Positions 1-64,000 of a stretch of DNA of 64,000 bases are shown here, piece after piece (within the stretch, counting starts at the first letter, position 1; every line of letters begins with the position of its first letter). A program made the position numbers and the translations under genes. The stretch is from Zobellia galactanivorans (GTDB lineage Bacteria; Bacteroidota; Bacteroidia; Flavobacteriales; Flavobacteriaceae): the NCBI RefSeq assembly GCF_000973105.1, contig NC_015844.1, forward strand, positions 2,848,501 through 2,912,500, written 5' to 3'. A model generated the notes under the pieces. It searched no databases. It saw only the letters and a list, made by a program, of their open reading frames with translations, and had not been told where the DNA came from.

Positions 1-3000
1 CCAAAGGTAGTCGGGATAACCCCACCTGAGGGGGCTACGGGGGTATCGGTGAGCACTAGTGTTTCCGCCAATAACCTCTTTCTTCCAAACTCCGATACCA
101 ATGGTAATGCGGGGGTTGACAATACGACCATCACCAACGCTACGGTACGCTTGTTTAAACAAGGGAGTACTACCCCTATTGGGGCCAGTGTTAATGGAAC
201 CGGTGGTGGCGATGCCATTAATTTGGTACCGAACCTCCCATTGGAGGCCAATACCGTTTATGTTTTTGAAATTGATGGGGTGTTGGATTTGGTAGGGGAA
301 CCTTTCGAATTCTTTACTTCTTCATTTACTACAGGTGATGGAAATACCGGACCGGTTACCGATTTGGACAACGTTTCATTTACCAATGCGGGCGTCGTGG
401 GTTCAAATGGAAAATATTCGACCCTTACCATAGGACCTGATGACAAGTTGTACGGATTGGAAATCTCAGGGGATATTCACCGATGGAACATAGATACGGA
501 CGGAACCCTGACCGATGAGGAAGTACTTACGGCTTGGAAAACCGCTTATGGAGGAAGCCGCACTTCCGTGGGGCTTGTTTTTGATCCTGCGGCTACCTCG
601 TCTAACTTGATCGCCTACGTTTCGCACGATTCGGGAGGCTTGAATAGCGCTCCGGACTGGGATGGAAAAATATCTAGACTCACTGGGGCCAACCTAGAAA
701 ACGAACAATTGCTGGTGACCGATTTACCTCGGTCTACCAAAGATCACTTAACCAATAGTCTCACGTTTAGACCCGGAGAACCCAATGTAATCTATTTTAA
801 CCAAGGGAGTAATAGTGCCGCAGGGAAACCCGATAACTCTTGGGGCAATAGGGAAGAAAGTTTATTGACGGCTGCAACGCTGAGGTTGGATCTTTCCCTT
901 TTACCGGGTACTTTACCATTGAACGTAAGGACCACGAGGGATGCCATGGCGATAAACAACGTGGATGTCAATTCCCCGACCTTGGATGGCTTATACAATC
1001 CGTATTACGTAAATGCACCTTTAAAATTGTTCGCTACAGGTATTCGTAATGCCTACGATTTGGTATGGCATTCCAATGGACAATTGTACGTACCGGCGAA
1101 CGGGACCGCAGGCGGTAGTAATGCTCCGGCATCTATTGATGGCACACGACGGCCCGATGGTTCGTTTTACGATCATAGCAACCCCTTGTATCCTGTTGTT
1201 CCCTTTTCAAACGGAAACAATGTACAGCGGGATTGGTTGTTCAGGATTAACCCTAATACCACTATGGGGTATTACGGACATCCGAATCCGTTCCGAGGTG
1301 AGTTTGTCTTAAACCGGGGCGATGCCGATGTTAGCAAATCTGCTTATGACAATGTGCAGCCAGACATAAACTATAGAGGAGCAGCCTTTGATTTTGAATT
1401 CAATAAATCGCCCAACGGGGTTATCGAATATCGGAGTAATGCCGAAAACGGAAACTTAAAAGGGGCCTTATTGGTGGTTCGGTACAGTGGGGGAAGTGAT
1501 ATCATCGCCTTGGTGCCCGACGGATCAGGAGGGGATATATCGACCTTTAAGGAGGGAATACCAGGGTTTACAGGTTTTCAAGACCCCCTAGATTTAGTGG
1601 AGGATACCTCTAACGGAAATATATATGTATCGGACTATGGAAGAAGCCAAATCGTATTGCTGAAACCTAGTAATCAGGCTTCGCCTACACCACTTATCGT
1701 ATTGGATACGGAAAAGGTAACAGGTGATGCTATTTCCAATTCGGGATCATTCACGAGCGAGATTTTGCTTTCCAATTTGGGGAATGCCAGTTTGGTGGAT
1801 GTCCAGGCCCAAATTTCAGGGGTGGACCAAGATCAGTTTTTGATTGTCGGTTTGCCGACCTCGATAAACGCTCAGAACTCGGCCTCGTTCCAGGTGCTGT
1901 TTACACCGACATCGAACGGACCTAAATCGGCGGAATTGACCTTGACGGGCAGCAATGCCGAACCCGTAGTCGTGCCATTGAACGGTCTGGGTAAAATGGG
2001 ACTGGGAGGAAATAATGAGCCTTCATTGCAATGGATATTGGATACCCAGTTAGGCGATGGTGCCGTAAACGTGGGGGATACCGATCCGACGACCAACCTC
2101 ATTAATTTACCGAATGGCAGCGGTTATAATGATATTTTAGGTGATGAGGTAGCCGTTCAAAAATTTGAAAGGGCCGTTGACGCCCCGGTTACCGTAGAGT
2201 TGTTGAGTGTGTACGGACCTACCAATACCACTCCGGTAGTGGCCTTTGGATGGTATGTCAGTGGTGATGTCAATACTACTTCGGAATTGTTTACGGTTTC
2301 CAATAGTCCCGCTAGTAATGGACAGACACTTAACCCACCAATCGTGGGGGCAACCGAATTTGACCCAGGCGCGGTGAGTTTTGGTTTCTATAGTCGATGG
2401 CCATTCTTTGGCGACCGACATTTGTTTAGCGAAGATGCCCTCAATACATTCGCCGATGCCATTCCGCATCATGTGCGGGTATATGAGCTTCCTGGGGAAG
2501 AGAATGCCTATATTATCGCTACGGAGGAACATATTTCCGGATTTGACTACCAAGATATTGTCGTCATTGTCAGAAATATCAAACCCTTTGACGATGCACC
2601 TAGCCTAGCTTGTTCCCCTATTAGTATTTTAGAATGTGACGAGCTTGAAGTAAGCTTGCCCTTTTCTTTGAATTTTGACGGGACCGAAGGCGGATTGGCC
2701 AATACAGGCTTTACCATGGTCGATAATCCCTCGGCAAGACTGGCGGTAGATGGCACTGCTTTCAATCCCAATGTTCCGGGGTACGAACCCGGTAGGATAA
2801 GCTTGTCCAATGGCAATCTGGTTCTAAATGCCGCAAATGGTATCGCCTATCTGCGTAATGGTCCAGGTGCCGGAACGAGCACAGATGTAAATTCACAGAT
2901 CAATACCTTGGGGGTAGCCGTCGATGCCGATAGCTACGGAAGTTTTAGTATAGAAACCTCCTTGGTGAACCCGTATAGCGATGGCTCGAATAATTCGGAG

Positions 3001-6000
3001 CAGGCCGGGGTGTGGTTCGGTCTCGATGAGGATAACTATGTAAAGTTGGTGGCTTCTAATGGCAATAGGGTAGAATTACTGTCTGAATTAGATGGTCTTT
3101 CGTCGACTTCACAATCCATTAAAGCCGATGATATTACGGACTTACATTCGAGTAACGTAGGTCTGCGGTTATTCGTGGATGTTGAGAACAGTCTATTTGT
3201 TGGATACTACTCCTTGAACGGTGGAGCTGAGGTTGAAGTGGGTTCTTTGCCACTACCCTTGGGTTTTGTTGCCGGAAATTCTTCTTATGATAACTTGTCT
3301 TTCGCGGGTATCTTCAATACAAAACGAAGGGAAACCACTGCCAATGTAAATCATACTTTCGAACATTTTAGGATAGTTTCCGATGATGTGGTGGCCTTTG
3401 AGCCGGTTAAGATCAATTTTTCGCTTCCCGAAGACGTACCACCTTCAGGATATCTGGTAGATTCTGGTTTGGCGTATGCCGATCGCGGTAATGGATATAG
3501 CTACGGTTGGTTGGCTACTGACGGAACAACGGGCTTGGACCTCTCCGAAAGGGTTCGCAATAGAGCGGTTGCGGGAATCGACATTTTACGGAATACCCTA
3601 GTGCATATGCAGTATCAAAACGTAAAACCTGAGGGGCAAGAGGGAATTTGGGAAATGGAGGTACCCAATGGAAATTACACGGTGGCCGTAGGCGTAGGTG
3701 ATCCTAATGTTGATGGTCAGGCGGGTACGGAACCTTTGCATACCATAAACATTGAAGGTGTCAATGCCATAAATAGGTATTCGCCTACTGGGGTCGAGGG
3801 CGCTTCTACTAGGTTCTCTTCGGGAGTGGCCAACGTCACGGTTACCGATGGTAGGCTTACCATAGATGCTTCCGGTGGTTTCAATACAAAATTGAACTCT
3901 TTGGAAATTACCCAAGGCAGTGGCGTTGTCCAACCGTATTTCGCCAATGTTAATCCCGCCGATAATGCCAACGATGTGAGAATCGAAGATTTTCAGATTA
4001 ACGTTGAGGTTATCGTTCCTGATGATTATGAAATAGATAATAACACCCTTGCGGGCAATATTAATCTATTTGAGGTTACCGCAGGCGGAGATGTTATAGT
4101 GCCTTCCAATTCCAATGATACGGGAGGGGGAGACGCCATTACCTTGACCCCGATTCAAGATTTAAAGGAATTTACGACCTATCGCTTTGTTCTTACGAGT
4201 GACATAGAGGCAAACCGAAGGGGCGATTTAAATGATAGAATACCCTTCCGTGCTTTTGAATCTACATTTGAAACGGGCGAACTCGATGATGGAACCATAC
4301 CTATTCGAGATTTGACAGGAGTTGAATTTACCAAGGTTTCGGGTGTGGCCAATTTAGGCCCCGGTGTAGATAACCAACGTTTTTCGAGTTTGGTGATCGG
4401 ACCCGATGGTAAGCTATATGCCAGTACCATTGGCAACTTTAATTCAGATGGCCAAATTTATAGGTGGGATATGGCTATTGATGGCACTTTGAGCAATTTA
4501 GAGATTTTAAGTCCACCCTTACAAGGCTCGGCCCATCCTGAAACCGGCGCTAGGGGCAACGATGACCGATTGATCATTGGTTTGGCATTCGATCCAGCAT
4601 CTACTGCCGATAATCTTGTAGCCTATGTAACCCATAGTAAGGCCTCTATTTCGGGTGGACCGGAGTGGGATGGCAAACTCTCGCGTTTGACTGGATCGGA
4701 TTTGTCTACGGTAGAAGATCTTGTTATCCATTTGCCTAGGTCGGTAAACGATCACTTGACCAACAGTATAGCCTTTGATGACCAAGGCGATTTATATATC
4801 AGCCAAGGTAGTAACTCGGCAGGTGGTAGTCCCGATGGCAATTGGGGCAATAGGCCCGAACGCCTTTTGGCCGCGGCTATCTTAAAGTTGGAATTGGACA
4901 AATTGCCCAATAGCCTACCCTTGAGCGTGTATACTACCGATGATATTTCGGTGATCAATGCCGCTCCAAACGGTAGTCTGCAAATGAGTGATGCTACCTA
5001 CAATCCGTATGCGACCAATTCCCCCTTGACCATATTCGCATCGGGTATTCGAAATGCCTATGATTTGGTATGGCATTCCAATGGTTGGTTATATGTGCCT
5101 ACCAATGGAACCGCCGGTAACAATAATAGTTCGCCCAATTCGCCTTCAACTTCTGATTATCCGTTGGCAAGGCGTATCGATGGCTTGACCACAATACCCA
5201 ATGCTCCTAAATTACTAGGCGGGGAAACACAAAAAGACTGGTTGTTCAAGACCAAGGGAGGGTCGTATCATGGCCACCCCAACCCTTACAGGGGCGAGTT
5301 TATCTTGAATCACGGTGGTATTTCATATAGTGGATTGCCCGGTCAGGTGGAGGCCTCCTATACCGATGTGGGCAAATACCCCGATGATTTGGCGCCAGAT
5401 CCAAATTATCGTGAACCTGCATTTGATTTTGGAAAGAACAAATCGCCCAACGGAGCCATAGAATATAAGAGTGATGCCTTTGAAGGAAAATTACAGGGCC
5501 TTCTTATGGTAGTCCGTTTTAGCGGACAGGACGACTTATTGGTATTGGACCCCAAATCAAGCGGCGATATTGCCGAAGCCTATAGTAGTATTCCAGGACT
5601 TAGTGGTTTTGATGATCCATTGGATGTGGTGGAAGACCCCACAACAGGGAATATCTATATTTCGGAATACGACCGCGACAATAACGGAACTGCTCGATTG
5701 ACCCTGCTAAGGGCGGCTACGCCGGCAAGCATGGGGCCATCCATAGTGGCTACTCCCGATGAGCTCATTTTTGAAGCGACAACGAACAACGAAGGAAGCA
5801 ACACCGATACAAAAACTTTAGAGGTAAGCAATGACGGTAATGCCGTGCTAAATATTGCGAGTGCAAGCCTAACAGGTACTTTCGCAAGTCAATTCAGTGC
5901 TATTCAACCTTCGGGCGGCGTAACGCTAAACCCAGGGGAAAGTCAAATATATACTTTGACCTATACACCCAGTTTAGACGGAGCGGACTTAGGTTATCAA

Positions 6001-9000
6001 GATGCTGTACTTACTTTAGAAAGTGATGATACAGATACCCCCAGCCTTGAAATAGGGTTGCATGCCTTGAAAAAATCTGGTTTTGAAGGAGGTCAGGAAC
6101 CTGCCTTGCAAGATGTTGTCGATGCTTTGGGAATCGGTATTTCGGTAGGATGGACGTCCTTGTCTAGCTCCACGGATCCTTCTCCTGTAGGTGATGAGGT
6201 AGAAGTGGAAAGATGGGTGAAGGCATCCGAGCAACCCGTTAAGGTTACTCCCGTTGGACGCTATTCCCCAAGGGAAGAATTGCCTTTCGGTTGGTATACC
6301 AACGATGGAACCGTGGTCACCCATGAAGTAGGGGTGCTGGCAGATGATATAGCAAATGCACAGACCCTATTTCCGCCCATTTCCTCAGGTACCGACACCT
6401 TTGATCCCCAAGGCGCGGTATTCGGATTCTACGTGGAATCGCAATCCTTTGGTAGGTTCAATTATACCGAAGATGCAATTAACACCGGTGGAGTGGCCCA
6501 TAGGGTTAGGATATATCCCGTAAATGATAGGGAAGGAAATGCTGTTGAAAATAGCTACCTCATAGCTTTTGAGGATGCCTCCAATGGCGATTATCAAGAT
6601 TATATGTTTATCATCGATAATGTAATTCCTTTCGAAAGTGGCGTATTGGCCTTGGATTTTGATAAGGAGGATATGAGTTTCTTTACTTCGATCAACCAAG
6701 AGAACGTGCCTTTACAATCGTTGACATTAAACGGAAACGGAGGGATTACCTCATCAGAAATAAATTTGGAAAGCACCGAGGAATGGGTTGTTCTTCCCGA
6801 TACCTTTGAAATGGGTACGGCATTTGAAGTGGGTGTCGATGTTGCAGGTTTGCCCATCGGGTCTTATGAGGCTACGATCAGCGCTTCGGCGGCAAACTAT
6901 GAAGGTGACGTTGTGAGTATTGCCTTGGAAATTACCAACGAGTTGGTCTATACCTATCAGTTCAATTTTCAAGATCCGGATGAATTGGAGGTATCCCCAG
7001 AGGGGTATATCGATGATGTCGGTGCACCTTATGGCGTACAAAATACCGTTCTCGGAGACCTTAACTATGGATGGGTAATACCAGGTACGCTTACCCCGGC
7101 CGATGCCGCGGCCAATGCAAGGAATAGAAATACGGGTACGAACGACGATGCCTTGGTAAAGACCTTTTCCATTGTAGGGCATAGGTCGGCCAATACCTAT
7201 CCGCTCCGCGATTGGATAGTAGAGGTGCCTAATGGTATCTACTCAGTGAATATTGGTGTTGCCGGTGATCCCGATTATGCGGACAGCAACCATGTCTTAG
7301 ATGTAAATGGGGTTGTTGTGGTCGATTATGATCAAGAAAGTATCGTTCCCGAGAGTTATGAAAGTTTTCAAAATACCGAACGGGTAGAGGTGACCGATGG
7401 TCTGCTGCGATTGTCTTTGGCTCCTGCCGGAGATAACGCCAAGGTGAGTTATATTCGGTTGGCCCCTGTTGATAGCTCCTTGTTGCCACCAACTATTTTG
7501 GCGACATTCAATGGAAATGAAAGAGCTACCGATGTGTTTAGGGGAGCGGTAAATATCGCTCTAGAGGCTACCGATGAAAGCGGAAGTGGAGGCATAGCCT
7601 TTATAGAATATGTGCTTGATGGAGCGCCGGTTGAAAGCTATACCGACGCGTTCGATATAGCCGACGAAGGAGACCATACCCTTGTCGTTACGGCCGAGGA
7701 TAACAATGGCAATAGTTTTGCCAAGACGTACAACTTTACTATAGAAACCCCAACGGGTGCTTTGTTGGCCATAGAAAATATGACCAAGGTACCAGGTACC
7801 GATAGAGGTTTTCCGGCAGATGATTATTATACCTTTTATCGCTTGGGTAGTCCCGGCTCCGCTCAATTTCATGATACAAATGTCATGCGCTTGAATAATA
7901 CGGGTACGGGTGATTTAGTCGTGACCGAAGTCAATATATCCGATGCCAACGACTATACGTTTGAATTACTCGATGCGAACGGGAACACGGCCCAATTGCC
8001 TATTACGATTCCGTCAGGAAGTTATGCCGATGTAGACATTACCTTTATAGCGACTACGGGAAGTGGCAACAATGGTATTTTTGTAGAAGATATTGAAATT
8101 GTTTCGAGTGCGGACAATGCGTTGAGCAGTACCGCCGTGCTTCACGGAGGTTACGCGCCCCAGCCTGAAGGAGGGGATGAAATCAATGCACAGGAAGTCT
8201 TCGATGCCTTTGGTTTCCAATCTAGCATGTTGAGTATTGTTAACGATGAGGGAAGTATTACCCCGCCCAATAACCTTGCCTACAGACCAAGCTCCAATTT
8301 TCCAATTGAGGCAAATATTGAGGCAGGCTATGAAGGAGATTTGATTTTGAGCGATGCCTTTGTTCAGGCAGATCCAAATCAACCGGTTATCGGTATTCAA
8401 TTATCGGCCTTACACGGTACGGGTTCAAACGGAGCCCGATTTGTTGAGGTCGGTGGTACGGAAACCGTTGGTGGAATCAGTTTTTCCCATACGGGAAGCA
8501 ACTACCAGACCTTATTGCCTAAGAATGGTTCGGGAGTAATTAGTTTTGATACTAGTAATTCGATTTCCGAGCCTTTTAGAATTGCGGTTGCCAATTACCT
8601 AACGACCGGAGGAAACAATATTTCAGGGAATAGACCTGACTTGTTGGGGGCTAGGGTTTACAAGGTAATCGACCACAATGGCAATATAGTTCCGAACGAA
8701 TATATCGTATTACAAGATTTTGTTCAGAACGGTTGCGGTGCGGGATCGGCAAATTGTGATTGGAACGACAATACGTTCTATTTCATAAACATCCGTCCTC
8801 AGGCCATACCGACGGCGCAGCCCGACCAAGAGTATTTGGCCAATGTAGGGGAGGAGTTCAGCATAGATGTCGCCTCGTATTTTGACAAAGGATATGTGGG
8901 TAATGAGTTGACCGTAACAGCTACGGTAAACGGGGGAAGCCTTCCATCTTGGTTGACCTATAATGCCCAGGCCGCTACGGTTTCGGGTACAGCCCCTATA

Positions 9001-12000
9001 GATGCTACGGGTAGTGTGCCCGTGGTATTGAGCGCGGTAGACCTCAATGGTCTTACGGCTACCACAACCTTGACGGTCGCTATAAACGAAGCTCCGCTTG
9101 CCGTGGGTGATGATATAGAAACGACTCAAGATAAGGCCATTCTTTTGGAGGGCTTGTTGGCGAACGATACGGAACCTAATGGTCAGGCCATTACGATTGT
9201 TACCGTAGATACACCTCAAAATGGGGAAGCTGTGCTTCAAGGCGATGGGCTCTCTGTTTTGTATACGCCCGACGCAGGTTATGTCGGTTCCGATAGTTTT
9301 GAGTACACGATTGAAGATGAAACGGGACTTTCGGCTACGGCAACGGTTTCCATAACCGTTACCCCTCAGAATCAAGCTCCAGTAGCCATGCTTCAAAGTA
9401 GTGTACAGGAAGGGGAAGCTGCCTTGTATGTTGATTTTGTGGGGAGTGGGTCGACCGATGAAAATCCGGCTACCTTACGATACGAGTGGAATTTTGGAGA
9501 TGGAACGGCAAATAGCACCGATCCTGATACGAGCCATACCTTTACCTCGGTTGGTGTTTACACAGTCGTCCTTACCGTTATAGATGATGGGAATTTAATA
9601 GGAACGGCATCGACGACGATTACGGTTTCGGCACCGCCTAATACAGGGCCGACCGCTATTGCCGCAGTCACGCCATTGAACGGGGCCAACTCCCTATCGT
9701 TTAATTTTGACGGTAGTGCATCGAACGATCCCGAAGGATCGCTCAGCTATCTTTGGGATTTTGGGGATGGAAATACGGCTACTACGGCTATCGTAAACCA
9801 TTCTTATGCCTTGGCAGGTGTTTACGATGTTTCCTTGACGGTTACCGATGAAGGTGATTTGGTAGATGCGATTACCGTGCAGGTAGAGGCCAAAGAGGCT
9901 GTGGTATCTGACTTTGCCTTGAGGATTAACGTAGGTGGCCCAGAGCTTGTTTACCAAGGGGAAACCTTTGTACAGGATCAAGGCTTCGTTGGCGGTAAGG
10001 TATTTGAAAATGCCAATGCATTGGTGCCTGGGTTGTACCAGACGGAGCGTAGTGCTACCCCACCTGTATTTGACTATAACCTTCCCTTGGAAAATGGCAC
10101 CTATGAGGTGACCCTGCACTTTGCTGAAATTTATTGGGGCGCTACAAGTGGAGGCTCCGGAGGCGTAGGGAAACGTGTCTTTGATGTTTCTTTGGAAGGA
10201 AGCACCGTACTTGATGATTTCGATATTAACCTTGTGTCAGGTCCGGAAACCCCAGTGGTGAGAACGTTCGAGGTTGTGGTACAAGACGGTGTTTTAAATA
10301 TGCATTTTGATGCAGGGGGCACCAATGGTATCGATCAACCCAAACTATCGGGTATTGAGATATTAAGTAAAGATGACGCGGTTCTTCCTTGTGCATTGCC
10401 TGATACTTGGGCCAATAGCGATATAGGCTCGGTTCAAATAGCGGGAGAAACCTGTTTTGAGAACGGTCGATATGAGGTCACTGCTTCAGGTACCGATATT
10501 TGGGGCAGTGCCGATGAGTTCCATTACGTATACAGAGAGTTGACCGGTGACGGTGAAATCGTTGCACAAGTAATGAGTTTGGAAGCAACCAGTGTCTGGG
10601 CCAAAGCAGGGGTCATGATGAGAAATGATCTGGATGCCAATTCGGTTCTTGCCCAAATGGTCATTTCGCCTAACCCCAACAACTTAGGTGGGGTAGGGCA
10701 TAGCTTCCAAGATCGTCCGGTCAAGGGTGCTGCAATGGGTAGTGCCAACTTTACAACGCCACAATCGGTTCCGGGAGGCTTCCCCCACTATGTGCGATTA
10801 GTGCGTTCGGGTAATACCTTTACCGGATATGTTTCTGAAACAAATGGAAATTGGACCCTCGTCGGATCGAAGGTCTTACCTATGGACGAAACTATCTTTG
10901 TAGGCCTGGCTACCACTTCCCATAACGATGATGAACTTACGACGGCAGTGTTCGAGAATGTAAGTGTTCAGGAAGAAACACAACAGAACCAGGCACCATA
11001 CGCATCCATAGGGGTAAATGTTTCTACAGGAACGGCTCCTTTGGTCGTGAGTTTTGATGGCAATGGTTCTAGTGATGATAAAAATATTGTAAGCTATACT
11101 TGGAACTTTGGGGATGGAACGGCAAATGGTTCAGGAGCCCTTGTTGAACATACATTTACCAATGCAGGGAGTTTTGATGTTACCCTTACCGTTGCCGATG
11201 AGGAAGGTGAAGTTGGTGTGGATGTGGTGACTATCGTCGTTGAAGCAGCGAACGAGGCACCCGAGGCCGTGGCTACGGCTACGCCCTTAAATGGGGAGGC
11301 TCCTTTGGAGGTGAGTTTTTCAGGAAGCAATTCAACTGATGACGATGGTGCGGAAAACCTAAATTTCGCATGGTCGTTCGGAAACGGTGATACTTCATCG
11401 CTGGCCGATCCGGTCTATGTTTATAACACTGAAGGAACCTATACCGTAAGCTTAACGGTGACGGATTCAGAAGGACTTACCGATCTGGAAACCCTGACCG
11501 TGGTGGTCGAAGAGCCGGTAGTCGTGGGTGATTTTGCCTTGCGAATCAATGCGGGAGGCCCACAATTGACCCATAACGGAGAGGTCTACGTGGCGGACCG
11601 TGATTTTGTAGGAGGTAAATCTTATACGAATACCAGTGCCGAAGTACCTGAATTGTACAAGACCGAACGCAGTGCATTGCCTCCTAATTTTGGCTATGAC
11701 ATTCCGTTGGCAAACGGTGAATATCAGGTGACCTTGCATTTTGCAGAGATCTTTTGGGGCGCTACAGGTGGAAGAACGGGTGCTGTAGGAAAACGTGTGT
11801 TCGACGTGGTCATGGAAGGAAATACCATTTTGGACGATTACGATATCTTCGATGAAGTGGGACCACAGACCGTGGTGACCCGAACGTTTGACCTAACCCT
11901 TGTCGACGGCGTGCTAAACCTTGGTTTTGATGCCAATGCACCGGATGGGCTAAACGAGCCCAAGCTATCGGCCATTGAGATTGTTAGTGTAGGTGCCGTT

Positions 12001-13851
12001 AACGAAGCGCCGGTCGCTTTTGCCAGTGCAACGCCTTTAAATGGTGTGGCACCGCTAGAAGTGAACTTTAACGGTAGCGGTTCGATCGATGATGTGGAAG
12101 TGGTCTCCTATACATGGGACTTTAAAGATGGCGGTAGTTCTACACAAATGAATCCCGTTCATACCTTTGTTGATCCTGGTGTATATGAGGTCAGTCTGAC
12201 CGTTGCCGATGCCCAAGGGAAGACCGATACACATACGGTCACCGTTCAGGTAGATGAGCCCGTTGTCAACGACTTTGCCTTACGGATCAATGCCGGTGGA
12301 CCTGAAATGACCCATAACGGTCAGGTGTTTGCGGCCGACCAATACTTTGTGGGAGGCAAGGCGTATACCAATGCGAGTGCCAATGTACCCCAGTTGTATA
12401 AAACGGAACGCAGTGCCTTGCCACCGGTCTTTGCCTATGATATTCCCGTTCCGAACGGAAGCTATCAAGTGGTGCTTCATTTTGCCGAAATCTTTTGGGG
12501 CGCCCAAGGAGGGGCTTCGGGAGCAGTAGGCAGACGCGTCTTTGATGTAGAAATGGAAGGCACTAAAATACTCGACGATTTTGATATTATTGCAGAATCA
12601 GGTTCGGAGACCATAGTGATAAAAAGCTTTAATGCGACTATCGAGGATGGTCGGTTGAACTTGGTCTTCGATGCGGAAGGCAGCGATGGTAGAAACGAAC
12701 CCAAACTGTCGGCCATTGAGATCATAGGAAGCGGCTCCGTACTTCAGTTCGATCCTGTAGTCCATGCCGGTGATGATATTGAAATCGATTTGTCAGCCAA
12801 TGAAACCAGCTTGGTGGGAAGCGGCCATGATCCTGACGGTGGGGCCGTAAGTTACCAATGGTCTCAGGTTTCAGGACCGGATACGGCCATTATGACCAAT
12901 AGCAATACACTGGAGTTACAGGCCGTTTTCTTGGTCGAAGGGGTATATGTACTGCGACTTACGGTTACGGATGATGAAGGCCGGACCGCTTTTGACGAGG
13001 TCGCTGTTACGGTCAATAACGATACCCAAGAAGAAGTTTGGTTAGAGGCGGAGTGTGGTGTGCTTGGTTCGGGATGGACCGTAGTCGAGGATTCCTCCCG
13101 GTCAGGTGGCAAATATGTGGTGCCACCCACAGGCTTTAACTCTTCCTCTGGAAGTATAGGGGCTGCGGTATTGACCTACAATGTTTCGGTAAGCGAAGGT
13201 ACCTATGCTATTTTCGGACTCGTAAGGACGCCGTCAGGTGTCAACGATAGTTTCTGGATCCGTGTGAACAACGGGGCTTGGGTGCGATGGAACAGTATTC
13301 CCGCCAGTAATGAATTCGTATGGCACAGGGTACACCTTAATGAACAATTGAGCAAACCCCGAAGTTTTGAGCTTATAGAGGGTATCAATAAAATTGAAAT
13401 TGGCCACAGGGAAGATGGTCTGGGGCTCGATAAATTGTTCTTGACCAAAACCGGCGACCTACCTTCCGGTCTTGGGGGTACGGCCTCGAATTGTGGAGGT
13501 AGTGGAAAAACGTTCGAAGAACAAATTATCGCAGGAAACCTAGAAGTAGAAGCAATAGCCGATACCCAGTTTTATAGCGAAAAGGTACCTAATGCAGTAC
13601 ATCTGTTTCCTAATCCCGCGGTAGTGCAAACCAAAATAAGGTTAGATAACCCGGAGGTCGAGATTGTACAGGTACGCATTCATGAAGCCTCGGGCCGATT
13701 GATCAGCGTACACCTGGGGGAAGCTCTGAAAACGGGTGAGGACGAATATGAATTGAACGTTTCCGGCTTGACGAACGGAGTGTATTTCCTCCGAATTGCC
13801 ATAAGCGACGGAGAGGTGTTTGATCGTAAACTGATCGTTGACCACCGCTAA
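1..13851 (+). CDS. Giant T9SS-exported multidomain protein (5' end outside window)
   Basis: The reading frame is open from base 1, so the GTG at 49 is internal and the real start lies further left; about 4,616 residues are visible. Order of modules by nucleotide position: Ig-like Big_5-type (1-330), sugar-dehydrogenase-like beta-propeller (360-1670), HYDIN-like (1690-1980), conserved 'WY...QD' domain (2010-2590), concanavalin-like (2610-3385), malectin-like (3410-3920); a second round Big_5 (3930-4290), propeller (4306-5720), HYDIN-like (5735-6060), 'QD' domain (6085-6640), BACON-like (6645-6940), malectin-like (6960-7470); Ig and HYDIN-like (7495-8150), third 'QD' domain (8176-8795), cadherin-like pair (8800-9365), PKD domains (9370, 9640, 10985, 11260, 12000, 12745), three near-identical malectin domains (9900, 11520, 12265), DUF1349-like (10385-10975), CBM-like (13030-13470) and a type A T9SS sorting domain (13590-13851; motif LFPNP, ending KLIVDHR). 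It is probably a cell-surface carbohydrate-binding or adhesive protein; no catalytic function is claimed. Confidence 0.9.
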   Translation, partial: PKVVGITPPEGATGVSVSTSVSANNLFLPNSDTNGNAGVDNTTITNATVRLFKQGSTTPIGASVNGTGGGDAINLVPNLPLEANTVYVFEIDGVLDLVGEPFEFFTSSFTTGDGNTGPVTDLDNVSFTNAGVVGSNGKYSTLTIGPDDKLYGLEISGDIHRWNIDTDGTLTDEEVLTAWKTAYGGSRTSVGLVFDPAATSSNLIAYVSHDSGGLNSAPDWDGKISRLTGANLENEQLLVTDLPRSTKDHLTNSLTFRPGEPNVIYFNQGSNSAAGKPDNSWGNREESLLTAATLRLDLSLLPGTLPLNVRTTRDAMAINNVDVNSPTLDGLYNPYYVNAPLKLFATGIRNAYDLVWHSNGQLYVPANGTAGGSNAPASIDGTRRPDGSFYDHSNPLYPVVPFSNGNNVQRDWLFRINPNTTMGYYGHPNPFRGEFVLNRGDADVSKSAYDNVQPDINYRGAAFDFEFNKSPNGVIEYRSNAENGNLKGALLVVRYSGGSDIIALVPDGSGGDISTFKEGIPGFTGFQDPLDLVEDTSNGNIYVSDYGRSQIVLLKPSNQASPTPLIVLDTEKVTGDAISNSGSFTSEILLSNLGNASLVDVQAQISGVDQDQFLIVGLPTSINAQNSASFQVLFTPTSNGPKSAELTLTGSNAEPVVVPLNGLGKMGLGGNNEPSLQWILDTQLGDGAVNVGDTDPTTNLINLPNGSGYNDILGDEVAVQKFERAVDAPVTVELLSVYGPTNTTPVVAFGWYVSGDVNTTSELFTVSNSPASNGQTLNPPIVGATEFDPGAVSFGFYSRWPFFGDRHLFSEDALNTFADAIPHHVRVYELPGEENAYIIATEEHISGFDYQDIVVIVRNIKPFDDAPSLACSPISILECDELEVSLPFSLNFDGTEGGLANTGFTMVDNPSARLAVDGTAFNPNVPGYEPGRISLSNGNLVLNAANGIAYLRNGPGAGTSTDVNSQINTLGVAVDADSYGSFSIETSLVNPYSDGSNNSEQAGVWFGLDEDNYVKLVASNGNRVELLSELDGLSSTSQSIKADDITDLHSSNVGLRLFVDVENSLFVGYYSLNGGAEVEVGSLPLPLGFVAGNSSYDNLSFAGIFNTKRRETTANVNHTFEHFRIVSDDVVAFEPVKINFSLPEDVPPSGYLVDSGLAYADRGNGYSYGWLATDGTTGLDLSERVRNRAVAGIDILRNTLVHMQYQNVKPEGQEGIWEMEVPNGNYTVAVGVGDPNVDGQAGTEPLHTINIEGVNAINRYSPTGVEGASTRFSSGVANVTVTDGRLTIDASGGFNTKLNSLEITQGSGVVQPYFANVNPADNANDVRIEDFQINVEVIVPDDYEIDNNTLAGNINLFEVTAGGDVIVPSNSNDTGGGDAITLTPIQDLKEFTTYRFVLTSDIEANRRGDLNDRIPFRAFESTFETGELDDGTIPIRDLTGVEFTKVSGVANLGPGVDNQRFSSLVIGPDGKLYASTIGNFNSDGQIYRWDMAIDGTLSNLEILSPPLQGSAHPETGARGNDDRLIIGLAFDPASTADNLVAYVTHSKASISGGPEWDGKLSRLTGSDLSTVEDLVIHLPRSVNDHLTNSIAFDDQGDLYISQGSNSAGGSPDGNWGNRPERLLAAAILKLELDKLPNSLPLSVYTTDDISVINAAPNGSLQMSDATYNPYATNSPLTIFASGIRNAYDLVWHSNGWLYVPTNGTAGNNNSSPNSPSTSDYPLARRIDGLTTIPNAPKLLGGETQKDWLFKTKGGSYHGHPNPYRGEFILNHGGISYSGLPGQVEASYTDVGKYPDDLAPDPNYREPAFDFGKNKSPNGAIEYKSDAFEGKLQGLLMVVRFSGQDDLLVLDPKSSGDIAEAYSSIPGLSGFDDPLDVVEDPTTGNIYISEYDRDNNGTARLTLLRAATPASMGPSIVATPDELIFEATTNNEGSNTDTKTLEVSNDGNAVLNIASASLTGTFASQFSAIQPSGGVTLNPGESQIYTLTYTPSLDGADLGYQDAVLTLESDDTDTPSLEIGLHALKKSGFEGGQEPALQDVVDALGIGISVGWTSLSSSTDPSPVGDEVEVERWVKASEQPVKVTPVGRYSPREELPFGWYTNDGTVVTHEVGVLADDIANAQTLFPPISSGTDTFDPQGAVFGFYVESQSFGRFNYTEDAINTGGVAHRVRIYPVNDREGNAVENSYLIAFEDASNGDYQDYMFIIDNVIPFESGVLALDFDKEDMSFFTSINQENVPLQSLTLNGNGGITSSEINLESTEEWVVLPDTFEMGTAFEVGVDVAGLPIGSYEATISASAANYEGDVVSIALEITNELVYTYQFNFQDPDELEVSPEGYIDDVGAPYGVQNTVLGDLNYGWVIPGTLTPADAAANARNRNTGTNDDALVKTFSIVGHRSANTYPLRDWIVEVPNGIYSVNIGVAGDPDYADSNHVLDVNGVVVVDYDQESIVPESYESFQNTERVEVTDGLLRLSLAPAGDNAKVSYIRLAPVDSSLLPPTILATFNGNERATDVFRGAVNIALEATDESGSGGIAFIEYVLDGAPVESYTDAFDIADEGDHTLVVTAEDNNGNSFAKTYNFTIETPTGALLAIENMTKVPGTDRGFPADDYYTFYRLGSPGSAQFHDTNVMRLNNTGTGDLVVTEVNISDANDYTFELLDANGNTAQLPITIPSGSYADVDITFIATTGSGNNGIFVEDIEIVSSADNALSSTAVLHGGYAPQPEGGDEINAQEVFDAFGFQSSMLSIVNDEGSITPPNNLAYRPSSNFPIEANIEAGYEGDLILSDAFVQADPNQPVIGIQLSALHGTGSNGARFVEVGGTETVGGISFSHTGSNYQTLLPKNGSGVISFDTSNSISEPFRIAVANYLTTGGNNISGNRPDLLGARVYKVIDHNGNIVPNEYIVLQDFVQNGCGAGSANCDWNDNTFYFINIRPQAIPTAQPDQEYLANVGEEFSIDVASYFDKGYVGNELTVTATVNGGSLPSWLTYNAQAATVSGTAPIDATGSVPVVLSAVDLNGLTATTTLTVAINEAPLAVGDDIETTQDKAILLEGLLANDTEPNGQAITIVTVDTPQNGEAVLQGDGLSVLYTPDAGYVGSDSFEYTIEDETGLSATATVSITVTPQNQAPVAMLQSSVQEGEAALYVDFVGSGSTDENPATLRYEWNFGDGTANSTDPDTSHTFTSVGVYTVVLTVIDDGNLIGTASTTITVSAPPNTGPTAIAAVTPLNGANSLSFNFDGSASNDPEGSLSYLWDFGDGNTATTAIVNHSYALAGVYDVSLTVTDEGDLVDAITVQVEAKEAVVSDFALRINVGGPELVYQGETFVQDQGFVGGKVFENANALVPGLYQTERSATPPVFDYNLPLENGTYEVTLHFAEIYWGATSGGSGGVGKRVFDVSLEGSTVLDDFDINLVSGPETPVVRTFEVVVQDGVLNMHFDAGGTNGIDQPKLSGIEILSKDDAVLPCALPDTWANSDIGSVQIAGETCFENGRYEVTASGTDIWGSADEFHYVYRELTGDGEIVAQVMSLEATSVWAKAGVMMRNDLDANSVLAQMVISPNPNNLGGVGHSFQDRPVKGAAMGSANFTTPQSVPGGFPHYVRLVRSGNTFTGYVSETNGNWTLVGSKVLPMDETIFVGLATTSHNDDELTTAVFENVSVQEETQQNQAPYASIGVNVSTGTAPLVVSFDGNGSSDDKNIVSYTWNFGDGTANGSGALVEHTFTNAGSFDVTLTVADEEGEVGVDVVTIVVEAANEAPEAVATATPLNGEAPLEVSFSGSNSTDDDGAENLNFAWSFGNGDTSSLADPVYVYNTEGTYTVSLTVTDSEGLTDLETLTVVVEEPVVVGDFALRINAGGPQLTHNGEVYVADRDFVGGKSYTNTSAEVPELYKTERSALPPNFGYDIPLANGEYQVTLHFAEIFWGATGGRTGAVGKRVFDVVMEGNTILDDYDIFDEVGPQTVVTRTFDLTLVDGVLNLGFDANAPDGLNEPKLSAIEIVSVGAVNEAPVAFASATPLNGVAPLEVNFNGSGSIDDVEVVSYTWDFKDGGSSTQMNPVHTFVDPGVYEVSLTVADAQGKTDTHTVTVQVDEPVVNDFALRINAGGPEMTHNGQVFAADQYFVGGKAYTNASANVPQLYKTERSALPPVFAYDIPVPNGSYQVVLHFAEIFWGAQGGASGAVGRRVFDVEMEGTKILDDFDIIAESGSETIVIKSFNATIEDGRLNLVFDAEGSDGRNEPKLSAIEIIGSGSVLQFDPVVHAGDDIEIDLSANETSLVGSGHDPDGGAVSYQWSQVSGPDTAIMTNSNTLELQAVFLVEGVYVLRLTVTDDEGRTAFDEVAVTVNNDTQEEVWLEAECGVLGSGWTVVEDSSRSGGKYVVPPTGFNSSSGSIGAAVLTYNVSVSEGTYAIFGLVRTPSGVNDSFWIRVNNGAWVRWNSIPASNEFVWHRVHLNEQLSKPRSFELIEGINKIEIGHREDGLGLDKLFLTKTGDLPSGLGGTASNCGGSGKTFEEQIIAGNLEVEAIADTQFYSEKVPNAVHLFPNPAVVQTKIRLDNPEVEIVQVRIHEASGRLISVHLGEALKTGEDEYELNVSGLTNGVYFLRIAISDGEVFDRKLIVDHR

Positions 13852-13869
13852 GCATGAAGTAAAAAAAGA

Positions 13870-13896
13870 AAAGGGAGCGATCAAATCGCTCCCTTT
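13870..13896. terminator. Bidirectional hairpin terminator
   Basis: An 11-bp perfect inverted repeat (AAAGGGAGCGA / TCGCTCCCTTT, loop TCAAA) with A and T tracts on both sides lies between the convergent giant gene and proA. Either strand would give a stem followed by U residues. Confidence 0.85.
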
Positions 13897-13898
13897 TT

Positions 13899-15098
13899 TT
13901 ATTCCCTTATTTGTCCTTCGCCAAAGACATAGTATTTATTGGTTACCAACTGCTTGAGCCCCAATGGGCCGCGATGGTGCAATTTATCGGTGCTAATGGC
14001 CAATTCTGCGCCAACTCCCATTTGTCCGCCATCGGTAAAACGGGTAGAGGCATTTTGGTAGACGGCTGCACAATCTACCTGCTCCATAAACCGTAGGGCG
14101 GTTTCCTTGTTCTGTGTCATGATGGTCGCTGAATGTCCTCCGGAGTGTTCATTGATGGTTTCAATGGCATCCTCGGTTTTTTCTACGGTGCCGATGCAAC
14201 ATTTCAGGGCTAAAAACTCTTCTTTCCAAACCGATGTTTCGGGGATTAAAGCTTCGTCCTTCAATACTTTTTGCGCGCCTTCATCGACCAAAAGGCTTAC
14301 CCCGTTTTCTTTTAGTACGTGTGCCAAGTCCATCATTTTTCGCGAAAAATCTTCAATATTGGTGTGGATAAGGATTTTGTCCAAGGCATTACACGCCGAT
14401 ATCTTGGCGGTTTTAGCATTTAATATGACCTGTAGGCTCATTTCCCAGTCGGCCTGCTCATCGACATACAAAAAATTATTGCCCCTTCCACTTACCAATA
14501 CGGCACAGCTGGCGTGTTCCTTTACAAAAGCGATCAACCGTTCACCTCCCCTTGGGACGATCAGGTCGAGCTTTTGGTTTGGATTTTTCAAGAAGGCCCG
14601 GGTTTCTTCGCGGTTGAGGTTCAATAGTTGAATGTAATCGGTCGAAAGGTTGTTTTCCTTCAGGGCACGATGCCAAAAATCGACAAGTACGGTATTGCTG
14701 TGAAGCGCTTCCTTACCACCCTTTAAAAGAATTTTATTGTTCGCTTTGAAGGCTAGTACGGCCGCTTCGATCGTAACGTCGGGGCGTGATTCGTAAATGA
14801 TCATTATAGTGCCAAAAGGCGCTGTTTTGTTGGTCACTTTTAAGCCGTTCGGTAATTCTTCCCCAGAAATATCCCTTCCTACGGGATCCTCTTGCGAACG
14901 TACCTTTTGTACCGCCGCGATCATTTCTTCTATTTTCTTGTCGTCTACGATCAGCCGCTCATAGAGGGCTTGGTCGTTTTTATTGAAAAGTTCCAGGTCT
15001 CTCTTGTTGGCTTCCAGTAGTTCCGTTCGGTTTTTGTCCAAAATGCGGACCATGGAATCCAGTACCTTGTTCTTTATATCCGTTGTAATCAGTTTCAT
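13899..15098 (-). CDS. proA: Gamma-glutamyl phosphate reductase
   Basis: Cytosolic enzyme of proline synthesis that reduces gamma-glutamyl phosphate to glutamate semialdehyde with NADPH. At 399 residues it has normal family length. Visible marks are the GGKEALHSN segment, the catalytic Cys236 in KISACNALDK, and the conserved C-terminal stretch GVGAELAISTDKLHHRGP followed by GLKQLVT. The ATG follows the proB stop codon with no gap, so the two are translationally coupled; proA is last in proC-proB-proA and ends in the shared hairpin terminator. Family assignment is firm. Confidence 0.96.
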   Translation of the reverse strand: MKLITTDIKNKVLDSMVRILDKNRTELLEANKRDLELFNKNDQALYERLIVDDKKIEEMIAAVQKVRSQEDPVGRDISGEELPNGLKVTNKTAPFGTIMIIYESRPDVTIEAAVLAFKANNKILLKGGKEALHSNTVLVDFWHRALKENNLSTDYIQLLNLNREETRAFLKNPNQKLDLIVPRGGERLIAFVKEHASCAVLVSGRGNNFLYVDEQADWEMSLQVILNAKTAKISACNALDKILIHTNIEDFSRKMMDLAHVLKENGVSLLVDEGAQKVLKDEALIPETSVWKEEFLALKCCIGTVEKTEDAIETINEHSGGHSATIMTQNKETALRFMEQVDCAAVYQNASTRFTDGGQMGVGAELAISTDKLHHRGPLGLKQLVTNKYYVFGEGQIRE

Positions 15099-15884
15099 TT
15101 ATACTTCCTGTTTTTCGAGGGCCACTCGGGTCCCCACGTTTTTTCCGTCTATAATATCGATTATCGTACGGTCTTTTTTTCCGTTGGCGATATAGGTGGG
15201 TATGCTTTTGGCGGCGGCCTGCTGGGCATAGTCTAGTTTTGAGCCCATACCGCCCCTGCCTTCACCGGCAGCCTTGTTACTGTCTTTGATATAGGCTTCA
15301 AAATTGTCTTCCGGTCCTACATGTGGAATAAGGTCACTGTCTTCGGCATTCGGATGGCCAGTGTAAAGTCCGTCAATATCGGTGAGGATGATCAACTTAT
15401 CCGCATTCATCAATTGTGCGATCAAACTGGCCAACTCGTCGTTATCTGAAAACATAGACATGGTAACGGATACCGCATCGTCTTCATTGGCTATGGGAAT
15501 GACCCCTTCGGCTAACAGGCCTTCACAACACTTGATCATGTTCTGGCGGTGTACGCCCGGACTAAAATCGCGTTTGGTGGGCAGTACTTGGGCACATTTC
15601 ATACCGTAATCATGAAAAATATTATAGTAAAGGCGCATCATTCGGGGTTGACCGATGGCCGAATATACCTGTCTTCTCTGGGTATCGTTTTCAATACTTG
15701 AATTGCCCAATACTTCCTTGCCCGCGATTACCGAACCTGAAGAGACCAAAATGGTGATGATGCCACGCTCATAGAGCTCGGCAATCTGTTCTACCAACCG
15801 GCGGAGTACGGGGCGTACGATACGATTGTCTTTATTGGTCATTACGTTGGTGCCGACCTTTATAACGATGAGTTCCTTATGCAT
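15099..15884 (-). CDS. proB: Glutamate 5-kinase (short form without PUA domain)
   Basis: Phosphorylates L-glutamate to gamma-glutamyl phosphate, the first and usually feedback-inhibited step of proline synthesis. The 261 residues form only the amino acid kinase fold (N-terminal IVIKVGTNVMT, SSGSVIAGKEVL, a glycine-rich GRGGMGSKLDYAQQAA loop). The C-terminal PUA domain of the E. coli enzyme is absent, as in many Bacteroidota. The start overlaps the end of proC by 8 bases, and the stop abuts the proA ATG. Confidence 0.95.
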   Translation of the reverse strand: MHKELIVIKVGTNVMTNKDNRIVRPVLRRLVEQIAELYERGIITILVSSGSVIAGKEVLGNSSIENDTQRRQVYSAIGQPRMMRLYYNIFHDYGMKCAQVLPTKRDFSPGVHRQNMIKCCEGLLAEGVIPIANEDDAVSVTMSMFSDNDELASLIAQLMNADKLIILTDIDGLYTGHPNAEDSDLIPHVGPEDNFEAYIKDSNKAAGEGRGGMGSKLDYAQQAAAKSIPTYIANGKKDRTIIDIIDGKNVGTRVALEKQEV

Positions 15885-16692
15885 AGTTCTCCTCTTTGCC
15901 TAATTCCACTGCGCGCTCAAAAGCTGCAAAAGCCGCTTCCTTGATCAGTTCGCTGACATTGTTGTCGTCCATCGAGTCTAGGGCCGCCTGTGTGGTACCT
16001 CCCTTACTGGCCACACGGTCCATCCAAGAATTAGGGCTAAGGTTGTTCTGGTTGAAGAGCTCAACGGCGCCAGTAAAGGTCTCGCTCACCAAAACACTCG
16101 ATACTTCTTTCGAAAAGCCCATTTGTAGGGCGGCCTCCATCATGCTTTGCATAAAATAGAAGACATAGGCCGGGCCACTGCCCGATATGCCCGTAGAGGC
16201 GTCTATAAAGTTCTCGTCGCGTACCCTAATGGACTTTCCTGTGGTGTCGAGTAGGCTTTCCACGGTCAAAAGCTCTATTCTTGACACCTCCTTTGAAGAG
16301 GTGTAAGAGGTGAGTCCCTTGCCGACTTTGGCCGGTAAGTTGGGCATGGCGCGAACGATCTTGTTCAGGCCGGTATGTGTTTTTATGGCATCAATGGTAA
16401 CGCCGGCCATAATGGAAATCAAGATTTGGTCGGAATGGACCAAAGGTTTAATGGTCTCGAACAAGGCGTTGGCGTGGTAGGGCTTTACCGCAATAAAGAT
16501 GATGTCTGCTTGGGGCACACATTCTTCCAACTTTTTAAAGGCATCGAAATGCGCCATTTCATTTAGCTCTTTCAGTTTCTCTTCGGAACTGTCTAGCACC
16601 ATAATGTTCTTTTTTTTGAGCAATTTAGATTTAGACATGCCTTCAGCATAGGTCAATCCCATATTTCCGGCTCCGATTACTAGTACTTTCAT
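15877..16692 (-). CDS. proC: Pyrroline-5-carboxylate reductase
   Basis: Last enzyme of proline synthesis, reducing 1-pyrroline-5-carboxylate to proline. The 271-residue protein opens with the Rossmann motif VLVIGAGNMG, contains AVKPYH and IMAGVTID, and has the family signature around SGSGPAYVFYFMQSM and KGGTTQAALDSM near the C-terminus. All three enzymes that convert glutamate to proline are therefore encoded together, proC first. No attenuator or operator is evident in the 54 bases before the start. Confidence 0.96.
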   Translation of the reverse strand: MKVLVIGAGNMGLTYAEGMSKSKLLKKKNIMVLDSSEEKLKELNEMAHFDAFKKLEECVPQADIIFIAVKPYHANALFETIKPLVHSDQILISIMAGVTIDAIKTHTGLNKIVRAMPNLPAKVGKGLTSYTSSKEVSRIELLTVESLLDTTGKSIRVRDENFIDASTGISGSGPAYVFYFMQSMMEAALQMGFSKEVSSVLVSETFTGAVELFNQNNLSPNSWMDRVASKGGTTQAALDSMDDNNVSELIKEAAFAAFERAVELGKEENYA

Positions 16693-16746
16693 GAATTTGT
16701 TTTAAGGAGTTCTTGTGAATTTCTAAGTAAAGTCTTGTGGTTGTAT

Positions 16747-16938
16747 TTAGATAAAGAGTTGACAGTCGTCGTAGTTCTTTATTTTTCCGTAATAGGTTTT
16801 ACGGTATTTCTGCAGGGTGCTGATGGGCAGCCCCAAAAAGTAGCGTTTGATAGAAGTTACCCTTGTGGTCAGGGCCCCCATTTTTTCACTGTAGTGTTTT
16901 TCTGTTCTTGTTTTTCTTTTGATATATAATAACCTCAT
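16747..16938 (-). CDS. Possible small hypothetical protein upstream of proC
   Basis: A 63-residue, strongly basic ORF (starts MRLLYIKRKTRT, ends KNYDDCQLFI) lies 54 bases upstream of proC on the same strand. The opposite strand also carries a similar-sized ORF (16735-16929), so only one or neither is real. I prefer this one because its orientation matches the operon and its composition (Lys/Arg/Tyr-rich with a final DC motif) looks protein-like. No domain is recognised and no ribosome binding site stands out. Confidence 0.4.
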   Translation of the reverse strand: MRLLYIKRKTRTEKHYSEKMGALTTRVTSIKRYFLGLPISTLQKYRKTYYGKIKNYDDCQLFI

Positions 16939-17765
16939 AAAATGTATTTAGCTTGTAACATATCATAATGAATAGCTATTACAAATATGAAATGTTAAGA
17001 TTTTGTTATTGTAGTCTAAATAGATTTTTATCTTACTTAAAATGTAGGTTATTTCAATATATGTGTAGTTGTTTTACAGGAAAACACATGACAATGCTAA
17101 TCTTGAAGTTTTAATAAATACGGTAGTTTTGAAAAAATATAAAACTTTTAGGGGCTTTTGTTTTGTAGGAAACAATCTTACAATTATGATGGTAAGGTTG
17201 CTATCGTTTTTTAATCATGCAGTTTCATTCTGATGAATCAACGATTGGAAGAATAAGTTTTGATCTATTTCCAAAGTGAGGAGAGCTTTGGGCGAAATAA
17301 ACAGAGAAGGCTATTGTAAATTTACGATAGTAAAATATTGTATGCTGTATAATGGAAATAATTGTTATTAACACCTAGTCAAAGGATACGGTGGATTGGT
17401 CAATAGTTGTAAATAAGTCGAAATTCGCATAACGTCTTCCTATAGGACTGTATTCATGCGCTGAGCTAAAAGTTAGGACTGTTAATAACTATTGTATGGG
17501 CAGTACAATATTTGTAAATTTATAACAATAGTAGGATTATGGGTTTAGGCCACTATATCATTTTTCATATAGTACTCTCGTAAATGAATATTTGCGGATT
17601 TCATCCCCCCTATCCGTGAACAAATATATTTTTTGAAAAAATACAAATCAGTAGCGACACATCCGAGTAAGCAAGCCTCATAGTAAAATCTTTATTCTGT
17701 CTGAGTAATCTCCATCTGCATAAAGTTGCTCCTATTTTCAGGTGCGAAAAATTTTGAGTCTATGT
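16939..17765. other. Gene-free AT-rich region with CTATTGT/ACAATAG motifs
   Basis: About 830 bases with no convincing ORF on either strand. It holds a near-palindrome at 17311-17330 (CTATTGTAAATTTACGATAG, one mismatched pair), a related element at 17505-17531, further CAATAG/CTATTGT motifs at 17401 and 17489, and a direct repeat TAGGACTGT at 17443 and 17473. These could be decayed sequence, a regulatory region or a non-coding RNA locus; nothing decides between them. Confidence 0.4.
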
Positions 17766-18137
17766 TTATAACTTTATTCCGGTCCAACTACCACTATCTT
17801 CCTCTTTATTATTAGTCCAAAGTCCAGACCCAATTTCGTTTGCTAAATTTCCATTGAAATCTCCAACTACTTCAGATGTTCCGATTGTAGCGTTTGAAAC
17901 TCCATTTTCGGAAACAACGCCAATTACCTGATATGAATTTGAGGATTGGATAGAAGTAAATGTTCCAATTGCAGTTTTGTTCGCATCAATTTGAATTGAC
18001 CAATTCCCACTATCGACATTACCAGCATATTGTCCGCTCCAAGCCCCTTCAAGGACTAAGATTTCATCCTCCTCTTTTTTACATGAATTTAGGATACTAA
18101 CACTTAAAAATACTAATGCGAAATATTTTGCTTTCAT
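17766..18137 (-). CDS. Small lipoprotein of unknown function
   Basis: 123 residues with a clear lipoprotein signal: basic start MKAKYF, hydrophobic core, lipobox LNSC with Cys19, then an acidic KKEEDE linker that in Bacteroidota often accompanies export to the cell surface. The mature part is Gly/Ser/Asn-rich with a repeating pattern (GAWSGQYAG, SGNWSI, SGLWTN, SGSWTG) suggesting a small beta-barrel or beta-sandwich. The gene is noticeably AT-rich compared with the flanking core genes, which may reflect acquisition. No family recognised. Confidence 0.75.
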   Translation of the reverse strand: MKAKYFALVFLSVSILNSCKKEEDEILVLEGAWSGQYAGNVDSGNWSIQIDANKTAIGTFTSIQSSNSYQVIGVVSENGVSNATIGTSEVVGDFNGNLANEIGSGLWTNNKEEDSGSWTGIKL

Positions 18138-18291
18138 AGATTATTACTCTAAATAATGCGAATGGAATTTTTATTTTTTAAGCTATTGATTACAACAAAT
18201 GGATAAGAACTCTAAGTTGTTAAGAATTATTTGAAAGATTACAATGCCTGTGCAATATTAACTGGGGAGTGTGCTCTATTGGAATCTGTGA

Positions 18292-18912
18292 CTAAAGCCT
18301 TTTGCCTAAGACTAAGCCAAAATGGGGAATGGTATCACTATTGGAATCAAATTGAACGGCCCCCAAAAGACCTAGATAAAAACTATCTCCAATCTGAAAA
18401 TTATAGTTTAGGCGAAGTGACGCTCCTACTGCAAAAGTTCTAGCGGGAGAGAACCTAATACTACTGCGAACGGGATATGGAAGGTCTGTCCCTGCTGGGT
18501 ACAGGATTGAATCCAAGTCCATAAGCGAGGTAGCCTGATATCGAAATAAGGGTAGAATAGAAAGACCGAATCGCTGATTGGTTGTTTGTATAAAATTATA
18601 TCTAATACCTGTGACAAGCTGAAAACCGGAAGTAACCGTATGCAATGTAGCATCAACCCTTTCGCCATCCGATAGTTCATAAAAAAGTGGAGTGTAGGGA
18701 GAATCGTTCAGAGTACCTTCGAAACCCAATTGCCAATAAAATTTATTTGAAAAATTCTTACCATAGTTGGTACCGAAATGATACCCAGGAATATCGCCTG
18801 TTCCATGTATACTGAGTCCAAATGAAAACTCCAAGTAAGATTTTGGCTCGTTCTGTCCGTGAAGAATGAATTGTGGAGCTAGAAAAAGAATTAAAATTAA
18901 ATATATCCTCAT
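18292..18912 (-). CDS. Putative small outer membrane beta-barrel protein
   Basis: 206 residues beginning with a Sec signal peptide (MRIYLILILFLAPQFILHGQ, cleavage after HGQ likely). The mature chain alternates aromatic and polar residues in the manner of outer membrane strands (YLEFSFGLSIHG, FYWQLGFEGTL, GIRYNFIQ, FAVGASLRLNYNF) and ends HFGLVLGKRL. No known family was recognised. It lies 154 bases upstream of the small lipoprotein on the same strand; co-transcription is possible but not shown. Confidence 0.7.
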   Translation of the reverse strand: MRIYLILILFLAPQFILHGQNEPKSYLEFSFGLSIHGTGDIPGYHFGTNYGKNFSNKFYWQLGFEGTLNDSPYTPLFYELSDGERVDATLHTVTSGFQLVTGIRYNFIQTTNQRFGLSILPLFRYQATSLMDLDSILYPAGTDLPYPVRSSIRFSPARTFAVGASLRLNYNFQIGDSFYLGLLGAVQFDSNSDTIPHFGLVLGKRL

Positions 18913-19071
18913 AATTATTTACAGATTATCATCAGCTTTTGAGCTGACAGATTTGGTTCCGTACTTAATGCGGTAAAGTGGCTAAAGGTATTCTTTATCC
19001 ATAATAAAATTATACTCTATTCCATAAAAGGTATGGGACAACCTTCTGGAATTTACAAAGAATTAAAATTT

Positions 19072-19101
19072 AAAAGTGTGTGGGTTAACCCACACACTTT
19101 T
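19072..19101 (-). terminator. Perfect palindromic terminator
   Basis: A 30-base perfect palindrome (AAAAGTGTGTGGGTT and its complement) lies 9 bases beyond the stop of the 19111-20310 gene. On the minus strand the stem ends in a U run, as expected of a Rho-independent terminator. Confidence 0.8.
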
Positions 19102-19110
19102 AATTATCAT

Positions 19111-20310
19111 TTAGTTTCCTTCATACCTGATAAATTTCATCTTTCCAAGATCGTATCGTTTGTACCGATTATCTGAGAACTGAACAATTCTGGAACCTAA
19201 GTCATCATCCTCTCTTTTAGAAGAGACTTTAACGGTTGTACCCGGAAATGCAGGTTGAGCAGGAGTTGTGCTAGTAGCGGGTTTATAAGCGCTACCCGGT
19301 ATGGAAATTGAGATCTCAGCTGTAGAGCCACCATCCTCTTCTATCCATTTTTCCACATTATAATCGCCTAGGTTATTTAAGTTCCAATTAAACAGGAATG
19401 ACGCATTAAATTTTGTCCACTTATCATCCTTAAAATACTTCCGCTTAACTCTTCCAAAACTGGTCTCCGCTACTATTGTGCCAGCAGCTCCCTGTGTGCC
19501 AGCTACAACTTGCCTAAATTCAAGCTTACCCGAGAACCATGACTCGATTCCGTTCAAGTCGGTAACTTGAATCCATGCTCCATGCTCTGCCTCGCCGTTT
19601 ACCCTACGGAATTTGGATTTTGCCGTAAGTGAGGTACCATTCTTTCCTGTAGTGAACGGCGGCACAGCTTTAGTATCGATTAGATCTTCTCCAATATTAT
19701 CAAGTTCGGGGAGGTATTCAGCAGCACCAATAACATAAACATCATTTTCCCATGCATATTCTTCGTTAACATCAAACGCATATTCCAGCTCTCCTTCATC
19801 ATTAAGCTTATAACCCGGGGCCGAGTAGTCGGCATTGTGGGCCCCTTTTAGCACAACAATCGGTTCGTTCATACTCTTAGCAACGTCAAAACCCTTATTG
19901 GATAGGGCTAAATCTTCCAAGGTTTCAGCTCTTGGGTAAAATATCATGGGAATTTCACTTTCGTCAAACGATTTAATTTTAGCCGACAGGGTTTTAATAT
20001 TAGATGTTGATTTACCGAACTTGGAAGAGGTAGATAATTTTTTAGTCATATCATCTACATAGACCAAATAGTCATCACCTGCTTCGCTAAGCTCATGTGC
20101 ATTTTCGTAAACATAACTTCTGAAATCTGAAGTTCTTGCCATTAAAAGAACTTCTTTAGCTAACTCGGCATAGGCTGTGATTTGTTTAGTATCAGTAAAC
20201 TCATTGACGGCCAAACCCATAGTTCTACTTTCAATACTTGTATCCAGAACGGCAACATTTCCGTTAGTAATCGATGCTTCTTCCTTGGAACAGGAGAATA
20301 GTACTACCAT
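19111..20310 (-). CDS. Exported lipoprotein, unknown function, possible start frameshift
   Basis: The in-frame ATG gives 399 residues beginning MVVLFSCSKEE, which has a lipobox-like FSC but lacks a basic n-region and most of the hydrophobic core. Just upstream, an ATG at 20347 in another frame followed by an A9 run (20334-20342) would give MSKKTFFLSFVSM joined to this frame if the run were A8, a textbook lipoprotein signal. The body has no family I recognise: an N-terminal helical part (about residues 15-110), then a beta-rich part with FTTGKNGTSLTAKSKFRR and a C-terminal SDNRYKRYDLGKMKFIRYE. No in-frame ATG, GTG or TTG exists between 20310 and the preceding stop codon. Confidence 0.7.
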   Translation of the reverse strand: MVVLFSCSKEEASITNGNVAVLDTSIESRTMGLAVNEFTDTKQITAYAELAKEVLLMARTSDFRSYVYENAHELSEAGDDYLVYVDDMTKKLSTSSKFGKSTSNIKTLSAKIKSFDESEIPMIFYPRAETLEDLALSNKGFDVAKSMNEPIVVLKGAHNADYSAPGYKLNDEGELEYAFDVNEEYAWENDVYVIGAAEYLPELDNIGEDLIDTKAVPPFTTGKNGTSLTAKSKFRRVNGEAEHGAWIQVTDLNGIESWFSGKLEFRQVVAGTQGAAGTIVAETSFGRVKRKYFKDDKWTKFNASFLFNWNLNNLGDYNVEKWIEEDGGSTAEISISIPGSAYKPATSTTPAQPAFPGTTVKVSSKREDDDLGSRIVQFSDNRYKRYDLGKMKFIRYEGN

Positions 20311-20810
20311 AGATACAAACGATAAAAAAAATGTTTTTTTTTGACATAATTCGACCTTTTTTTTGATTAGAAATGTTGTTTAATCTTACAAACATATGTC
20401 TTTATTATGTTGTATTACGTAAAAAAACAGTTATCTCTTCATGAACAATAATTGCCGTGAAGAATGTGGTGTAATACCGTAATATCGTGGTTTAAATCCT
20501 CAGTTAATTTAACTGATATATTTCAAACACTTCTAAATTTTTCATTTTCATATAGTGTTAAACAAAATGATTATTCTAAGTGGGTATGATTACTAATCTC
20601 TTGGGTTTTGGCTTTGCTACATGAGAAGCAATGTTCTTTTTGGAATATTACAAAGAATAAAGGGGTGGCGTACATCGGGAAGAGTGTTTTTATAAAATCC
20701 CTAATTATTGATTAGATTTTAGTGATAAGGTCTTGGAGGGTTGTAAATTTTAAAGAATATATCGCTAAAAACCCAATTGTCGGTAAGAAGTCGGTAAGGA
20801 TAAAACAAAA
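20311..20810. other. Gene-free AT-rich stretch left of the tRNA-Leu copy
   Basis: About 500 bases with no convincing ORF. Apart from the A9 tract described for the lipoprotein start, the only structure seen is an imperfect 11-base tandem repeat (GTCGGTAAGAA / GTCGGTAAGGA) at 20779-20800, about 50 bases beyond the 3' end of the left tRNA-Leu. Confidence 0.4.
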
Positions 20811-20843
20811 AAACCTTGAAAATCAGAAGATTAACAAGGGTTT
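20811..20843 (-). terminator. Hairpin downstream of left tRNA-Leu
   Basis: AAACCTTG and CAAGGGTTT flank a loop, three bases beyond the tRNA 3' end. The element is nearly identical to the one at 27938-27970, and the minus strand would end in U residues. Confidence 0.6.
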
Positions 20844-20845
20844 AA

Positions 20846-20998
20846 GTACTCGAGACGGGACTTGAACCCGTACGGACTAATGTCCATTGGATTTTAAGTC
20901 CAACGTGTCTACCAATTCCACCACTCGAGCCGCTATTGGTAAAGTCTTTAACAAAAAAACGCCGACAAGCAGCGTTTATAATGTCGAGCAAAAGACAG
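20846..20998 (-). repeat. 153 bp direct repeat, left copy
   Basis: Read base by base, this segment is identical to 38833-38985. It contains a complete tRNA-Leu gene plus 68 bases of its upstream leader. Beyond 20998 the similarity continues in degraded form through the 3' half of a tRNA-Gly gene. Confidence 0.95.
20847..20930 (-). tRNA. tRNA-Leu(UAA), left copy
   Basis: 84-nucleotide class II tRNA on the minus strand: acceptor GCTCGAG/CTCGAGT (one G-U pair), anticodon loop CTTAAAA giving anticodon UAA, long variable arm, T arm GGGTTCAAGTCCC, discriminator A, CCA not encoded. It is identical to 38834-38917. The promoter used by the right-hand tRNA pair is not present here, so transcription would depend on its short leader or on read-through from the PUL operon. 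Confidence 0.95.
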
Positions 20999-21003
20999 GT
21001 GAA

Positions 21004-21043
21004 AGCGAAAAACGTGATTCGGACCCTTGACCTCTTGGTAGGT
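21004..21043 (-). pseudogene. Decayed 3' half of tRNA-Gly(GCC)
   Basis: Aligned with the intact gene at 39005-39077, this stretch matches from the anticodon stem through the T arm to the 3' acceptor strand (ACCT..CCAAG..AGGTC..GGGT.CGAATC.CGTTTTTCGCT, where dots mark differences), with several substitutions and a short deletion. The 5' half is missing and is replaced by the coding sequence of a truncated lipoprotein. Confidence 0.7.
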
Positions 21044-21211
21044 AAACCGGACCAATTTAAGGGGGGCATCGGTTTCTTGTTTTTTGATCGCTTTTTCACT
21101 GGTTTGCTTACAGCTTGATAAAGCGAATAGGGCTATCATAAAAAGACTGATAGGATAAAGCGTACTTTTTTTTGGCCACTTTGTGCGATTTGATTTTTGA
21201 TTTCTTGCCAT
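21044..21211 (-). pseudogene. Truncated lipoprotein gene at island edge
   Basis: An ATG four bases after the stop of the DUF6786-like gene begins MARNQKSNRTKWPKK, followed by a hydrophobic segment and lipobox ALSSC, then only about 20 residues (KQTSEKAIKKQETDAP). From there the frame runs into the tRNA-Gly remnant and on to 20948, giving a nonsense tail. It looks like the last gene of the PUL operon cut off by the event that created the tRNA repeat. A genuinely short lipoprotein is less likely. Confidence 0.6.
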
Positions 21212-21215
21212 AGGT

Positions 21216-22478
21216 TTAGTTAAAGGCCTTTTTGATGTCATCTATGGTTACTCCGAATACTTGCTTTATTATGGGCGCCAAGCTATTTTCATTCCCTTCA
21301 ATATGAAAGGTGTGTTGGATATGCGTTCCGCTCTCACCGGCCTTTAGTGCCAAGGCAGGGGAGGAGGTTTCCAGTTCGTAAAAAGGGCCGAGGGGCTTTT
21401 TGCCGGGAGCAGGGGCGCCGTCATTATAGGAATTGATTACATCTCCCGAGTAGGGTTCTTCCTGTATTTCCCACATCGAATTTACGTAATCGCTTATGCC
21501 CTCGGGTTTGTTGTACTTTAAAATGGTCAGTATTTTGTGTTCCGTATCATAAGAGCCCGCTATGTTTTTTGCGCGAAGGGGAGGTAGGCCTATCTTGCTC
21601 CGATACTGTCCGTCACCGCTAAAATAGAGAACATTTTCTCGAACAACCAATCGTTCTGGTGGGACTTTGCCAAAGTAGGTATCGTTTACGACTGCGCCCA
21701 ATCGGTCTTCATTACCCGAGATATAGGGTATGACAATGGTTGTTTTAGGAGAAGGGTTGAACATGCCCAAGAGCCATATCGATACCAGTCCGGAATCTTT
21801 TTTCCAGTCCTCTTTTCCGGTGTTGGTTACGGTATTTGTGGTTTTATAGGCCACGGCCCTAGTTTCCCCCAATGTACCTATACCAAGTTCTTTCTGTATT
21901 TCTTCTGGGGATAAAAGTGTTATTTCACGTTCAATGCCCAAGTCGAATTGAAATCCTGAGTAATTGGTCAACGCGGCGTTTTTGGTAAATACCACCTTGT
22001 TCGGGGCACTGCTCTTTATATCGAAAGGTTCTAAGTCTATAAGCCTTGGAGTTTGCCAGTTTTCTAAGTTGAACTCATTTCCTTCCTTAAAAAACAGTGA
22101 ATATTGCCCGCCTTCGGGGCCTAGCCAAAAACGTTCTTCTCCACCAAAGGCATTGATGTGCTCTAGGGTGTCTTGTGATTCAAAAAGTTCCCTATTGATC
22201 CATCCATAACTTCGTCCGTTTGGTCCTGATGAACTACTGGTCATTACTCGACCTTGTAGATTAGGGGCTAGGGCGACTTTGGACTTGCCCGATGGATCCG
22301 ATAGTTCTATTATCGGGGTATAGGTTTTCATAAAGCTTAAATCATTCTCGTAAGGGGTAAAGGTTAGGGTATCTACGGCTTTGGGGACTTGGGTTTCTTT
22401 TTTCTCCGATTTACAGGCGGTCATGGCCATGATAAGGAGCAGGGGTATGAGGTACGGGTGGCTGATAGTTGTGTTCAT
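21216..22478 (-). CDS. DUF6786-like PUL lipoprotein
   Basis: 420 residues with signal MNTTISHPYLIPLLLIMAM followed by lipobox MTAC. The body resembles the DUF6786 family of PUL-encoded proteins, including FGGEERFWLGPEGGQYSLFF and a beta-sandwich pattern like galactose mutarotases. A role in handling oligosaccharides at the cell envelope is an inference from position: it follows the second sulfatase by 21 bases, and a truncated lipoprotein starts four bases after it. The family name is from memory of the motif and is moderately certain. Confidence 0.7.
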   Translation of the reverse strand: MNTTISHPYLIPLLLIMAMTACKSEKKETQVPKAVDTLTFTPYENDLSFMKTYTPIIELSDPSGKSKVALAPNLQGRVMTSSSSGPNGRSYGWINRELFESQDTLEHINAFGGEERFWLGPEGGQYSLFFKEGNEFNLENWQTPRLIDLEPFDIKSSAPNKVVFTKNAALTNYSGFQFDLGIEREITLLSPEEIQKELGIGTLGETRAVAYKTTNTVTNTGKEDWKKDSGLVSIWLLGMFNPSPKTTIVIPYISGNEDRLGAVVNDTYFGKVPPERLVVRENVLYFSGDGQYRSKIGLPPLRAKNIAGSYDTEHKILTILKYNKPEGISDYVNSMWEIQEEPYSGDVINSYNDGAPAPGKKPLGPFYELETSSPALALKAGESGTHIQHTFHIEGNENSLAPIIKQVFGVTIDDIKKAFN

Positions 22479-22499
22479 GTTTATTATGTTGAGTTTTTA

Positions 22500-24107
22500 T
22501 TATAGTTGGCTTCCCCACCAATTTGTATTGGGCTGCCAATCTGGAGATAACATCTTTTCGCGTTGTTTTTCCAATCGTGGCATCAAAATATTTCTATTGT
22601 TTTCCAGCTTTTGTTTCCATGCGGTTTCGTTCCATGAAGCGTCTTCTTCGGCATATTCGGTTTGCATAGCTTCCAGCCAGGCCAAGAGCTCTTCTTTCAT
22701 TTCAAGTGTCAGGATTTCCTTTTCAGTCGAGCGGTCCTTGGTTTCTCCCAAATCCGTATCTAAATCATAAAGTTCCGTGTGGCCGTCTTCCCAATAATGA
22801 ATGATTTTCCAGCTTCCCTTTCGCATGATGGAAACGGGCTCCCCTCCTTGATTGCCGTAATGCGGATAGTGCCAATACAAAGGTCTTTCGGCAATGCGCC
22901 CTCCTTTTAGCAGTGGCTCAAGGCTTACCCCATCTGCGTGGTGTTCGGGCTGAAGGGGAATATCGGCTAAATCTAGAAGGGTGGGGAATAGGTCGGCACC
23001 GGAAACGGGTACCTGGTTGTGGGTTCCTTTTTGTGACATCCACGGCACATAGATAAAATAGGGCACGCGCAATCCGCCTTCCCATTGATAGCCTTTACCC
23101 CCGCGAAGATCGAGTTGATTGGTAGAAAAATTATCCCCCGAGGTAACTCCTCCATTATCGGAAGTAAAGACCACTATGGTGTTTTTGTCGAGGTCGAGGT
23201 CCCTTAAAGTTTGTAGAACACTGCCAACGGCCTCATCTACTTGCTCTATCAAACCTGCATATACGGGATTGTCTTGGTATTTTCTGGCCGGTAATACCCG
23301 TTCCATTTCAAAACCTGTTTCGGCAATGCCCATACGTTCGGCCTTGTCCCTGTACTTTTTCCATTTGGCCTGTGTGGTCTGTATAGGGGAGTGAACGGCG
23401 TAAAATGAGAGATAGGCTAGAAATGTTGAGTCTTTTTGTTCCCTAATAAACGTTGAGGTTTCCTTTGCGAGCTTCATAGAAAGCGACATCCCTTTTTCCT
23501 CGGGATAGTCCATCATTTGCGGATTGTTGAAAGGGGAGAAATAGCCTCCGCTATAGGGGCCGCCTTTCTCATACCCGCCTTGGTTGATGTCAAACCCATG
23601 GTCTGTGGGCAAGGAGTGGTCCGCTTTGCTTCCTAAGTGCCATTTTCCCGCGAAAAAAGTGGTGTATCCATTATCCTTTAAAACTTCGGGCAGAATAACA
23701 TCTTCTCGGTGTAAGTGATGTTTGTATTCCGGAGGCAGCAATTTGGTATGTCGGTTGAGCTCTTTCCAAGCCTGTCCTGATTTGGCCCCTTCGTATTGGG
23801 TGAGCCCGTGTCTTGCCGTAAACTGTCCGTTCAACAAACTCGCCCGGGATGGACTACAAACGGCGCAGGTGGCATACCCATTGGTGAAAATAGTACCCGA
23901 CCTTGCCAGACTATCAATATTGGGGGTTTCGTAAAAGGGGCTTCCCATAACGCTCAAATCGGTATAGCCCAAATCGTCGACCACAATAAAAAGGATATTC
24001 GGTTTTTTATTTGGTACAAGGCTTTGTTTTTGGTTTCCACAGGAAACTAAACACGCTGTGCCAAGGCAAGCTAAAATACTATTTATGGTACTTGTTCTCA
24101 TTGTCAT
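22500..24107 (-). CDS. S1 family sulfatase (lipoprotein)
   Basis: 535 residues. The N-terminus is a lipoprotein signal ending VSC (Cys23). The sulfatase core shows metal-binding NILFIVVDDLGYTD (residues 37-50), and the catalytic motif C-S-P-S-R at Cys84, which would be oxidised to formylglycine by a maturase not encoded in this window. GKWHLG and FTSDNGG complete the S1 pattern. It hydrolyses a sulfate ester, presumably on the polysaccharide handled by this PUL; subfamily and substrate cannot be read by eye. The start lies 3 bases from the GH97 stop, so the two are co-transcribed. Confidence 0.93.
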   Translation of the reverse strand: MTMRTSTINSILACLGTACLVSCGNQKQSLVPNKKPNILFIVVDDLGYTDLSVMGSPFYETPNIDSLARSGTIFTNGYATCAVCSPSRASLLNGQFTARHGLTQYEGAKSGQAWKELNRHTKLLPPEYKHHLHREDVILPEVLKDNGYTTFFAGKWHLGSKADHSLPTDHGFDINQGGYEKGGPYSGGYFSPFNNPQMMDYPEEKGMSLSMKLAKETSTFIREQKDSTFLAYLSFYAVHSPIQTTQAKWKKYRDKAERMGIAETGFEMERVLPARKYQDNPVYAGLIEQVDEAVGSVLQTLRDLDLDKNTIVVFTSDNGGVTSGDNFSTNQLDLRGGKGYQWEGGLRVPYFIYVPWMSQKGTHNQVPVSGADLFPTLLDLADIPLQPEHHADGVSLEPLLKGGRIAERPLYWHYPHYGNQGGEPVSIMRKGSWKIIHYWEDGHTELYDLDTDLGETKDRSTEKEILTLEMKEELLAWLEAMQTEYAEEDASWNETAWKQKLENNRNILMPRLEKQREKMLSPDWQPNTNWWGSQL

Positions 24108-24110
24108 TTT

Positions 24111-26024
24111 TTACTTCTTACTTGGTCTGATCCACATACAATGCCCACCGCCGGGTGCTATTTTTGCATTGATAACATCTCCTTTTTTTACGCTTCCCCT
24201 TCGTACCTGATAGGCTTCCGGCTTGGTCTTAAAGTGAGTCGCATCGGTATCTTCATAATAGGTAATATCATACGCCTTTCCAGCTTCCAGAAAATCCAAG
24301 ACAATAGGTAACTCGCCTCCTGGTTCATTATAAACAGAACCGATAAACCAAGACGCGTTATGTCGTCTTGCCGTAGAGATGTAAGCATCCATTTTGGCGT
24401 GGAGTATTTTGGTCTCGTCCCATTGTCCTATGGGCATTTCCTTAATAAATTCAAACAGGTCGCTTTTTTCGGTGTAGGCTTCCGGGGCATCTGGAATGCA
24501 CACAAGCCCGCTAAAAATAATCAAGGTTCTGGCTGCTTCCGCAGTGACCGTGGTATTTAGATTTTTGGCTTTCGGGCCTTTTTCCCTTTCCCCAGTATTG
24601 ACTCCGGTGATATCGAATACACCATTGTTCATATCCAAGGGGCCTTGCAAGGCGTTTATCAATGCCATGCGAATAAAGGCTTGTGGGGTGAAGGCCCGTC
24701 TAGAGTCTTGTTGGGCGTGGCAATATTCCCTTGTAATGGCATTCGGGTAGGTTCGGGTAACCCCGGTAAACGGCACCGGACTATCGTGAAAGTCGATTAA
24801 AAGTTCACTTTCTGCACTTTTTTTAATGGCCTCCCTTGTAAAGGAAACATTGCTTCCCATAAAGCCGTATTTAATTCCTTTGGCGCCCAATTCTTGATAA
24901 TACGGGAAAAGTGCGGCATCTCCGTAATCTCCTTGGCGTCTGTCATAATACAACAATACGGACACTCCTTTCTCTTTTGCATAGTCCATTACCTTTTGCA
25001 AATCGAGTTTGTCTGACATTTCAATTTGTCCTTTGGAAACATCGGTATACCAAGCATCATCGATCATGAAATATTCAATACCGTTCTCTGCGGCAAAATC
25101 GATAAACCGTAAGTAGCTTTCCGTGTCTATTCCGTAAGTAAATCCATCTGCTGCGGTATATCCGTGCACACGCCAATCCCATACCGTTTTTCCGGGCTTG
25201 ATCCATGAAGTATCTTCGAGCGCCAGTGGTGCGGCTACATTTTGTGGAATGGTGTTGGTGAGCAAGTCACCTATGTTTTCTTCTATGAGAACCAAGCGCC
25301 AAGGGGTTGTCAGTTTGCTTCCTTCGGAAGTAAATTCGTTATTGGAAATGAGTTTCCCTTTTTTCTTATCGTATTCAAAATCGATTACGGAAAAACCGGG
25401 AGCGCTTACCAAATCTGATTCGAGAAGCGATATGTATTTGCTTTGATCGGTCTCTATTACCAAAGGTACTTTCCAGCGGTAAGGAATAGAATCCATTCGC
25501 TCCAAATCACTCAAAACAATAGGGCCAATCGGCATACTTTCCCCGGCCGGCATATAGATTTTGTCGGAAGCGGAGAGTCCATATTCCATGTAAAAGGCAG
25601 GTTTTTTAGCTATAGGATATTTATCGGTCATAAAACGGAAGGCACTGCCGCCATCATAGGCACGAATATATAGGGTAGCCGGAACACCTTCATAATCTAG
25701 GGACACCTCTAGCTCGTTATACGTGTCTTGAATTTTACTGAACTGCCCCCAAACCGGACTCCAGGTATTAGAGAAGGAAGTAATCTTGGTGTCCGTTACT
25801 TTTACTTTTGTATTCGGAAAAATCGACAACGCTGAATTTTCAAGTGTTTGTTGTCCATTTTGGAAGATAGAATAACTTAAAATACCATCGGTATGGGCAA
25901 GTGTGAGTTCAATCGATTGGTCCGGGGATTTTAGGATATAAGTATGGGAAGGCACTTTACATGCCTTTGATAGGCTTGCAACGAAGAAGATCCAACCAAT
26001 TATAAGCCATTTTTTGTTTTTCAT
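24111..26024 (-). CDS. Glycoside hydrolase family 97
   Basis: 637 residues: lipoprotein-type signal (lipobox SKAC, Cys22), N-terminal beta-supersandwich domain, then a (beta/alpha)8 barrel with YFMIDDAWYTD, GVSVLLYYDRRQGDYG, LLIDFHDSPVPFTGVTRTYPN, NAITREYCHAQQD and LQGPLDMNNGVFD, the order typical of GH97. Known members are alpha-glucosidases or alpha-galactosidases with either retaining or inverting mechanism; I cannot settle which applies. The segment GIKYGFMG has a glycine where many members have an aspartate, and CHAQQD departs from the commoner RG-x-E pattern. It sits between two sulfatases, 3 and 17 bases from its neighbours. Confidence 0.9.
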   Translation of the reverse strand: MKNKKWLIIGWIFFVASLSKACKVPSHTYILKSPDQSIELTLAHTDGILSYSIFQNGQQTLENSALSIFPNTKVKVTDTKITSFSNTWSPVWGQFSKIQDTYNELEVSLDYEGVPATLYIRAYDGGSAFRFMTDKYPIAKKPAFYMEYGLSASDKIYMPAGESMPIGPIVLSDLERMDSIPYRWKVPLVIETDQSKYISLLESDLVSAPGFSVIDFEYDKKKGKLISNNEFTSEGSKLTTPWRLVLIEENIGDLLTNTIPQNVAAPLALEDTSWIKPGKTVWDWRVHGYTAADGFTYGIDTESYLRFIDFAAENGIEYFMIDDAWYTDVSKGQIEMSDKLDLQKVMDYAKEKGVSVLLYYDRRQGDYGDAALFPYYQELGAKGIKYGFMGSNVSFTREAIKKSAESELLIDFHDSPVPFTGVTRTYPNAITREYCHAQQDSRRAFTPQAFIRMALINALQGPLDMNNGVFDITGVNTGEREKGPKAKNLNTTVTAEAARTLIIFSGLVCIPDAPEAYTEKSDLFEFIKEMPIGQWDETKILHAKMDAYISTARRHNASWFIGSVYNEPGGELPIVLDFLEAGKAYDITYYEDTDATHFKTKPEAYQVRRGSVKKGDVINAKIAPGGGHCMWIRPSKK

Positions 26025-26041
26025 AGATAGGACTTAAAGCG

Positions 26042-27622
26042 TTACTTGGTTACGATTCCTTCAATTTGCTTCCAGCCCTCCATGCCATCGTTCTTCTGCT
26101 TTACGCCAGGGGTACTCCGCCCGTCCAATATTATTTTTTTAAGGGCTTTTTTTAGCTCTTTGGCTTTTTTAGGATTGTCCTCGATCCGGTTTTTGGTTTC
26201 ACCGATATCGTCTTTTAAATTGTATAACTGCATATCGGGTAAATCAAGCTTCTCTTTTTCTATATCCTGCGGTCTAGGATAGCTCCAACCACCAGAGCCT
26301 GGGCAAACACTCAGTTTCCAGTCACCTTGTCGAATGGCAAAAGACCCATTAATGGAGTGGTGGACTATATATTCACGAATGTCTTTATCCTTAGTGCCTT
26401 TGATCAAAGAAAGCATGCTGTAGCTATCTTCCGCTTCCGTATCCGGAATTTCGTAGCCGGTTAGCTCTGCGCAGGTCGCAAAGAAGTCCGTCGTGCAGAT
26501 AAGCTTGTCGGAACTTGCGTTCTTCAACCCTTTGCTTGGCCATTCTACGATAAAGGGTACGCGGTGTCCGCCTTCAAAGATATCCGCTTTGGTTCCCCTA
26601 AAAACATAACTGGGGTCATGGTCAACCTTTTCAAGCTCTTTAAAGTCGGCTTTTGGCGAACACCCGTTATCACTGGTAAATACCAATAGCGTGTTTTCTG
26701 AAATGCCTTGACTTTTTAGGGTTTCCCGTATTTGGCGTACCACATCATCTACTTGCATTACAAAATCTCCGTACATATTGGTATTGCTTTTACCTAAAAA
26801 TTCAGTGGTCGGTAGAATTGGGGTGTGTGGGGCAGGTAAGGGGAAGTATAAAAAGAAAGGCGAGCTGTCTTTTGCGTTCTTCTCTATATAACCTACGGCT
26901 TTGTCCGTTAGATCTTGTAGTACCGTGGCATGTACAAAATCGTCTGAAGTAAGTCCTTTTCTCCAAATCCCCTTGTCGTCTACGGATACAGTGGTTTTCG
27001 TCGGCACCATGGTGGGCCTATCGTTTTCGATATAGACGTATGGGGCCATATCCAAAGAACCACAGAATCCGAACGAATAATCAAAGCCGTGGGTAGAAGG
27101 CCCATTTTTTACAGGGACGGAAAAATCAACCTTTGGGTTTACATTCAGTTTGTCATGCTCTAAGTTGGCATTTTCGTCCTCGATCGCCCAATCCCAACCA
27201 AGATGCCATTTTCCGATATAAGCGGTGGTATAACCTTGGGTTTTTAGCATTTCGGCCACGGTCGTGCGCTCTTGTTTGATCAAAGATTTTGAATACCCGC
27301 TTAAAACGAAACTTTTTAGGGAGCTACGCCAATTATAGCGCCCCGTTAAAATGCCGTATCGGGTTGGGGAGCACACTGCGGATGAGGTATGTGCGTCAGT
27401 GAACTTGATGCCATTGGCGGCCATGGTGTCGAGGTTTGGTGTCGCGATTTTGCCTTTTGGATTAAAGCTTTTAACATCGCCATAGCCCAAATCATCGGCA
27501 AGGATATATATGATATTAGGACGGTCGACTTTTTGGTTTTTATCTTGACCGAAACTGGGGCCGCAAGCTAGAAACGTATAGGATAAAAGGAGTAGGAGGG
27601 TGGTAGGTTTGTTGGTGAGCAT
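26042..27622 (-). CDS. S1 family sulfatase
   Basis: Choosing the ATG at 27622 gives 526 residues with a normal signal (MLTNKPTTLLLLLSYTFLACG); the frame also offers an earlier ATG at 27667, which would add a basic, unlikely N-terminus. Metal-binding NIIYILADDLGYGD, the formylglycine motif C-S-P-T-R at Cys84 (chosen start), GKWHLGWDW and FTSDNGCSPK mark an S1 sulfatase. It is first in the sulfatase-GH97-sulfatase-DUF6786 group, separated from the upstream GH16 gene by a terminator and about 340 bases, so it probably has its own promoter. Confidence 0.93.
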   Translation of the reverse strand: MLTNKPTTLLLLLSYTFLACGPSFGQDKNQKVDRPNIIYILADDLGYGDVKSFNPKGKIATPNLDTMAANGIKFTDAHTSSAVCSPTRYGILTGRYNWRSSLKSFVLSGYSKSLIKQERTTVAEMLKTQGYTTAYIGKWHLGWDWAIEDENANLEHDKLNVNPKVDFSVPVKNGPSTHGFDYSFGFCGSLDMAPYVYIENDRPTMVPTKTTVSVDDKGIWRKGLTSDDFVHATVLQDLTDKAVGYIEKNAKDSSPFFLYFPLPAPHTPILPTTEFLGKSNTNMYGDFVMQVDDVVRQIRETLKSQGISENTLLVFTSDNGCSPKADFKELEKVDHDPSYVFRGTKADIFEGGHRVPFIVEWPSKGLKNASSDKLICTTDFFATCAELTGYEIPDTEAEDSYSMLSLIKGTKDKDIREYIVHHSINGSFAIRQGDWKLSVCPGSGGWSYPRPQDIEKEKLDLPDMQLYNLKDDIGETKNRIEDNPKKAKELKKALKKIILDGRSTPGVKQKNDGMEGWKQIEGIVTK

Positions 27623-28003
27623 CTTCTTTGTTAGTTTGTTTTTTTTATAATTATTCAATATTGCCAACTAACTTAAGAAAACTTATATAGTACTAGGGTT
27701 AAAAAGGTAGGAATAATGCATTGGGTTTGCGAAAAACTTGAATAAATCGAAATATTAGGGGGTAGATAAATGAAAGCTTGATGGTTTGTTGTTTAAGGTA
27801 TTCATTATCTATTAAGGAAAACGAATGGTCTTAAAGTTTTTTACATGTGTGGGAACCTACAAAAGGAAGAAAACGCTAAGCTTTTGTATAGCTATTCCGT
27901 GTTTAAAATGATTGGCAAGTTTCAGTCGTTTAGAAAAAAACCTTGAAAATCCGAAGATTGACAAGGTTTTTAGTTGATTAGAGCAAAAGGTTGGTTCGTG
28001 ACC
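27623..28003 (-). other. Intergenic region splitting the PUL into two units
   Basis: About 380 bases between the GH16 stop and the sulfatase start. It contains one hairpin terminator (27938-27970) and presumably a promoter for the sulfatase operon. A TATATAAGTTTTC stretch at 27679-27691 (minus-strand sense) is a weak -7 candidate; no good TTG partner was found. Confidence 0.4.
27938..27970 (-). terminator. Hairpin terminator after GH16
   Basis: AAACCTTG pairs with CAAGGTTT about 34 bases beyond the GH16 stop and ends in a U run on the minus strand. It is nearly identical to the hairpin at 20811-20843. Confidence 0.75.
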
Positions 28004-29155
28004 TTATTGATAGATCCTTACATAGTCTATTTCAAAAATATCATCTGTGAAATTCTCGGGGATATCACCGCCCAGGGTTCCGCCCATGGCAATGTTCAAC
28101 AGTAGGTAATGCGGGGCGTTATATGGCGTGTTCTGAGAGTTTTTCAATTCGTAAACAAGGGTGTCGTCTAGAAATACTTTCATTGCGGAGGCGTTCCATT
28201 CTAGGGAATAAACGTGGAATGAACCGGAGGCGTTTGTTATGGGGGTGGTGCCACCTAAATTCTGGTATTCATCAGAGTTAAGATCGGACCAATGAAAATG
28301 GGCAATAGTACTTTCCTTGTCCCAGCCGTTTTGTTCCAGAATGTCAATTTCGCCGCATGCGGGCCATTCGGCGTTGCCATATTGTTCGCCAAAATAGTTT
28401 CCGGTTTCATTTGAGTTGGCACCCAAAGTCCAGATGGCGGGCCATGTGCCTTTTTTACTTGGTAGTTTTGCCCTCACTTCAACTTTTCCATAAGTAAAGG
28501 CGAATTTTGAATTCAGCCTGGCCGAAGTGTAATCTTTTGTAGAGCCCTCAAAGGTATACTTCTCTTTTATGGCCCTTATTTTTAATGTGCCATCGCTTAC
28601 AAATGAATTTTCACTACGATTTGTGTAATGCTGTAATTCGTTATTATGCCAGCTGCCATTATTCGGGGGGATCACCTGATAGTGCCATTTTTCCGGGTCG
28701 GGTTTTCCTTCGTATTCAAACTCGTCTGAAAACACTAAGGTATTAAAGGCTTCATTCGACTTATATACTTCTACATTGAAGGTCTCGTTAATGAATTCGC
28801 CCGTAGGGGAATAGGCCCAAACCACTATCGTGTAGGGGTGGGTGCCCTCTTCTGTAAATGTATGGGTGGTGGAACCATCCGTGCTGTCTTCTACATCACC
28901 ATTTTCGAACCTGAAGGCATATCTCACCGCATTTGAGGCTGAGGCCGAAACCTCTACGATTCCGGAACCATTACCATTTGGGTGGGCGTCATCTGTACCT
29001 ACAAGGGTGATGTCTACCTTCAAATCAGTAGGTTTTAGATCCTGTCCTGAATCCGTAGAACTGCAAGAAAGTGCAACTAGAAGTATAGAGAGTGATAGGT
29101 TTAGGTAGTTTATCATAATCATTCGGTAAAAGGGCGTTTTTCGATTAATTTTCAT
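28004..29155 (-). CDS. GH16 endo-glycanase, laminarinase-like, with N-terminal PKD-like domain
   Basis: 383 residues with a lipoprotein signal (lipobox ALSC, Cys31; an ATG at residue 12 or 14 may be the true start). A PKD-like domain (about 45-130) contains VRYAFRFENGD and HTFTEEGTHPYTIVVWA. The GH16 domain (about 137-383) has the retaining-enzyme motif E-I-D-I-L-E with Glu269 as nucleophile, Asp271 and Glu274 as acid/base, preceded by GTWPAIWTLGAN and WPACG as in GH16_3 laminarinases. An endo-beta-glucanase activity is likely, but the sulfatases nearby leave room for another beta-linked polymer. It is last of the susCD unit. Confidence 0.92.
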   Translation of the reverse strand: MKINRKTPFYRMIMINYLNLSLSILLVALSCSSTDSGQDLKPTDLKVDITLVGTDDAHPNGNGSGIVEVSASASNAVRYAFRFENGDVEDSTDGSTTHTFTEEGTHPYTIVVWAYSPTGEFINETFNVEVYKSNEAFNTLVFSDEFEYEGKPDPEKWHYQVIPPNNGSWHNNELQHYTNRSENSFVSDGTLKIRAIKEKYTFEGSTKDYTSARLNSKFAFTYGKVEVRAKLPSKKGTWPAIWTLGANSNETGNYFGEQYGNAEWPACGEIDILEQNGWDKESTIAHFHWSDLNSDEYQNLGGTTPITNASGSFHVYSLEWNASAMKVFLDDTLVYELKNSQNTPYNAPHYLLLNIAMGGTLGGDIPENFTDDIFEIDYVRIYQ

Positions 29156-29229
29156 GATATTTTTTTCTGGTTATAGCAGTTTTCTATGAAAACCTTTCGA
29201 ATAACTACCACAGGATTTAAGTTGCTGAT

Positions 29230-30885
29230 TTATTTGTGAAAGTATACATTGTCAATAAATAGGGTGGCAGATCCAACGGGTTGTGCCGCATAGATGAGCT
29301 GGGCGATATTGCCTTTGGTGGTTAAGCCCGTAAAGTCGGACAAGGGTATGTCAAGCGATATCCAAGTGTTCTGTTCCGGATTGGCAATGGTAATTTCATG
29401 TTCTACGTCGTCGCCTCCGTCATAAGCTCCATTGGCGCCAAAGTCTACAAGTTTAATCCGTATTTCGGTGGCATCGGCCGTCCAGATATCCGTATGAAAA
29501 TGGGTCATGCTACCGGCGTCGATTTGATTGTTTACGGTTTCTATTCCCACAAAGTTGAGGTCGCTGTACTTTTTCGTTGCATTGCCATCGATGTCGATTT
29601 CTTCAAGGGCAGCCTCCGACCAATCGGTCCTCCAAGTATCTACGGGTATATTGGTATAGGTGTCGCTAAAGAGGGAAATTACATCGGTATCGGGAGTTAG
29701 GGGAGTAGGGGCTGCCGCTGTTGGGTCGGTAGCCGGCGGGTTATAAAAATAGATGTTGTCGAGGTAAATGGTGCCATTGCCATCGAACTTTAATTGAATA
29801 ATATCCGTAAGGTCTACAACACTTGAAAAATGACTTAGGGGAATGTCTACACTGTTCCATTGACCTGTGCTGATTTCAAAGGCATAGGCCGTTTCAGCTG
29901 GGCCGGAGCTGATGAGGTAGCCGTTCAGTTCGCTTGAGTCGTCCGTCCAATAATCGATATGGAGCATGGTCATTTCCGAAGCATCTATGGGCGCGGCGAA
30001 TTGGGTGCCTTGATAGTTCAGGTTTTCGTATTTTAAAACGGCATCGCCTGCTATCTCTATTTCCGAAACAGCGGTGGCTTGGCCCCAGTCGGGGTTAAAA
30101 TTGGTATCCGCTACGTTAGTATAGGCGTCGCTGAATAGGGAAATAACCTCGGTTTCGGCCACAGTCGGTGTAGGGGCTGCCATGGTGGGTTCCCCGGTTT
30201 CGGTAGGTTCTTCGATAACACTTCCTTCGCCCATTACGATATTGTCGAAATAATGGGTGGTAGGGGCGGTCTTCTCCCCTGAAAAATCAAAGAAAAGCAC
30301 CATTCTATCGTATTTGTCGGTGTCGCTTGCGGAAAAAGTAAAGGAGAGTTCCTCCCATTCATTGGCGGTAGTCGTTTCTGATTGTACTTCTTTGTTGATA
30401 GTACCGTCGGAACTGTCTTCAAGTTTTAAAAGCACAATTTGTTCTGCAGCAGGGGCGTATACCATGAGCTTTATCGTCTGAAGCCCTGAGAAATCAATTT
30501 TTCCGGATAAGTCAAAAAATAGTCCGGCCCAAGATTCGACTCCTTCCGTTTGAGTGTATGCTGCTACCCTATCTGAAGTATTGATCCCCGAAGCATCTGG
30601 GTTTTCGGTAAATTCAAGGGAAAGTGAACCGTCTTTTTCACCGAAAAAGGAAATATCGGGTCCCTCGCATTCAAAATCCAATCCTTTTGAGATATCGGGT
30701 AAGACCGTTTTGAAAGTACATTCTTCGGTAACGGGCTCAGGCTTCGGAGCCACATAGGCCGAAGGCGGTGGTGTATCATCTTCCATTTCACAAGAAAGAT
30801 TAACGACCGACAATGCCCCTATAAAAATTAGTGGCCAAAGAATTGAGGTACGTGGGACTCTTATATTTGTTCTGTATTTTTTCAT
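29230..30885 (-). CDS. Surface glycan-binding lipoprotein with three beta-sandwich modules
   Basis: 551 residues. The signal ends at lipobox NLSC followed by EMEDD, a common surface-export signature. Three modules follow: residues about 55-220 (FDFSGEKTAPTTHYFDNIVMGEG at its end), about 240-390 and about 400-551. The last two are clear repeats: both begin with VISLFSD-x-YTN after a PTAAPTP linker and end with (Y/F)(L/I)DN(I/V)YF. No catalytic motif is seen. In position and architecture it corresponds to the SusE/SGBP proteins that bind polysaccharide next to SusCD. Such proteins are sometimes labelled GH16 in databases, which I would not follow. Confidence 0.8.
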   Translation of the reverse strand: MKKYRTNIRVPRTSILWPLIFIGALSVVNLSCEMEDDTPPPSAYVAPKPEPVTEECTFKTVLPDISKGLDFECEGPDISFFGEKDGSLSLEFTENPDASGINTSDRVAAYTQTEGVESWAGLFFDLSGKIDFSGLQTIKLMVYAPAAEQIVLLKLEDSSDGTINKEVQSETTTANEWEELSFTFSASDTDKYDRMVLFFDFSGEKTAPTTHYFDNIVMGEGSVIEEPTETGEPTMAAPTPTVAETEVISLFSDAYTNVADTNFNPDWGQATAVSEIEIAGDAVLKYENLNYQGTQFAAPIDASEMTMLHIDYWTDDSSELNGYLISSGPAETAYAFEISTGQWNSVDIPLSHFSSVVDLTDIIQLKFDGNGTIYLDNIYFYNPPATDPTAAAPTPLTPDTDVISLFSDTYTNIPVDTWRTDWSEAALEEIDIDGNATKKYSDLNFVGIETVNNQIDAGSMTHFHTDIWTADATEIRIKLVDFGANGAYDGGDDVEHEITIANPEQNTWISLDIPLSDFTGLTTKGNIAQLIYAAQPVGSATLFIDNVYFHK

Positions 30886-30915
30886 AATTCAATGTTTTAA
30901 TTATGTTAGGCCATT

Positions 30916-32532
30916 TTAGTTGTATCCATCGTTTTGAGGGTAGTTAGGACCGAGTAAATCCATCTGTTCTTGTGGAATAGGCCAATTTTGCATGTACTCC
31001 CTGAGTATCGTTTTGGGGTTTCCTTCGGGGTACGACTCGTTCATATTGTCGTTGTTCATATGGTCGAGCAAGAACTCGTACAATTTGCCGGTTCTTTTGA
31101 GGGTATACCAGCGTTGTCCCTCAAAACCGAGTTCACGCGCCCTTTCATCGAGTACGGTTTGCAGGTCGATAGAGCTGGCCGGAGCGGCGTTCGCCCTTGT
31201 CCTAACGGTATTTAAATAATCGAGGGCCTTGGCATTGTTGCCTAACATCATTTGGGCCTCTGCTGCGATTAAATAGGTCTCGGCCAATCTGTAGACCATA
31301 ATGTTTTTATAGTGGTTTCGGTCGGTGGGTTCGACCGTTTCATCGAAGAATTTAAGAACACCGGGATTTTGTCGTCTGTAGTACAGCATAAATTCGTTCT
31401 GGTCGGTTTCGCTGTTTTCATATAGATCGAGGGGATCGCCTAATTCCTTACCTTCAGGAAGTGCGCTTTCATCATTATAGGCATAGTTAAATATGTAATA
31501 GGTGTTGTTTTTTCTATCGTCGTTGGGATCTTCGTTAAGTAGGTCGATCATGTAGCTGTTCAATGAAATAAAGCCCGCTCCGGAACCGCCGTTTTCTACC
31601 GATTGTATCAAACCGGGCGCATCGGCGTATGACGCCACCATGTTCCAGTTCATAATATGCGGACCGCCACCGCCGATGGTTTCTTTTTCAAAATTGATGG
31701 CGAACAAGGTTTCTACGTGGTCGAGCTCCCCTGCAAAAACGTCTTTGGTGGTGGGGGCCAGGCTGTAGTTTCCACTGTTCAATACCGCTTCTGTTTGGTC
31801 GGCGGCCTCGCTCCAATCGTTTTCCCACATGGCTACTTTGGCCCTGAGGTGCCTTGCCGCACCTTGGTTCCATCTTCCGAATTGCTCGGTAAAATAATCA
31901 AGGTTTTCGATTGCGAAATCGAGGTCTGACCTGAGTAAGGCGAATATTTCATCTACTGATGATTTGTCTTGGGGTACGTCAAAAGCGTTTTCGGGGGTAG
32001 TCGGCTCGGTAGTGATATAGATGTTGTTGAATAAGCGGTAAAGTGTAAAATATGCTTGCGCCCGCATACATTTGGCCTCGGCCAAAATTTGGTTTTTGAG
32101 GCTAATGTCGATGTCGTCGAGTTCTTCGGCCCCTTTGATAATGGCATTTGCCCTATCTACAACCTTGTAATTGCGAACCCAATAGGCGCTTATACCTGCC
32201 GTAGTTCCGTAGTCGCCAAGGCTGGCTCCCCACAACAGTCTACTGTAAAGGGATACCTCACCGGTTATGCCTACGCCCAGATCGCTTTTGGCTTGAGGAA
32301 TCAAGGGAATGGTTCCGTTCAAGCTTAGGTCTTGGTAGATTTCACGATTGAGCGTGTAAAGTCCGACTACGGCCGATTCAAGACCTTCAGGGGTAGAATA
32401 GAGAAAATCGACCGATGTGTCGGACAGTAATTTATCCTCTAATAAATCATCATCGCAAGAGCTCGATAGGGCAACGGCAATGACTAGAGTAAAAAGTCTT
32501 TTTAACAATATGTAACTATTTGTATTTTTCAT
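30916..32532 (-). CDS. SusD/RagB family glycan-binding lipoprotein
   Basis: 538 residues with lipobox SSSC (Cys26) followed by acidic DDDLLED. SusD hallmarks are the N-terminal helix region TPEGLESAVVGLY, TPR-type helices (AKCMRAQAYFTLYRLFNNIY) and the C-terminal block VYRLAETYLIAAEAQMMLGN ... ALDYLNTVRTRA and RARELGFEGQRWYTLKRTGK. It forms the hinged lid of the SusC transporter and binds extracellular glycan. The start is 9 bases downstream of the susC stop. Substrate specificity cannot be read from the sequence. Confidence 0.95.
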   Translation of the reverse strand: MKNTNSYILLKRLFTLVIAVALSSSCDDDLLEDKLLSDTSVDFLYSTPEGLESAVVGLYTLNREIYQDLSLNGTIPLIPQAKSDLGVGITGEVSLYSRLLWGASLGDYGTTAGISAYWVRNYKVVDRANAIIKGAEELDDIDISLKNQILAEAKCMRAQAYFTLYRLFNNIYITTEPTTPENAFDVPQDKSSVDEIFALLRSDLDFAIENLDYFTEQFGRWNQGAARHLRAKVAMWENDWSEAADQTEAVLNSGNYSLAPTTKDVFAGELDHVETLFAINFEKETIGGGGPHIMNWNMVASYADAPGLIQSVENGGSGAGFISLNSYMIDLLNEDPNDDRKNNTYYIFNYAYNDESALPEGKELGDPLDLYENSETDQNEFMLYYRRQNPGVLKFFDETVEPTDRNHYKNIMVYRLAETYLIAAEAQMMLGNNAKALDYLNTVRTRANAAPASSIDLQTVLDERARELGFEGQRWYTLKRTGKLYEFLLDHMNNDNMNESYPEGNPKTILREYMQNWPIPQEQMDLLGPNYPQNDGYN

Positions 32533-32541
32533 AACAGTATT

Positions 32542-35511
32542 TTAAAATCCTAGTTTGACGCCAAGTGTGATGTTTCTCGTCTCGGGAAATGCCGTGCCCG
32601 AATCGGTGAGGGGGTTCTGTTCCGGACTATACGACCTAAAATCGGTTAACGTCAGTAAATTGGTGCCGGTCAAATAAATTTTCGCTCTTTGAAACCCCGT
32701 TTTTGAAAATAGATCTTTTGGAAAGGTATATCCGAGCGTCAAGGTTCTTAGCCTTACGTACGAGGCATCCCTTACTGCAAAGGAATACAGGTGTAGATGG
32801 GTGTCGGGTTTCGGCCTTGGGTATTCGGTCGAAGGGTATTCGGGGGTGTAGTATTTGGCTCGAATACCATTAATGGATCCCTTCCATAATTCGCCATTGG
32901 CAAGAACGGTGTTCAGTTTGGTCGCTCCTTGTACAATATAGAGGTCGGCAAAAAGATCAAAATTCTTATAGGTAATCGTATTGGTGATGGATCCGTACCA
33001 ATCGGGGTCGGCATTGATAAAAACATTGTCCCTATTATCGATCTGGCCATTGCCATCTTGGTCTACGACCCTGACGTCTCCGGGCTGCGCCAAAGGGTTG
33101 CCCGAACTTGCGATATCATCGCCTTCTTGATAGATGCCGTCGTATTGTGGTAGCCAAATATTGTTGATGGATTGGCCTACTGATAGGCGCCTGCCGTAGG
33201 TGTCGGTAATATCGATCGGGTCGCCGTTTTCATCCAATTCGCCCGTAAGGGAAATGATCTCGTTTTTGTTCTTCGAAAAAACGGTTCCGAGCGACCATCT
33301 GAACTCTTCTTTTCTAATGATATTTGTCGTTAAGGAAGCTTCGAGCCCCCTGTTTTCCAGTTCGCCCACATTGAAGCGAATTACATTGTACCCCGTCGTT
33401 CCGGCAATGGACCTGTCGAGCAACAGGTCGGTGGTGTTGGCTTTGTAATACTCTAAAGTACCTTCGAATAGATTGTTGAAGAGTCTAAAATCGACACCTG
33501 CGTTCAAGGTTGTTGTGGTCTCCCATTTTAAATCGGGATTGGGCAGGCGTGAGGAGGCGGTAGCTCCGGCAACGGTCCTGTCACCAAATATATAAGGAAG
33601 ATCGTCTGCCACACCCAACGATTCGAGTGAATTGATACCTTGGTTACCTGTGGCCCCGTAACTTACCCTGAGCTTCATTTCATCTATGGCCTTGATATTT
33701 TCCATAAAAGGTTCGCTGTGCATTTTCCAGGCCACTGATACCGCAGGAAAGAACCCCCACTTGTTGTTTTCGGCAAAAACCGAGGCTCCATCGGCACGGG
33801 CAGTGGCCTCTAGAAGGTAGCGGTCTAGATAGCCATACCTTACCCGGCCTAGAAAAGAAAGCAGCCTTCTTTGTGAAACACTTCTTTCACTATTAAGCAA
33901 AGTGGTTGCATTGCCATTATAACCAAGGGCATCGTTCGTAAAGCCCGATTTGTCTAGTTGGCTATATTCGGTCAATTGTTCATCGAAGGCTTGTACCGCG
34001 GTAAAGTTTAGGCTGTTATTGTCGTTTATTTGCGGGGTGTAATCGAGAATGTTCTCTATCAACAGTTGTTTGAAAAAGGTGTTCGAGATAACGGCAAGGC
34101 CATCTATGCCTTCATCTCCTGCCGAATGCAATGATGAACGATAGATTCCCCTATTGGTGTTTCTGTTGCGCAAGAAGCTTTTTAAGGTATAGGATAGGTT
34201 TGGATTGAAATCGTATACCAAGCTCAAGTTGATGTCCGTAAGGTTAATTTTGGTTTCGTCTTCCGATTCTCTTTGGTCCCATAAAGGGTTGATCGCAGTG
34301 TTTGATGGTCCCAAATAATTTTTCACCAAGTTTCCTTCATCGTCAAAAGGTTTGGCCAATGGGGTTATGGTGGTGAAGTTTAGGTTACCGGTTTCTTGGT
34401 CTTGCTTGGCGCTTTGGTAGTTGAAAATACCTTTCAACGATAACTTGTCGGTAAGCTTTTGATTAATGTTTAGTTTAAAGGTGCCACGGTCGTATCCTGA
34501 ATTGGGAATAATTCCTTCTTGGGAGAAGTAGTTAAGACTTGAAAATACCTTGGTCGATTCGTTTCCTGCCGAATAGCTAAGTGAATGGCTTTGGATTACG
34601 GCGTCTTGTAAGATCAAATCTTCCCAATCGACGAAGTCTTTGTTAGCAATGGCTTCCAATTCGAAAGGGGAGAAAATATTCTCATCGTTCAGGTATTCGC
34701 CCGTAAACCGGTTTCGGTTGGCTTCCCTTTTTAGGTCTATATACTGTTGTCCATCGTATTGATTGAAGTTCTTGGTAAGGGTCTGAATGGTGGTATACCC
34801 ATGGTAGTCTATCGTCGATTTCCCCGATTTCCCGGTTTTTGTAGTTACCAGGATGACCCCATTGGAGGCTCGCGAACCATATATGGCAGTTGCCGAGGCA
34901 TCTTTTAGAATTTCTATATTGGCGATATCATCGGGTGATACATCGTTCAAACTGTCAAAGGGCAGGCCGTCGACTATGACCAAGGGGGAATTGCCGTTAG
35001 GTGCTACGGAAACATTTCCACGGATAACGATTTCCGATCCGCCCCCAGGTCGGGCATCCGATAAATTTACCTGAACCCCTGCGGCTCGGCCCCTTAGCAT
35101 TTCGGAAACGTTTGTGGTTGGTACCGAGGTAGCCTCGTTGACCTCGACACTGGTAACGGAACCGACTACATTGCTTTTCTTCTGTGTACCGTAACCTACT
35201 ACAATAACTTCATCTAAGGTTTGGGCATCCTCTTCTAAGGTTACGTTTAAGGTAGTAGCATCGCCAACGGTGATTTCTTTCGTAAGAAAACCAATATAAC
35301 TAAATGACAAGACATCTTTATCTGTGATATTTTGGATAACATATGCTCCGTCAAAGTCGGTTACAACCCCGTTGGAAGTACCTTTGACGACAATGTTGAC
35401 CCCGGGTAACGGCCCCATGGCATCCGATACGGTGCCACTTATCGATTTAGTTTGTGAATAACAAACAGTAGTACATATGAGTACAATGAATTTTAATAGA
35501 ACATATCTCAT
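32542..35511 (-). CDS. SusC/RagA family TonB-dependent glycan transporter
   Basis: 989 residues: signal peptide (MRYVLLKFIVLICTTVCYSQ), carboxypeptidase-regulatory-like domain (about 25-95, ISGTVSDAMGPLPGVNIVVKG), TonB-box region DEVIVVGYGTQKK, plug domain (LRGRAAGVQVNLSDARPGG ... IEILKDASATAIYGSRASNGVILVTTK), and a 22-strand barrel ending in GVKLGF. It imports oligosaccharides across the outer membrane with SusD as lid, powered by TonB-ExbBD encoded elsewhere. The gene starts the susC-susD-SGBP-GH16 unit; a candidate promoter lies 24 bases upstream. Confidence 0.96.
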   Translation of the reverse strand: MRYVLLKFIVLICTTVCYSQTKSISGTVSDAMGPLPGVNIVVKGTSNGVVTDFDGAYVIQNITDKDVLSFSYIGFLTKEITVGDATTLNVTLEEDAQTLDEVIVVGYGTQKKSNVVGSVTSVEVNEATSVPTTNVSEMLRGRAAGVQVNLSDARPGGGSEIVIRGNVSVAPNGNSPLVIVDGLPFDSLNDVSPDDIANIEILKDASATAIYGSRASNGVILVTTKTGKSGKSTIDYHGYTTIQTLTKNFNQYDGQQYIDLKREANRNRFTGEYLNDENIFSPFELEAIANKDFVDWEDLILQDAVIQSHSLSYSAGNESTKVFSSLNYFSQEGIIPNSGYDRGTFKLNINQKLTDKLSLKGIFNYQSAKQDQETGNLNFTTITPLAKPFDDEGNLVKNYLGPSNTAINPLWDQRESEDETKINLTDINLSLVYDFNPNLSYTLKSFLRNRNTNRGIYRSSLHSAGDEGIDGLAVISNTFFKQLLIENILDYTPQINDNNSLNFTAVQAFDEQLTEYSQLDKSGFTNDALGYNGNATTLLNSERSVSQRRLLSFLGRVRYGYLDRYLLEATARADGASVFAENNKWGFFPAVSVAWKMHSEPFMENIKAIDEMKLRVSYGATGNQGINSLESLGVADDLPYIFGDRTVAGATASSRLPNPDLKWETTTTLNAGVDFRLFNNLFEGTLEYYKANTTDLLLDRSIAGTTGYNVIRFNVGELENRGLEASLTTNIIRKEEFRWSLGTVFSKNKNEIISLTGELDENGDPIDITDTYGRRLSVGQSINNIWLPQYDGIYQEGDDIASSGNPLAQPGDVRVVDQDGNGQIDNRDNVFINADPDWYGSITNTITYKNFDLFADLYIVQGATKLNTVLANGELWKGSINGIRAKYYTPEYPSTEYPRPKPDTHLHLYSFAVRDASYVRLRTLTLGYTFPKDLFSKTGFQRAKIYLTGTNLLTLTDFRSYSPEQNPLTDSGTAFPETRNITLGVKLGF

Positions 35512-35534
35512 TTTCGAGCGGTTTAGTTTACACT

Positions 35535-35566
35535 CAAAAATAGATGGGTTAACGTATCCTTAACAA
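35535..35566 (-). promoter_or_regulatory. Candidate Bacteroidota promoter of susC
   Basis: On the minus strand TTG (35566-35564) is followed after 21 bases by TATTTTTG (35542-35535), an exact fit to the -7 consensus TAnnTTTG. The predicted start of transcription lies a few bases before the susC ATG, giving a short leader. Confidence 0.5.
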
Positions 35567-35713
35567 AGAAGATGCCTCTATAAAAAACCTACATTGACAT
35601 AATTTGCATATAAAAATTATGATTTTATTAAAATTACCCCGTTAAATATGATGATTGAAGAATATTAAGGGTCCGCTGTAAACCGCTTTTTACTTTACTG
35701 GTTAATTGGTTGT

Positions 35714-35746
35714 TAGAGGGATTGTAGAGGCAATGTAGAGGTAATC
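35714..35746. promoter_or_regulatory. Three tandem 11-bp repeats upstream of susC
   Basis: TAGAGGGATTG, TAGAGGCAATG and TAGAGGTAATC follow one another without gap. The period equals one helical turn, so all copies face the same side of DNA. They lie between the regulator gene and the susC promoter and are candidate binding sites for the adjacent regulator. Confidence 0.5.
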
Positions 35747-35784
35747 GTATGATGTGTAGGGGCGGATTTTTTTATCGGGTGATA

Positions 35785-38580
35785 TTAGAAGTTCAAAATA
35801 TAGTCAATGAGGTTGTCTTGATGTGGTAGATCAAACTTTTTACGGAGCCTGTATCGCTTCATTTCAACACTTTTTACAGATATGTTGAGTAATGGTGCTA
35901 TTTCTTTGGAGGATAAATTGAGTCTCAAATAGGCGCATAACCGTAAATCGTGATTCGTAAGATTTTTGTGTTTGCTCTTGATGCGTTTTAAAAAGTCTTT
36001 GTCCGCATTGTTGAAGGCGTCTTCAAAAAACTTCCAGTCGTCTTCGCTGCTAATGTTTTGGTCAATTTTCTTAATGACAGGGTTGATAGCTTTTTTTTGC
36101 TCTGAAATGTTGATCAAATCTTCCTTGAGGGCATAGAGAAACTTGTTTTTCTTTAGGAAGCTCATGGTCAAAATGGCAAGCTCCCTATTTTTGTTCTCTA
36201 TTTCGCTTTGAAGTTTTTCATTGACAATTTGGGCAATTTTATCCTTCTCTTCTAGCTTTTGAAGTTCGAGTTCCTTCTTATTTCGTTTAATTATCGAGTC
36301 TTGTTTTTTTCGGTAATACCGTTTGTAGAATCTGTGTATTGTAAAGAATAACAGAACTAATGCCAATAGATACAATAAGAGTGCACTGTTTGAGGCGTAC
36401 CACGGTCTATGTATGGTAAATGTGTATGATGCGATGTTTTTGCTTAGGCTGTTGCCGATTTTGGCCTTTACGATGAATTCATAGTCGCCAAAAGGTAAAT
36501 TGGTATAGACGACTTCAGGGGTTTCCGACCATTCGCTCCATTCATTGTATTGGCCCTTTAGTTTATGCTGGTACTGAACGTCGATATATTTGTTGAATTC
36601 AGGGACGCTGAATTCAAATCGTAGATTGTTATGTATATAGTCAAATTCACCTTCTTGGGTTAAATTGGCCTTATTTGAAATATCGCGATAGTTTCCATAA
36701 TTGATGGCATTGATCTGTACGTTGTGCTTGGAGGTCGAAATTTTGTTTAGGTCGAGGGTAAGGTATCCATTAGAGCTTCCTATGAGGTATTCATTGTTTG
36801 AAATGTGTGAGATATTTTCAAAACCCGATACACCAAAGTTGCTTCTTATGGCTTTGGGCATAGGGATGTTCTTCTGGCCCAGTTTTCCGGTCAGGGTATT
36901 AGGGGCAATATACTTTATTCCGTTATGGGTAAAATACCATAGCTTTTCGTTTAAGGTGTCTGGAATAATAATACTGGTTGGTGCTTCATCCTTATAAAAA
37001 ATCAATTTTGTAAAGGTACTGTCCAGTGCAATGTCGTCTAAAGAGTGTCCTACGGTATAAATCGCATCATTGGTCTTGTAGTACAACCGGTCTTTGAACT
37101 TGAAAATGTTGGAGCTATGCCCCTTTCTGGGGATCTGTTGCATTTGTACTACTTGTTTTAAATTTTGGTCGAGCTCAAGTTTATATAGGCCTTTTTGTTC
37201 GTGATCGACGATTACCTGAAGGGAATCGATTTCAAAAAAACGGCTCGAAGTGTTGAACCCTTCAATTATATTGCGCAATTTCCAATTGCCGTTTTTTCTT
37301 TCCAGAACGCTTAATCCGTTGTAATTGCCTTGTAGCAAAAGCTCGTTGTTGAAAGCAATGGTTTTTACGGCCCATGTTCCGGGAAAATCGGAGATGAGTT
37401 TTGCGGAATCTTCATGAATTTCAAAAGTCCCGTTGTTATGGCCACAGAATATGGTCGAACGAACCAGTTGAAGGCTCCATACTTGTCCTTCGGTACCTTT
37501 TATCAGTTCGAAATTATCGCTGCCGTCCGTTCGCTTTGCAAATAAGCCTTGGTTGGTTCCTAGGTAGAGATAGCCCTTGTGTGACAAGGCGGCGTATACC
37601 AGTCCTAAATTGCCCAAATGATCTGCATATTCGTTAATGGGAGAGTAAATGTTGATCACACTTACCCCGTTGTCAAGGCCTAGCCAAAGGTTATTGTCGC
37701 TGTCTTCAAATATAGAAAGTACCGTATTGTTGTTCAGGCCTTTGGCCTGGGTGATGTTTTGAATGAGTTTGCCGCTCGATGATAGGTGATAGAAGCCGTT
37801 TGCAATACTGCCCAACACAAAACTGCCATCGTTCAATTGAAGGCTTTCGTACAACTTCACATTTAAATGGGTCATGTCGGTTGGCCAAGGGTGTAGTTTT
37901 GAAAAGTCGTATTGGTAAAACTGTCCATTGTCGGTTATGACCATGAGGTTGTTTAGGTGTTTGTACACCCCGATAATCGTATGTGTGGTAAAAACAGGAT
38001 GGTTGCTTACCAAAAGAGGTTTTCCGCCATCGATGGTAAATAATCCTTTTTTTGCTATTTGAAAGTAGACCTTATTGTCGACAAGGTTCAGCCTGGCCTT
38101 TTGTGACTCGGCCTCTATAAACTTAAAAGTATTTTCTGTGGGGTCGTAAATGTATATACGGTCTAAAGATTGAAAAAGAATGGAACTGTCTATGGGTAGA
38201 ATCTTCCAAAACTCTTCATCTTCGGCCATGGTAATGCTTAACCTATCGGATAGGGAGGTATATTGTAACTCGCCGTTATCGTCTTTTTTCCAATAACCGA
38301 ATTCTTTGTAAGATCCGGTGTATATTCTATCGTCAACCGCTTTGACCGACCTTATGACCGAAGCGTTTGGTAGTTTATAGCGGTGCCATGTAGAACCGTC
38401 GAATTCGAGAAGGTTCATGTGATTGGCTATAAAAATAGTCTTTGATGAAGATTGTGAAATACCCCAATTCTGGTATTCGCCGTTATATTCTTGGGGCGTA
38501 TAATTTTTAATAGGGGGTAATTCCTGTGCGCATACGCTTAGGTATGTAAAACTGATCAAGTAAAGAATATAGTACTTCAA
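35785..38580 (-). CDS. Membrane-spanning PUL regulator: propeller, triple-tyrosine domain, LuxR-type HTH
   Basis: 931 residues: signal peptide (MKYYILYLISFTYLSVCAQE), two-component-regulator-type beta-propeller repeats (about 25-620, for example ITQAKGLNNNTVLSIFEDSDN followed by LWLGLDNGVSVI), a triple-tyrosine (Y_Y_Y) domain (about 640-720, VQYQHKLKGQYNEWSEWSE), one transmembrane helix (about 731-752), a cytoplasmic coiled coil (755-830) and a C-terminal helix-turn-helix (about 866-931, LSSKEIAPLLNISVKSVEMKRYRLRKKF). There is no histidine kinase or receiver domain, so it should act as a one-protein, membrane-bound sensor and DNA-binding regulator of the PUL. It lies immediately upstream of susC on the same strand. 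Confidence 0.92.
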   Translation of the reverse strand: MKYYILYLISFTYLSVCAQELPPIKNYTPQEYNGEYQNWGISQSSSKTIFIANHMNLLEFDGSTWHRYKLPNASVIRSVKAVDDRIYTGSYKEFGYWKKDDNGELQYTSLSDRLSITMAEDEEFWKILPIDSSILFQSLDRIYIYDPTENTFKFIEAESQKARLNLVDNKVYFQIAKKGLFTIDGGKPLLVSNHPVFTTHTIIGVYKHLNNLMVITDNGQFYQYDFSKLHPWPTDMTHLNVKLYESLQLNDGSFVLGSIANGFYHLSSSGKLIQNITQAKGLNNNTVLSIFEDSDNNLWLGLDNGVSVINIYSPINEYADHLGNLGLVYAALSHKGYLYLGTNQGLFAKRTDGSDNFELIKGTEGQVWSLQLVRSTIFCGHNNGTFEIHEDSAKLISDFPGTWAVKTIAFNNELLLQGNYNGLSVLERKNGNWKLRNIIEGFNTSSRFFEIDSLQVIVDHEQKGLYKLELDQNLKQVVQMQQIPRKGHSSNIFKFKDRLYYKTNDAIYTVGHSLDDIALDSTFTKLIFYKDEAPTSIIIPDTLNEKLWYFTHNGIKYIAPNTLTGKLGQKNIPMPKAIRSNFGVSGFENISHISNNEYLIGSSNGYLTLDLNKISTSKHNVQINAINYGNYRDISNKANLTQEGEFDYIHNNLRFEFSVPEFNKYIDVQYQHKLKGQYNEWSEWSETPEVVYTNLPFGDYEFIVKAKIGNSLSKNIASYTFTIHRPWYASNSALLLYLLALVLLFFTIHRFYKRYYRKKQDSIIKRNKKELELQKLEEKDKIAQIVNEKLQSEIENKNRELAILTMSFLKKNKFLYALKEDLINISEQKKAINPVIKKIDQNISSEDDWKFFEDAFNNADKDFLKRIKSKHKNLTNHDLRLCAYLRLNLSSKEIAPLLNISVKSVEMKRYRLRKKFDLPHQDNLIDYILNF

Positions 38581-38800
38581 ATCAATGGAATATAATTAGA
38601 ACCTACGAAAGGGATAATTTAAAATAATAATCTTAGTTATGGCGATTATTTTTTTGGACAGAAACCTTAACAACCTTTCTTTTATGATTTTGAGATCGAT
38701 AGGGCGAAATATGGGATGTTCTTGTCAGGTGCAATTTATGCATTTTAGACTGTATGTAGGAAAGCTTTTCGATTCGAACTGAAACAAGCGGAAAAAGAAA

Positions 38801-38825
38801 AAGCCAAGACGATTAATCTTGGCTT
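38801..38825 (-). terminator. Terminator of the tRNA-Gly/tRNA-Leu unit
   Basis: AAGCCAAGA and TCTTGGCTT form a 9-bp perfect stem 8 bases beyond the right tRNA-Leu 3' end, with a U-rich tail on the minus strand. The left tRNA-Leu copy has a different hairpin at this place. Confidence 0.75.
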
Positions 38826-38833
38826 CTCATCTG

Positions 38834-38917
38834 TACTCGAGACGGGACTTGAACCCGTACGGACTAATGTCCATTGGATTTTAAGTCCAACGTGTCTACC
38901 AATTCCACCACTCGAGC
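38834..38917 (-). tRNA. tRNA-Leu(UAA), right copy
   Basis: Same 84-nucleotide gene as 20847-20930, anticodon UAA. It lies 87 bases downstream of tRNA-Gly on the same strand and is followed by a hairpin terminator. Confidence 0.95.
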
Positions 38918-38939
38918 CGCTATTGGTAAAGTCTTTAAC

Positions 38940-38964
38940 AAAAAAACGCCGACAAGCAGCGTTT
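38940..38964 (-). terminator. Hairpin with U tract between tRNA-Gly and tRNA-Leu
   Basis: On the minus strand AAACGC, a 9-base loop, GCGTTT and a run of U residues form a terminator-like hairpin in the tRNA-Leu leader. It is also present in the left copy (20953-20977). It may be a processing signal rather than a true stop, because only about 22 bases separate it from tRNA-Leu. Confidence 0.45.
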
Positions 38965-39004
38965 ATAATGTCGAGCAAAAGACAGATGAAATCTGTGCTC
39001 TTTG

Positions 39005-39077
39005 AGCGAAAAACGGGATTCGAACCCGCGACCTCCACCTTGGCAAGGTGGCGCTCTACCAGCTGAGCTATTTTCGC
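39005..39077 (-). tRNA. tRNA-Gly(GCC)
   Basis: 73-nucleotide cloverleaf: acceptor GCGAAAA/TTTTCGC, D arm GCTCAGCTGGTAGAGC, anticodon stem CCACC/GGTGG with loop TTGCCAA giving anticodon GCC, T loop TTCGAAT, discriminator U as usual for tRNA-Gly. CCA is not encoded. Confidence 0.96.
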
Positions 39078-39124
39078 ATAGTTATTAAAGGTAAAGAACG
39101 TGACATCTTTCACAGATGCGGATG

Positions 39125-39153
39125 CAAATTTAATACAATTCTCTAAAATGCAA
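39125..39153 (-). promoter_or_regulatory. Promoter of the tRNA-Gly/tRNA-Leu unit
   Basis: Minus strand TTG (39153-39151), 18-base spacer, TAAATTTG (39132-39125): a full match to the Bacteroidota TTG/TAnnTTTG promoter, about 48 bases before tRNA-Gly. Confidence 0.65.
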
Positions 39154-39210
39154 AGAAATTTTTTATGAAATCTGAAAAATAAAAAAACAGACGGTTTTGC
39201 TGTAGGAAAT

Positions 39211-41832
39211 TTACGAACTAACCTGCTTGTTTTTGGTCAATAATCGTTTGATCTCGTTTAGTTTCATAAGGGCTTCAACCGGTGTTAAGGTATTGATATC
39301 GAGGTGGGTTATTTCTTCCTTTATCTGTTCGAGCAAGGGGTCGTCTAGATTAAAGAAGCTCAATTGCATCTCGTCTTGGGCACTTTGTAATTTATCGGTG
39401 AGCTCTTCGCTTGAGTGCGATTTTTCAAGTTTTTTTAAAATTTTGTTTGCCTTTCGGATTACTTGGGACGGCATTCCGGCCATTTTTGCTACGTGAATGC
39501 CGAAACTATGCTCGCTTCCGCCTTCGGTCAATTTTCGAAGAAAAAGTACATTGTCTTTTAATTCCTTTACCGAAACGTTGTAGTTTTTGATGCGCTCAAA
39601 GGTGGTCGCCATTTCGTTGAGTTCGTGATAGTGTGTGGCAAAAAGCGTCTTGGCCCGTGCCGGATGCTCATGTAGGTATTCACTAATGGCCCAGGCAATG
39701 GAAATACCGTCGTAGGTGCTTGTACCCCTTCCGATTTCGTCGAGCAAGACCAAACTGCGCTCCGATAGGTTGTTCAAGATAGAGGCGGTCTCGTTCATTT
39801 CTACCATAAAGGTAGATTCGCCCATAGAAATGTTGTCGCTCGCCCCGACACGGGTGAAAATTTTATCCACATAGCCGATTTCGGCAGCCTCTGCCGGCAC
39901 AAAAGAGCCCATTTGGGCCAAGAGTACGATCAAGGCCGTTTGTCTAAGGATGGCCGATTTACCGCTCATATTGGGTCCGGTGATCATTATGATCTGTTGC
40001 TCGTCTCGGTTGAGGGTCACATCGTTCGCAATGTAGGCCTCTCCCAAGGGCAATTGTTTTTCTATGACCGGATGCCTACCGTTCTTGATGTTGATTTCGG
40101 TTGTATCGTTAATGACAGGCTTGGCATAATTGTTCTCTTTGGCAAGCTGGGCAAAGCCGCAAAGACAATCGAGTTGGGCTATCTGCTGTGCGTTGTTCTG
40201 TACGGGGGCAATATACTCTTGGGCCCAGACCACCAATTGTGAGAACAGTTGTTGTTCGAGGCTAAGAATGCGCTCCTCGGCCCCAAGGATCTTTGATTCG
40301 TACTCTTTTAGTTCTTCGGTGATATAGCGCTCGGCATTGACCAAGGTCTGTTTGCGGATCCACTCCTCGGGCACCTTGTCTTTATGTGTGTTCCGTACTT
40401 CGATGTAGTAGCCGAAAACGTTGTTCGAGGCAATTTTTAATGAGGTAATGCCCGTGCGTTCGCTTTCGCGGGCGAGCATTTTATCTAAATAGTCCTTTCC
40501 TGAAAAGGCGAGGCCCCTAAGTTCGTCAAGTTCATCGGAATAACCATCGGCGATGGTCTTGCCCTTAGGGATGTGTACGGGAGCCTCTTCGTTGATCATT
40601 TCCTTGATCTTGTTGCGGAGCATATCGCACGCGTGCAATTGGTCGGAAATAAGCTGGAGGGCCTCGTCATTACTTTGGGCCGTTAGTTGTTTGATAGGGA
40701 TGATGGCCTCGAGCGAATTTTTGAGCTGTACAATCTCTTTTGGGTTCACTTTTCCGGTCGCCACCTTTGATATGAGGCGTTCAAGGTCGCCCATCTGTTT
40801 GATCCGTTGCTGTATTTTCAGCAAGGTGTCGTCATGGTCGTGTAAATAAGAAACTACCTGGTGCCTACGGTTTATCTTTTCGGTATTCTTTAAGGGAAGT
40901 GCCAGCCATCGTTTGAGCATACGTCCGCCCATGGGTGACAAGGTCTTGTCTATGATGCTTAAAAGGGTTACCGCATTTTGGTTGGTAGAATGGTAAAGCT
41001 CTAGGTTTTTGATGGTAAAACGGTCCATCCAAATGTGCTCTTCTTCGGCAATGCGCTTTAGGCTGTTGATGTGTTGCAACTGCCGGTGCTGCGTTTCCGA
41101 AAGGTAGTGCAAGACTACGCCCGAAGCAATGATACCGTGTCCTAAATGGTCAACACCGAAGCCCTTTAGGGTGCTGGTGTTGAAATGGTTGGTAAGGGTC
41201 TCTTGGGCATAGTCGTTCTGAAAGACCCAATCTTCCATATAGAAGGTGTGGAACTGATTTCCGAAAACCTCAAGAAATTCCTTTTTGTATTTTTTGGGAA
41301 CCAACACCTCGTTCGGGGCAAAGTTCTGCAAGAGTTTGTCGATCTGTTCTTCGGTTCCTTCGGAAGTGAGGAATTCCCCTGTGGAAATATCGACGAAGGA
41401 AACCCCTAAGAGCTTTCTTCCAAAATGAACGGCACAAAGGAAGTTGTTGGACTTGGCGCTTAGTATATCGTCGTTCATGGCTACCCCGGGTGTAACGAGC
41501 TCCGTAACACCGCGCTTCACGATCGTTTTGGTCATTTTGGGATCCTCTAGCTGATCACAGATGGCCACGCGCTCACCGGCCTTTACCAATTTGGGCAAAT
41601 AGGTGTTTAGCGAATGATGAGGAAAACCTGCCAGTTCGGTACGGTCGCCACCATTGTTTCTATGGGTGAGTATAATGCCCAGAATTTTAGAGGCCCTTAC
41701 GGCATCTTCCCCAAAAGTCTCATAGAAATCCCCTACGCGAAACAATAGTAGGGCATCAGGATACTTCGTCTTGATGGCGTTGTACTGTTTCATCAAAGGT
41801 GTAACCTTTTTTGTTTTTTGCGATTTTCCCAA
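39211..41832 (-). CDS. mutS: DNA mismatch repair protein MutS
   Basis: Recognises mismatches and small loops in DNA and starts repair with MutL. The 873 residues carry the N-terminal mismatch-binding domain with the FYETFGEDA motif (Phe and Glu that contact the mispair; residues about 36-41 of [12 protein letters not shown]), connector and lever domains, and the ABC ATPase with Walker A GPNMSGKS at 619-626 and Walker B/signature [15 protein letters not shown]. Normal length for MutS1. It lies just outside the tRNA-bounded island and is transcribed toward it. Confidence 0.97.
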
Positions 41833-41897
41833 AGCGATCTGAATAGTTTAATTTTACAGCGAAAGTCCGTAAAACGAAAGTACTATTTTTTCAAGGG

Positions 41898-41947
41898 AAG
41901 ATAAACCATTGTTGATATTTGAGGATAAGTTTATCTTCGGCGTTTTA
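41898..41947. other. Inverted repeat between mutS and the rRNA/tRNA methyltransferase gene
   Basis: AAGATAAAC and GTTTATCTT are separated by 32 bases in the 159-base divergent intergenic region. It could be an operator or chance; no family is recognised. Confidence 0.3.
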
Positions 41948-41991
41948 CCGGATCGGTAACCTTTAAAACACTCCCTTAACGGAGGTACAGT

Positions 41992-42531
41992 ATGCGAAAA
42001 CTCAAGAACGAAGAATTGAACCGATTAGATGTCGAAGCCTTTAAACAGGCCGATAAAACCCCTATTGTTATTGTGTTGGACAACATCAGGAGTTTGAACA
42101 ACATCGGTTCGGTCTTTAGAACTTCCGATGCCTTTTTGATCGAAAAGATATACCTCTGCGGTATTACCGCACAGCCGCCCCATAAAGACATTAGAAAAAC
42201 GGCCCTTGGGGCTACCGAAAGTGTAGATTGGGCCTATGAGGAAAATACAGTGGAGCTTGTAGAAGCGTTGAAGGCCGATGGGTATACCGTCTTGGCTATT
42301 GAACAGGCCGAAAATGCCGTAATGTTGAACGCACTTGAAATAGATGCGGATAAAAAGTACGCCCTAGTATTCGGGAACGAAGTTAAAGGGGTGTCGCAAG
42401 AGGTGGTGAGCGCCAGTCACAATGTGGTGGAGATTCCCCAATACGGAACCAAGCACTCCTTGAATATTTCGGTGAGTGTGGGCGTGGTGGTATGGGACCT
42501 GTGGTCTAAACTAAATGCCTTAAAGGCCTAA
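41992..42531 (+). CDS. TrmH-family (SpoU) RNA 2'-O-methyltransferase
   Basis: 179-residue SPOUT-class enzyme transferring a methyl group from S-adenosylmethionine to a ribose 2'-OH in tRNA or rRNA. Motif 1 IVLDNIRSLNNIGSVFRTSDAF (Asn-Asn-Gly and catalytic Arg), motif 2 ALVFGNEVKGVSQEV and motif 3 IPQYGTKHSLNISVSVGVVVWDLW form the trefoil-knot cofactor site. There is no extra RNA-binding domain, so the target nucleotide cannot be assigned. Its stop overlaps the end of the convergent folK-dNK gene by 4 bases. Confidence 0.92.
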   Translation: MRKLKNEELNRLDVEAFKQADKTPIVIVLDNIRSLNNIGSVFRTSDAFLIEKIYLCGITAQPPHKDIRKTALGATESVDWAYEENTVELVEALKADGYTVLAIEQAENAVMLNALEIDADKKYALVFGNEVKGVSQEVVSASHNVVEIPQYGTKHSLNISVSVGVVVWDLWSKLNALKA

Positions 42532-43673
42532 TTCGGCAAGTGAACGGCAAACTTGGAGATCTTGTCAATAATGGTGTCGTAATCTTCTTTGCGTTCCACA
42601 AAATCAAGGTCGCCCAATTCAATGATCAGGTTGTTCTGCTCAGGATAGCCCTTGATGAATTCAAAATACCCTTTATTGATCTTTTGGAGATAATCGGGGG
42701 CAATTTTTTGTTCGTAATCCCGGCCTCTTTGTTTGATGTTATCGAGCAAACGCTCCGTCGTTTGATACAGGTAAACGTATAAACGGGGCTTCTTTACCTC
42801 TTTGTACATGAGGTGGAAGAGTTTTCGGTACAGTTCAAATTCTTCTTGCTGTAGCGTGATACGGGCAAATATAAGGGACTTGTATATGTCGTAATCGCTT
42901 ACCATGAATTTTTTGAACAGGTCGTACTGAGAGGTGTCGTCGGTAAACTGCTGGTACCTGTCGGCCAAGAAAGACATTTCCAAAGGAAAGGCATACCGAC
43001 TTTGGTCTTCGTAAAATTTTGGCAGAAAGGCGTTGTCGGCAAAGCGTTCCAAGACCAATTTGCCACTGAAATCTTCGGCGATTTTGTTGGCCAAGGTGGT
43101 TTTACCGGCCCCGATGTTCCCTTCGATGGCTATAAAGTTCAAATGGGCAAAAAGGTCGGCCCTGTTCTTGTGCAATCGGTAGGTCGTGCGTTCAAGTTTG
43201 CCCTTGTCACGGCATTCTTGAATGAGGTTGCGGGTGTCTTTGTTCAGTACCGGGTGATAGAACTGGGGAGCGATATCCGCCAAGGGTTTTAATACGAACT
43301 TACGGTAGGTGAGTTCGGGGTGTGGTATCACCAAGTTTTCTGAAATAAAGGTTTCCCTTTCGTAATATAGAATATCGATGTCGATAGACCTCGGATGGTA
43401 GCCGTCTTCCGAAGACCGCACTCGTCCGAGTTTGGTCTCAATGTTCAAAAGGGTGCGCAAAAGCTCCTGTGGGGCCATGACCGTTTTGATCGATATACAA
43501 ATGTTCATAAAGTCGCTAGACTCAAAACCCCAAGAGCTTGTTTGATATACATGCGATATCTTCTGCACTTCTCCGGCGGTATTGTGTATAGCGAACACTG
43601 CATCCTGCAGGTTGTTCAAAGTGTCACCAAGATTGCTTCCTAGTGAGAGGTATACTGTTTTGGGGTCATTCAT
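42528..43673 (-). CDS. folK: HPPK-deoxynucleoside kinase fusion
   Basis: Bifunctional protein, 381 residues from the ATG at 43673 (an ATG at 43712 also exists but overlaps the sppA control region). Residues 5-165 are 6-hydroxymethyl-dihydropterin pyrophosphokinase of folate synthesis (VYLSLGSNLGD, GRVRSSEDGYHPRSIDIDIL, IPHPEL). Residues about 175-381 are a deoxyguanosine/deoxyadenosine-type kinase with P-loop GNIGAGKT (185-192), the ERF motif and the lid TTERLLDNIKQRGRDYEQ. Such fusions are known in flavobacteria. One part makes the pterin for folate, the other salvages deoxynucleosides; why they are joined is unclear. Confidence 0.93.
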   Translation of the reverse strand: MNDPKTVYLSLGSNLGDTLNNLQDAVFAIHNTAGEVQKISHVYQTSSWGFESSDFMNICISIKTVMAPQELLRTLLNIETKLGRVRSSEDGYHPRSIDIDILYYERETFISENLVIPHPELTYRKFVLKPLADIAPQFYHPVLNKDTRNLIQECRDKGKLERTTYRLHKNRADLFAHLNFIAIEGNIGAGKTTLANKIAEDFSGKLVLERFADNAFLPKFYEDQSRYAFPLEMSFLADRYQQFTDDTSQYDLFKKFMVSDYDIYKSLIFARITLQQEEFELYRKLFHLMYKEVKKPRLYVYLYQTTERLLDNIKQRGRDYEQKIAPDYLQKINKGYFEFIKGYPEQNNLIIELGDLDFVERKEDYDTIIDKISKFAVHLPN

Positions 43674-43712
43674 AATATAAGGCAAAGTAACAAAAAGTAG
43701 AGGTGAGTTCAT

Positions 43713-43720
43713 TATCTTTG
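43713..43720 (+). promoter_or_regulatory. -7 box upstream of sppA
   Basis: TATCTTTG exactly fits TAnnTTTG, 24 bases before the chosen sppA start. No clear TTG -33 element is visible at the right distance. Confidence 0.4.
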
Positions 43721-43744
43721 GATAAAAATACTAACCTAATTTTC

Positions 43745-45508
43745 ATGAAATTTTTAAGAAATCTCTTGGCGGCCATCATAGGCTGCCTTATTGCTTTTGG
43801 TGTTGTGTTTGTTATGTTCATTATCTTTATTGGTATCGTGGGCAGTTCTGAAGACACGGTGACCATAAAGAAAAATTCGGTTTTAGAGCTGCAGTTAAAA
43901 CGTCCGATCAGCGATTATGTGGGAGATAATGCAATGGATCCTTTTGCCGGGGCATTGTATGAGCAGTCACAAGGACTTGATGAAATCTTACATGCCATTT
44001 CTGTGGCAAAGGACGATGACGATATCAAGGGCATTAGTATCAACAATAATTTTATGATGGCGGGACTTGCCCAAACGCAGGCCATCCGCAAAGCACTTGA
44101 GGCATTCAAGGCCAGTGGTAAATTCGTTTATACCTATGGTGATTTTTACATGCAGAAAGATTACTACCTGGCAAGTGTGGCCGATTCTATCTTTATGAAC
44201 CCGGTCGGGGCCTTAGATTTTAGGGGCTTGTCTTCGGAAGTGTTGTTCTTTAAAGATTTACAGGAAAAGACAGGGGTGAAAATGGAAGTCATACGCCATG
44301 GAAAGTATAAGAGCGCCGTTGAGCCTTTTATATCAAATGAAATGAGCGAGGCCAACCGTACCCAAATTAAAGAGTTGATAGGTTCGCTGTGGAATTCAAT
44401 GCTGGAAGATATTTCTAAAGGAAGGAATATACCTTCTGCCGACCTGAACGTCATTGCCGATACCTTGGGGGGAAGAACCCCTGAATATGCCAAGGAAACA
44501 GGACTGTTGGACGGAGTAATTTTCTTTGATCAATACCAGCAGAAACTCAGGAATGCGTTGAACCTTGGTGAAGATGACGATATGAACGTGGTTTCACTAG
44601 ACGACTATGTCATTCGTTCGAACAAGAAAATCGTTAAAAAAGGAGCCGATAAAATCGCCGTTATTTTTGCACAAGGTGAAATATTGTATGGTGAAGGAGG
44701 TCCTGATATTATAGGTCAGGGCATCATCAATGAGGCGATCATAGAAGCCAAGGAAGATGATAAGGTAAAGGCCATTGTACTCAGGGTAAATTCCCCGGGG
44801 GGCAGTGCTTTGACCTCCGATATAATTTGGCGGGAAATCGAATTGGCCCGAGAGAAAAAACCTGTGGTGGTGTCCATGGGGAATGTGGCCGCTTCGGGAG
44901 GGTACTATATCGCCGTGGGTGCGGATAAAATTTTCGCGGAACCCACAACCATTACGGGTTCCATAGGTGTTTTTGGAACCATACCCAATATGAGTGAACT
45001 GGCCGGGAATATCGGTATCAACGCCGAGCAGGTAGGAACCAACAAAAACTCGGTTGAATACTCCCTTTTTGAACCGATGACCGATAATTTCAGGAACTAT
45101 GTTCAAGAAGGTATTGAGAGTACCTATAATACTTTTTTACAACGGGTAGCCCAAGGGCGTAACATTAGTATGGCCCAGGCGGATAGTTTGGCGCAAGGCC
45201 GGGTCTGGAGCGGTGTAGATGCCAAACGGATGGGACTCGTAGATGAACTGGGTAATTTGGAGGATGCCATAGCGGAAGCCGCAAATATGGCCGAGTTAGA
45301 GAATTACGGACTCAAAAAATACCCTAAATATAAATCGGGATTCGAAAGGTTTATGGAAGATTTAGGTGGAGCCAGTGCTAAAGTGAAACAAGGGATTATT
45401 GAAGAGGAAATAGGAACGGAAGCCTATTCTATATTGAAACAAGTGAAGTCCGTTATGGAAAGGGAAGGGGTTCAGGCACGCATGCCATTTGTACTTGATA
45501 TCAAATAG
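43745..45508 (+). CDS. sppA: Signal peptide peptidase SppA, 67 kDa type
   Basis: Membrane-anchored serine protease that degrades cleaved signal peptides. The ATG at 43745 gives 587 residues starting MKFLRNLLAAIIGC with one N-terminal transmembrane helix (about 7-35); an upstream in-frame ATG at 43703 would add a polar segment containing the -7 box and is unlikely. Two tandem peptidase-fold domains: catalytic Lys189 in RHGKYKSAVEPF (first half) and Ser384 in GNVAASGGYYIA (second half), the Lys/Ser dyad of the long SppA type. Transcribed divergently from folK-dNK and followed by a hairpin terminator. Confidence 0.95.
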   Translation: MKFLRNLLAAIIGCLIAFGVVFVMFIIFIGIVGSSEDTVTIKKNSVLELQLKRPISDYVGDNAMDPFAGALYEQSQGLDEILHAISVAKDDDDIKGISINNNFMMAGLAQTQAIRKALEAFKASGKFVYTYGDFYMQKDYYLASVADSIFMNPVGALDFRGLSSEVLFFKDLQEKTGVKMEVIRHGKYKSAVEPFISNEMSEANRTQIKELIGSLWNSMLEDISKGRNIPSADLNVIADTLGGRTPEYAKETGLLDGVIFFDQYQQKLRNALNLGEDDDMNVVSLDDYVIRSNKKIVKKGADKIAVIFAQGEILYGEGGPDIIGQGIINEAIIEAKEDDKVKAIVLRVNSPGGSALTSDIIWREIELAREKKPVVVSMGNVAASGGYYIAVGADKIFAEPTTITGSIGVFGTIPNMSELAGNIGINAEQVGTNKNSVEYSLFEPMTDNFRNYVQEGIESTYNTFLQRVAQGRNISMAQADSLAQGRVWSGVDAKRMGLVDELGNLEDAIAEAANMAELENYGLKKYPKYKSGFERFMEDLGGASAKVKQGIIEEEIGTEAYSILKQVKSVMEREGVQARMPFVLDIK

Positions 45509-45527
45509 TTTTGTTATTGAATAAAAT

Positions 45528-45556
45528 AAAAGAGCCAGCAATATGCTGGCTCTTTT
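45528..45556. terminator. Bidirectional hairpin terminator
   Basis: AAAAGAGCCAGCA pairs with TGCTGGCTCTTTT around a 3-base loop, 20 bases after sppA and 27 bases beyond the stop of the convergent OmpA-like gene. Confidence 0.85.
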
Positions 45557-45582
45557 GGTATATAATAGGTGGTCTTGGTATG

Positions 45583-47682
45583 CTATTTTACAAGGTTGAT
45601 TTCAACCCTTCTGTTTTGGGCGCGACCATCTTTGTACATGTTGGAGGCAATGGGCTTATCTTCCCCGAAACCAACGGCGGTCAAACGCGAGGCGTCGATT
45701 CCGTTTTTGATCAAGAAATCCCTGACCGACATGGCCCTAGATTCAGATAGTTTTTGGTTGGTGGCTTTGCTTCCTATGCTATCGGTATGGCCTTCCACAC
45801 TGAACTTCGCATCCGGATATTCTTTTAAGATGCTTATGATGTCTACTAAAACGGCGGTAGATTCCGACTTTATACTTGCTTTTCCTGAATTGAAAAGAAT
45901 GGTCTTGGCGTAATCGTTCAACTGCTTCTGTACTTCCTCGGTAACTTCGGGAGCTTCAGGACAGCCTTTGTTGGCCACGGTTCCCATCTCGTTAGGGCAT
46001 TCGTCGTCTTTATCCAAAACTCCGTCGTTGTCAGTGTCGGGCCATGGGCACCCTTCGTTTTCGGCAGCTCCGGGTTCGTTCGGGCATTTGTCGTCTTCGT
46101 CAAGTACATCATCACCATCGGAATCAACAAGCGGACAGCCATCGTTCATGACTTCACCAGCTTCCTCTGGGCACTTGTCATCTTTGTCAACTACCTCGTC
46201 ACCATCGGTGTCAGGCCATGGGCAACCATTGTTTTCGGCTGGGCCGAACTCATCGGGACAGTCGTCTTTTCGGTTGACGATGCCATCGCCATCCCTGTCT
46301 TTCGGTTTTCCTTGGTAAACGGGTATTTTTAATCCGGCATAAACGTCTGCAGCTTTAGAATTGTCGCTTAACAATAAGCTCATAACCGATCCGGAACCGA
46401 TGTATAGAGGTCCGGCCCTAAAACCTGCGCCCCATTGTGCACCTGAACCTTGTATAAGGCTAACGGGCATGTAAAAACTGAACCATTTGCTTTCATAGCG
46501 AGGGGTAAATGATACCATGGTAGGTATTCTATTGGTATTTACCTTAGTGCTAGATCGTAAAGAGAAATCGGTGTTCAGGTTCAGGTAAAAACTCTTGTTC
46601 AGGCTATAGTCTACATTAAAATGCAAGGCCGTCGGTAAAGCGAATTTTTCTGAACTACTGGTGCCGGTCTGGGTATAGAGATTGTTTAGAAGGTCTTCGA
46701 GGTTGTCTTCGTTCTCAAAATCGTCCTCATTTACCGTTCCTGTAATGTCATAGGTGTTTTGGGTACCGTTCTTATAGTTGATGGACCCAATGTCGCTGAT
46801 GGAAAGCGCGAACTTTAATTTGTATTTGTTTAGATGTTTGAAAGTATTCGAACCGTCGTTGGAGGCATAGGAGGCGTAATCTGGGCGCCACTCATAAACG
46901 ACACCTAGATCGGCGCCGAAGCCGGTTGCCCCATCTACGATTTCAACTTCAAAATCTTCGAAATTATCGTCAATATTATCGCTGTGCCCGTAATTTACCT
47001 CACCGGTCGATTCAATGCTTCCGGTGGTCTGCCCTCCTGGAAGGGGAGTGCCGTCGGCATCATAATCTATAGTGACGTTTTTTCCGCTGGCATAAGCGTT
47101 GCCCAAACCTTGCAGGTATTTTAAAGAGATACCTCCCTTTAAAAAGTGCTGGTCTTTGTTCATTAACACTCGGGCATAGGTGACGCCAACTTCGGCCCAA
47201 GCATTCGCCGTAAGGTAGACATCGTCCTCGTCGATCAATAGGTCTTCGTTTTCGTCAAAATCGTTGGAGATGCTTTCAAAGGTGTTTCCGTTGATCTTAT
47301 TTACGTTGTAGCCGACCCTTCCCCTTGTAAAAATGGCCAAGGAACTGGTAGGGGTGAGGTTGAACATAAACGATGGCCCTAAAACATCGGCATTTCCAAA
47401 AAAGTTGTTACTGTCTTTGGGGTATTTTTTGCCATCGGTATCAAAGTCGAAATCAGAGGTGACCACGTCGCCCAACTTTAATCCGTAGTAATCATTACTA
47501 AAGAATGTACTGGCACCTGCAATATTAATGTCCGTTTTGAACCTTGAATCCGTAATATTGGCAGGGTTGGCGATAAGGCCGTTGACACCGCTGTAGTTGT
47601 CCGTCAGATAACCGACGTACGACTGGGCTTTGGCACTTAGTCCGCCTAGAACGAGTAATGATGTAAGTATCGTTTTTTTCAT
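45583..47682 (-). CDS. DUF5723 / thrombospondin type 3 repeat / OmpA-family outer membrane protein
   Basis: 699 residues. Signal peptide [20 protein letters not shown]; residues about 21-450 are a DUF5723-type outer membrane beta-barrel ([21 protein letters not shown]). Then come about four calcium-binding thrombospondin type 3 repeats rich in D-x-D-x-D-G-V ([17 protein letters not shown] and its copies). A C-terminal OmpA peptidoglycan-binding domain (about 580-699) contains [24 protein letters not shown] and [10 protein letters not shown]. It likely ties the outer membrane to peptidoglycan. Monocistronic, convergent with sppA. Confidence 0.92.
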
Positions 47683-47736
47683 GCTTGGGTTTTTTTAAGC
47701 TATTTTTGGTTTTTAGAGAGTCTTGCAATAACGGGC

Positions 47737-47771
47737 AATCATCGACGAAATTGTATGGTTCATCGATGATT
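47737..47771 (+). promoter_or_regulatory. Strong hairpin directly before the queuosine-precursor transporter start
   Basis: AATCATCGACGAA (47737-47749) pairs with TTCATCGATGATT (47759-47771) in 12 of 13 positions around a 9-base loop, ending 5 bases before the ATG. It may be an RNA element in the leader or a DNA operator in the divergent intergenic region. No known preQ1 riboswitch pattern is recognisable. Confidence 0.45.
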
Positions 47772-47776
47772 TTAAC

Positions 47777-48499
47777 ATGAAAAAGCTTATGAATCTAAAA
47801 GATAGCCGTTTGGCGTATCAGATATATCTTTACCTAGGAGCGCTTTTTATAACTTCTTTGGTAGTCTCTAATCTTATTTTTCAGAAGTTTTTTTATTGGA
47901 ATCCCTTTGGTGATTTTACTGTTTTTGGGGTCTCGTTGTTCGAGATATCGGTGGGTGTCTTGCCTTATCCGATAACTTTTTTGATTACGGATCTGATTTC
48001 GGAAATCTACGGACGGAAAAAGGCCAATCAGATTGTTACTGCAGGTATTTTTGCTAGCCTGTTCTCAATGGCCATCATCTTGGTGGCCGAAATGGCCCCG
48101 GCCATAACTTCTTCCCCTGTAGGCGATTCGACATTTACCAAGGTGTTCGCCCTTTCCCCCATAGCCGTCTTGGCTTCGATGATCGCTTATCTCTTTGCGC
48201 AGTATATCGATATTGCCATCTATCATTTTTGGAAAAGGATTACCAAGGGCAAGTACCTTTGGGTCCGGAACAACTTTTCCACTTTTCTTTCCCAGTTCGT
48301 TGATACCTTTACCGTAGTGGGGCTGCTCTGTGTTTTTGGCGTTTTGCCATGGGACCTCTTTTTTGGTCTGGTGGTAAGCGGTTTTATTTTTAAGGTTTTA
48401 ATAGCGTTTCTCGACACTCCTTTTCTGTATTTCTTCGTATATATCATGCGAAAACGGTTCAAATTGGCCGTTGGGGAAGAAATAGCGCTAGAGGTATAA
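47777..48499 (+). CDS. Queuosine precursor transporter, YhhQ/VUT family
   Basis: 240 residues with six or so transmembrane segments (for example LYLGALFITSLVVSNLIF, GVLPYPITFLITDLISEIYG, AGIFASLFSMAIILVA, FFGLVVSGFIFKVLIA). YPITFLITDLISEIYGRKKA is the conserved block of the YhhQ family, which takes up preQ0/preQ1 for queuosine synthesis in tRNA. An alternative ATG lies four codons in. The only regulatory sign is the hairpin just upstream. Divergent from the OmpA-like gene. Confidence 0.88.
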   Translation: MKKLMNLKDSRLAYQIYLYLGALFITSLVVSNLIFQKFFYWNPFGDFTVFGVSLFEISVGVLPYPITFLITDLISEIYGRKKANQIVTAGIFASLFSMAIILVAEMAPAITSSPVGDSTFTKVFALSPIAVLASMIAYLFAQYIDIAIYHFWKRITKGKYLWVRNNFSTFLSQFVDTFTVVGLLCVFGVLPWDLFFGLVVSGFIFKVLIAFLDTPFLYFFVYIMRKRFKLAVGEEIALEV

Positions 48500-48663
48500 T
48501 ATTCATAGCTTTTTTGAGTTGTATCGATAGGGTTAAGAATCTTGATATGAGAGCTCAAAAAACCGCTCTTCTTTCGTTAGGTTAAGCTTGGTTTCAAGCT
48601 TGTTCTTGGCCTATGTGTTTTGTATTCCATTGCATTTTATAAATCAGTATTTGAAATAGAATT

Positions 48664-51393
48664 ATGAAAAAGAAAATAGTTAGGATCGTAGGAGTGCTTG
48701 TATTGCTTATTGTGGCCATACTGGTGGCCGCACCCTTTTTCCTTGAATCTAAAATCGGTGAGATCATAAAGAATAACGTGAACAATAATGTGAACGCAAC
48801 TCTCGATTTTTCAAAGGCCGATTTGAGCCTTATTAGTAATTTTCCCAATGCCGAAGTGGGCTTGGAAGATGTGGTTCTTTTGAATAAGGCCCCCTTTGAG
48901 GGCGATACCCTTTTTGCCGCCAAGAGCGTAGCGCTTAAAATGGGTATAGGTGAATTGTTCAAGGGGCAAGGTGAGGCTATAGGTATTAAAAGCCTAACGC
49001 TTGATGGGGCCGTGGTGAACGTTACTATAGATAAGGAAGAGAATGCGAGTTTTGATATCTCCCTACCTTCCGACGAGCCAAGTGCGCCTGCCGAGACTTC
49101 CGGTGAGGGCTTTGTCCTAGACCTGCAGTCGTATGCCATTACCAATACCAAAATTGTTTATGATGACCGCTCTACCGGTATGCGTTTGGAAATTTCCGAA
49201 ATGCAGCACAACGGTAAAGGAGATCTTTCTTTGGAAAAATCGGAACTCGATACCTTTACCGAAGCTTTGGTGTCTTTTGAAATGGATAGCACCAATTACC
49301 TGAACAAAAACAAAATTCAACTCGACGCCCTTATCGGAGTGGACTTGAATGAAAATAAATATAGCTTCCTTGAAAATGAGGCGCTGATCAACCAATTGGC
49401 CTTGGTCTTTGACGGATTTATTAAACTGAACGAAAACAACCAAGAGGTCGATATCAGCTTTAAAACCCCGTCTTCGGACTTTAAAAACTTTTTGGCGGTC
49501 ATTCCTGCAGAGTATTCAAAGAACATAGAAAGTGTAAAGACTACCGGAAATTTTATCTTGGAAGGTCAATTTAAAGGTATTGTCGATGAAGAGCACATCC
49601 CTAAATTCAATATAAAGATCAATTCTGAAAACGCATCCTTCAAATATCCTGATTTGCCGAAATCGGTTCGTAACGTTTTTATCGATACCGAAATAAACAA
49701 CAATACGGGTATTGTGGAAGATACCTATGTTGACATTGAAAAACTGTCCTTTATGATCGACGAGGACAAGTTTAATATGACGGCCAATATCAAGGAGCTT
49801 ATGGGGAACACAAAGGTAAAGGCCCATATCGATGGCAATATGAATTTGGCCAACCTTGAACAAGCGTATCCCGTGCCTGCCGACCTTGATTTAAAGGGGT
49901 TGTTGGTCGCCGATGTCAGTACGTCTTTTGATATGGCTTCCATAGAAAAGGAGCAGTATGAGAAAACAACGACCAATGGTAAGCTTAGTATCAGTGATTT
50001 TGAATATAAGTCTGCTGAGATACCCAATCCTGTAAAACTAAAAACGACAAGTTTGACCTTCAACCCGACTACGGTGACCTTGAATGAGTTGAGCGGTACT
50101 ACGGGTAAGACCGATTTTAACGCGAAAGGAACCATCAAAAACCTGTTGGGCTTTATGTTCAACGATGAGAAGGTAGAGGGAGACTTTGACCTTTCATCCA
50201 ATACCTTTGCCTTGAGTGATTTTATGGTCGAAGAAAATGAGGGGCAAACCCAAGAGGACAAAACGGAAGGGGCTGAAACGGGAGGCACTGAAACGGGAGG
50301 TGCTACGGAAGAAAAAATTAAGATTCCGTCATTCTTGGATGCCAACATCAATGCATCGGCCAATACTGTGCTTTATGACAACCTTACTTTAAAGGATGTA
50401 AAGGGAAATCTGCGTATAAAAGATGAAAAGGCCACGTTGACCAATATGACCTCTTCTATTTTTAATGGTACTATGGCCTTTAATGGTGAGGTTTCGACCA
50501 AGGAGGAAACTCCCACCTTTGCCATGAATCTCGACATGAAACAACTGGGAATCAGCGAAACATTCAAGTCTTTGGAGCTCTTTAAGGCGGTTGCACCGAT
50601 TGCCCAGATTCTAAAAGGTACACTTGATTCCGATATAAAACTTTCAGGTAACCTTACCGATGACCTAGTGCCTGATTTATTGACCTTGAGCGGTGATATT
50701 TTTGCCGATATAATGACCAAGGAAATCGATTCGGAAAGCGCTCCCTTGCTTACCGCATTAGATAGTAAGTTGAGCTTTATCGACCTTAAACAATTGAACC
50801 TCGATGATTTAAAAACCAAGCTTAGCTTCGAAAACGGACTTGTAAGCGTGAAGCCTTTTACCGTAAAGTATAAGGATATTGCCATCAACGTTGGAGGTAG
50901 CCATACCTTTGACAAGAAGATGGATTATAAGGCGACTATGGAAGTGCCGGCGAAATACCTCGGTAGTGACGTGAACAAACTGATTTCACAAATAGGCGAG
51001 GACGACTTAAAAGATTTGACGATTCCCGTTGTAGCCAGTATTGGAGGTAATTATGATAATCCTAGTGTAAGCACCGACCTGAGCTCAGGGGTAAAGAACT
51101 TGACCGGTCAATTGGTGGAAATTCAAAAGCAAAAACTTATCGGTAAAGGAAAGGATAAGGCCAAAGATCTATTGAGCGATGTGTTGGGAGGAAACAATTC
51201 TGAAACGGATTCTACCAAAACTTCGACCAAAGATGGTGTGAAAGAGGTCTTGGGCGGTCTTTTGGGAGGAAGTAAAAAAGATACGACCGAGGTGAAAGCG
51301 GATTCGGCCACGCCTAAGAAAGATGAAGGTGTGGTCAAGGAGAAGGCCAAGGACATATTGGGCGGTCTCTTGGGAAAAAAGAAAAGTGAATAA
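48664..51393 (+). CDS. AsmA-family inner membrane protein
   Basis: 909 residues: one N-terminal transmembrane helix (KIVRIVGVLVLLIVAILVAAP), then a long periplasmic beta-rich region with the AsmA N-terminal pattern (ISNFPNAEVGLEDVVLLNKAPFEGDTLFAAKSVAL) and an AsmA-like C-terminal domain (LDSDIKLSGNLTDDLVPDLLTLSG). AsmA-type proteins are envelope-spanning lipid transport or outer membrane homeostasis factors. A low-complexity insert TEGAETGGTETGGATEE lies near residue 540. The last 85 residues contain three similar short helices (KAKDLLSDVLGG, GVKEVLGGLLGG, KAKDILGGLLGK). Stands alone. Confidence 0.88.
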   Translation: MKKKIVRIVGVLVLLIVAILVAAPFFLESKIGEIIKNNVNNNVNATLDFSKADLSLISNFPNAEVGLEDVVLLNKAPFEGDTLFAAKSVALKMGIGELFKGQGEAIGIKSLTLDGAVVNVTIDKEENASFDISLPSDEPSAPAETSGEGFVLDLQSYAITNTKIVYDDRSTGMRLEISEMQHNGKGDLSLEKSELDTFTEALVSFEMDSTNYLNKNKIQLDALIGVDLNENKYSFLENEALINQLALVFDGFIKLNENNQEVDISFKTPSSDFKNFLAVIPAEYSKNIESVKTTGNFILEGQFKGIVDEEHIPKFNIKINSENASFKYPDLPKSVRNVFIDTEINNNTGIVEDTYVDIEKLSFMIDEDKFNMTANIKELMGNTKVKAHIDGNMNLANLEQAYPVPADLDLKGLLVADVSTSFDMASIEKEQYEKTTTNGKLSISDFEYKSAEIPNPVKLKTTSLTFNPTTVTLNELSGTTGKTDFNAKGTIKNLLGFMFNDEKVEGDFDLSSNTFALSDFMVEENEGQTQEDKTEGAETGGTETGGATEEKIKIPSFLDANINASANTVLYDNLTLKDVKGNLRIKDEKATLTNMTSSIFNGTMAFNGEVSTKEETPTFAMNLDMKQLGISETFKSLELFKAVAPIAQILKGTLDSDIKLSGNLTDDLVPDLLTLSGDIFADIMTKEIDSESAPLLTALDSKLSFIDLKQLNLDDLKTKLSFENGLVSVKPFTVKYKDIAINVGGSHTFDKKMDYKATMEVPAKYLGSDVNKLISQIGEDDLKDLTIPVVASIGGNYDNPSVSTDLSSGVKNLTGQLVEIQKQKLIGKGKDKAKDLLSDVLGGNNSETDSTKTSTKDGVKEVLGGLLGGSKKDTTEVKADSATPKKDEGVVKEKAKDILGGLLGKKKSE

Positions 51394-51470
51394 CAAAACG
51401 GATAGCCTTCTTTCTTTGGCTCCTTTTGTTGTTTCCGATAAAAAATATAAAAAAGGTAAACCGACTAATG

Positions 51471-51506
51471 GCCCCCAATCGCTTAAAAAGTGACTGGGGG
51501 CTTTTT
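51471..51506. terminator. Hairpin terminator between AsmA-like gene and DUF2797 gene
   Basis: GCCCCCA (51471-51477) pairs with TGGGGGC (51495-51501) followed by T6, with a partly self-complementary 17-base loop. The two flanking genes are convergent. The rest of the 220-base gap holds nothing recognisable. Confidence 0.75.
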
Positions 51507-51613
51507 TGATAGGAAAACTTTCAACAGCCTTTTGTCGATAGGGAGGCCGTTCAGGTTTTGGTGAAGGGCGAAAGTGTGGCGTATTGCTGTTTTGTTCTAA
51601 GCTTTAACAAGTC

Positions 51614-52408
51614 TTAGCTAATCTGAAGCGATATGTAATATCCCTCGTTGCTGCGAACGTTGAACACGGTATTGTCTTCGAAAATAAAATATTGGCCCTT
51701 TATCCCTTTTAAAATGCCTTTGTAGTTCGGGGTTTTTGTGAGGTTAAGACTTTTTACCTTTTCAGGATATTTCAGTACCGGAAACTCAAGATTGGTCTCT
51801 GTATTGTCGGCAATGTAATACGCTTGGGCCTCCTCAGGGATGTACTGCTTTAGTTTGTTGCGCCATTCGACCAAGTTTTCATCCTCTACGTTATTCGTGA
51901 GCATTTTTCGCCAATTGGTCTTGTCGCCAATGTGGTCTTTAAGGGCTACTTCCGTAATCCCGGCCAAGTATCTATTTGGTACTTCAACTATTTCGATAGC
52001 CTCGTGCGCCCCTTGGTCGATCCACCGTGTAGGTATTTGCGTCTTTCGGGTAACGCCGACCTTGATGTTGCTCGAGTTGGCCAAGTAAACGATATGGGGT
52101 TGCAATTGTACTTTTTTCTCGTATTCTAGGTCGCGATCTTCTTTGTCAAGATGGGCGGTACTGAGTTCGGGCCGCATGATCCAATCGCCTGCGGAGGGTA
52201 TTTCATAGAAACAGGTCTTGCAAAAACCTTGGCGAAAAATAGGACGGTCATTTCCGCAGTTCAAACATTGGAACTTTATGAAATTGATTTCTAGGGCTTT
52301 GCCTAAAACTTGGTTTACGTTTAGAAAATCATTTTCAAATACCATGTAGTATTGAATGGGGTTTCCTATTTCCGTCTGCATTTTTCTTAGAACGCCTTCG
52401 TACTGCAT
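51614..52408 (-). CDS. DUF2797 family protein with zinc ribbon
   Basis: From the ATG at 52408 the protein has 264 residues; an earlier in-frame ATG at 52492 would overlap the divergent GH3-type gene and is rejected. It contains a four-cysteine zinc ribbon (FQCLNCGNDRPIFRQGFCKTC) and the DUF2797 block HIVYLANSSNIKVGVTRKTQIPTRWIDQGA, resembling GIY-YIG-like folds. Function unknown. It is divergent from the GH3-type gene, with 77 bases between starts. Confidence 0.85.
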   Translation of the reverse strand: MQYEGVLRKMQTEIGNPIQYYMVFENDFLNVNQVLGKALEINFIKFQCLNCGNDRPIFRQGFCKTCFYEIPSAGDWIMRPELSTAHLDKEDRDLEYEKKVQLQPHIVYLANSSNIKVGVTRKTQIPTRWIDQGAHEAIEIVEVPNRYLAGITEVALKDHIGDKTNWRKMLTNNVEDENLVEWRNKLKQYIPEEAQAYYIADNTETNLEFPVLKYPEKVKSLNLTKTPNYKGILKGIKGQYFIFEDNTVFNVRSNEGYYISLQIS

Positions 52409-52485
52409 AAAAAAGTTTGATTTAAAATCGATTTGAAAATGATAACTATTAAACCTAAATTTAGCGAATTCAAAGATACCCAAAA

Positions 52486-54000
52486 ATGCCAATTACCCTA
52501 TTCAATTCCATTGCCTCATGGTTGCTAAAAAAGCGATATCACCAGATAGAACTTTTTTTAAAATATCCTGGAGAAGTTCAAGAAGAGGTGTTGCACCAAT
52601 TATTGGAAATTGCGGAAGATACCGAAACCGGTAGGCGGTATGGTTTTGAGTCCATCAACAACTACGAAACTTTTCGCGAACGGCTTCCTATCGTGTCTTA
52701 CGAAGAAATGGAGCCTATTATAGAAAGAACCCGTAGGGGCGAACAGAATATATTTTGGCCTACCTCTATCAAATGGTTCGCCAAGAGCAGTGGTACTACC
52801 AATGCCAAGAGCAAGTTTATTCCGGTAAGCGAAGAAGCGCTTGAAGACTGTCATTATAAGTCGGGTAAAGACCTGTTGTGCCTGTACCTGAACAATAATG
52901 AAAATTCGCAATTGTTCACCGGCAAGAGCCTTCGTCTTGGCGGAAGTAAGGAGTTGTACGAAGACAATGGTTCTTTCTTCGGAGACCTGTCGGCCATTCT
53001 AATTGATAATATGCCTTTATGGGCGGAGTTTAGCAGTACGCCGAGTAACAAGGTGTCGCTGATGAGCGAATGGGAAAGCAAGCTCAAGGCCATAATCAAG
53101 GAAAGTACGCAGGAGAACGTGACCAGTTTGGCGGGAGTGCCTTCTTGGATGCTGGTGCTGCTGAACAATGTGATCGAGGAGACGGGAAAAGACCATCTTT
53201 TTCAGGTATGGGAAAACCTTGAGGTGTACTTTCATGGAGGGGTAAGTTTTAACCCCTACAAAGAGCAGTACAAGAAATTACTGCCTCGAAAGAATTTCAA
53301 ATACTATGAAATTTATAATGCATCGGAGGGCTTTTTTGCCATTCAGGATAGGAATAATGCCGATGACCTGCTCTTGATGCTCGACTACGGTATATTCTAT
53401 GAGTTTATTGGAATGGACGAATATGGCACGGAAAACCAAAAGGCCATTCCGCTTTGGGAAGTAAAGGTAAATACCAATTACGCCATAATCATTACCACAA
53501 ATTCGGGCCTTTGGCGATACAAGGTGGGTGATACGGTACGTTTTACTTCTATCGATCCCTATCGTATTAAGGTTACGGGGCGTACCAAGCACCATATCAA
53601 CGTCTTTGGGGAGGAACTGATCATAGAAAATGCAGAGGAGGCCCTAAAAACTATTTGCATGAAGACTGGTGCGGAGATTAAGGATTATACGGCGGGCCCA
53701 ATCTTTATGGAGGGTAAGGAAAAAGGAGCCCATGAATGGGTCATAGAGTTTAGAAAACCACCTGAAGATATAGATGTTTTTACTGAATATTTAGACAATG
53801 CCCTAAAATCGTTGAATTCCGATTATGAGGCGAAACGATACAACAATATTACTTTGAATCTCCCAAAGGTACATGTGGCGCGTGAAAACCTTTTCTATGA
53901 TTGGCTTAAGTCGAAAGGGAAGCTGGGAGGGCAACATAAAATTCCGCGATTGTCGAACAAGAGGGACTACATCGAAGAATTGCTCCACATGAACAAATAA
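52486..54000 (+). CDS. GH3 auxin-responsive-type acyl-adenylating enzyme
   Basis: 504 residues of the GH3 family, relatives of plant enzymes that adenylate a carboxylic acid and join it to an amino acid. Visible are the ATP-binding loop SSGTTNAKSKFIPVSEEAL (about 105-120), the YNASEGFFAIQD segment and GLWRYKVGDTVRFTSIDPYRIKVTGRTKHHINVFGEEL with the hinge to the C-terminal domain. Bacterial members exist in many Bacteroidota but their substrate is not known. The following alpha/beta hydrolase 74 bases downstream may be in the same transcript. Confidence 0.88.
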   Translation: MPITLFNSIASWLLKKRYHQIELFLKYPGEVQEEVLHQLLEIAEDTETGRRYGFESINNYETFRERLPIVSYEEMEPIIERTRRGEQNIFWPTSIKWFAKSSGTTNAKSKFIPVSEEALEDCHYKSGKDLLCLYLNNNENSQLFTGKSLRLGGSKELYEDNGSFFGDLSAILIDNMPLWAEFSSTPSNKVSLMSEWESKLKAIIKESTQENVTSLAGVPSWMLVLLNNVIEETGKDHLFQVWENLEVYFHGGVSFNPYKEQYKKLLPRKNFKYYEIYNASEGFFAIQDRNNADDLLLMLDYGIFYEFIGMDEYGTENQKAIPLWEVKVNTNYAIIITTNSGLWRYKVGDTVRFTSIDPYRIKVTGRTKHHINVFGEELIIENAEEALKTICMKTGAEIKDYTAGPIFMEGKEKGAHEWVIEFRKPPEDIDVFTEYLDNALKSLNSDYEAKRYNNITLNLPKVHVARENLFYDWLKSKGKLGGQHKIPRLSNKRDYIEELLHMNK

Positions 54001-54074
54001 AAAAGGGATTTGTCCGTTTAATATTGGAAATTGACACCAATAACTGAACCAAACGGCAAATAAAAACCAGTATT

Positions 54075-54638
54075 ATGGCAGAAAGACTTGTAATTGTATC
54101 CGATATGTGGGGAGCTAAAAAAGGGCTCTGGATCACCTCGTATCTTGGATATCTTCAGCAGTATTTTAATATCGCCTTTTACGATTGCCAACAATTGGGG
54201 AATGTGGATGAAAAGATCAACTCGGCGGAGAACGTACACCAGGCATTTGTTGATGGAGGGATCGACACTGCGGTAGCGCACCTGCTTAAAAAGGAAAAAG
54301 AACCGGCACACTACCTTTGTTTTAGTATCGGTGGGGCCATAGCTTGGAAAGCCGGACTCTTAGGCTTGCCCATGAAATCCTTGTATGCGGTTTCCGCTAC
54401 CAGAATACGTTCGGAGGTCGAAAAGCCCGAGGGTGAAATCCGTCTTTTGTTCGGTGACGGTGATATGTACCGTCCTAAGGCGTCTTGGTATGAGAAATTA
54501 GGCCTAACAGGCGAGCTGGTCGAGGGTTTTGGCCATGATATGTACAGTGATGAGAAAATTATTAAAAAAGTCTGTCTAGACCTTCTGAATACGGTTACAC
54601 AAAACGCGGGAAGAAATGTTGGACAAAAAGTGATATAA
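54075..54638 (+). CDS. Small alpha/beta-hydrolase-like protein
   Basis: 187 residues with an alpha/beta-hydrolase topology: beta strand LVIVSDMWG, nucleophile elbow LCFSIGGAIAWKAG (putative Ser near residue 84, GxSxG relaxed to CFSIG), acidic strand IRLLFGDGDMY and a late histidine in VEGFGHDMYSDE. Shorter than most hydrolases and lacking a clear lid; the triad appears complete but its substrate is unknown. Downstream of the GH3-type gene on the same strand. Confidence 0.75.
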   Translation: MAERLVIVSDMWGAKKGLWITSYLGYLQQYFNIAFYDCQQLGNVDEKINSAENVHQAFVDGGIDTAVAHLLKKEKEPAHYLCFSIGGAIAWKAGLLGLPMKSLYAVSATRIRSEVEKPEGEIRLLFGDGDMYRPKASWYEKLGLTGELVEGFGHDMYSDEKIIKKVCLDLLNTVTQNAGRNVGQKVI

Positions 54639-54701
54639 AAGAACGTTTGCCTATTGGCGAGCTTACGAATACTTAGGTTTTAAACTAACACTCAATAACA
54701 T

Positions 54702-54738
54702 AAAAAAGCGGGACCACTCAAAGTGGTCCCGCTTTTTT
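54702..54738. terminator. Bidirectional hairpin terminator
   Basis: GCGGGACCACT pairs perfectly with AGTGGTCCCGC around a 3-base loop, flanked by A6 and T7, between the convergent hydrolase and clpX genes. Confidence 0.9.
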
Positions 54739-54762
54739 TATGGGTTTGTATTCTTATGGAAA

Positions 54763-55998
54763 CTAAGAAACCGCTTTTAGCTTTTTTATGGTCTCATAAG
54801 ATAATTTGTCTTCGGCATAGGCCTTGGTTACCTTGAATACGGTTTCGTCGTTGCTCGGCATTTCGAACATGGCATCGGTAAAGATGGCCTCGCACAATGA
54901 CCGTAGGCCCCTGGCCCCTAATTTATACTCAATGGCTTTTTTAACGATATAGTCCAAAGCTTGGTCCGTAATGGTAAAGCTTATATCGTCCATCGCAAAA
55001 AGCTTTTCGTATTGCTTTATAATGGCATTTTTAGGTTCGGTAAGGATAGCCCTTAGGGTCTTTTCGTCCAATGGGTTCATGTGGGTCAATACCGGAAGCC
55101 TTCCTATTATTTCTGGGATCAGTCCAAATTCCTTCAAATCCTTTGGGATAATATATTGAAGGATATTGCTTTGGTCTAGATTGTCGTCGGTTTTTGCCGC
55201 ACTGTACCCAATGGCCTGCATGTTCAACCTTTTGGTAATGGCACGCTCAATTCCGTCGAAAGCACCTCCCGCAATAAAGAGGATGTTTTCTGTGTTGACC
55301 TCGATAAATTTCTGGTCCGGGTGTTTTCTTCCTCCTTTGGGCGGTACGTTTACGACCGTACCTTCGAGCAACTTCAAGAGTCCTTGTTGAACACCTTCGC
55401 CAGATACATCACGTGTAATGGAAGGGTTGTCGCTTTTACGGGCGATCTTGTCTATCTCATCGATAAAGACAATGCCGCGTTCGGCTTTTTCAAGGTTGTA
55501 ATCGGCCGCCTGTAGCAAGCGGGTAAGTATGCTTTCCACATCTTCGCCAACATAGCCCGCTTCGGTCAAGACCGTGGCATCTACAATGGCCAAGGGTACG
55601 TTGAGCATTTTTGCAATGGTCTTGGCGATAAGGGTCTTACCTGTACCGGTTTGGCCCACCATTATGATGTTACTTTTCTGGATCTCTATATCGTCATCTT
55701 TTGACTTGGGCTGTAAAAGCCTTTTATAGTGATTGTAGACCGCTACCGACATAACTTTTTTGGTACGCTCTTGCCCTATGACGAACGTGTCTAAAAATGC
55801 TTTGATATCAATCGGTTTCTTCAGGGTAAGTTCTGAAGAAAGGTCATTGGTCTTGGTCTGTCTAGATTCTTCGGTAACAATACCGTGGGCTTGCTCTATA
55901 CATCTGTCGCATATGTGCGCATCAAGACCAGCAATCAAAAGATTGGTTTCAGGTTTCTTTCTGCCACAAAACGAACATTCTAAATTTTCTTTAGCCAT
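54763..55998 (-). CDS. clpX: ATP-dependent Clp protease ATP-binding subunit ClpX
   Basis: 411-residue AAA+ unfoldase that feeds substrates to ClpP. The N-terminal zinc-binding domain has four cysteines (Cys8, 11, 30, 33), Walker A GQTGTGKT lies at 115-122, Walker B in [11 protein letters not shown], followed by the [24 protein letters not shown] block and the IGRLPV/sensor motifs. Normal length. It lies about 100 bases downstream of clpP, in the usual tig-clpP-clpX order. Confidence 0.97.
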
Positions 55999-56095
55999 AT
56001 AAATCTACTTTCTTTCAAAAAACAAACGCAGATAACTGCGTTTTGGTTCATCGATTTGGTCGAAAAACCGATAATTCGTGTATACTTGGTCGAGA

Positions 56096-56776
56096 TTATG
56101 CTTTTTCCCTTACCAAAATTTCATCGATCATACCGTAGGCTTGTGCTTCTTCGGCTTTCATCCAGTAGTCACGGTCACTGTCTTCGTTGACCTTCTCTAT
56201 AGATTGACCTGAGTGCTTGGCGATGATGTCGTACAATTCCGATTTTAATTTCAAGATCTCGCGGGCGGTTATTTCAATGTCGCTCGCCTGTCCTTGGGCC
56301 CCGCCCATAGGTTGGTGAATCATTACCCTAGAGTGGGTCAGTCCGCTGCGTTTTCCCTTTTCACCGGCGCATAGCAATACGGCTCCCATTGAAGCGGCCA
56401 TTCCTGTACAGATGGTAGCGACATCGGGAGAGATGAACTGCATGGTGTCATAAATGCCCAAACCGGCATAAACGCTTCCGCCTGGTGAGTTGATGTAGAT
56501 CTGAATATCTTTTGAGGCATCCGTACTGGCCAAGAACAATAATTGTGCTTGGACGATATTGGCGACCTGATCGTTAATGCCCGTTCCTAAAAAGATAATG
56601 CGGTCCATCATTAATCTGGAAAACACATCCATGGCCACGGCATTCATCTGACGCTCCTCAATAATATTGGGCGTTAGACCAACGGGATACATGCTTGTTA
56701 AGATAGAATCGTAATAGGTACTGCTGATACCTTGGTGTTTTATAGCATAGTTCTTGAATTCTTTTCCGTAATCCAT
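56096..56776 (-). CDS. clpP: ATP-dependent Clp protease proteolytic subunit ClpP
   Basis: The ATG at 56776 gives 226 residues; an upstream in-frame ATG at 56848 would prepend an unlikely segment lying in the tig-clpP gap. Catalytic Ser129 in GMAASMGAVL and His154 in MIHQPMGG, with the Asp in the SDRDYWM region, form the triad of the 14-mer serine protease. It degrades proteins unfolded by ClpX. Lies 102 bases after trigger factor. Confidence 0.96.
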   Translation of the reverse strand: MDYGKEFKNYAIKHQGISSTYYDSILTSMYPVGLTPNIIEERQMNAVAMDVFSRLMMDRIIFLGTGINDQVANIVQAQLLFLASTDASKDIQIYINSPGGSVYAGLGIYDTMQFISPDVATICTGMAASMGAVLLCAGEKGKRSGLTHSRVMIHQPMGGAQGQASDIEITAREILKLKSELYDIIAKHSGQSIEKVNEDSDRDYWMKAEEAQAYGMIDEILVREKA

Positions 56777-56878
56777 ATTTTTCTGTTCGATGTTTAGGTA
56801 CCCTGGGGTATAAAATAAAAAAGGTGCCGAAAATATTATTTTCGGCACCGTAAAGATACTTATAATTTTTTGGAAATA

Positions 56879-58201
56879 TTACCCGTATACCTCCTTCACA
56901 AAGTTTTCATAGGTAACCTCTTTCGTTTTGAGGTTTAGTTTTTCTTTGTAAAGGGTAAGTAGTTTTTGGCTCATCAATTGTTCCGATAAACGCTTGACCT
57001 CGTCTTGGTTACCCAAAACACGAGCGGCAATATTGTCCAATTCTTCTTCTTTCGGGTTCAATTGTCCGAACTGTGCCATTTGCGATTTTATGAAACCTTT
57101 GGCAAATTCCTTAAGCTCGTCAAATTGAATTTGAATATCGTTTTCTTTGATAATCTTACCTTCAATAAGTTGGTAGCGAAGCCCTTTTTCCGATTTCTGG
57201 TATTCTTCACTGGCCTCTTCTTCGGTCAATGGGTTTTCTCCGGTCATCTGGATCCATTTCGTCAAGAAGTCCGCAGGAAGTTCAAACTTGGTGTTTTCGA
57301 TAAAATGTTCGGTAACGTCGTTCAATAATTTTTGGTCGGACTGTTGCTCGAACTGTTTTTCCGAATCATCTTTGATACGTTGCTTCAATTCTTCTTCCGA
57401 TTTGACCTCGTCTTTGCCGAAAAGTTTATCGAAAAGCTCTTGGTCTAAAGCAGCAGGCTCCCTTTCGTTGATTTCTTCTATGGTGAAAGAAGCTTCAATG
57501 TCTAGGTCTTTCGCTTTTTCTTGTGAAACGCCGAAAACGCTTGATAGTAAGTAGTCTTCCTTAAACAGGCCTTTTGACTTTAAGGTTACGACATCGCCTA
57601 CTTTTTTCCCTTTTAGGGCATCCAAAGCTTTTTTGCTCTTGATCTTGTCCAGTTCTAGCGTGGCCTTATTGTCTATCTCTTCTTCTTCGTTCTTGAACGT
57701 ACCGCTTACTTCGTCATTTTTGGAAACTTCGTTCTTGCTGACCAGTTTGCCGTATTGTTTTTGAATACGGTCAACTTGCTCATCTACCATTTTATCGTCG
57801 GCAATGATCTTGTAATGGGTGATCGGTTTTTTGGTCTGAAGCGAGATTTCAAAATCGGGAGCAAGGCCCAACTCGAATTCAAAAGCTAATTCTTCATTGT
57901 CCCAATCAAAATTGTCTTGTTGTTTAGGAAGCGGGTTCCCAAGAACATCCAGTTTTTCCTCGGTAAGGTATTTGTTTAGGTTATCTTGAAGAAGCTTGTT
58001 CACTTCGTCGACCAAAACGGCCTTTCCGTACTGCTTTTTAATCAAGCCCATGGGCACATGGCCTTTTCTGAAACCGGGCACGTTGGCCTGCTTTCTATAG
58101 TCCCTTAGAATACTATCTACCTTGTCTTGGTAATCTTCTTTGGTGATGGCCACTTTAACGACGGCATTTAGATCGTCGATCTGCTCTTTTGTAATATTCA
58201 T
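56879..58201 (-). CDS. tig: Trigger factor (ribosome-associated chaperone)
   Basis: 440 residues. Ribosome-binding N-terminal domain with the signature VPGFRKGHVPMGLIKKQYGK (about 39-58), a central PPIase-like domain (about 150-245, diverged from the FKBP active site as common in Bacteroidota) and a helical C-terminal chaperone domain. It binds nascent chains and prolyl bonds at the exit tunnel. Starts the tig-clpP-clpX cluster. Confidence 0.95.
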   Translation of the reverse strand: MNITKEQIDDLNAVVKVAITKEDYQDKVDSILRDYRKQANVPGFRKGHVPMGLIKKQYGKAVLVDEVNKLLQDNLNKYLTEEKLDVLGNPLPKQQDNFDWDNEELAFEFELGLAPDFEISLQTKKPITHYKIIADDKMVDEQVDRIQKQYGKLVSKNEVSKNDEVSGTFKNEEEEIDNKATLELDKIKSKKALDALKGKKVGDVVTLKSKGLFKEDYLLSSVFGVSQEKAKDLDIEASFTIEEINEREPAALDQELFDKLFGKDEVKSEEELKQRIKDDSEKQFEQQSDQKLLNDVTEHFIENTKFELPADFLTKWIQMTGENPLTEEEASEEYQKSEKGLRYQLIEGKIIKENDIQIQFDELKEFAKGFIKSQMAQFGQLNPKEEELDNIAARVLGNQDEVKRLSEQLMSQKLLTLYKEKLNLKTKEVTYENFVKEVYG

Positions 58202-58297
58202 CTAAATCTTCTTTTTTGTTTCCATAAAATGGGATGCAAAAGTAGTACATTTAATGTAGCCTAGCAAGTTTTTAAACCGTTGGAATTCAAACAATCG

Positions 58298-58648
58298 TTA
58301 CGATTTTTCATCCTCTTTTAAAAGTGAAAACAATATGGATTGCAAAAAGGATAGCAACAGGCTGAAAAGTATGGCCCACAAAATGCCGTCAACGGTAAAG
58401 CCATCGATAAGGTTATCGGCCAATAAAATGATTACGGCATTGATAACCAAAAGGAAAAGTCCTAGGGTTAAAATGGTTACCGGTAGGGTGAGCAAGACCA
58501 AAATAGGCTTGACTATAAAATTCAAAAGACTGAGTACGACAGCAACAATGATTGCGGTGGTGTAACTGTCGACAAAGACATGGGGCAGCACTTTTGAAAG
58601 TATGACTACGGCAAGCGCGCTCAAGAGTATTCGTAATATTAGTTTCAT
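58298..58648 (-). CDS. Small four-helix membrane protein, phage-holin-IV (PF04020-like) family
   Basis: 116 residues almost entirely of hydrophobic helices: about 4-25, 30-55, 58-83 and 88-110 (IVKPILVLLTLPVTILTLGLFLLVINAVIIL is the conserved stretch). It matches the widespread small membrane family labelled 'phage holin family' although it is chromosomal and unrelated to phage here. Function unknown. Confidence 0.85.
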   Translation of the reverse strand: MKLILRILLSALAVVILSKVLPHVFVDSYTTAIIVAVVLSLLNFIVKPILVLLTLPVTILTLGLFLLVINAVIILLADNLIDGFTVDGILWAILFSLLLSFLQSILFSLLKEDEKS

Positions 58649-58761
58649 GGGTAAAATGTATTTGGTTATGCATTGCGAATCGGCTCGCTACCCTTAAAGA
58701 TAGAAATTTGTACGCGGTTTTATGGTCTTGCCCCTAAAATAAGCAAGTGTAAAAAAACGGT

Positions 58762-59532
58762 TTACCCTTTCAGGAATGCCAATGATTTTTCAAAGAACTG
58801 TTTTGGGTTTTCGGCGTGTAGCCAATGTCCGGCGCGATCTATGGTTTGTAATTCTGCCTGTGGGAAATGCTTTTTGATCTCGGTGAGGTCGTTGGGCATG
58901 ATGTACTCCGATTTGTCGCCCCTAAGGAATAGCGTGGGGCCGTTGTACATATCCGTAGGGTTGATATTTTCCCCTATTTCGTTCATTTTCTGGCTTAAGA
59001 CCTTTAGGTTGAACCGAAAGCCCAATTGGCCTTTTTCTACCCAATATAGGTTTTTGAGTAAAAACTGTCTAGTGCCGAAATCGGTGATATACTGCCCTAG
59101 TGCCGCATCGGCTTCGTTTCGTGATGTCATGGTCTCGAGCCGAAGGGCGTTTAGGCCGTCGATTATAGCCTGGTGGTGCGGGGGGTAAAATTTAGGGGCA
59201 ATGTCGGCAATGAGGATCCTGTCGGTAAGCTCGGGGTAGGAGCAGGCGAACTGCATGGCGGTCTTGCCGCCCATGGAATGTCCGATAATTGCGGCCCGGT
59301 CTAGATGGTGGGCTTCCATATAGGCCTTAAGGTCTTCGGCGAGCAGGTCGTAGTCGAAATCGTCGGACCAAAAGCTTTTGCCGTGGTTGCGCTGGTCGAT
59401 GAGGTGGACTTCAAAGCCGGCTTCGGCATATTGTCCGCCCAGGGTTTTCCAGTTGTCTGACATTCCTAGGAAACCGTGTAAAATTAAAAGGGGCGAACCT
59501 TTGCCTATGATTTTGGAGTGTAGGGTAGTCAT
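58762..59532 (-). CDS. Alpha/beta hydrolase (YbfF-like esterase)
   Basis: 256 residues. Oxyanion-region LLILHGFLGMSDNWK, QRNHGKS, nucleophile elbow IGHSMGGKTAMQ (Ser near 98), an acidic residue in LFLRGDKSEYI and His in DRAGHWLHAENP. Closest in feature to YbfF-type esterases, substrate unknown. The start directly abuts the pdxJ stop, so it is coupled to pyridoxine synthesis in transcription but not obviously in function. Confidence 0.88.
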   Translation of the reverse strand: MTTLHSKIIGKGSPLLILHGFLGMSDNWKTLGGQYAEAGFEVHLIDQRNHGKSFWSDDFDYDLLAEDLKAYMEAHHLDRAAIIGHSMGGKTAMQFACSYPELTDRILIADIAPKFYPPHHQAIIDGLNALRLETMTSRNEADAALGQYITDFGTRQFLLKNLYWVEKGQLGFRFNLKVLSQKMNEIGENINPTDMYNGPTLFLRGDKSEYIMPNDLTEIKKHFPQAELQTIDRAGHWLHAENPKQFFEKSLAFLKG

Positions 59533-60246
59533 TTATTTCAATTTGTTCAGGTACATGTTTACTACGTTTTCAAGTCCGAGGTAGAGCGCTTCGCAAATTA
59601 GGGCGTGGCCAATGGAGACCTCTAGTAAATGGGGGACGTTTTCCTTGAAATATTTAATGTTGTCTAAGCTTAAATCGTGTCCGGCATTAAGGCCCAAACC
59701 GCATTGGTATGCAATTTTGGCAGCTTCGGTAAAAGGCATGACAGCTTTTTCCGGTCCCTTTCCGTAATCTTTGGCGTAACTTTCGGTGTATAGTTCAATT
59801 CGGTCCGTGCCGGTTTCTGCCGCACCTTCGACCATCTTGGCTTCGGCGTCTACAAAAATGGAAGTACGTATGCCTGCATTTTTGAAGGTCTGTATAACGT
59901 CTTTTAGAAAGTCTTTGTGTTTTACGGTATCCCAGCCGGCATTCGAGGTAATGGCGTCTACGGCGTCGGGTACTAGGGTGACCTGGGTGGGGCGCACTTC
60001 GAGTACGAGGTCGATAAATTGCTTCACGGGGTTGCCTTCGATGTTGTATTCGGTAGTGACCAATGCTTTTAGGTCACGTGCATCTTGATAGCGAATATGC
60101 CTTTCGTCGGGCCTTGGATGTATGGTTATGCCTTGTGCCCCAAAAGATTCAATGTCTGCTGCCGTTTTCAATAAATCGGGCATATTGCCACCTCGGGCGT
60201 TTCTAAGGGTTGCAATCTTATTTATGTTAACGCTTAATTTAGTCAT
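59533..60246 (-). CDS. pdxJ: Pyridoxine 5'-phosphate synthase
   Basis: 237 residues from the ATG at 60246; an ATG nine codons earlier (60273) gives a non-conserved extension. The protein starts [20 protein letters not shown] and contains [53 protein letters not shown] and [13 protein letters not shown], the PdxJ TIM-barrel motifs. It condenses 1-deoxy-xylulose 5-phosphate with 3-hydroxy-1-aminoacetone phosphate to form pyridoxine 5'-phosphate. Confidence 0.96.
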
Positions 60247-60339
60247 TTGCCGATAGAATTTACCATTCGGCACAAAAATACAAATTAGGCATGCCTTTTG
60301 ATATTTTTAATTAGTATTTTGCGTTTAGTATAAAGAGTT

Positions 60340-60996
60340 ATGCATATTCAAGACCACATAGTCACCAATATTCCGTCGTTTAAGATAGGGGACTCCTTAG
60401 CGGGGGTTATCACCTTTTTTGAAGGAACCACACATTCGCACGTTGCCGTTACGGAGAACGATGCCTATTTGGGGTTGCTCAGTGAAAACGACCTTGAGAA
60501 TTTCGATAAAAACGAAAAAGTAGAGCAATACCGCTACGAACTCGATACCTTTTTCGTGAGAAAGGAAACGAGTTGGTTGGACGTGCTCGAAACTTTTGCC
60601 CGAAATGAATCTAATCTCGTGCCCATTATCGATGAAAAGGGAAGGATCGATGGATATTACGATCTTACCGATATCGTAAGCGTGTTTATCGATACGCCGT
60701 TCTTTACGGAGCCGGGGGGTATTATTGTCGTGGCGAAGGGCATTAAAGATTATTCTTTTAGTGAGATAGCCCAGATCGTGGAAAGCAATAACACTAAACT
60801 TATCGGAGGTTTTATAACGGATTCAAAAAACGACGTGGTTCAGATTACCATTAAGATCGCCTCGTCTAACTTGAACGATATTCTACAGACCTTCCGACGG
60901 TACAATTACAACGTGTTGTTCGGAAATAGCGACGACCAATTTTTGGAAGACCTTAAAGAGAGGTCCGATTATTTGGACAAATATCTCAACGTCTAG
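60340..60996 (+). CDS. CBS-domain protein
   Basis: 218 residues: a pair of CBS domains (about 3-60 and 70-130, HVAVTENDAYLGLLSENDL and LVPIIDEKGRIDGYYDLTDIV), then a C-terminal ACT-like ferredoxin fold (about 140-205) with the VQITIKIASSNLNDILQTFRRYNYNV pattern. CBS pairs usually sense adenosine nucleotides. It precedes nadK by 99 bases in the same direction, so a link to nucleotide sensing is attractive but unproved. Confidence 0.85.
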   Translation: MHIQDHIVTNIPSFKIGDSLAGVITFFEGTTHSHVAVTENDAYLGLLSENDLENFDKNEKVEQYRYELDTFFVRKETSWLDVLETFARNESNLVPIIDEKGRIDGYYDLTDIVSVFIDTPFFTEPGGIIVVAKGIKDYSFSEIAQIVESNNTKLIGGFITDSKNDVVQITIKIASSNLNDILQTFRRYNYNVLFGNSDDQFLEDLKERSDYLDKYLNV

Positions 60997-61098
60997 ATTA
61001 TTCCTTCGATTCTCAATAAAATAATCCACAATCAAAAGTACAATCGCTATTTTTGTCGCAAAAGCCATAAGGTTTTTGTAACCCGATAAAGAAAAGTG

Positions 61099-61980
61099 AT
61101 GAAAGTTGCCGTCTACAGTCAAATGTATCAAGAAGACACCTTGCAGTATGTAATGGAGTTGCTTGATGAACTTGAAAAGGAAGGGGCCGAGATAGCAATA
61201 GAAAAGGAGTTTCATGCCTTTCTTTCCCAAAAATATAGCGCAGGGGCCTATAGTACGTTTTCCGATTCGGAAGGCTTGGATGCTTCCTTTGATATGTTTG
61301 TGAGTTTTGGGGGCGATGGCACCATTCTTCGGGCGACTACCTTTGTGGGCGATCTGGGCATTCCAATTGTTGGGGTGAATACCGGGCGCTTGGGCTTTCT
61401 GTCTACCTTTAGTAAGGAAGAGGTGCGCAAAGTGGTGCAAGAGTTTAATAAGGGGGCATACACTATAGTGGAACGAAGCTTGGTGGAAGTAGATGAAAGG
61501 TCCGATATACCCGAGTTGAACGGGTTGAACTTTGCCTTGAACGAAATTACCGTAAGCAGAAAGGATACGACCTCTATGATAACGGTTGAGACCTATCTGA
61601 ACAATGAATATCTGACTTCCTATTGGGCCGATGGGTTGATTGTTTCTACGCCTACGGGCTCGACCGGATATTCCTTGAGTTGTGGGGGGCCGGTTATCGA
61701 GCCTACCGCAAAATCACTTGTCTTGACGCCGATAGCGCCTCATAACCTCAATGCCAGGCCTTTGGTGATTTCAGATGATACCCAAATAAGGCTAAAGGTG
61801 TCGGGTAGGGAAGAGCATCACCTTATATCTTTGGACTCAAGAATAGCATCGGTGGCCAACGGAAAGGAAATCCTTATCAAAAAGGCCGATTTTACCATCA
61901 AAATGATCGAATATACTTCAGAGAGCTTTTTGAAAACCCTGCGTAATAAATTGTTATGGGGAGAAGATCGCCGTAATTGA
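61099..61980 (+). CDS. nadK: NAD kinase
   Basis: Phosphorylates NAD to NADP. The codon at 61096 is GTG and the ATG at 61099 is the better start, giving 293 residues. The ATP-binding GGDGT motif is at 71-75 (Asp73 catalytic), and the NAD-binding block DGLIVSTPTGSTGYSLSCGGPV follows with LTPIAPHNLNARPLVI. Normal length for the family. Confidence 0.96.
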   Translation: MKVAVYSQMYQEDTLQYVMELLDELEKEGAEIAIEKEFHAFLSQKYSAGAYSTFSDSEGLDASFDMFVSFGGDGTILRATTFVGDLGIPIVGVNTGRLGFLSTFSKEEVRKVVQEFNKGAYTIVERSLVEVDERSDIPELNGLNFALNEITVSRKDTTSMITVETYLNNEYLTSYWADGLIVSTPTGSTGYSLSCGGPVIEPTAKSLVLTPIAPHNLNARPLVISDDTQIRLKVSGREEHHLISLDSRIASVANGKEILIKKADFTIKMIEYTSESFLKTLRNKLLWGEDRRN

Positions 61981-62081
61981 ATTCGTAACGGGCAATAAAA
62001 AACGGCAAATCCTGTTTATCATGTGAGAACATTAATATAATAGTTGGGTGCAATTGTTATATTCGCAAACTAATACTATTT

Positions 62082-62780
62082 ATGAAGCGATTCATTGTCA
62101 TAGTCTTGCTATGCACTTTTGGCAGCATAACGGCACAGACCTACGAAGTGGGTGTATTTGCCGGGGGAGCCAATAATATTGGAGACGTCGGACGTACGAA
62201 TTATATTTTGCCCTCGAACATTGCCCTGGGGGGGATTTTTAAATGGAATATCGCCAAGCGCTATGCGTGGCGTGCCAGTGTAATCTACGGAAAGTTCAAT
62301 GCCGATGACAGCAAATCGAGCAATCCCTCACGTCAACAAAGGGGGTATGAGATGGATAACTCCATTCTTGAGGCGTCTGCAGGACTCGAATTTAACTTTG
62401 TAGAGTACAATCTACATAAACTGGGGCCAGCCTTTACTCCTTATCTATATACCGGCCTTACCTATTTTAGGTACGATTATAATTATTTCGATGCCGGCAG
62501 GTACATAGATGTTTCACAAAGGGATGGTGCCTTTGCCATACCTATGACCGTTGGGGCTAAACTCCGTTTGAACCAATTTTTGATTTTGGGGGCCGAAATA
62601 GGCGCACGTTATACGTTTACCGATAACCTAGATGGTAGTAATCCTGAAAAACTCAATGTGAGTCGACAGTTGTCAGACCTGAGGTTCGGAAATGTCTTTA
62701 GTGACGATTGGTACGTTTTCTCAGGACTTACCTTGACCTATACCTTCGGTAGAAAGCCTTGTATGGAATGTTTTGAGTAG
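62082..62780 (+). CDS. DUF6089 family outer membrane protein
   Basis: 232 residues with signal peptide MKRFIVIVLLCTFGSITAQ. The mature chain begins TYEVGVFAGGANNIGDVG and shows repeated beta strands with aromatic girdles (AFTPYLYTGLTYFRY, WYVFSGLTLTYTFG), ending KPCMECFE. This is the DUF6089 pattern found beside uppS and bamA in many Bacteroidota. The neighbours (uppS, bamA) suggest an envelope role. Confidence 0.85.
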   Translation: MKRFIVIVLLCTFGSITAQTYEVGVFAGGANNIGDVGRTNYILPSNIALGGIFKWNIAKRYAWRASVIYGKFNADDSKSSNPSRQQRGYEMDNSILEASAGLEFNFVEYNLHKLGPAFTPYLYTGLTYFRYDYNYFDAGRYIDVSQRDGAFAIPMTVGAKLRLNQFLILGAEIGARYTFTDNLDGSNPEKLNVSRQLSDLRFGNVFSDDWYVFSGLTLTYTFGRKPCMECFE

Positions 62781-62957
62781 GTAAACCACTGTGTTTCCTC
62801 ATTTTTATCTTCATGAGTTGGTTCTAAAATGGGAATAATTAAAATTTATGGGCTACTTTTGCCGAGCGCGTGAAAAAAAATCAAATTTTATAACGTTTTA
62901 GTACCGTGAAAGTCTGGGCTAAAATTTTGTTGAACAGCGCGATATGATCAATTCACT

Positions 62958-63698
62958 ATGGACAACCTAGAAGAATTAGACAGAAATAAACTACCTCATC
63001 ACGTTGCAATCATTATGGATGGGAATGGGCGCTGGGCCAAAAAACAAGGGAAATTACGTGTTTTTGGCCATGAGAACGGGGTCAATACGGTTCGTGAAAC
63101 GGTTGAAAGCTGTGTTGAACTTGGTATAGAGTACCTTACGTTGTACACATTCTCTACAGAAAATTGGAAAAGACCTAAGCTAGAAGTCGACACTTTGATG
63201 AAGCTTTTGGTGTCGTCTTTAAAGAAAGAATTAAAGACCTTTTCGGAAAACAACATCCGGTTAAATGCTATAGGTAATATTGAGTCTTTGCCCAAACGCG
63301 CTTATAAAGAGCTTGTTGAGGTTATGGGTAAAACAAAGCAAAATACAGGAATGACGCTTACTTTGGCCTTGAGTTATGGTGCACGGGAAGAGCTGAAAAA
63401 CGCAGTAAAACAAATAAGTGCCAAAGTTAAAAATAATATAATTTCAATTGAAAACATTGACGAAACCATTATAAATAGCCATCTTTACACGCATGATTTG
63501 CCAGATGTAGATTTGCTTATCCGCACTAGTGGAGAGCATCGTATCAGCAATTTTTTGCTGTGGCAGATAGCCTACGCGGAATTATATTTCGTTGATGTAT
63601 TTTGGCCCGATTTTAGTAGTCAACAATTGGCAAAAGCCATAAAAAGTTATCAGAACAGAGAACGAAGATTTGGAAAAACCAGCGAACAACTCAATTAG
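62958..63698 (+). CDS. uppS: Isoprenyl (undecaprenyl) diphosphate synthase
   Basis: 246 residues of the cis-prenyltransferase family that makes the undecaprenyl lipid carrier for cell-wall synthesis. Motif I HVAIIMDGNGRWAKKQG with catalytic Asp21, then YLTLYTFSTENWKRP and the final block DLLIRTSGEHRISNFLLWQIAYAELYF. The ATG of bamA lies four bases after the stop, so the two form an operon. Confidence 0.96.
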   Translation: MDNLEELDRNKLPHHVAIIMDGNGRWAKKQGKLRVFGHENGVNTVRETVESCVELGIEYLTLYTFSTENWKRPKLEVDTLMKLLVSSLKKELKTFSENNIRLNAIGNIESLPKRAYKELVEVMGKTKQNTGMTLTLALSYGAREELKNAVKQISAKVKNNIISIENIDETIINSHLYTHDLPDVDLLIRTSGEHRISNFLLWQIAYAELYFVDVFWPDFSSQQLAKAIKSYQNRERRFGKTSEQLN

Positions 63699-63702
63699 CG
63701 AT

Positions 63703-64000
63703 ATGAAAGGGTTCATATCCTTCGAACCTTTAATTACACTTCTATTACTTCTTACTACCGTATTTTGCTCCGCACAAGAACTTTCTTTTGAGGATGGTAA
63801 AAAATACATTTTAGGCGGCTTGGAAGTAACAGGACTGCAAAGTTATAACGAGCAGACAGTAAAGACCTATACCGGATTAAGGGTAGGGCAGCCCATCACC
63901 TTACCGGGAGATGAGATCAGTAGTGTTATCAATAAACTTTGGGGGCTTGAGCTTTTCAAGAATATCGACTTTTATATTACCAACATCGAAGGTGATAAGG
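63703..64000 (+). CDS. bamA: Outer membrane assembly factor BamA, N-terminal part (runs off window)
   Basis: Too short for an ORF listing but clearly coding: ATG at 63703, four bases after uppS, then a signal peptide (MKGFISFEPLITLLLLLTTV...SAQ) and the first POTRA domain (ILGGLEVTGLQSYNEQTVKTY ... GLRVGQPI, ISSVINKLWGLELFKNIDFYI). Ninety-nine residues are visible and the frame is open at base 64000. It inserts beta-barrel proteins into the outer membrane. Confidence 0.88.
   Translation, partial: MKGFISFEPLITLLLLLTTVFCSAQELSFEDGKKYILGGLEVTGLQSYNEQTVKTYTGLRVGQPITLPGDEISSVINKLWGLELFKNIDFYITNIEGDK

Follow-up and report, generated by a model that had tools for sequence, protein, structure and literature searches.

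A tRNA-linked laminarin island of Zobellia galactanivorans that seems to be composite and built in steps

The 18 kb between two copies of tRNA-Leu(UAA) in the genome of Zobellia galactanivorans seem to form a composite island at the 3′ end of a tRNA-Gly/tRNA-Leu(UAA) pair next to mutS, built in at least two steps. The island is linked to a tRNA and its layers are unusually easy to read; its acquisition in a single integrase-type event is not supported. The explanation preferred here is stepwise growth at the tRNA-Leu 3′ end together with one unequal illegitimate exchange that duplicated the Leu unit, to which a probability of roughly 0.55 is given. Coordinates are positions in the window, the 64,000-nucleotide stretch of DNA that was analysed (2848501-2912500 in a genome assembled as one contig, 5521712 bases long), and the features located below are on the minus strand except where stated.

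ARAGORN analysis confirmed two tRNA-Leu(UAA) genes (left copy, 20846..20930; right copy, 38833..38917) and an intact tRNA-Gly(GCC) (39004..39077), and the 153 bases at 20846-20998 and 38833-38985 that a preliminary description of this DNA had reported as identical are indeed so, forming the first part of a direct repeat of 159 nt with 99% identity. In the whole genome the repeat was found at these two places and as one 30-bp tRNA match, with no others. The 85 tRNA bases and 32 adjoining bases are identical in all 10 aligned genus copies; this leaves approximately 36 informative bases among the 153, so the identity tells little about the age of the repeat, and gene conversion between the two Leu copies is not needed to account for it. 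The duplicated Gly-Leu spacer on the left (20931..21003) is 14 bp shorter than that on the right, and adjoins a tRNA-Gly remnant detected by blastn (21004..21026), in which 21 of 23 nt agree with the T-arm and 3′ acceptor strand of tRNA-Gly. Comparison of all 23-mers on both strands showed that the remnant is the only place in the window, besides the tRNA itself, with 6 or fewer mismatches to the Gly 3′ end, and on this ground and its position next to the duplicated spacer it is regarded as real. A 3′ part of tRNA-Gly is thus present on the left as had been described, but it does not start at the anticodon stem: the remnant stops before the anticodon arm, and the adjoining bases belong to a lipoprotein gene. 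Both Leu copies are whole, and no tRNA-Leu half was found in the window as an integrase scar. Each copy keeps a conserved upstream block and a terminator, by which both tRNA-Leu genes look expressible. A PUL-linked demand for an extra tRNA-Leu(UAA) was rejected, the TTA share of leucine codons being 0.16 in the left module and 0.18 in the core, versus 0.16 in nine other genes of the window.

The surroundings of the tRNA locus were compared in all eight congeners (G001-G008; 20 kb each, 37.5 kb for G007), which together with Z. galactanivorans give nine Zobellia genomes, one per species. All nine contain one full Leu-Gly-mutS match, with mutS (39211..41832; Pfam) adjoining the tRNA pair as the conserved right flank, and a second Leu match was present only in Z. 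galactanivorans among the matches scored (the best 40 of 42-48 candidates in three genomes); ARAGORN found one Leu and one Gly at the locus in 8/8 congeners. Seven congeners have an empty site: approximately 0.1 to 1.6 kb separate the proC side from terminator, Leu, Gly and mutS, and nothing there matches the island. This is the junction to a single Gly/Leu pair that the preliminary description had proposed looking for in relatives. All seven empty sites carry the terminator type of the left Leu copy (T_anc #1, 20802..20845), which aligns with them and is the genus' own tRNA-Leu terminator, whereas the terminator of the right copy (T_new, 38799..38826) is, in a comparison of terminators across the genus, common only to Z. 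galactanivorans and G007. The empty sites, together with a genus terminator at the left copy and a different one at the right, indicate that material has been added at the tRNA-Gly/tRNA-Leu locus of Z. galactanivorans. The earlier proposal that a locus was acquired as a unit, leaving a tRNA-insertion scar, therefore stands in so far as an island was added; a precise single insertion is not supported, given the cut gene at the left border, the remnant that is not att-like and the composite island. Between proC and the left tRNA copy lies a 3.0 kb unit of genes of unknown function (17562..20560, no strand assigned), which is 94% identical to G003:C36, another locus in that genome, and whose ends coincide with related motifs.

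The eighth congener, G007, has a decayed island with flanks 93-96% identical to the window, a single Leu copy with the right-hand terminator T_new, no left Leu copy and no laminarin core. Pieces of the left module in G007 match window positions 21025-22517, 25539-26215 and 27275-27746. Since these pieces and T_new are present there, left module and right terminator predate the divergence from G007. As G007 has T_new without the core, either the core was lost in G007 or T_new came first. The lipoprotein gene of G007 is without its C-terminal part, its border with the proC side being a deletion scar too, and G007 may once also have had the left Leu copy.

The segment between the tRNA copies had been taken for exactly one PUL, which is not the case, as a second, 41-nt copy of the tRNA-Leu terminator (T_anc #2, 27934..27974), a 90% repeat of 20807-20847 that ends where the 3′ edge of a tRNA would be, parts two modules. 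The left module encodes a DUF6786 protein (21216..22478; 93% DNA identity in G007), a sulfatase (22500..24107), a GH97 glycoside hydrolase (24111..26024) and a further sulfatase (26042..27667), all assigned by Pfam. The laminarin core comprises a GH16 endo-1,3-beta-glucanase (laminarinase; 28004..29155) next to the terminator copy, a SusE-like surface protein assigned by position with a weak CBM match only (29230..30885), SusD (30916..32532), a SusC TonB-dependent transporter (32542..35511) and a Reg_prop/Y_Y_Y regulator of 931 aa (35785..38580), the last three assigned by Pfam. Over residues 134-383 the GH16 protein aligns with PDB entries 4bq1 (E 1.7e-173) and 4bow (E 7.9e-173), which we take to be ZgLamA of Z. 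galactanivorans, and the core contains the SusC/SusD pair and GH16 laminarinase by which a laminarin PUL was recognised. A 26-nt terminator pattern, written from both copies with N where the copies or the genus differ so that two perfect sites arise by construction, had one further site with 3 or fewer mismatches in the 5.52 Mb genome, and its reversed control had no site there. Relatives of the GH97 protein were found at other loci of G003 and G004 (83-84% amino acid identity), split (90%/70%) in G002 and at 57% in G001, with none at E 1e-100 in G005-G008. The best match of the core SusC in the other eight Zobellia is 47%, with no match at E 1e-150 in two genomes, and the nearest relative of the core found is in Pseudozobellia, where SusC and SusD are 93% identical. 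As SusC is without a close Zobellia relative and GH97 has relatives at 83-84% in G003 and G004, the two modules differ in history.

At the left joint (21025-21026) the tRNA-Gly T-arm is fused to approximately codon 50 of a lipoprotein gene, GH43-like by Pfam, that remains as an N-terminal stub (21023..21151, approximately residues 8-50, identified from homologues in G007 and G002). The fusion inside a gene, with 2 bp (CC) common to both sources, has the form of an illegitimate joint, and the two common bases can be due to chance. The window matches G007 from 21025 on, and in G007 the lipoprotein gene runs past the joint; it is broken and spans residues 8-264 of a 338-residue homologue, that of G002 being open (338 aa). 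Related lipoprotein DNA (67% to G007) adjoins a sulfatase-GH97-sulfatase module at another locus in G002, G003 and G004. With the joint lying inside a gene that is longer in G007, this border is not a precise element end; the tRNA 3′ end does not form a direct repeat with a precise border at both ends, the 23-nt remnant being joined inside the lipoprotein gene.

The history that best accommodates these observations would begin with the sulfatase/GH97 module settling between proC and the Leu terminator. The laminarin core and a new terminator would then have entered between the old terminator (now at 27934-27974) and the tRNA, which would be the simplest account of the two layers. In a third step, an unequal illegitimate exchange with 2 bp in common would have joined the left arm of an empty-type chromosome (proC and terminator through Leu and spacer to the Gly T-arm) to the right arm of an occupied one (from the lipoprotein stub and the modules through Leu and Gly to mutS), leaving a duplicated Leu unit with the native terminator on the left. 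The partners in this exchange may have been strains or sister chromosomes. The third step may have taken the form of an incoming fragment anchored on common tRNA/mutS sequence (homology-facilitated illegitimate recombination, in one direction or the other); a tandem duplication from which one module copy was then lost is a further variant. Empty and occupied chromosomes have Leu, spacer, Gly and mutS in common, and the crossover point is not visible. The order of the steps is tentative, and the joint now seen could itself stem from a subsequent deletion that removed an earlier and cleaner end of the insertion.

An alternative is that an integrase-bearing 18-kb element entered tRNA-Gly, restored the tRNA with its own 3′ half and displaced the 3′ part at the left, the integrase being lost later. 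This would be consistent with finding an intact tRNA at one end and, at the opposite one, a directly oriented 3′ remnant, and an empty site, a feature of integrase-type islands, is found in 7/8 close relatives. Integrase-type elements also hit tRNA-Leu(UAA) elsewhere: Pseudozobellia has a 3′ half that begins at the anticodon cut, G264 a 3′ half by an arm-like repeat, and at least 15 of 299 family genomes, Z. galactanivorans included, have two Leu 3′-half matches (a lower bound, with at most two matches scored per genome and full copies and halves pooled). However, the left end lies inside a gene whose sequence runs on in G007, the element would have had to bring along an entire tRNA-Leu together with the spacer alleles of the host lineage itself, the internal terminator copy points to two layers, and neither a tyrosine integrase nor an arm repeat is left in the window. 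A search for tyrosine integrases (PF00589) across the whole genome gave four matches, at 0.67, 0.81, 3.15 and 3.69 Mb, so that, as previously described, the window has no integrase; the nearest match is approximately 240 kb to the right of its end. Neither serine recombinases nor conjugation genes were found among the Pfam-searched window ORFs. The arm-like repeat, GTACAACATAGGTACAAC, has exact copies at two ends in G264 and once each in G136 and Euzebyella, four in all in three genomes of other genera, and a degenerate copy (3 mismatches) in Winogradskyella immobilis, where it lies between tRNA-Leu and the regulator; these counts come from 220 records (2.02 Mb with overlaps), most of them selected because they matched tRNA-Leu or a PUL, which biases the link of the repeat to tRNA-Leu. 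In Euzebyella an integrase match lies approximately 1 kb beyond a tRNA-Leu(UAG) half. T_new-type terminators adjoin tRNA-Leu in several other genera and in G136 and G264 are next to the integrase-type repeat, so that an earlier step may have involved an integrase; T_new was rejected as proof of an element, as the same type stands by tRNA-Leu in genomes without GTACAACATAGGTACAAC in the stretch examined. Acquisition of the whole segment in one integrase event is considered quite unlikely and leaves the left border unexplained; recombination without an integrase, which the preliminary description had allowed as an alternative, fits better.

It is also conceivable, though on the unlikely side, that the core is an old resident 3′ of tRNA-Leu in the ancestor of Zobellia and Pseudozobellia that was lost in the other Zobellia, and that the empty-type left arm was the incoming part, a failed replacement that added a second Leu. 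The core occupies the same position in Pseudozobellia, its divergence from that genus (SusC 91-93%, SusD 93%, GH16 72%, regulator 70%) is of the order of that of MutS (89%), and another Zobellia has the 3.0 kb unit that lies to the left of the joint (94% identity), though at a different locus. Set against this, the absence of the core from 8/8 congeners would need one early or several later losses, and the core does not follow MutS, as Euzebyella MutS is 87% versus 89% for Pseudozobellia but SusD is 80% versus 93%. The divergence figures as such allow transfer as well as old residence with loss. An assembly artefact or chance repeat is extremely improbable: no supporting point was found, the 5.52 Mb genome is a single contig with differing sequence on both sides of both copies, and the right border with an island remnant is common to G007.

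The proposed stepwise growth and exchange leave an island that resembles integrase-mediated tRNA islands in the cluster by a tRNA gene, the partial tRNA in direct orientation at the far end and the empty site in relatives, and differs from them in having no nearby tyrosine integrase, a T-arm and acceptor remnant joined inside a gene, a whole duplicated neighbouring tRNA and two layers. A direct repeat of a tRNA around a PUL is thus by itself no proof of an integrase-type island. Homology-facilitated illegitimate recombination, reported in passages of PMC3240628 for three naturally competent species and E. coli conjugation, likewise combines a homologous anchor at one end with an illegitimate joint of little homology at the other, but would here be deduced from one sequence. 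The gene set and order of the core are those of flavobacterial laminarin PULs (GH16, SusD, SusC, regulator) in Pseudozobellia thermophila DSM 19858 (G018), Euzebyella marina (G179) and Galbibacter marinus (G037), whereas the core here is beside a tRNA and a separate sulfatase/GH97 module. As in the exchange of PULs between Bacteroidota described in the part of PMC13188876 available, a glycan locus appears as a transferable unit, with the difference that conjugation genes are lacking among the window ORFs searched. Laminarin is a major marine carbon store (passages of PMC7104365), and the spread of its use among bacteria has so far been mostly inferred from phylogeny; here an empty site, a half-decayed island in a sister genome and an internal terminator copy make some of the steps readable in the sequence. 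Passages of PMC9296495 name the laminarin PUL11 and PUL28 of Z. galactanivorans; the word 'tRNA' does not occur in the passages of PMC5613140 and PMC9296495 available to us, and the parts available of the open-licence literature searched held no treatment of such a tRNA arrangement.

The core sits 3′ of tRNA-Leu(UAA) in Pseudozobellia as in the window, ending there by a tRNA-Leu(UAA) 3′ half cut at the anticodon, with an intact Leu-Gly-mutS on another contig. Among 36 named loci with a related regulator, seven have a tRNA or its 3′ part on the same strand within 600 bp upstream: the Leu half in Pseudozobellia (L145), Gly-Leu in three Winogradskyella loci (L166, L169 and L176), a Leu cut by the contig end in a fourth (L167) and Asn in two Hanstruepera loci (L163 and L164). 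The other 29 have no tRNA within this distance; tRNA-Arg lies at 2 to 4 kb in L171, L172 and L178, tRNA-Asn at 8 kb in L168 (Hanstruepera), tRNA-Met at 9 kb in L146 and a tRNA-Leu(UAG) 3′ half at the GH16 end in L157 (Euzebyella), and 23 loci are without any tRNA, including a fifth Winogradskyella locus (L177), a fourth Hanstruepera locus (L179) and the Allomuricauda and Flagellimonas loci except L146. When complete tRNAs only were counted, with L167 scored as a miss, they were upstream of 5 of 34 regulator ORFs (from the 36 loci) versus 0 of 290 other ORFs of at least 200 aa, with a Fisher p of approximately 1e-5 that is too small as the loci are related. Across four genera, related regulators lie on the 3′ side of tRNA genes, a pattern open to checking on more genomes. 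A distinctly doubtful extension is that laminarin-type loci of the Flavobacteriaceae include integrase-less travelling loci, which would move by recombination on conserved tRNA-Gly/tRNA-Leu(UAA)/mutS and other tRNA anchors and settle time and again 3′ of the same tRNA in genera far apart. Identity to the query is only 42-45% for the Winogradskyella and Hanstruepera regulators, and near the regulator of Winogradskyella DT_120 SusC is 30% and GH16 33% identical, so that in Winogradskyella the regulator is related and the core is not the same. That only the regulator (42-43%) is related in Winogradskyella is a point that weighs against the reading as travelling loci. When eight Winogradskyella and Hanstruepera genomes were searched for a second tRNA copy beyond the PUL, only DT_119, a metagenome-assembled genome, had two copies of tRNA-Leu(UAA); one is at a contig end by the regulator, the other at a Gly-Leu site without a PUL, and the pair could reflect a mixture of strains.

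Three genes between proC and the left tRNA-Leu(UAA) copy (20846-20930) make up a 3.0 kb unit (17562-20560); another Zobellia genome (G003) has a 94% identical counterpart at a different locus. Related motifs (TTTTTCATTTTCATATAGT...) flank the unit on either side, and the motif is also seen singly, ahead of a stem-loop, at further sites in the genus. Pfam, NCBIfam and PADLOC returned no match for any of the three genes. The unit looks like a site-specific, cassette-type element.

Three genomes, each from a different genus, carry an exact repeat, GTACAACATAGGTACAAC, next to tRNA-Leu elements, with matches in the records L103 (position 8188), L097 (598), L117 (1486) and L068 (8200). The element of G264, a genome of another genus, carries the repeat at both its ends. 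GTACAACATAGGTACAAC is a possible arm-type site for a tRNA-Leu integrase family.

In the metagenome-assembled genome (MAG) Winogradskyella DT_119, two tRNA-Leu(UAA) copies were observed (records L216 and L217): a related regulator lies downstream of one, and the other is at a Gly-Leu site without a glycan-use locus. This may be either a second instance of the duplicated-Leu arrangement or strain mixture within the MAG.

The Gly-Leu spacer contains a terminator-like hairpin (20957-20977, and the equivalent place in the right copy), which was not above chance by a hairpin scan (1 found versus 1.1 expected in shuffles). It adjoins 32 bases that are identical across all ten aligned copies of the genus, and a promoter of tRNA-Leu's own may lie there.

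Elsewhere in the window, a 4600-aa protein (49-13851) is internally repetitive and combines PKD and malectin domains with a Por_Secre_tail sorting domain.
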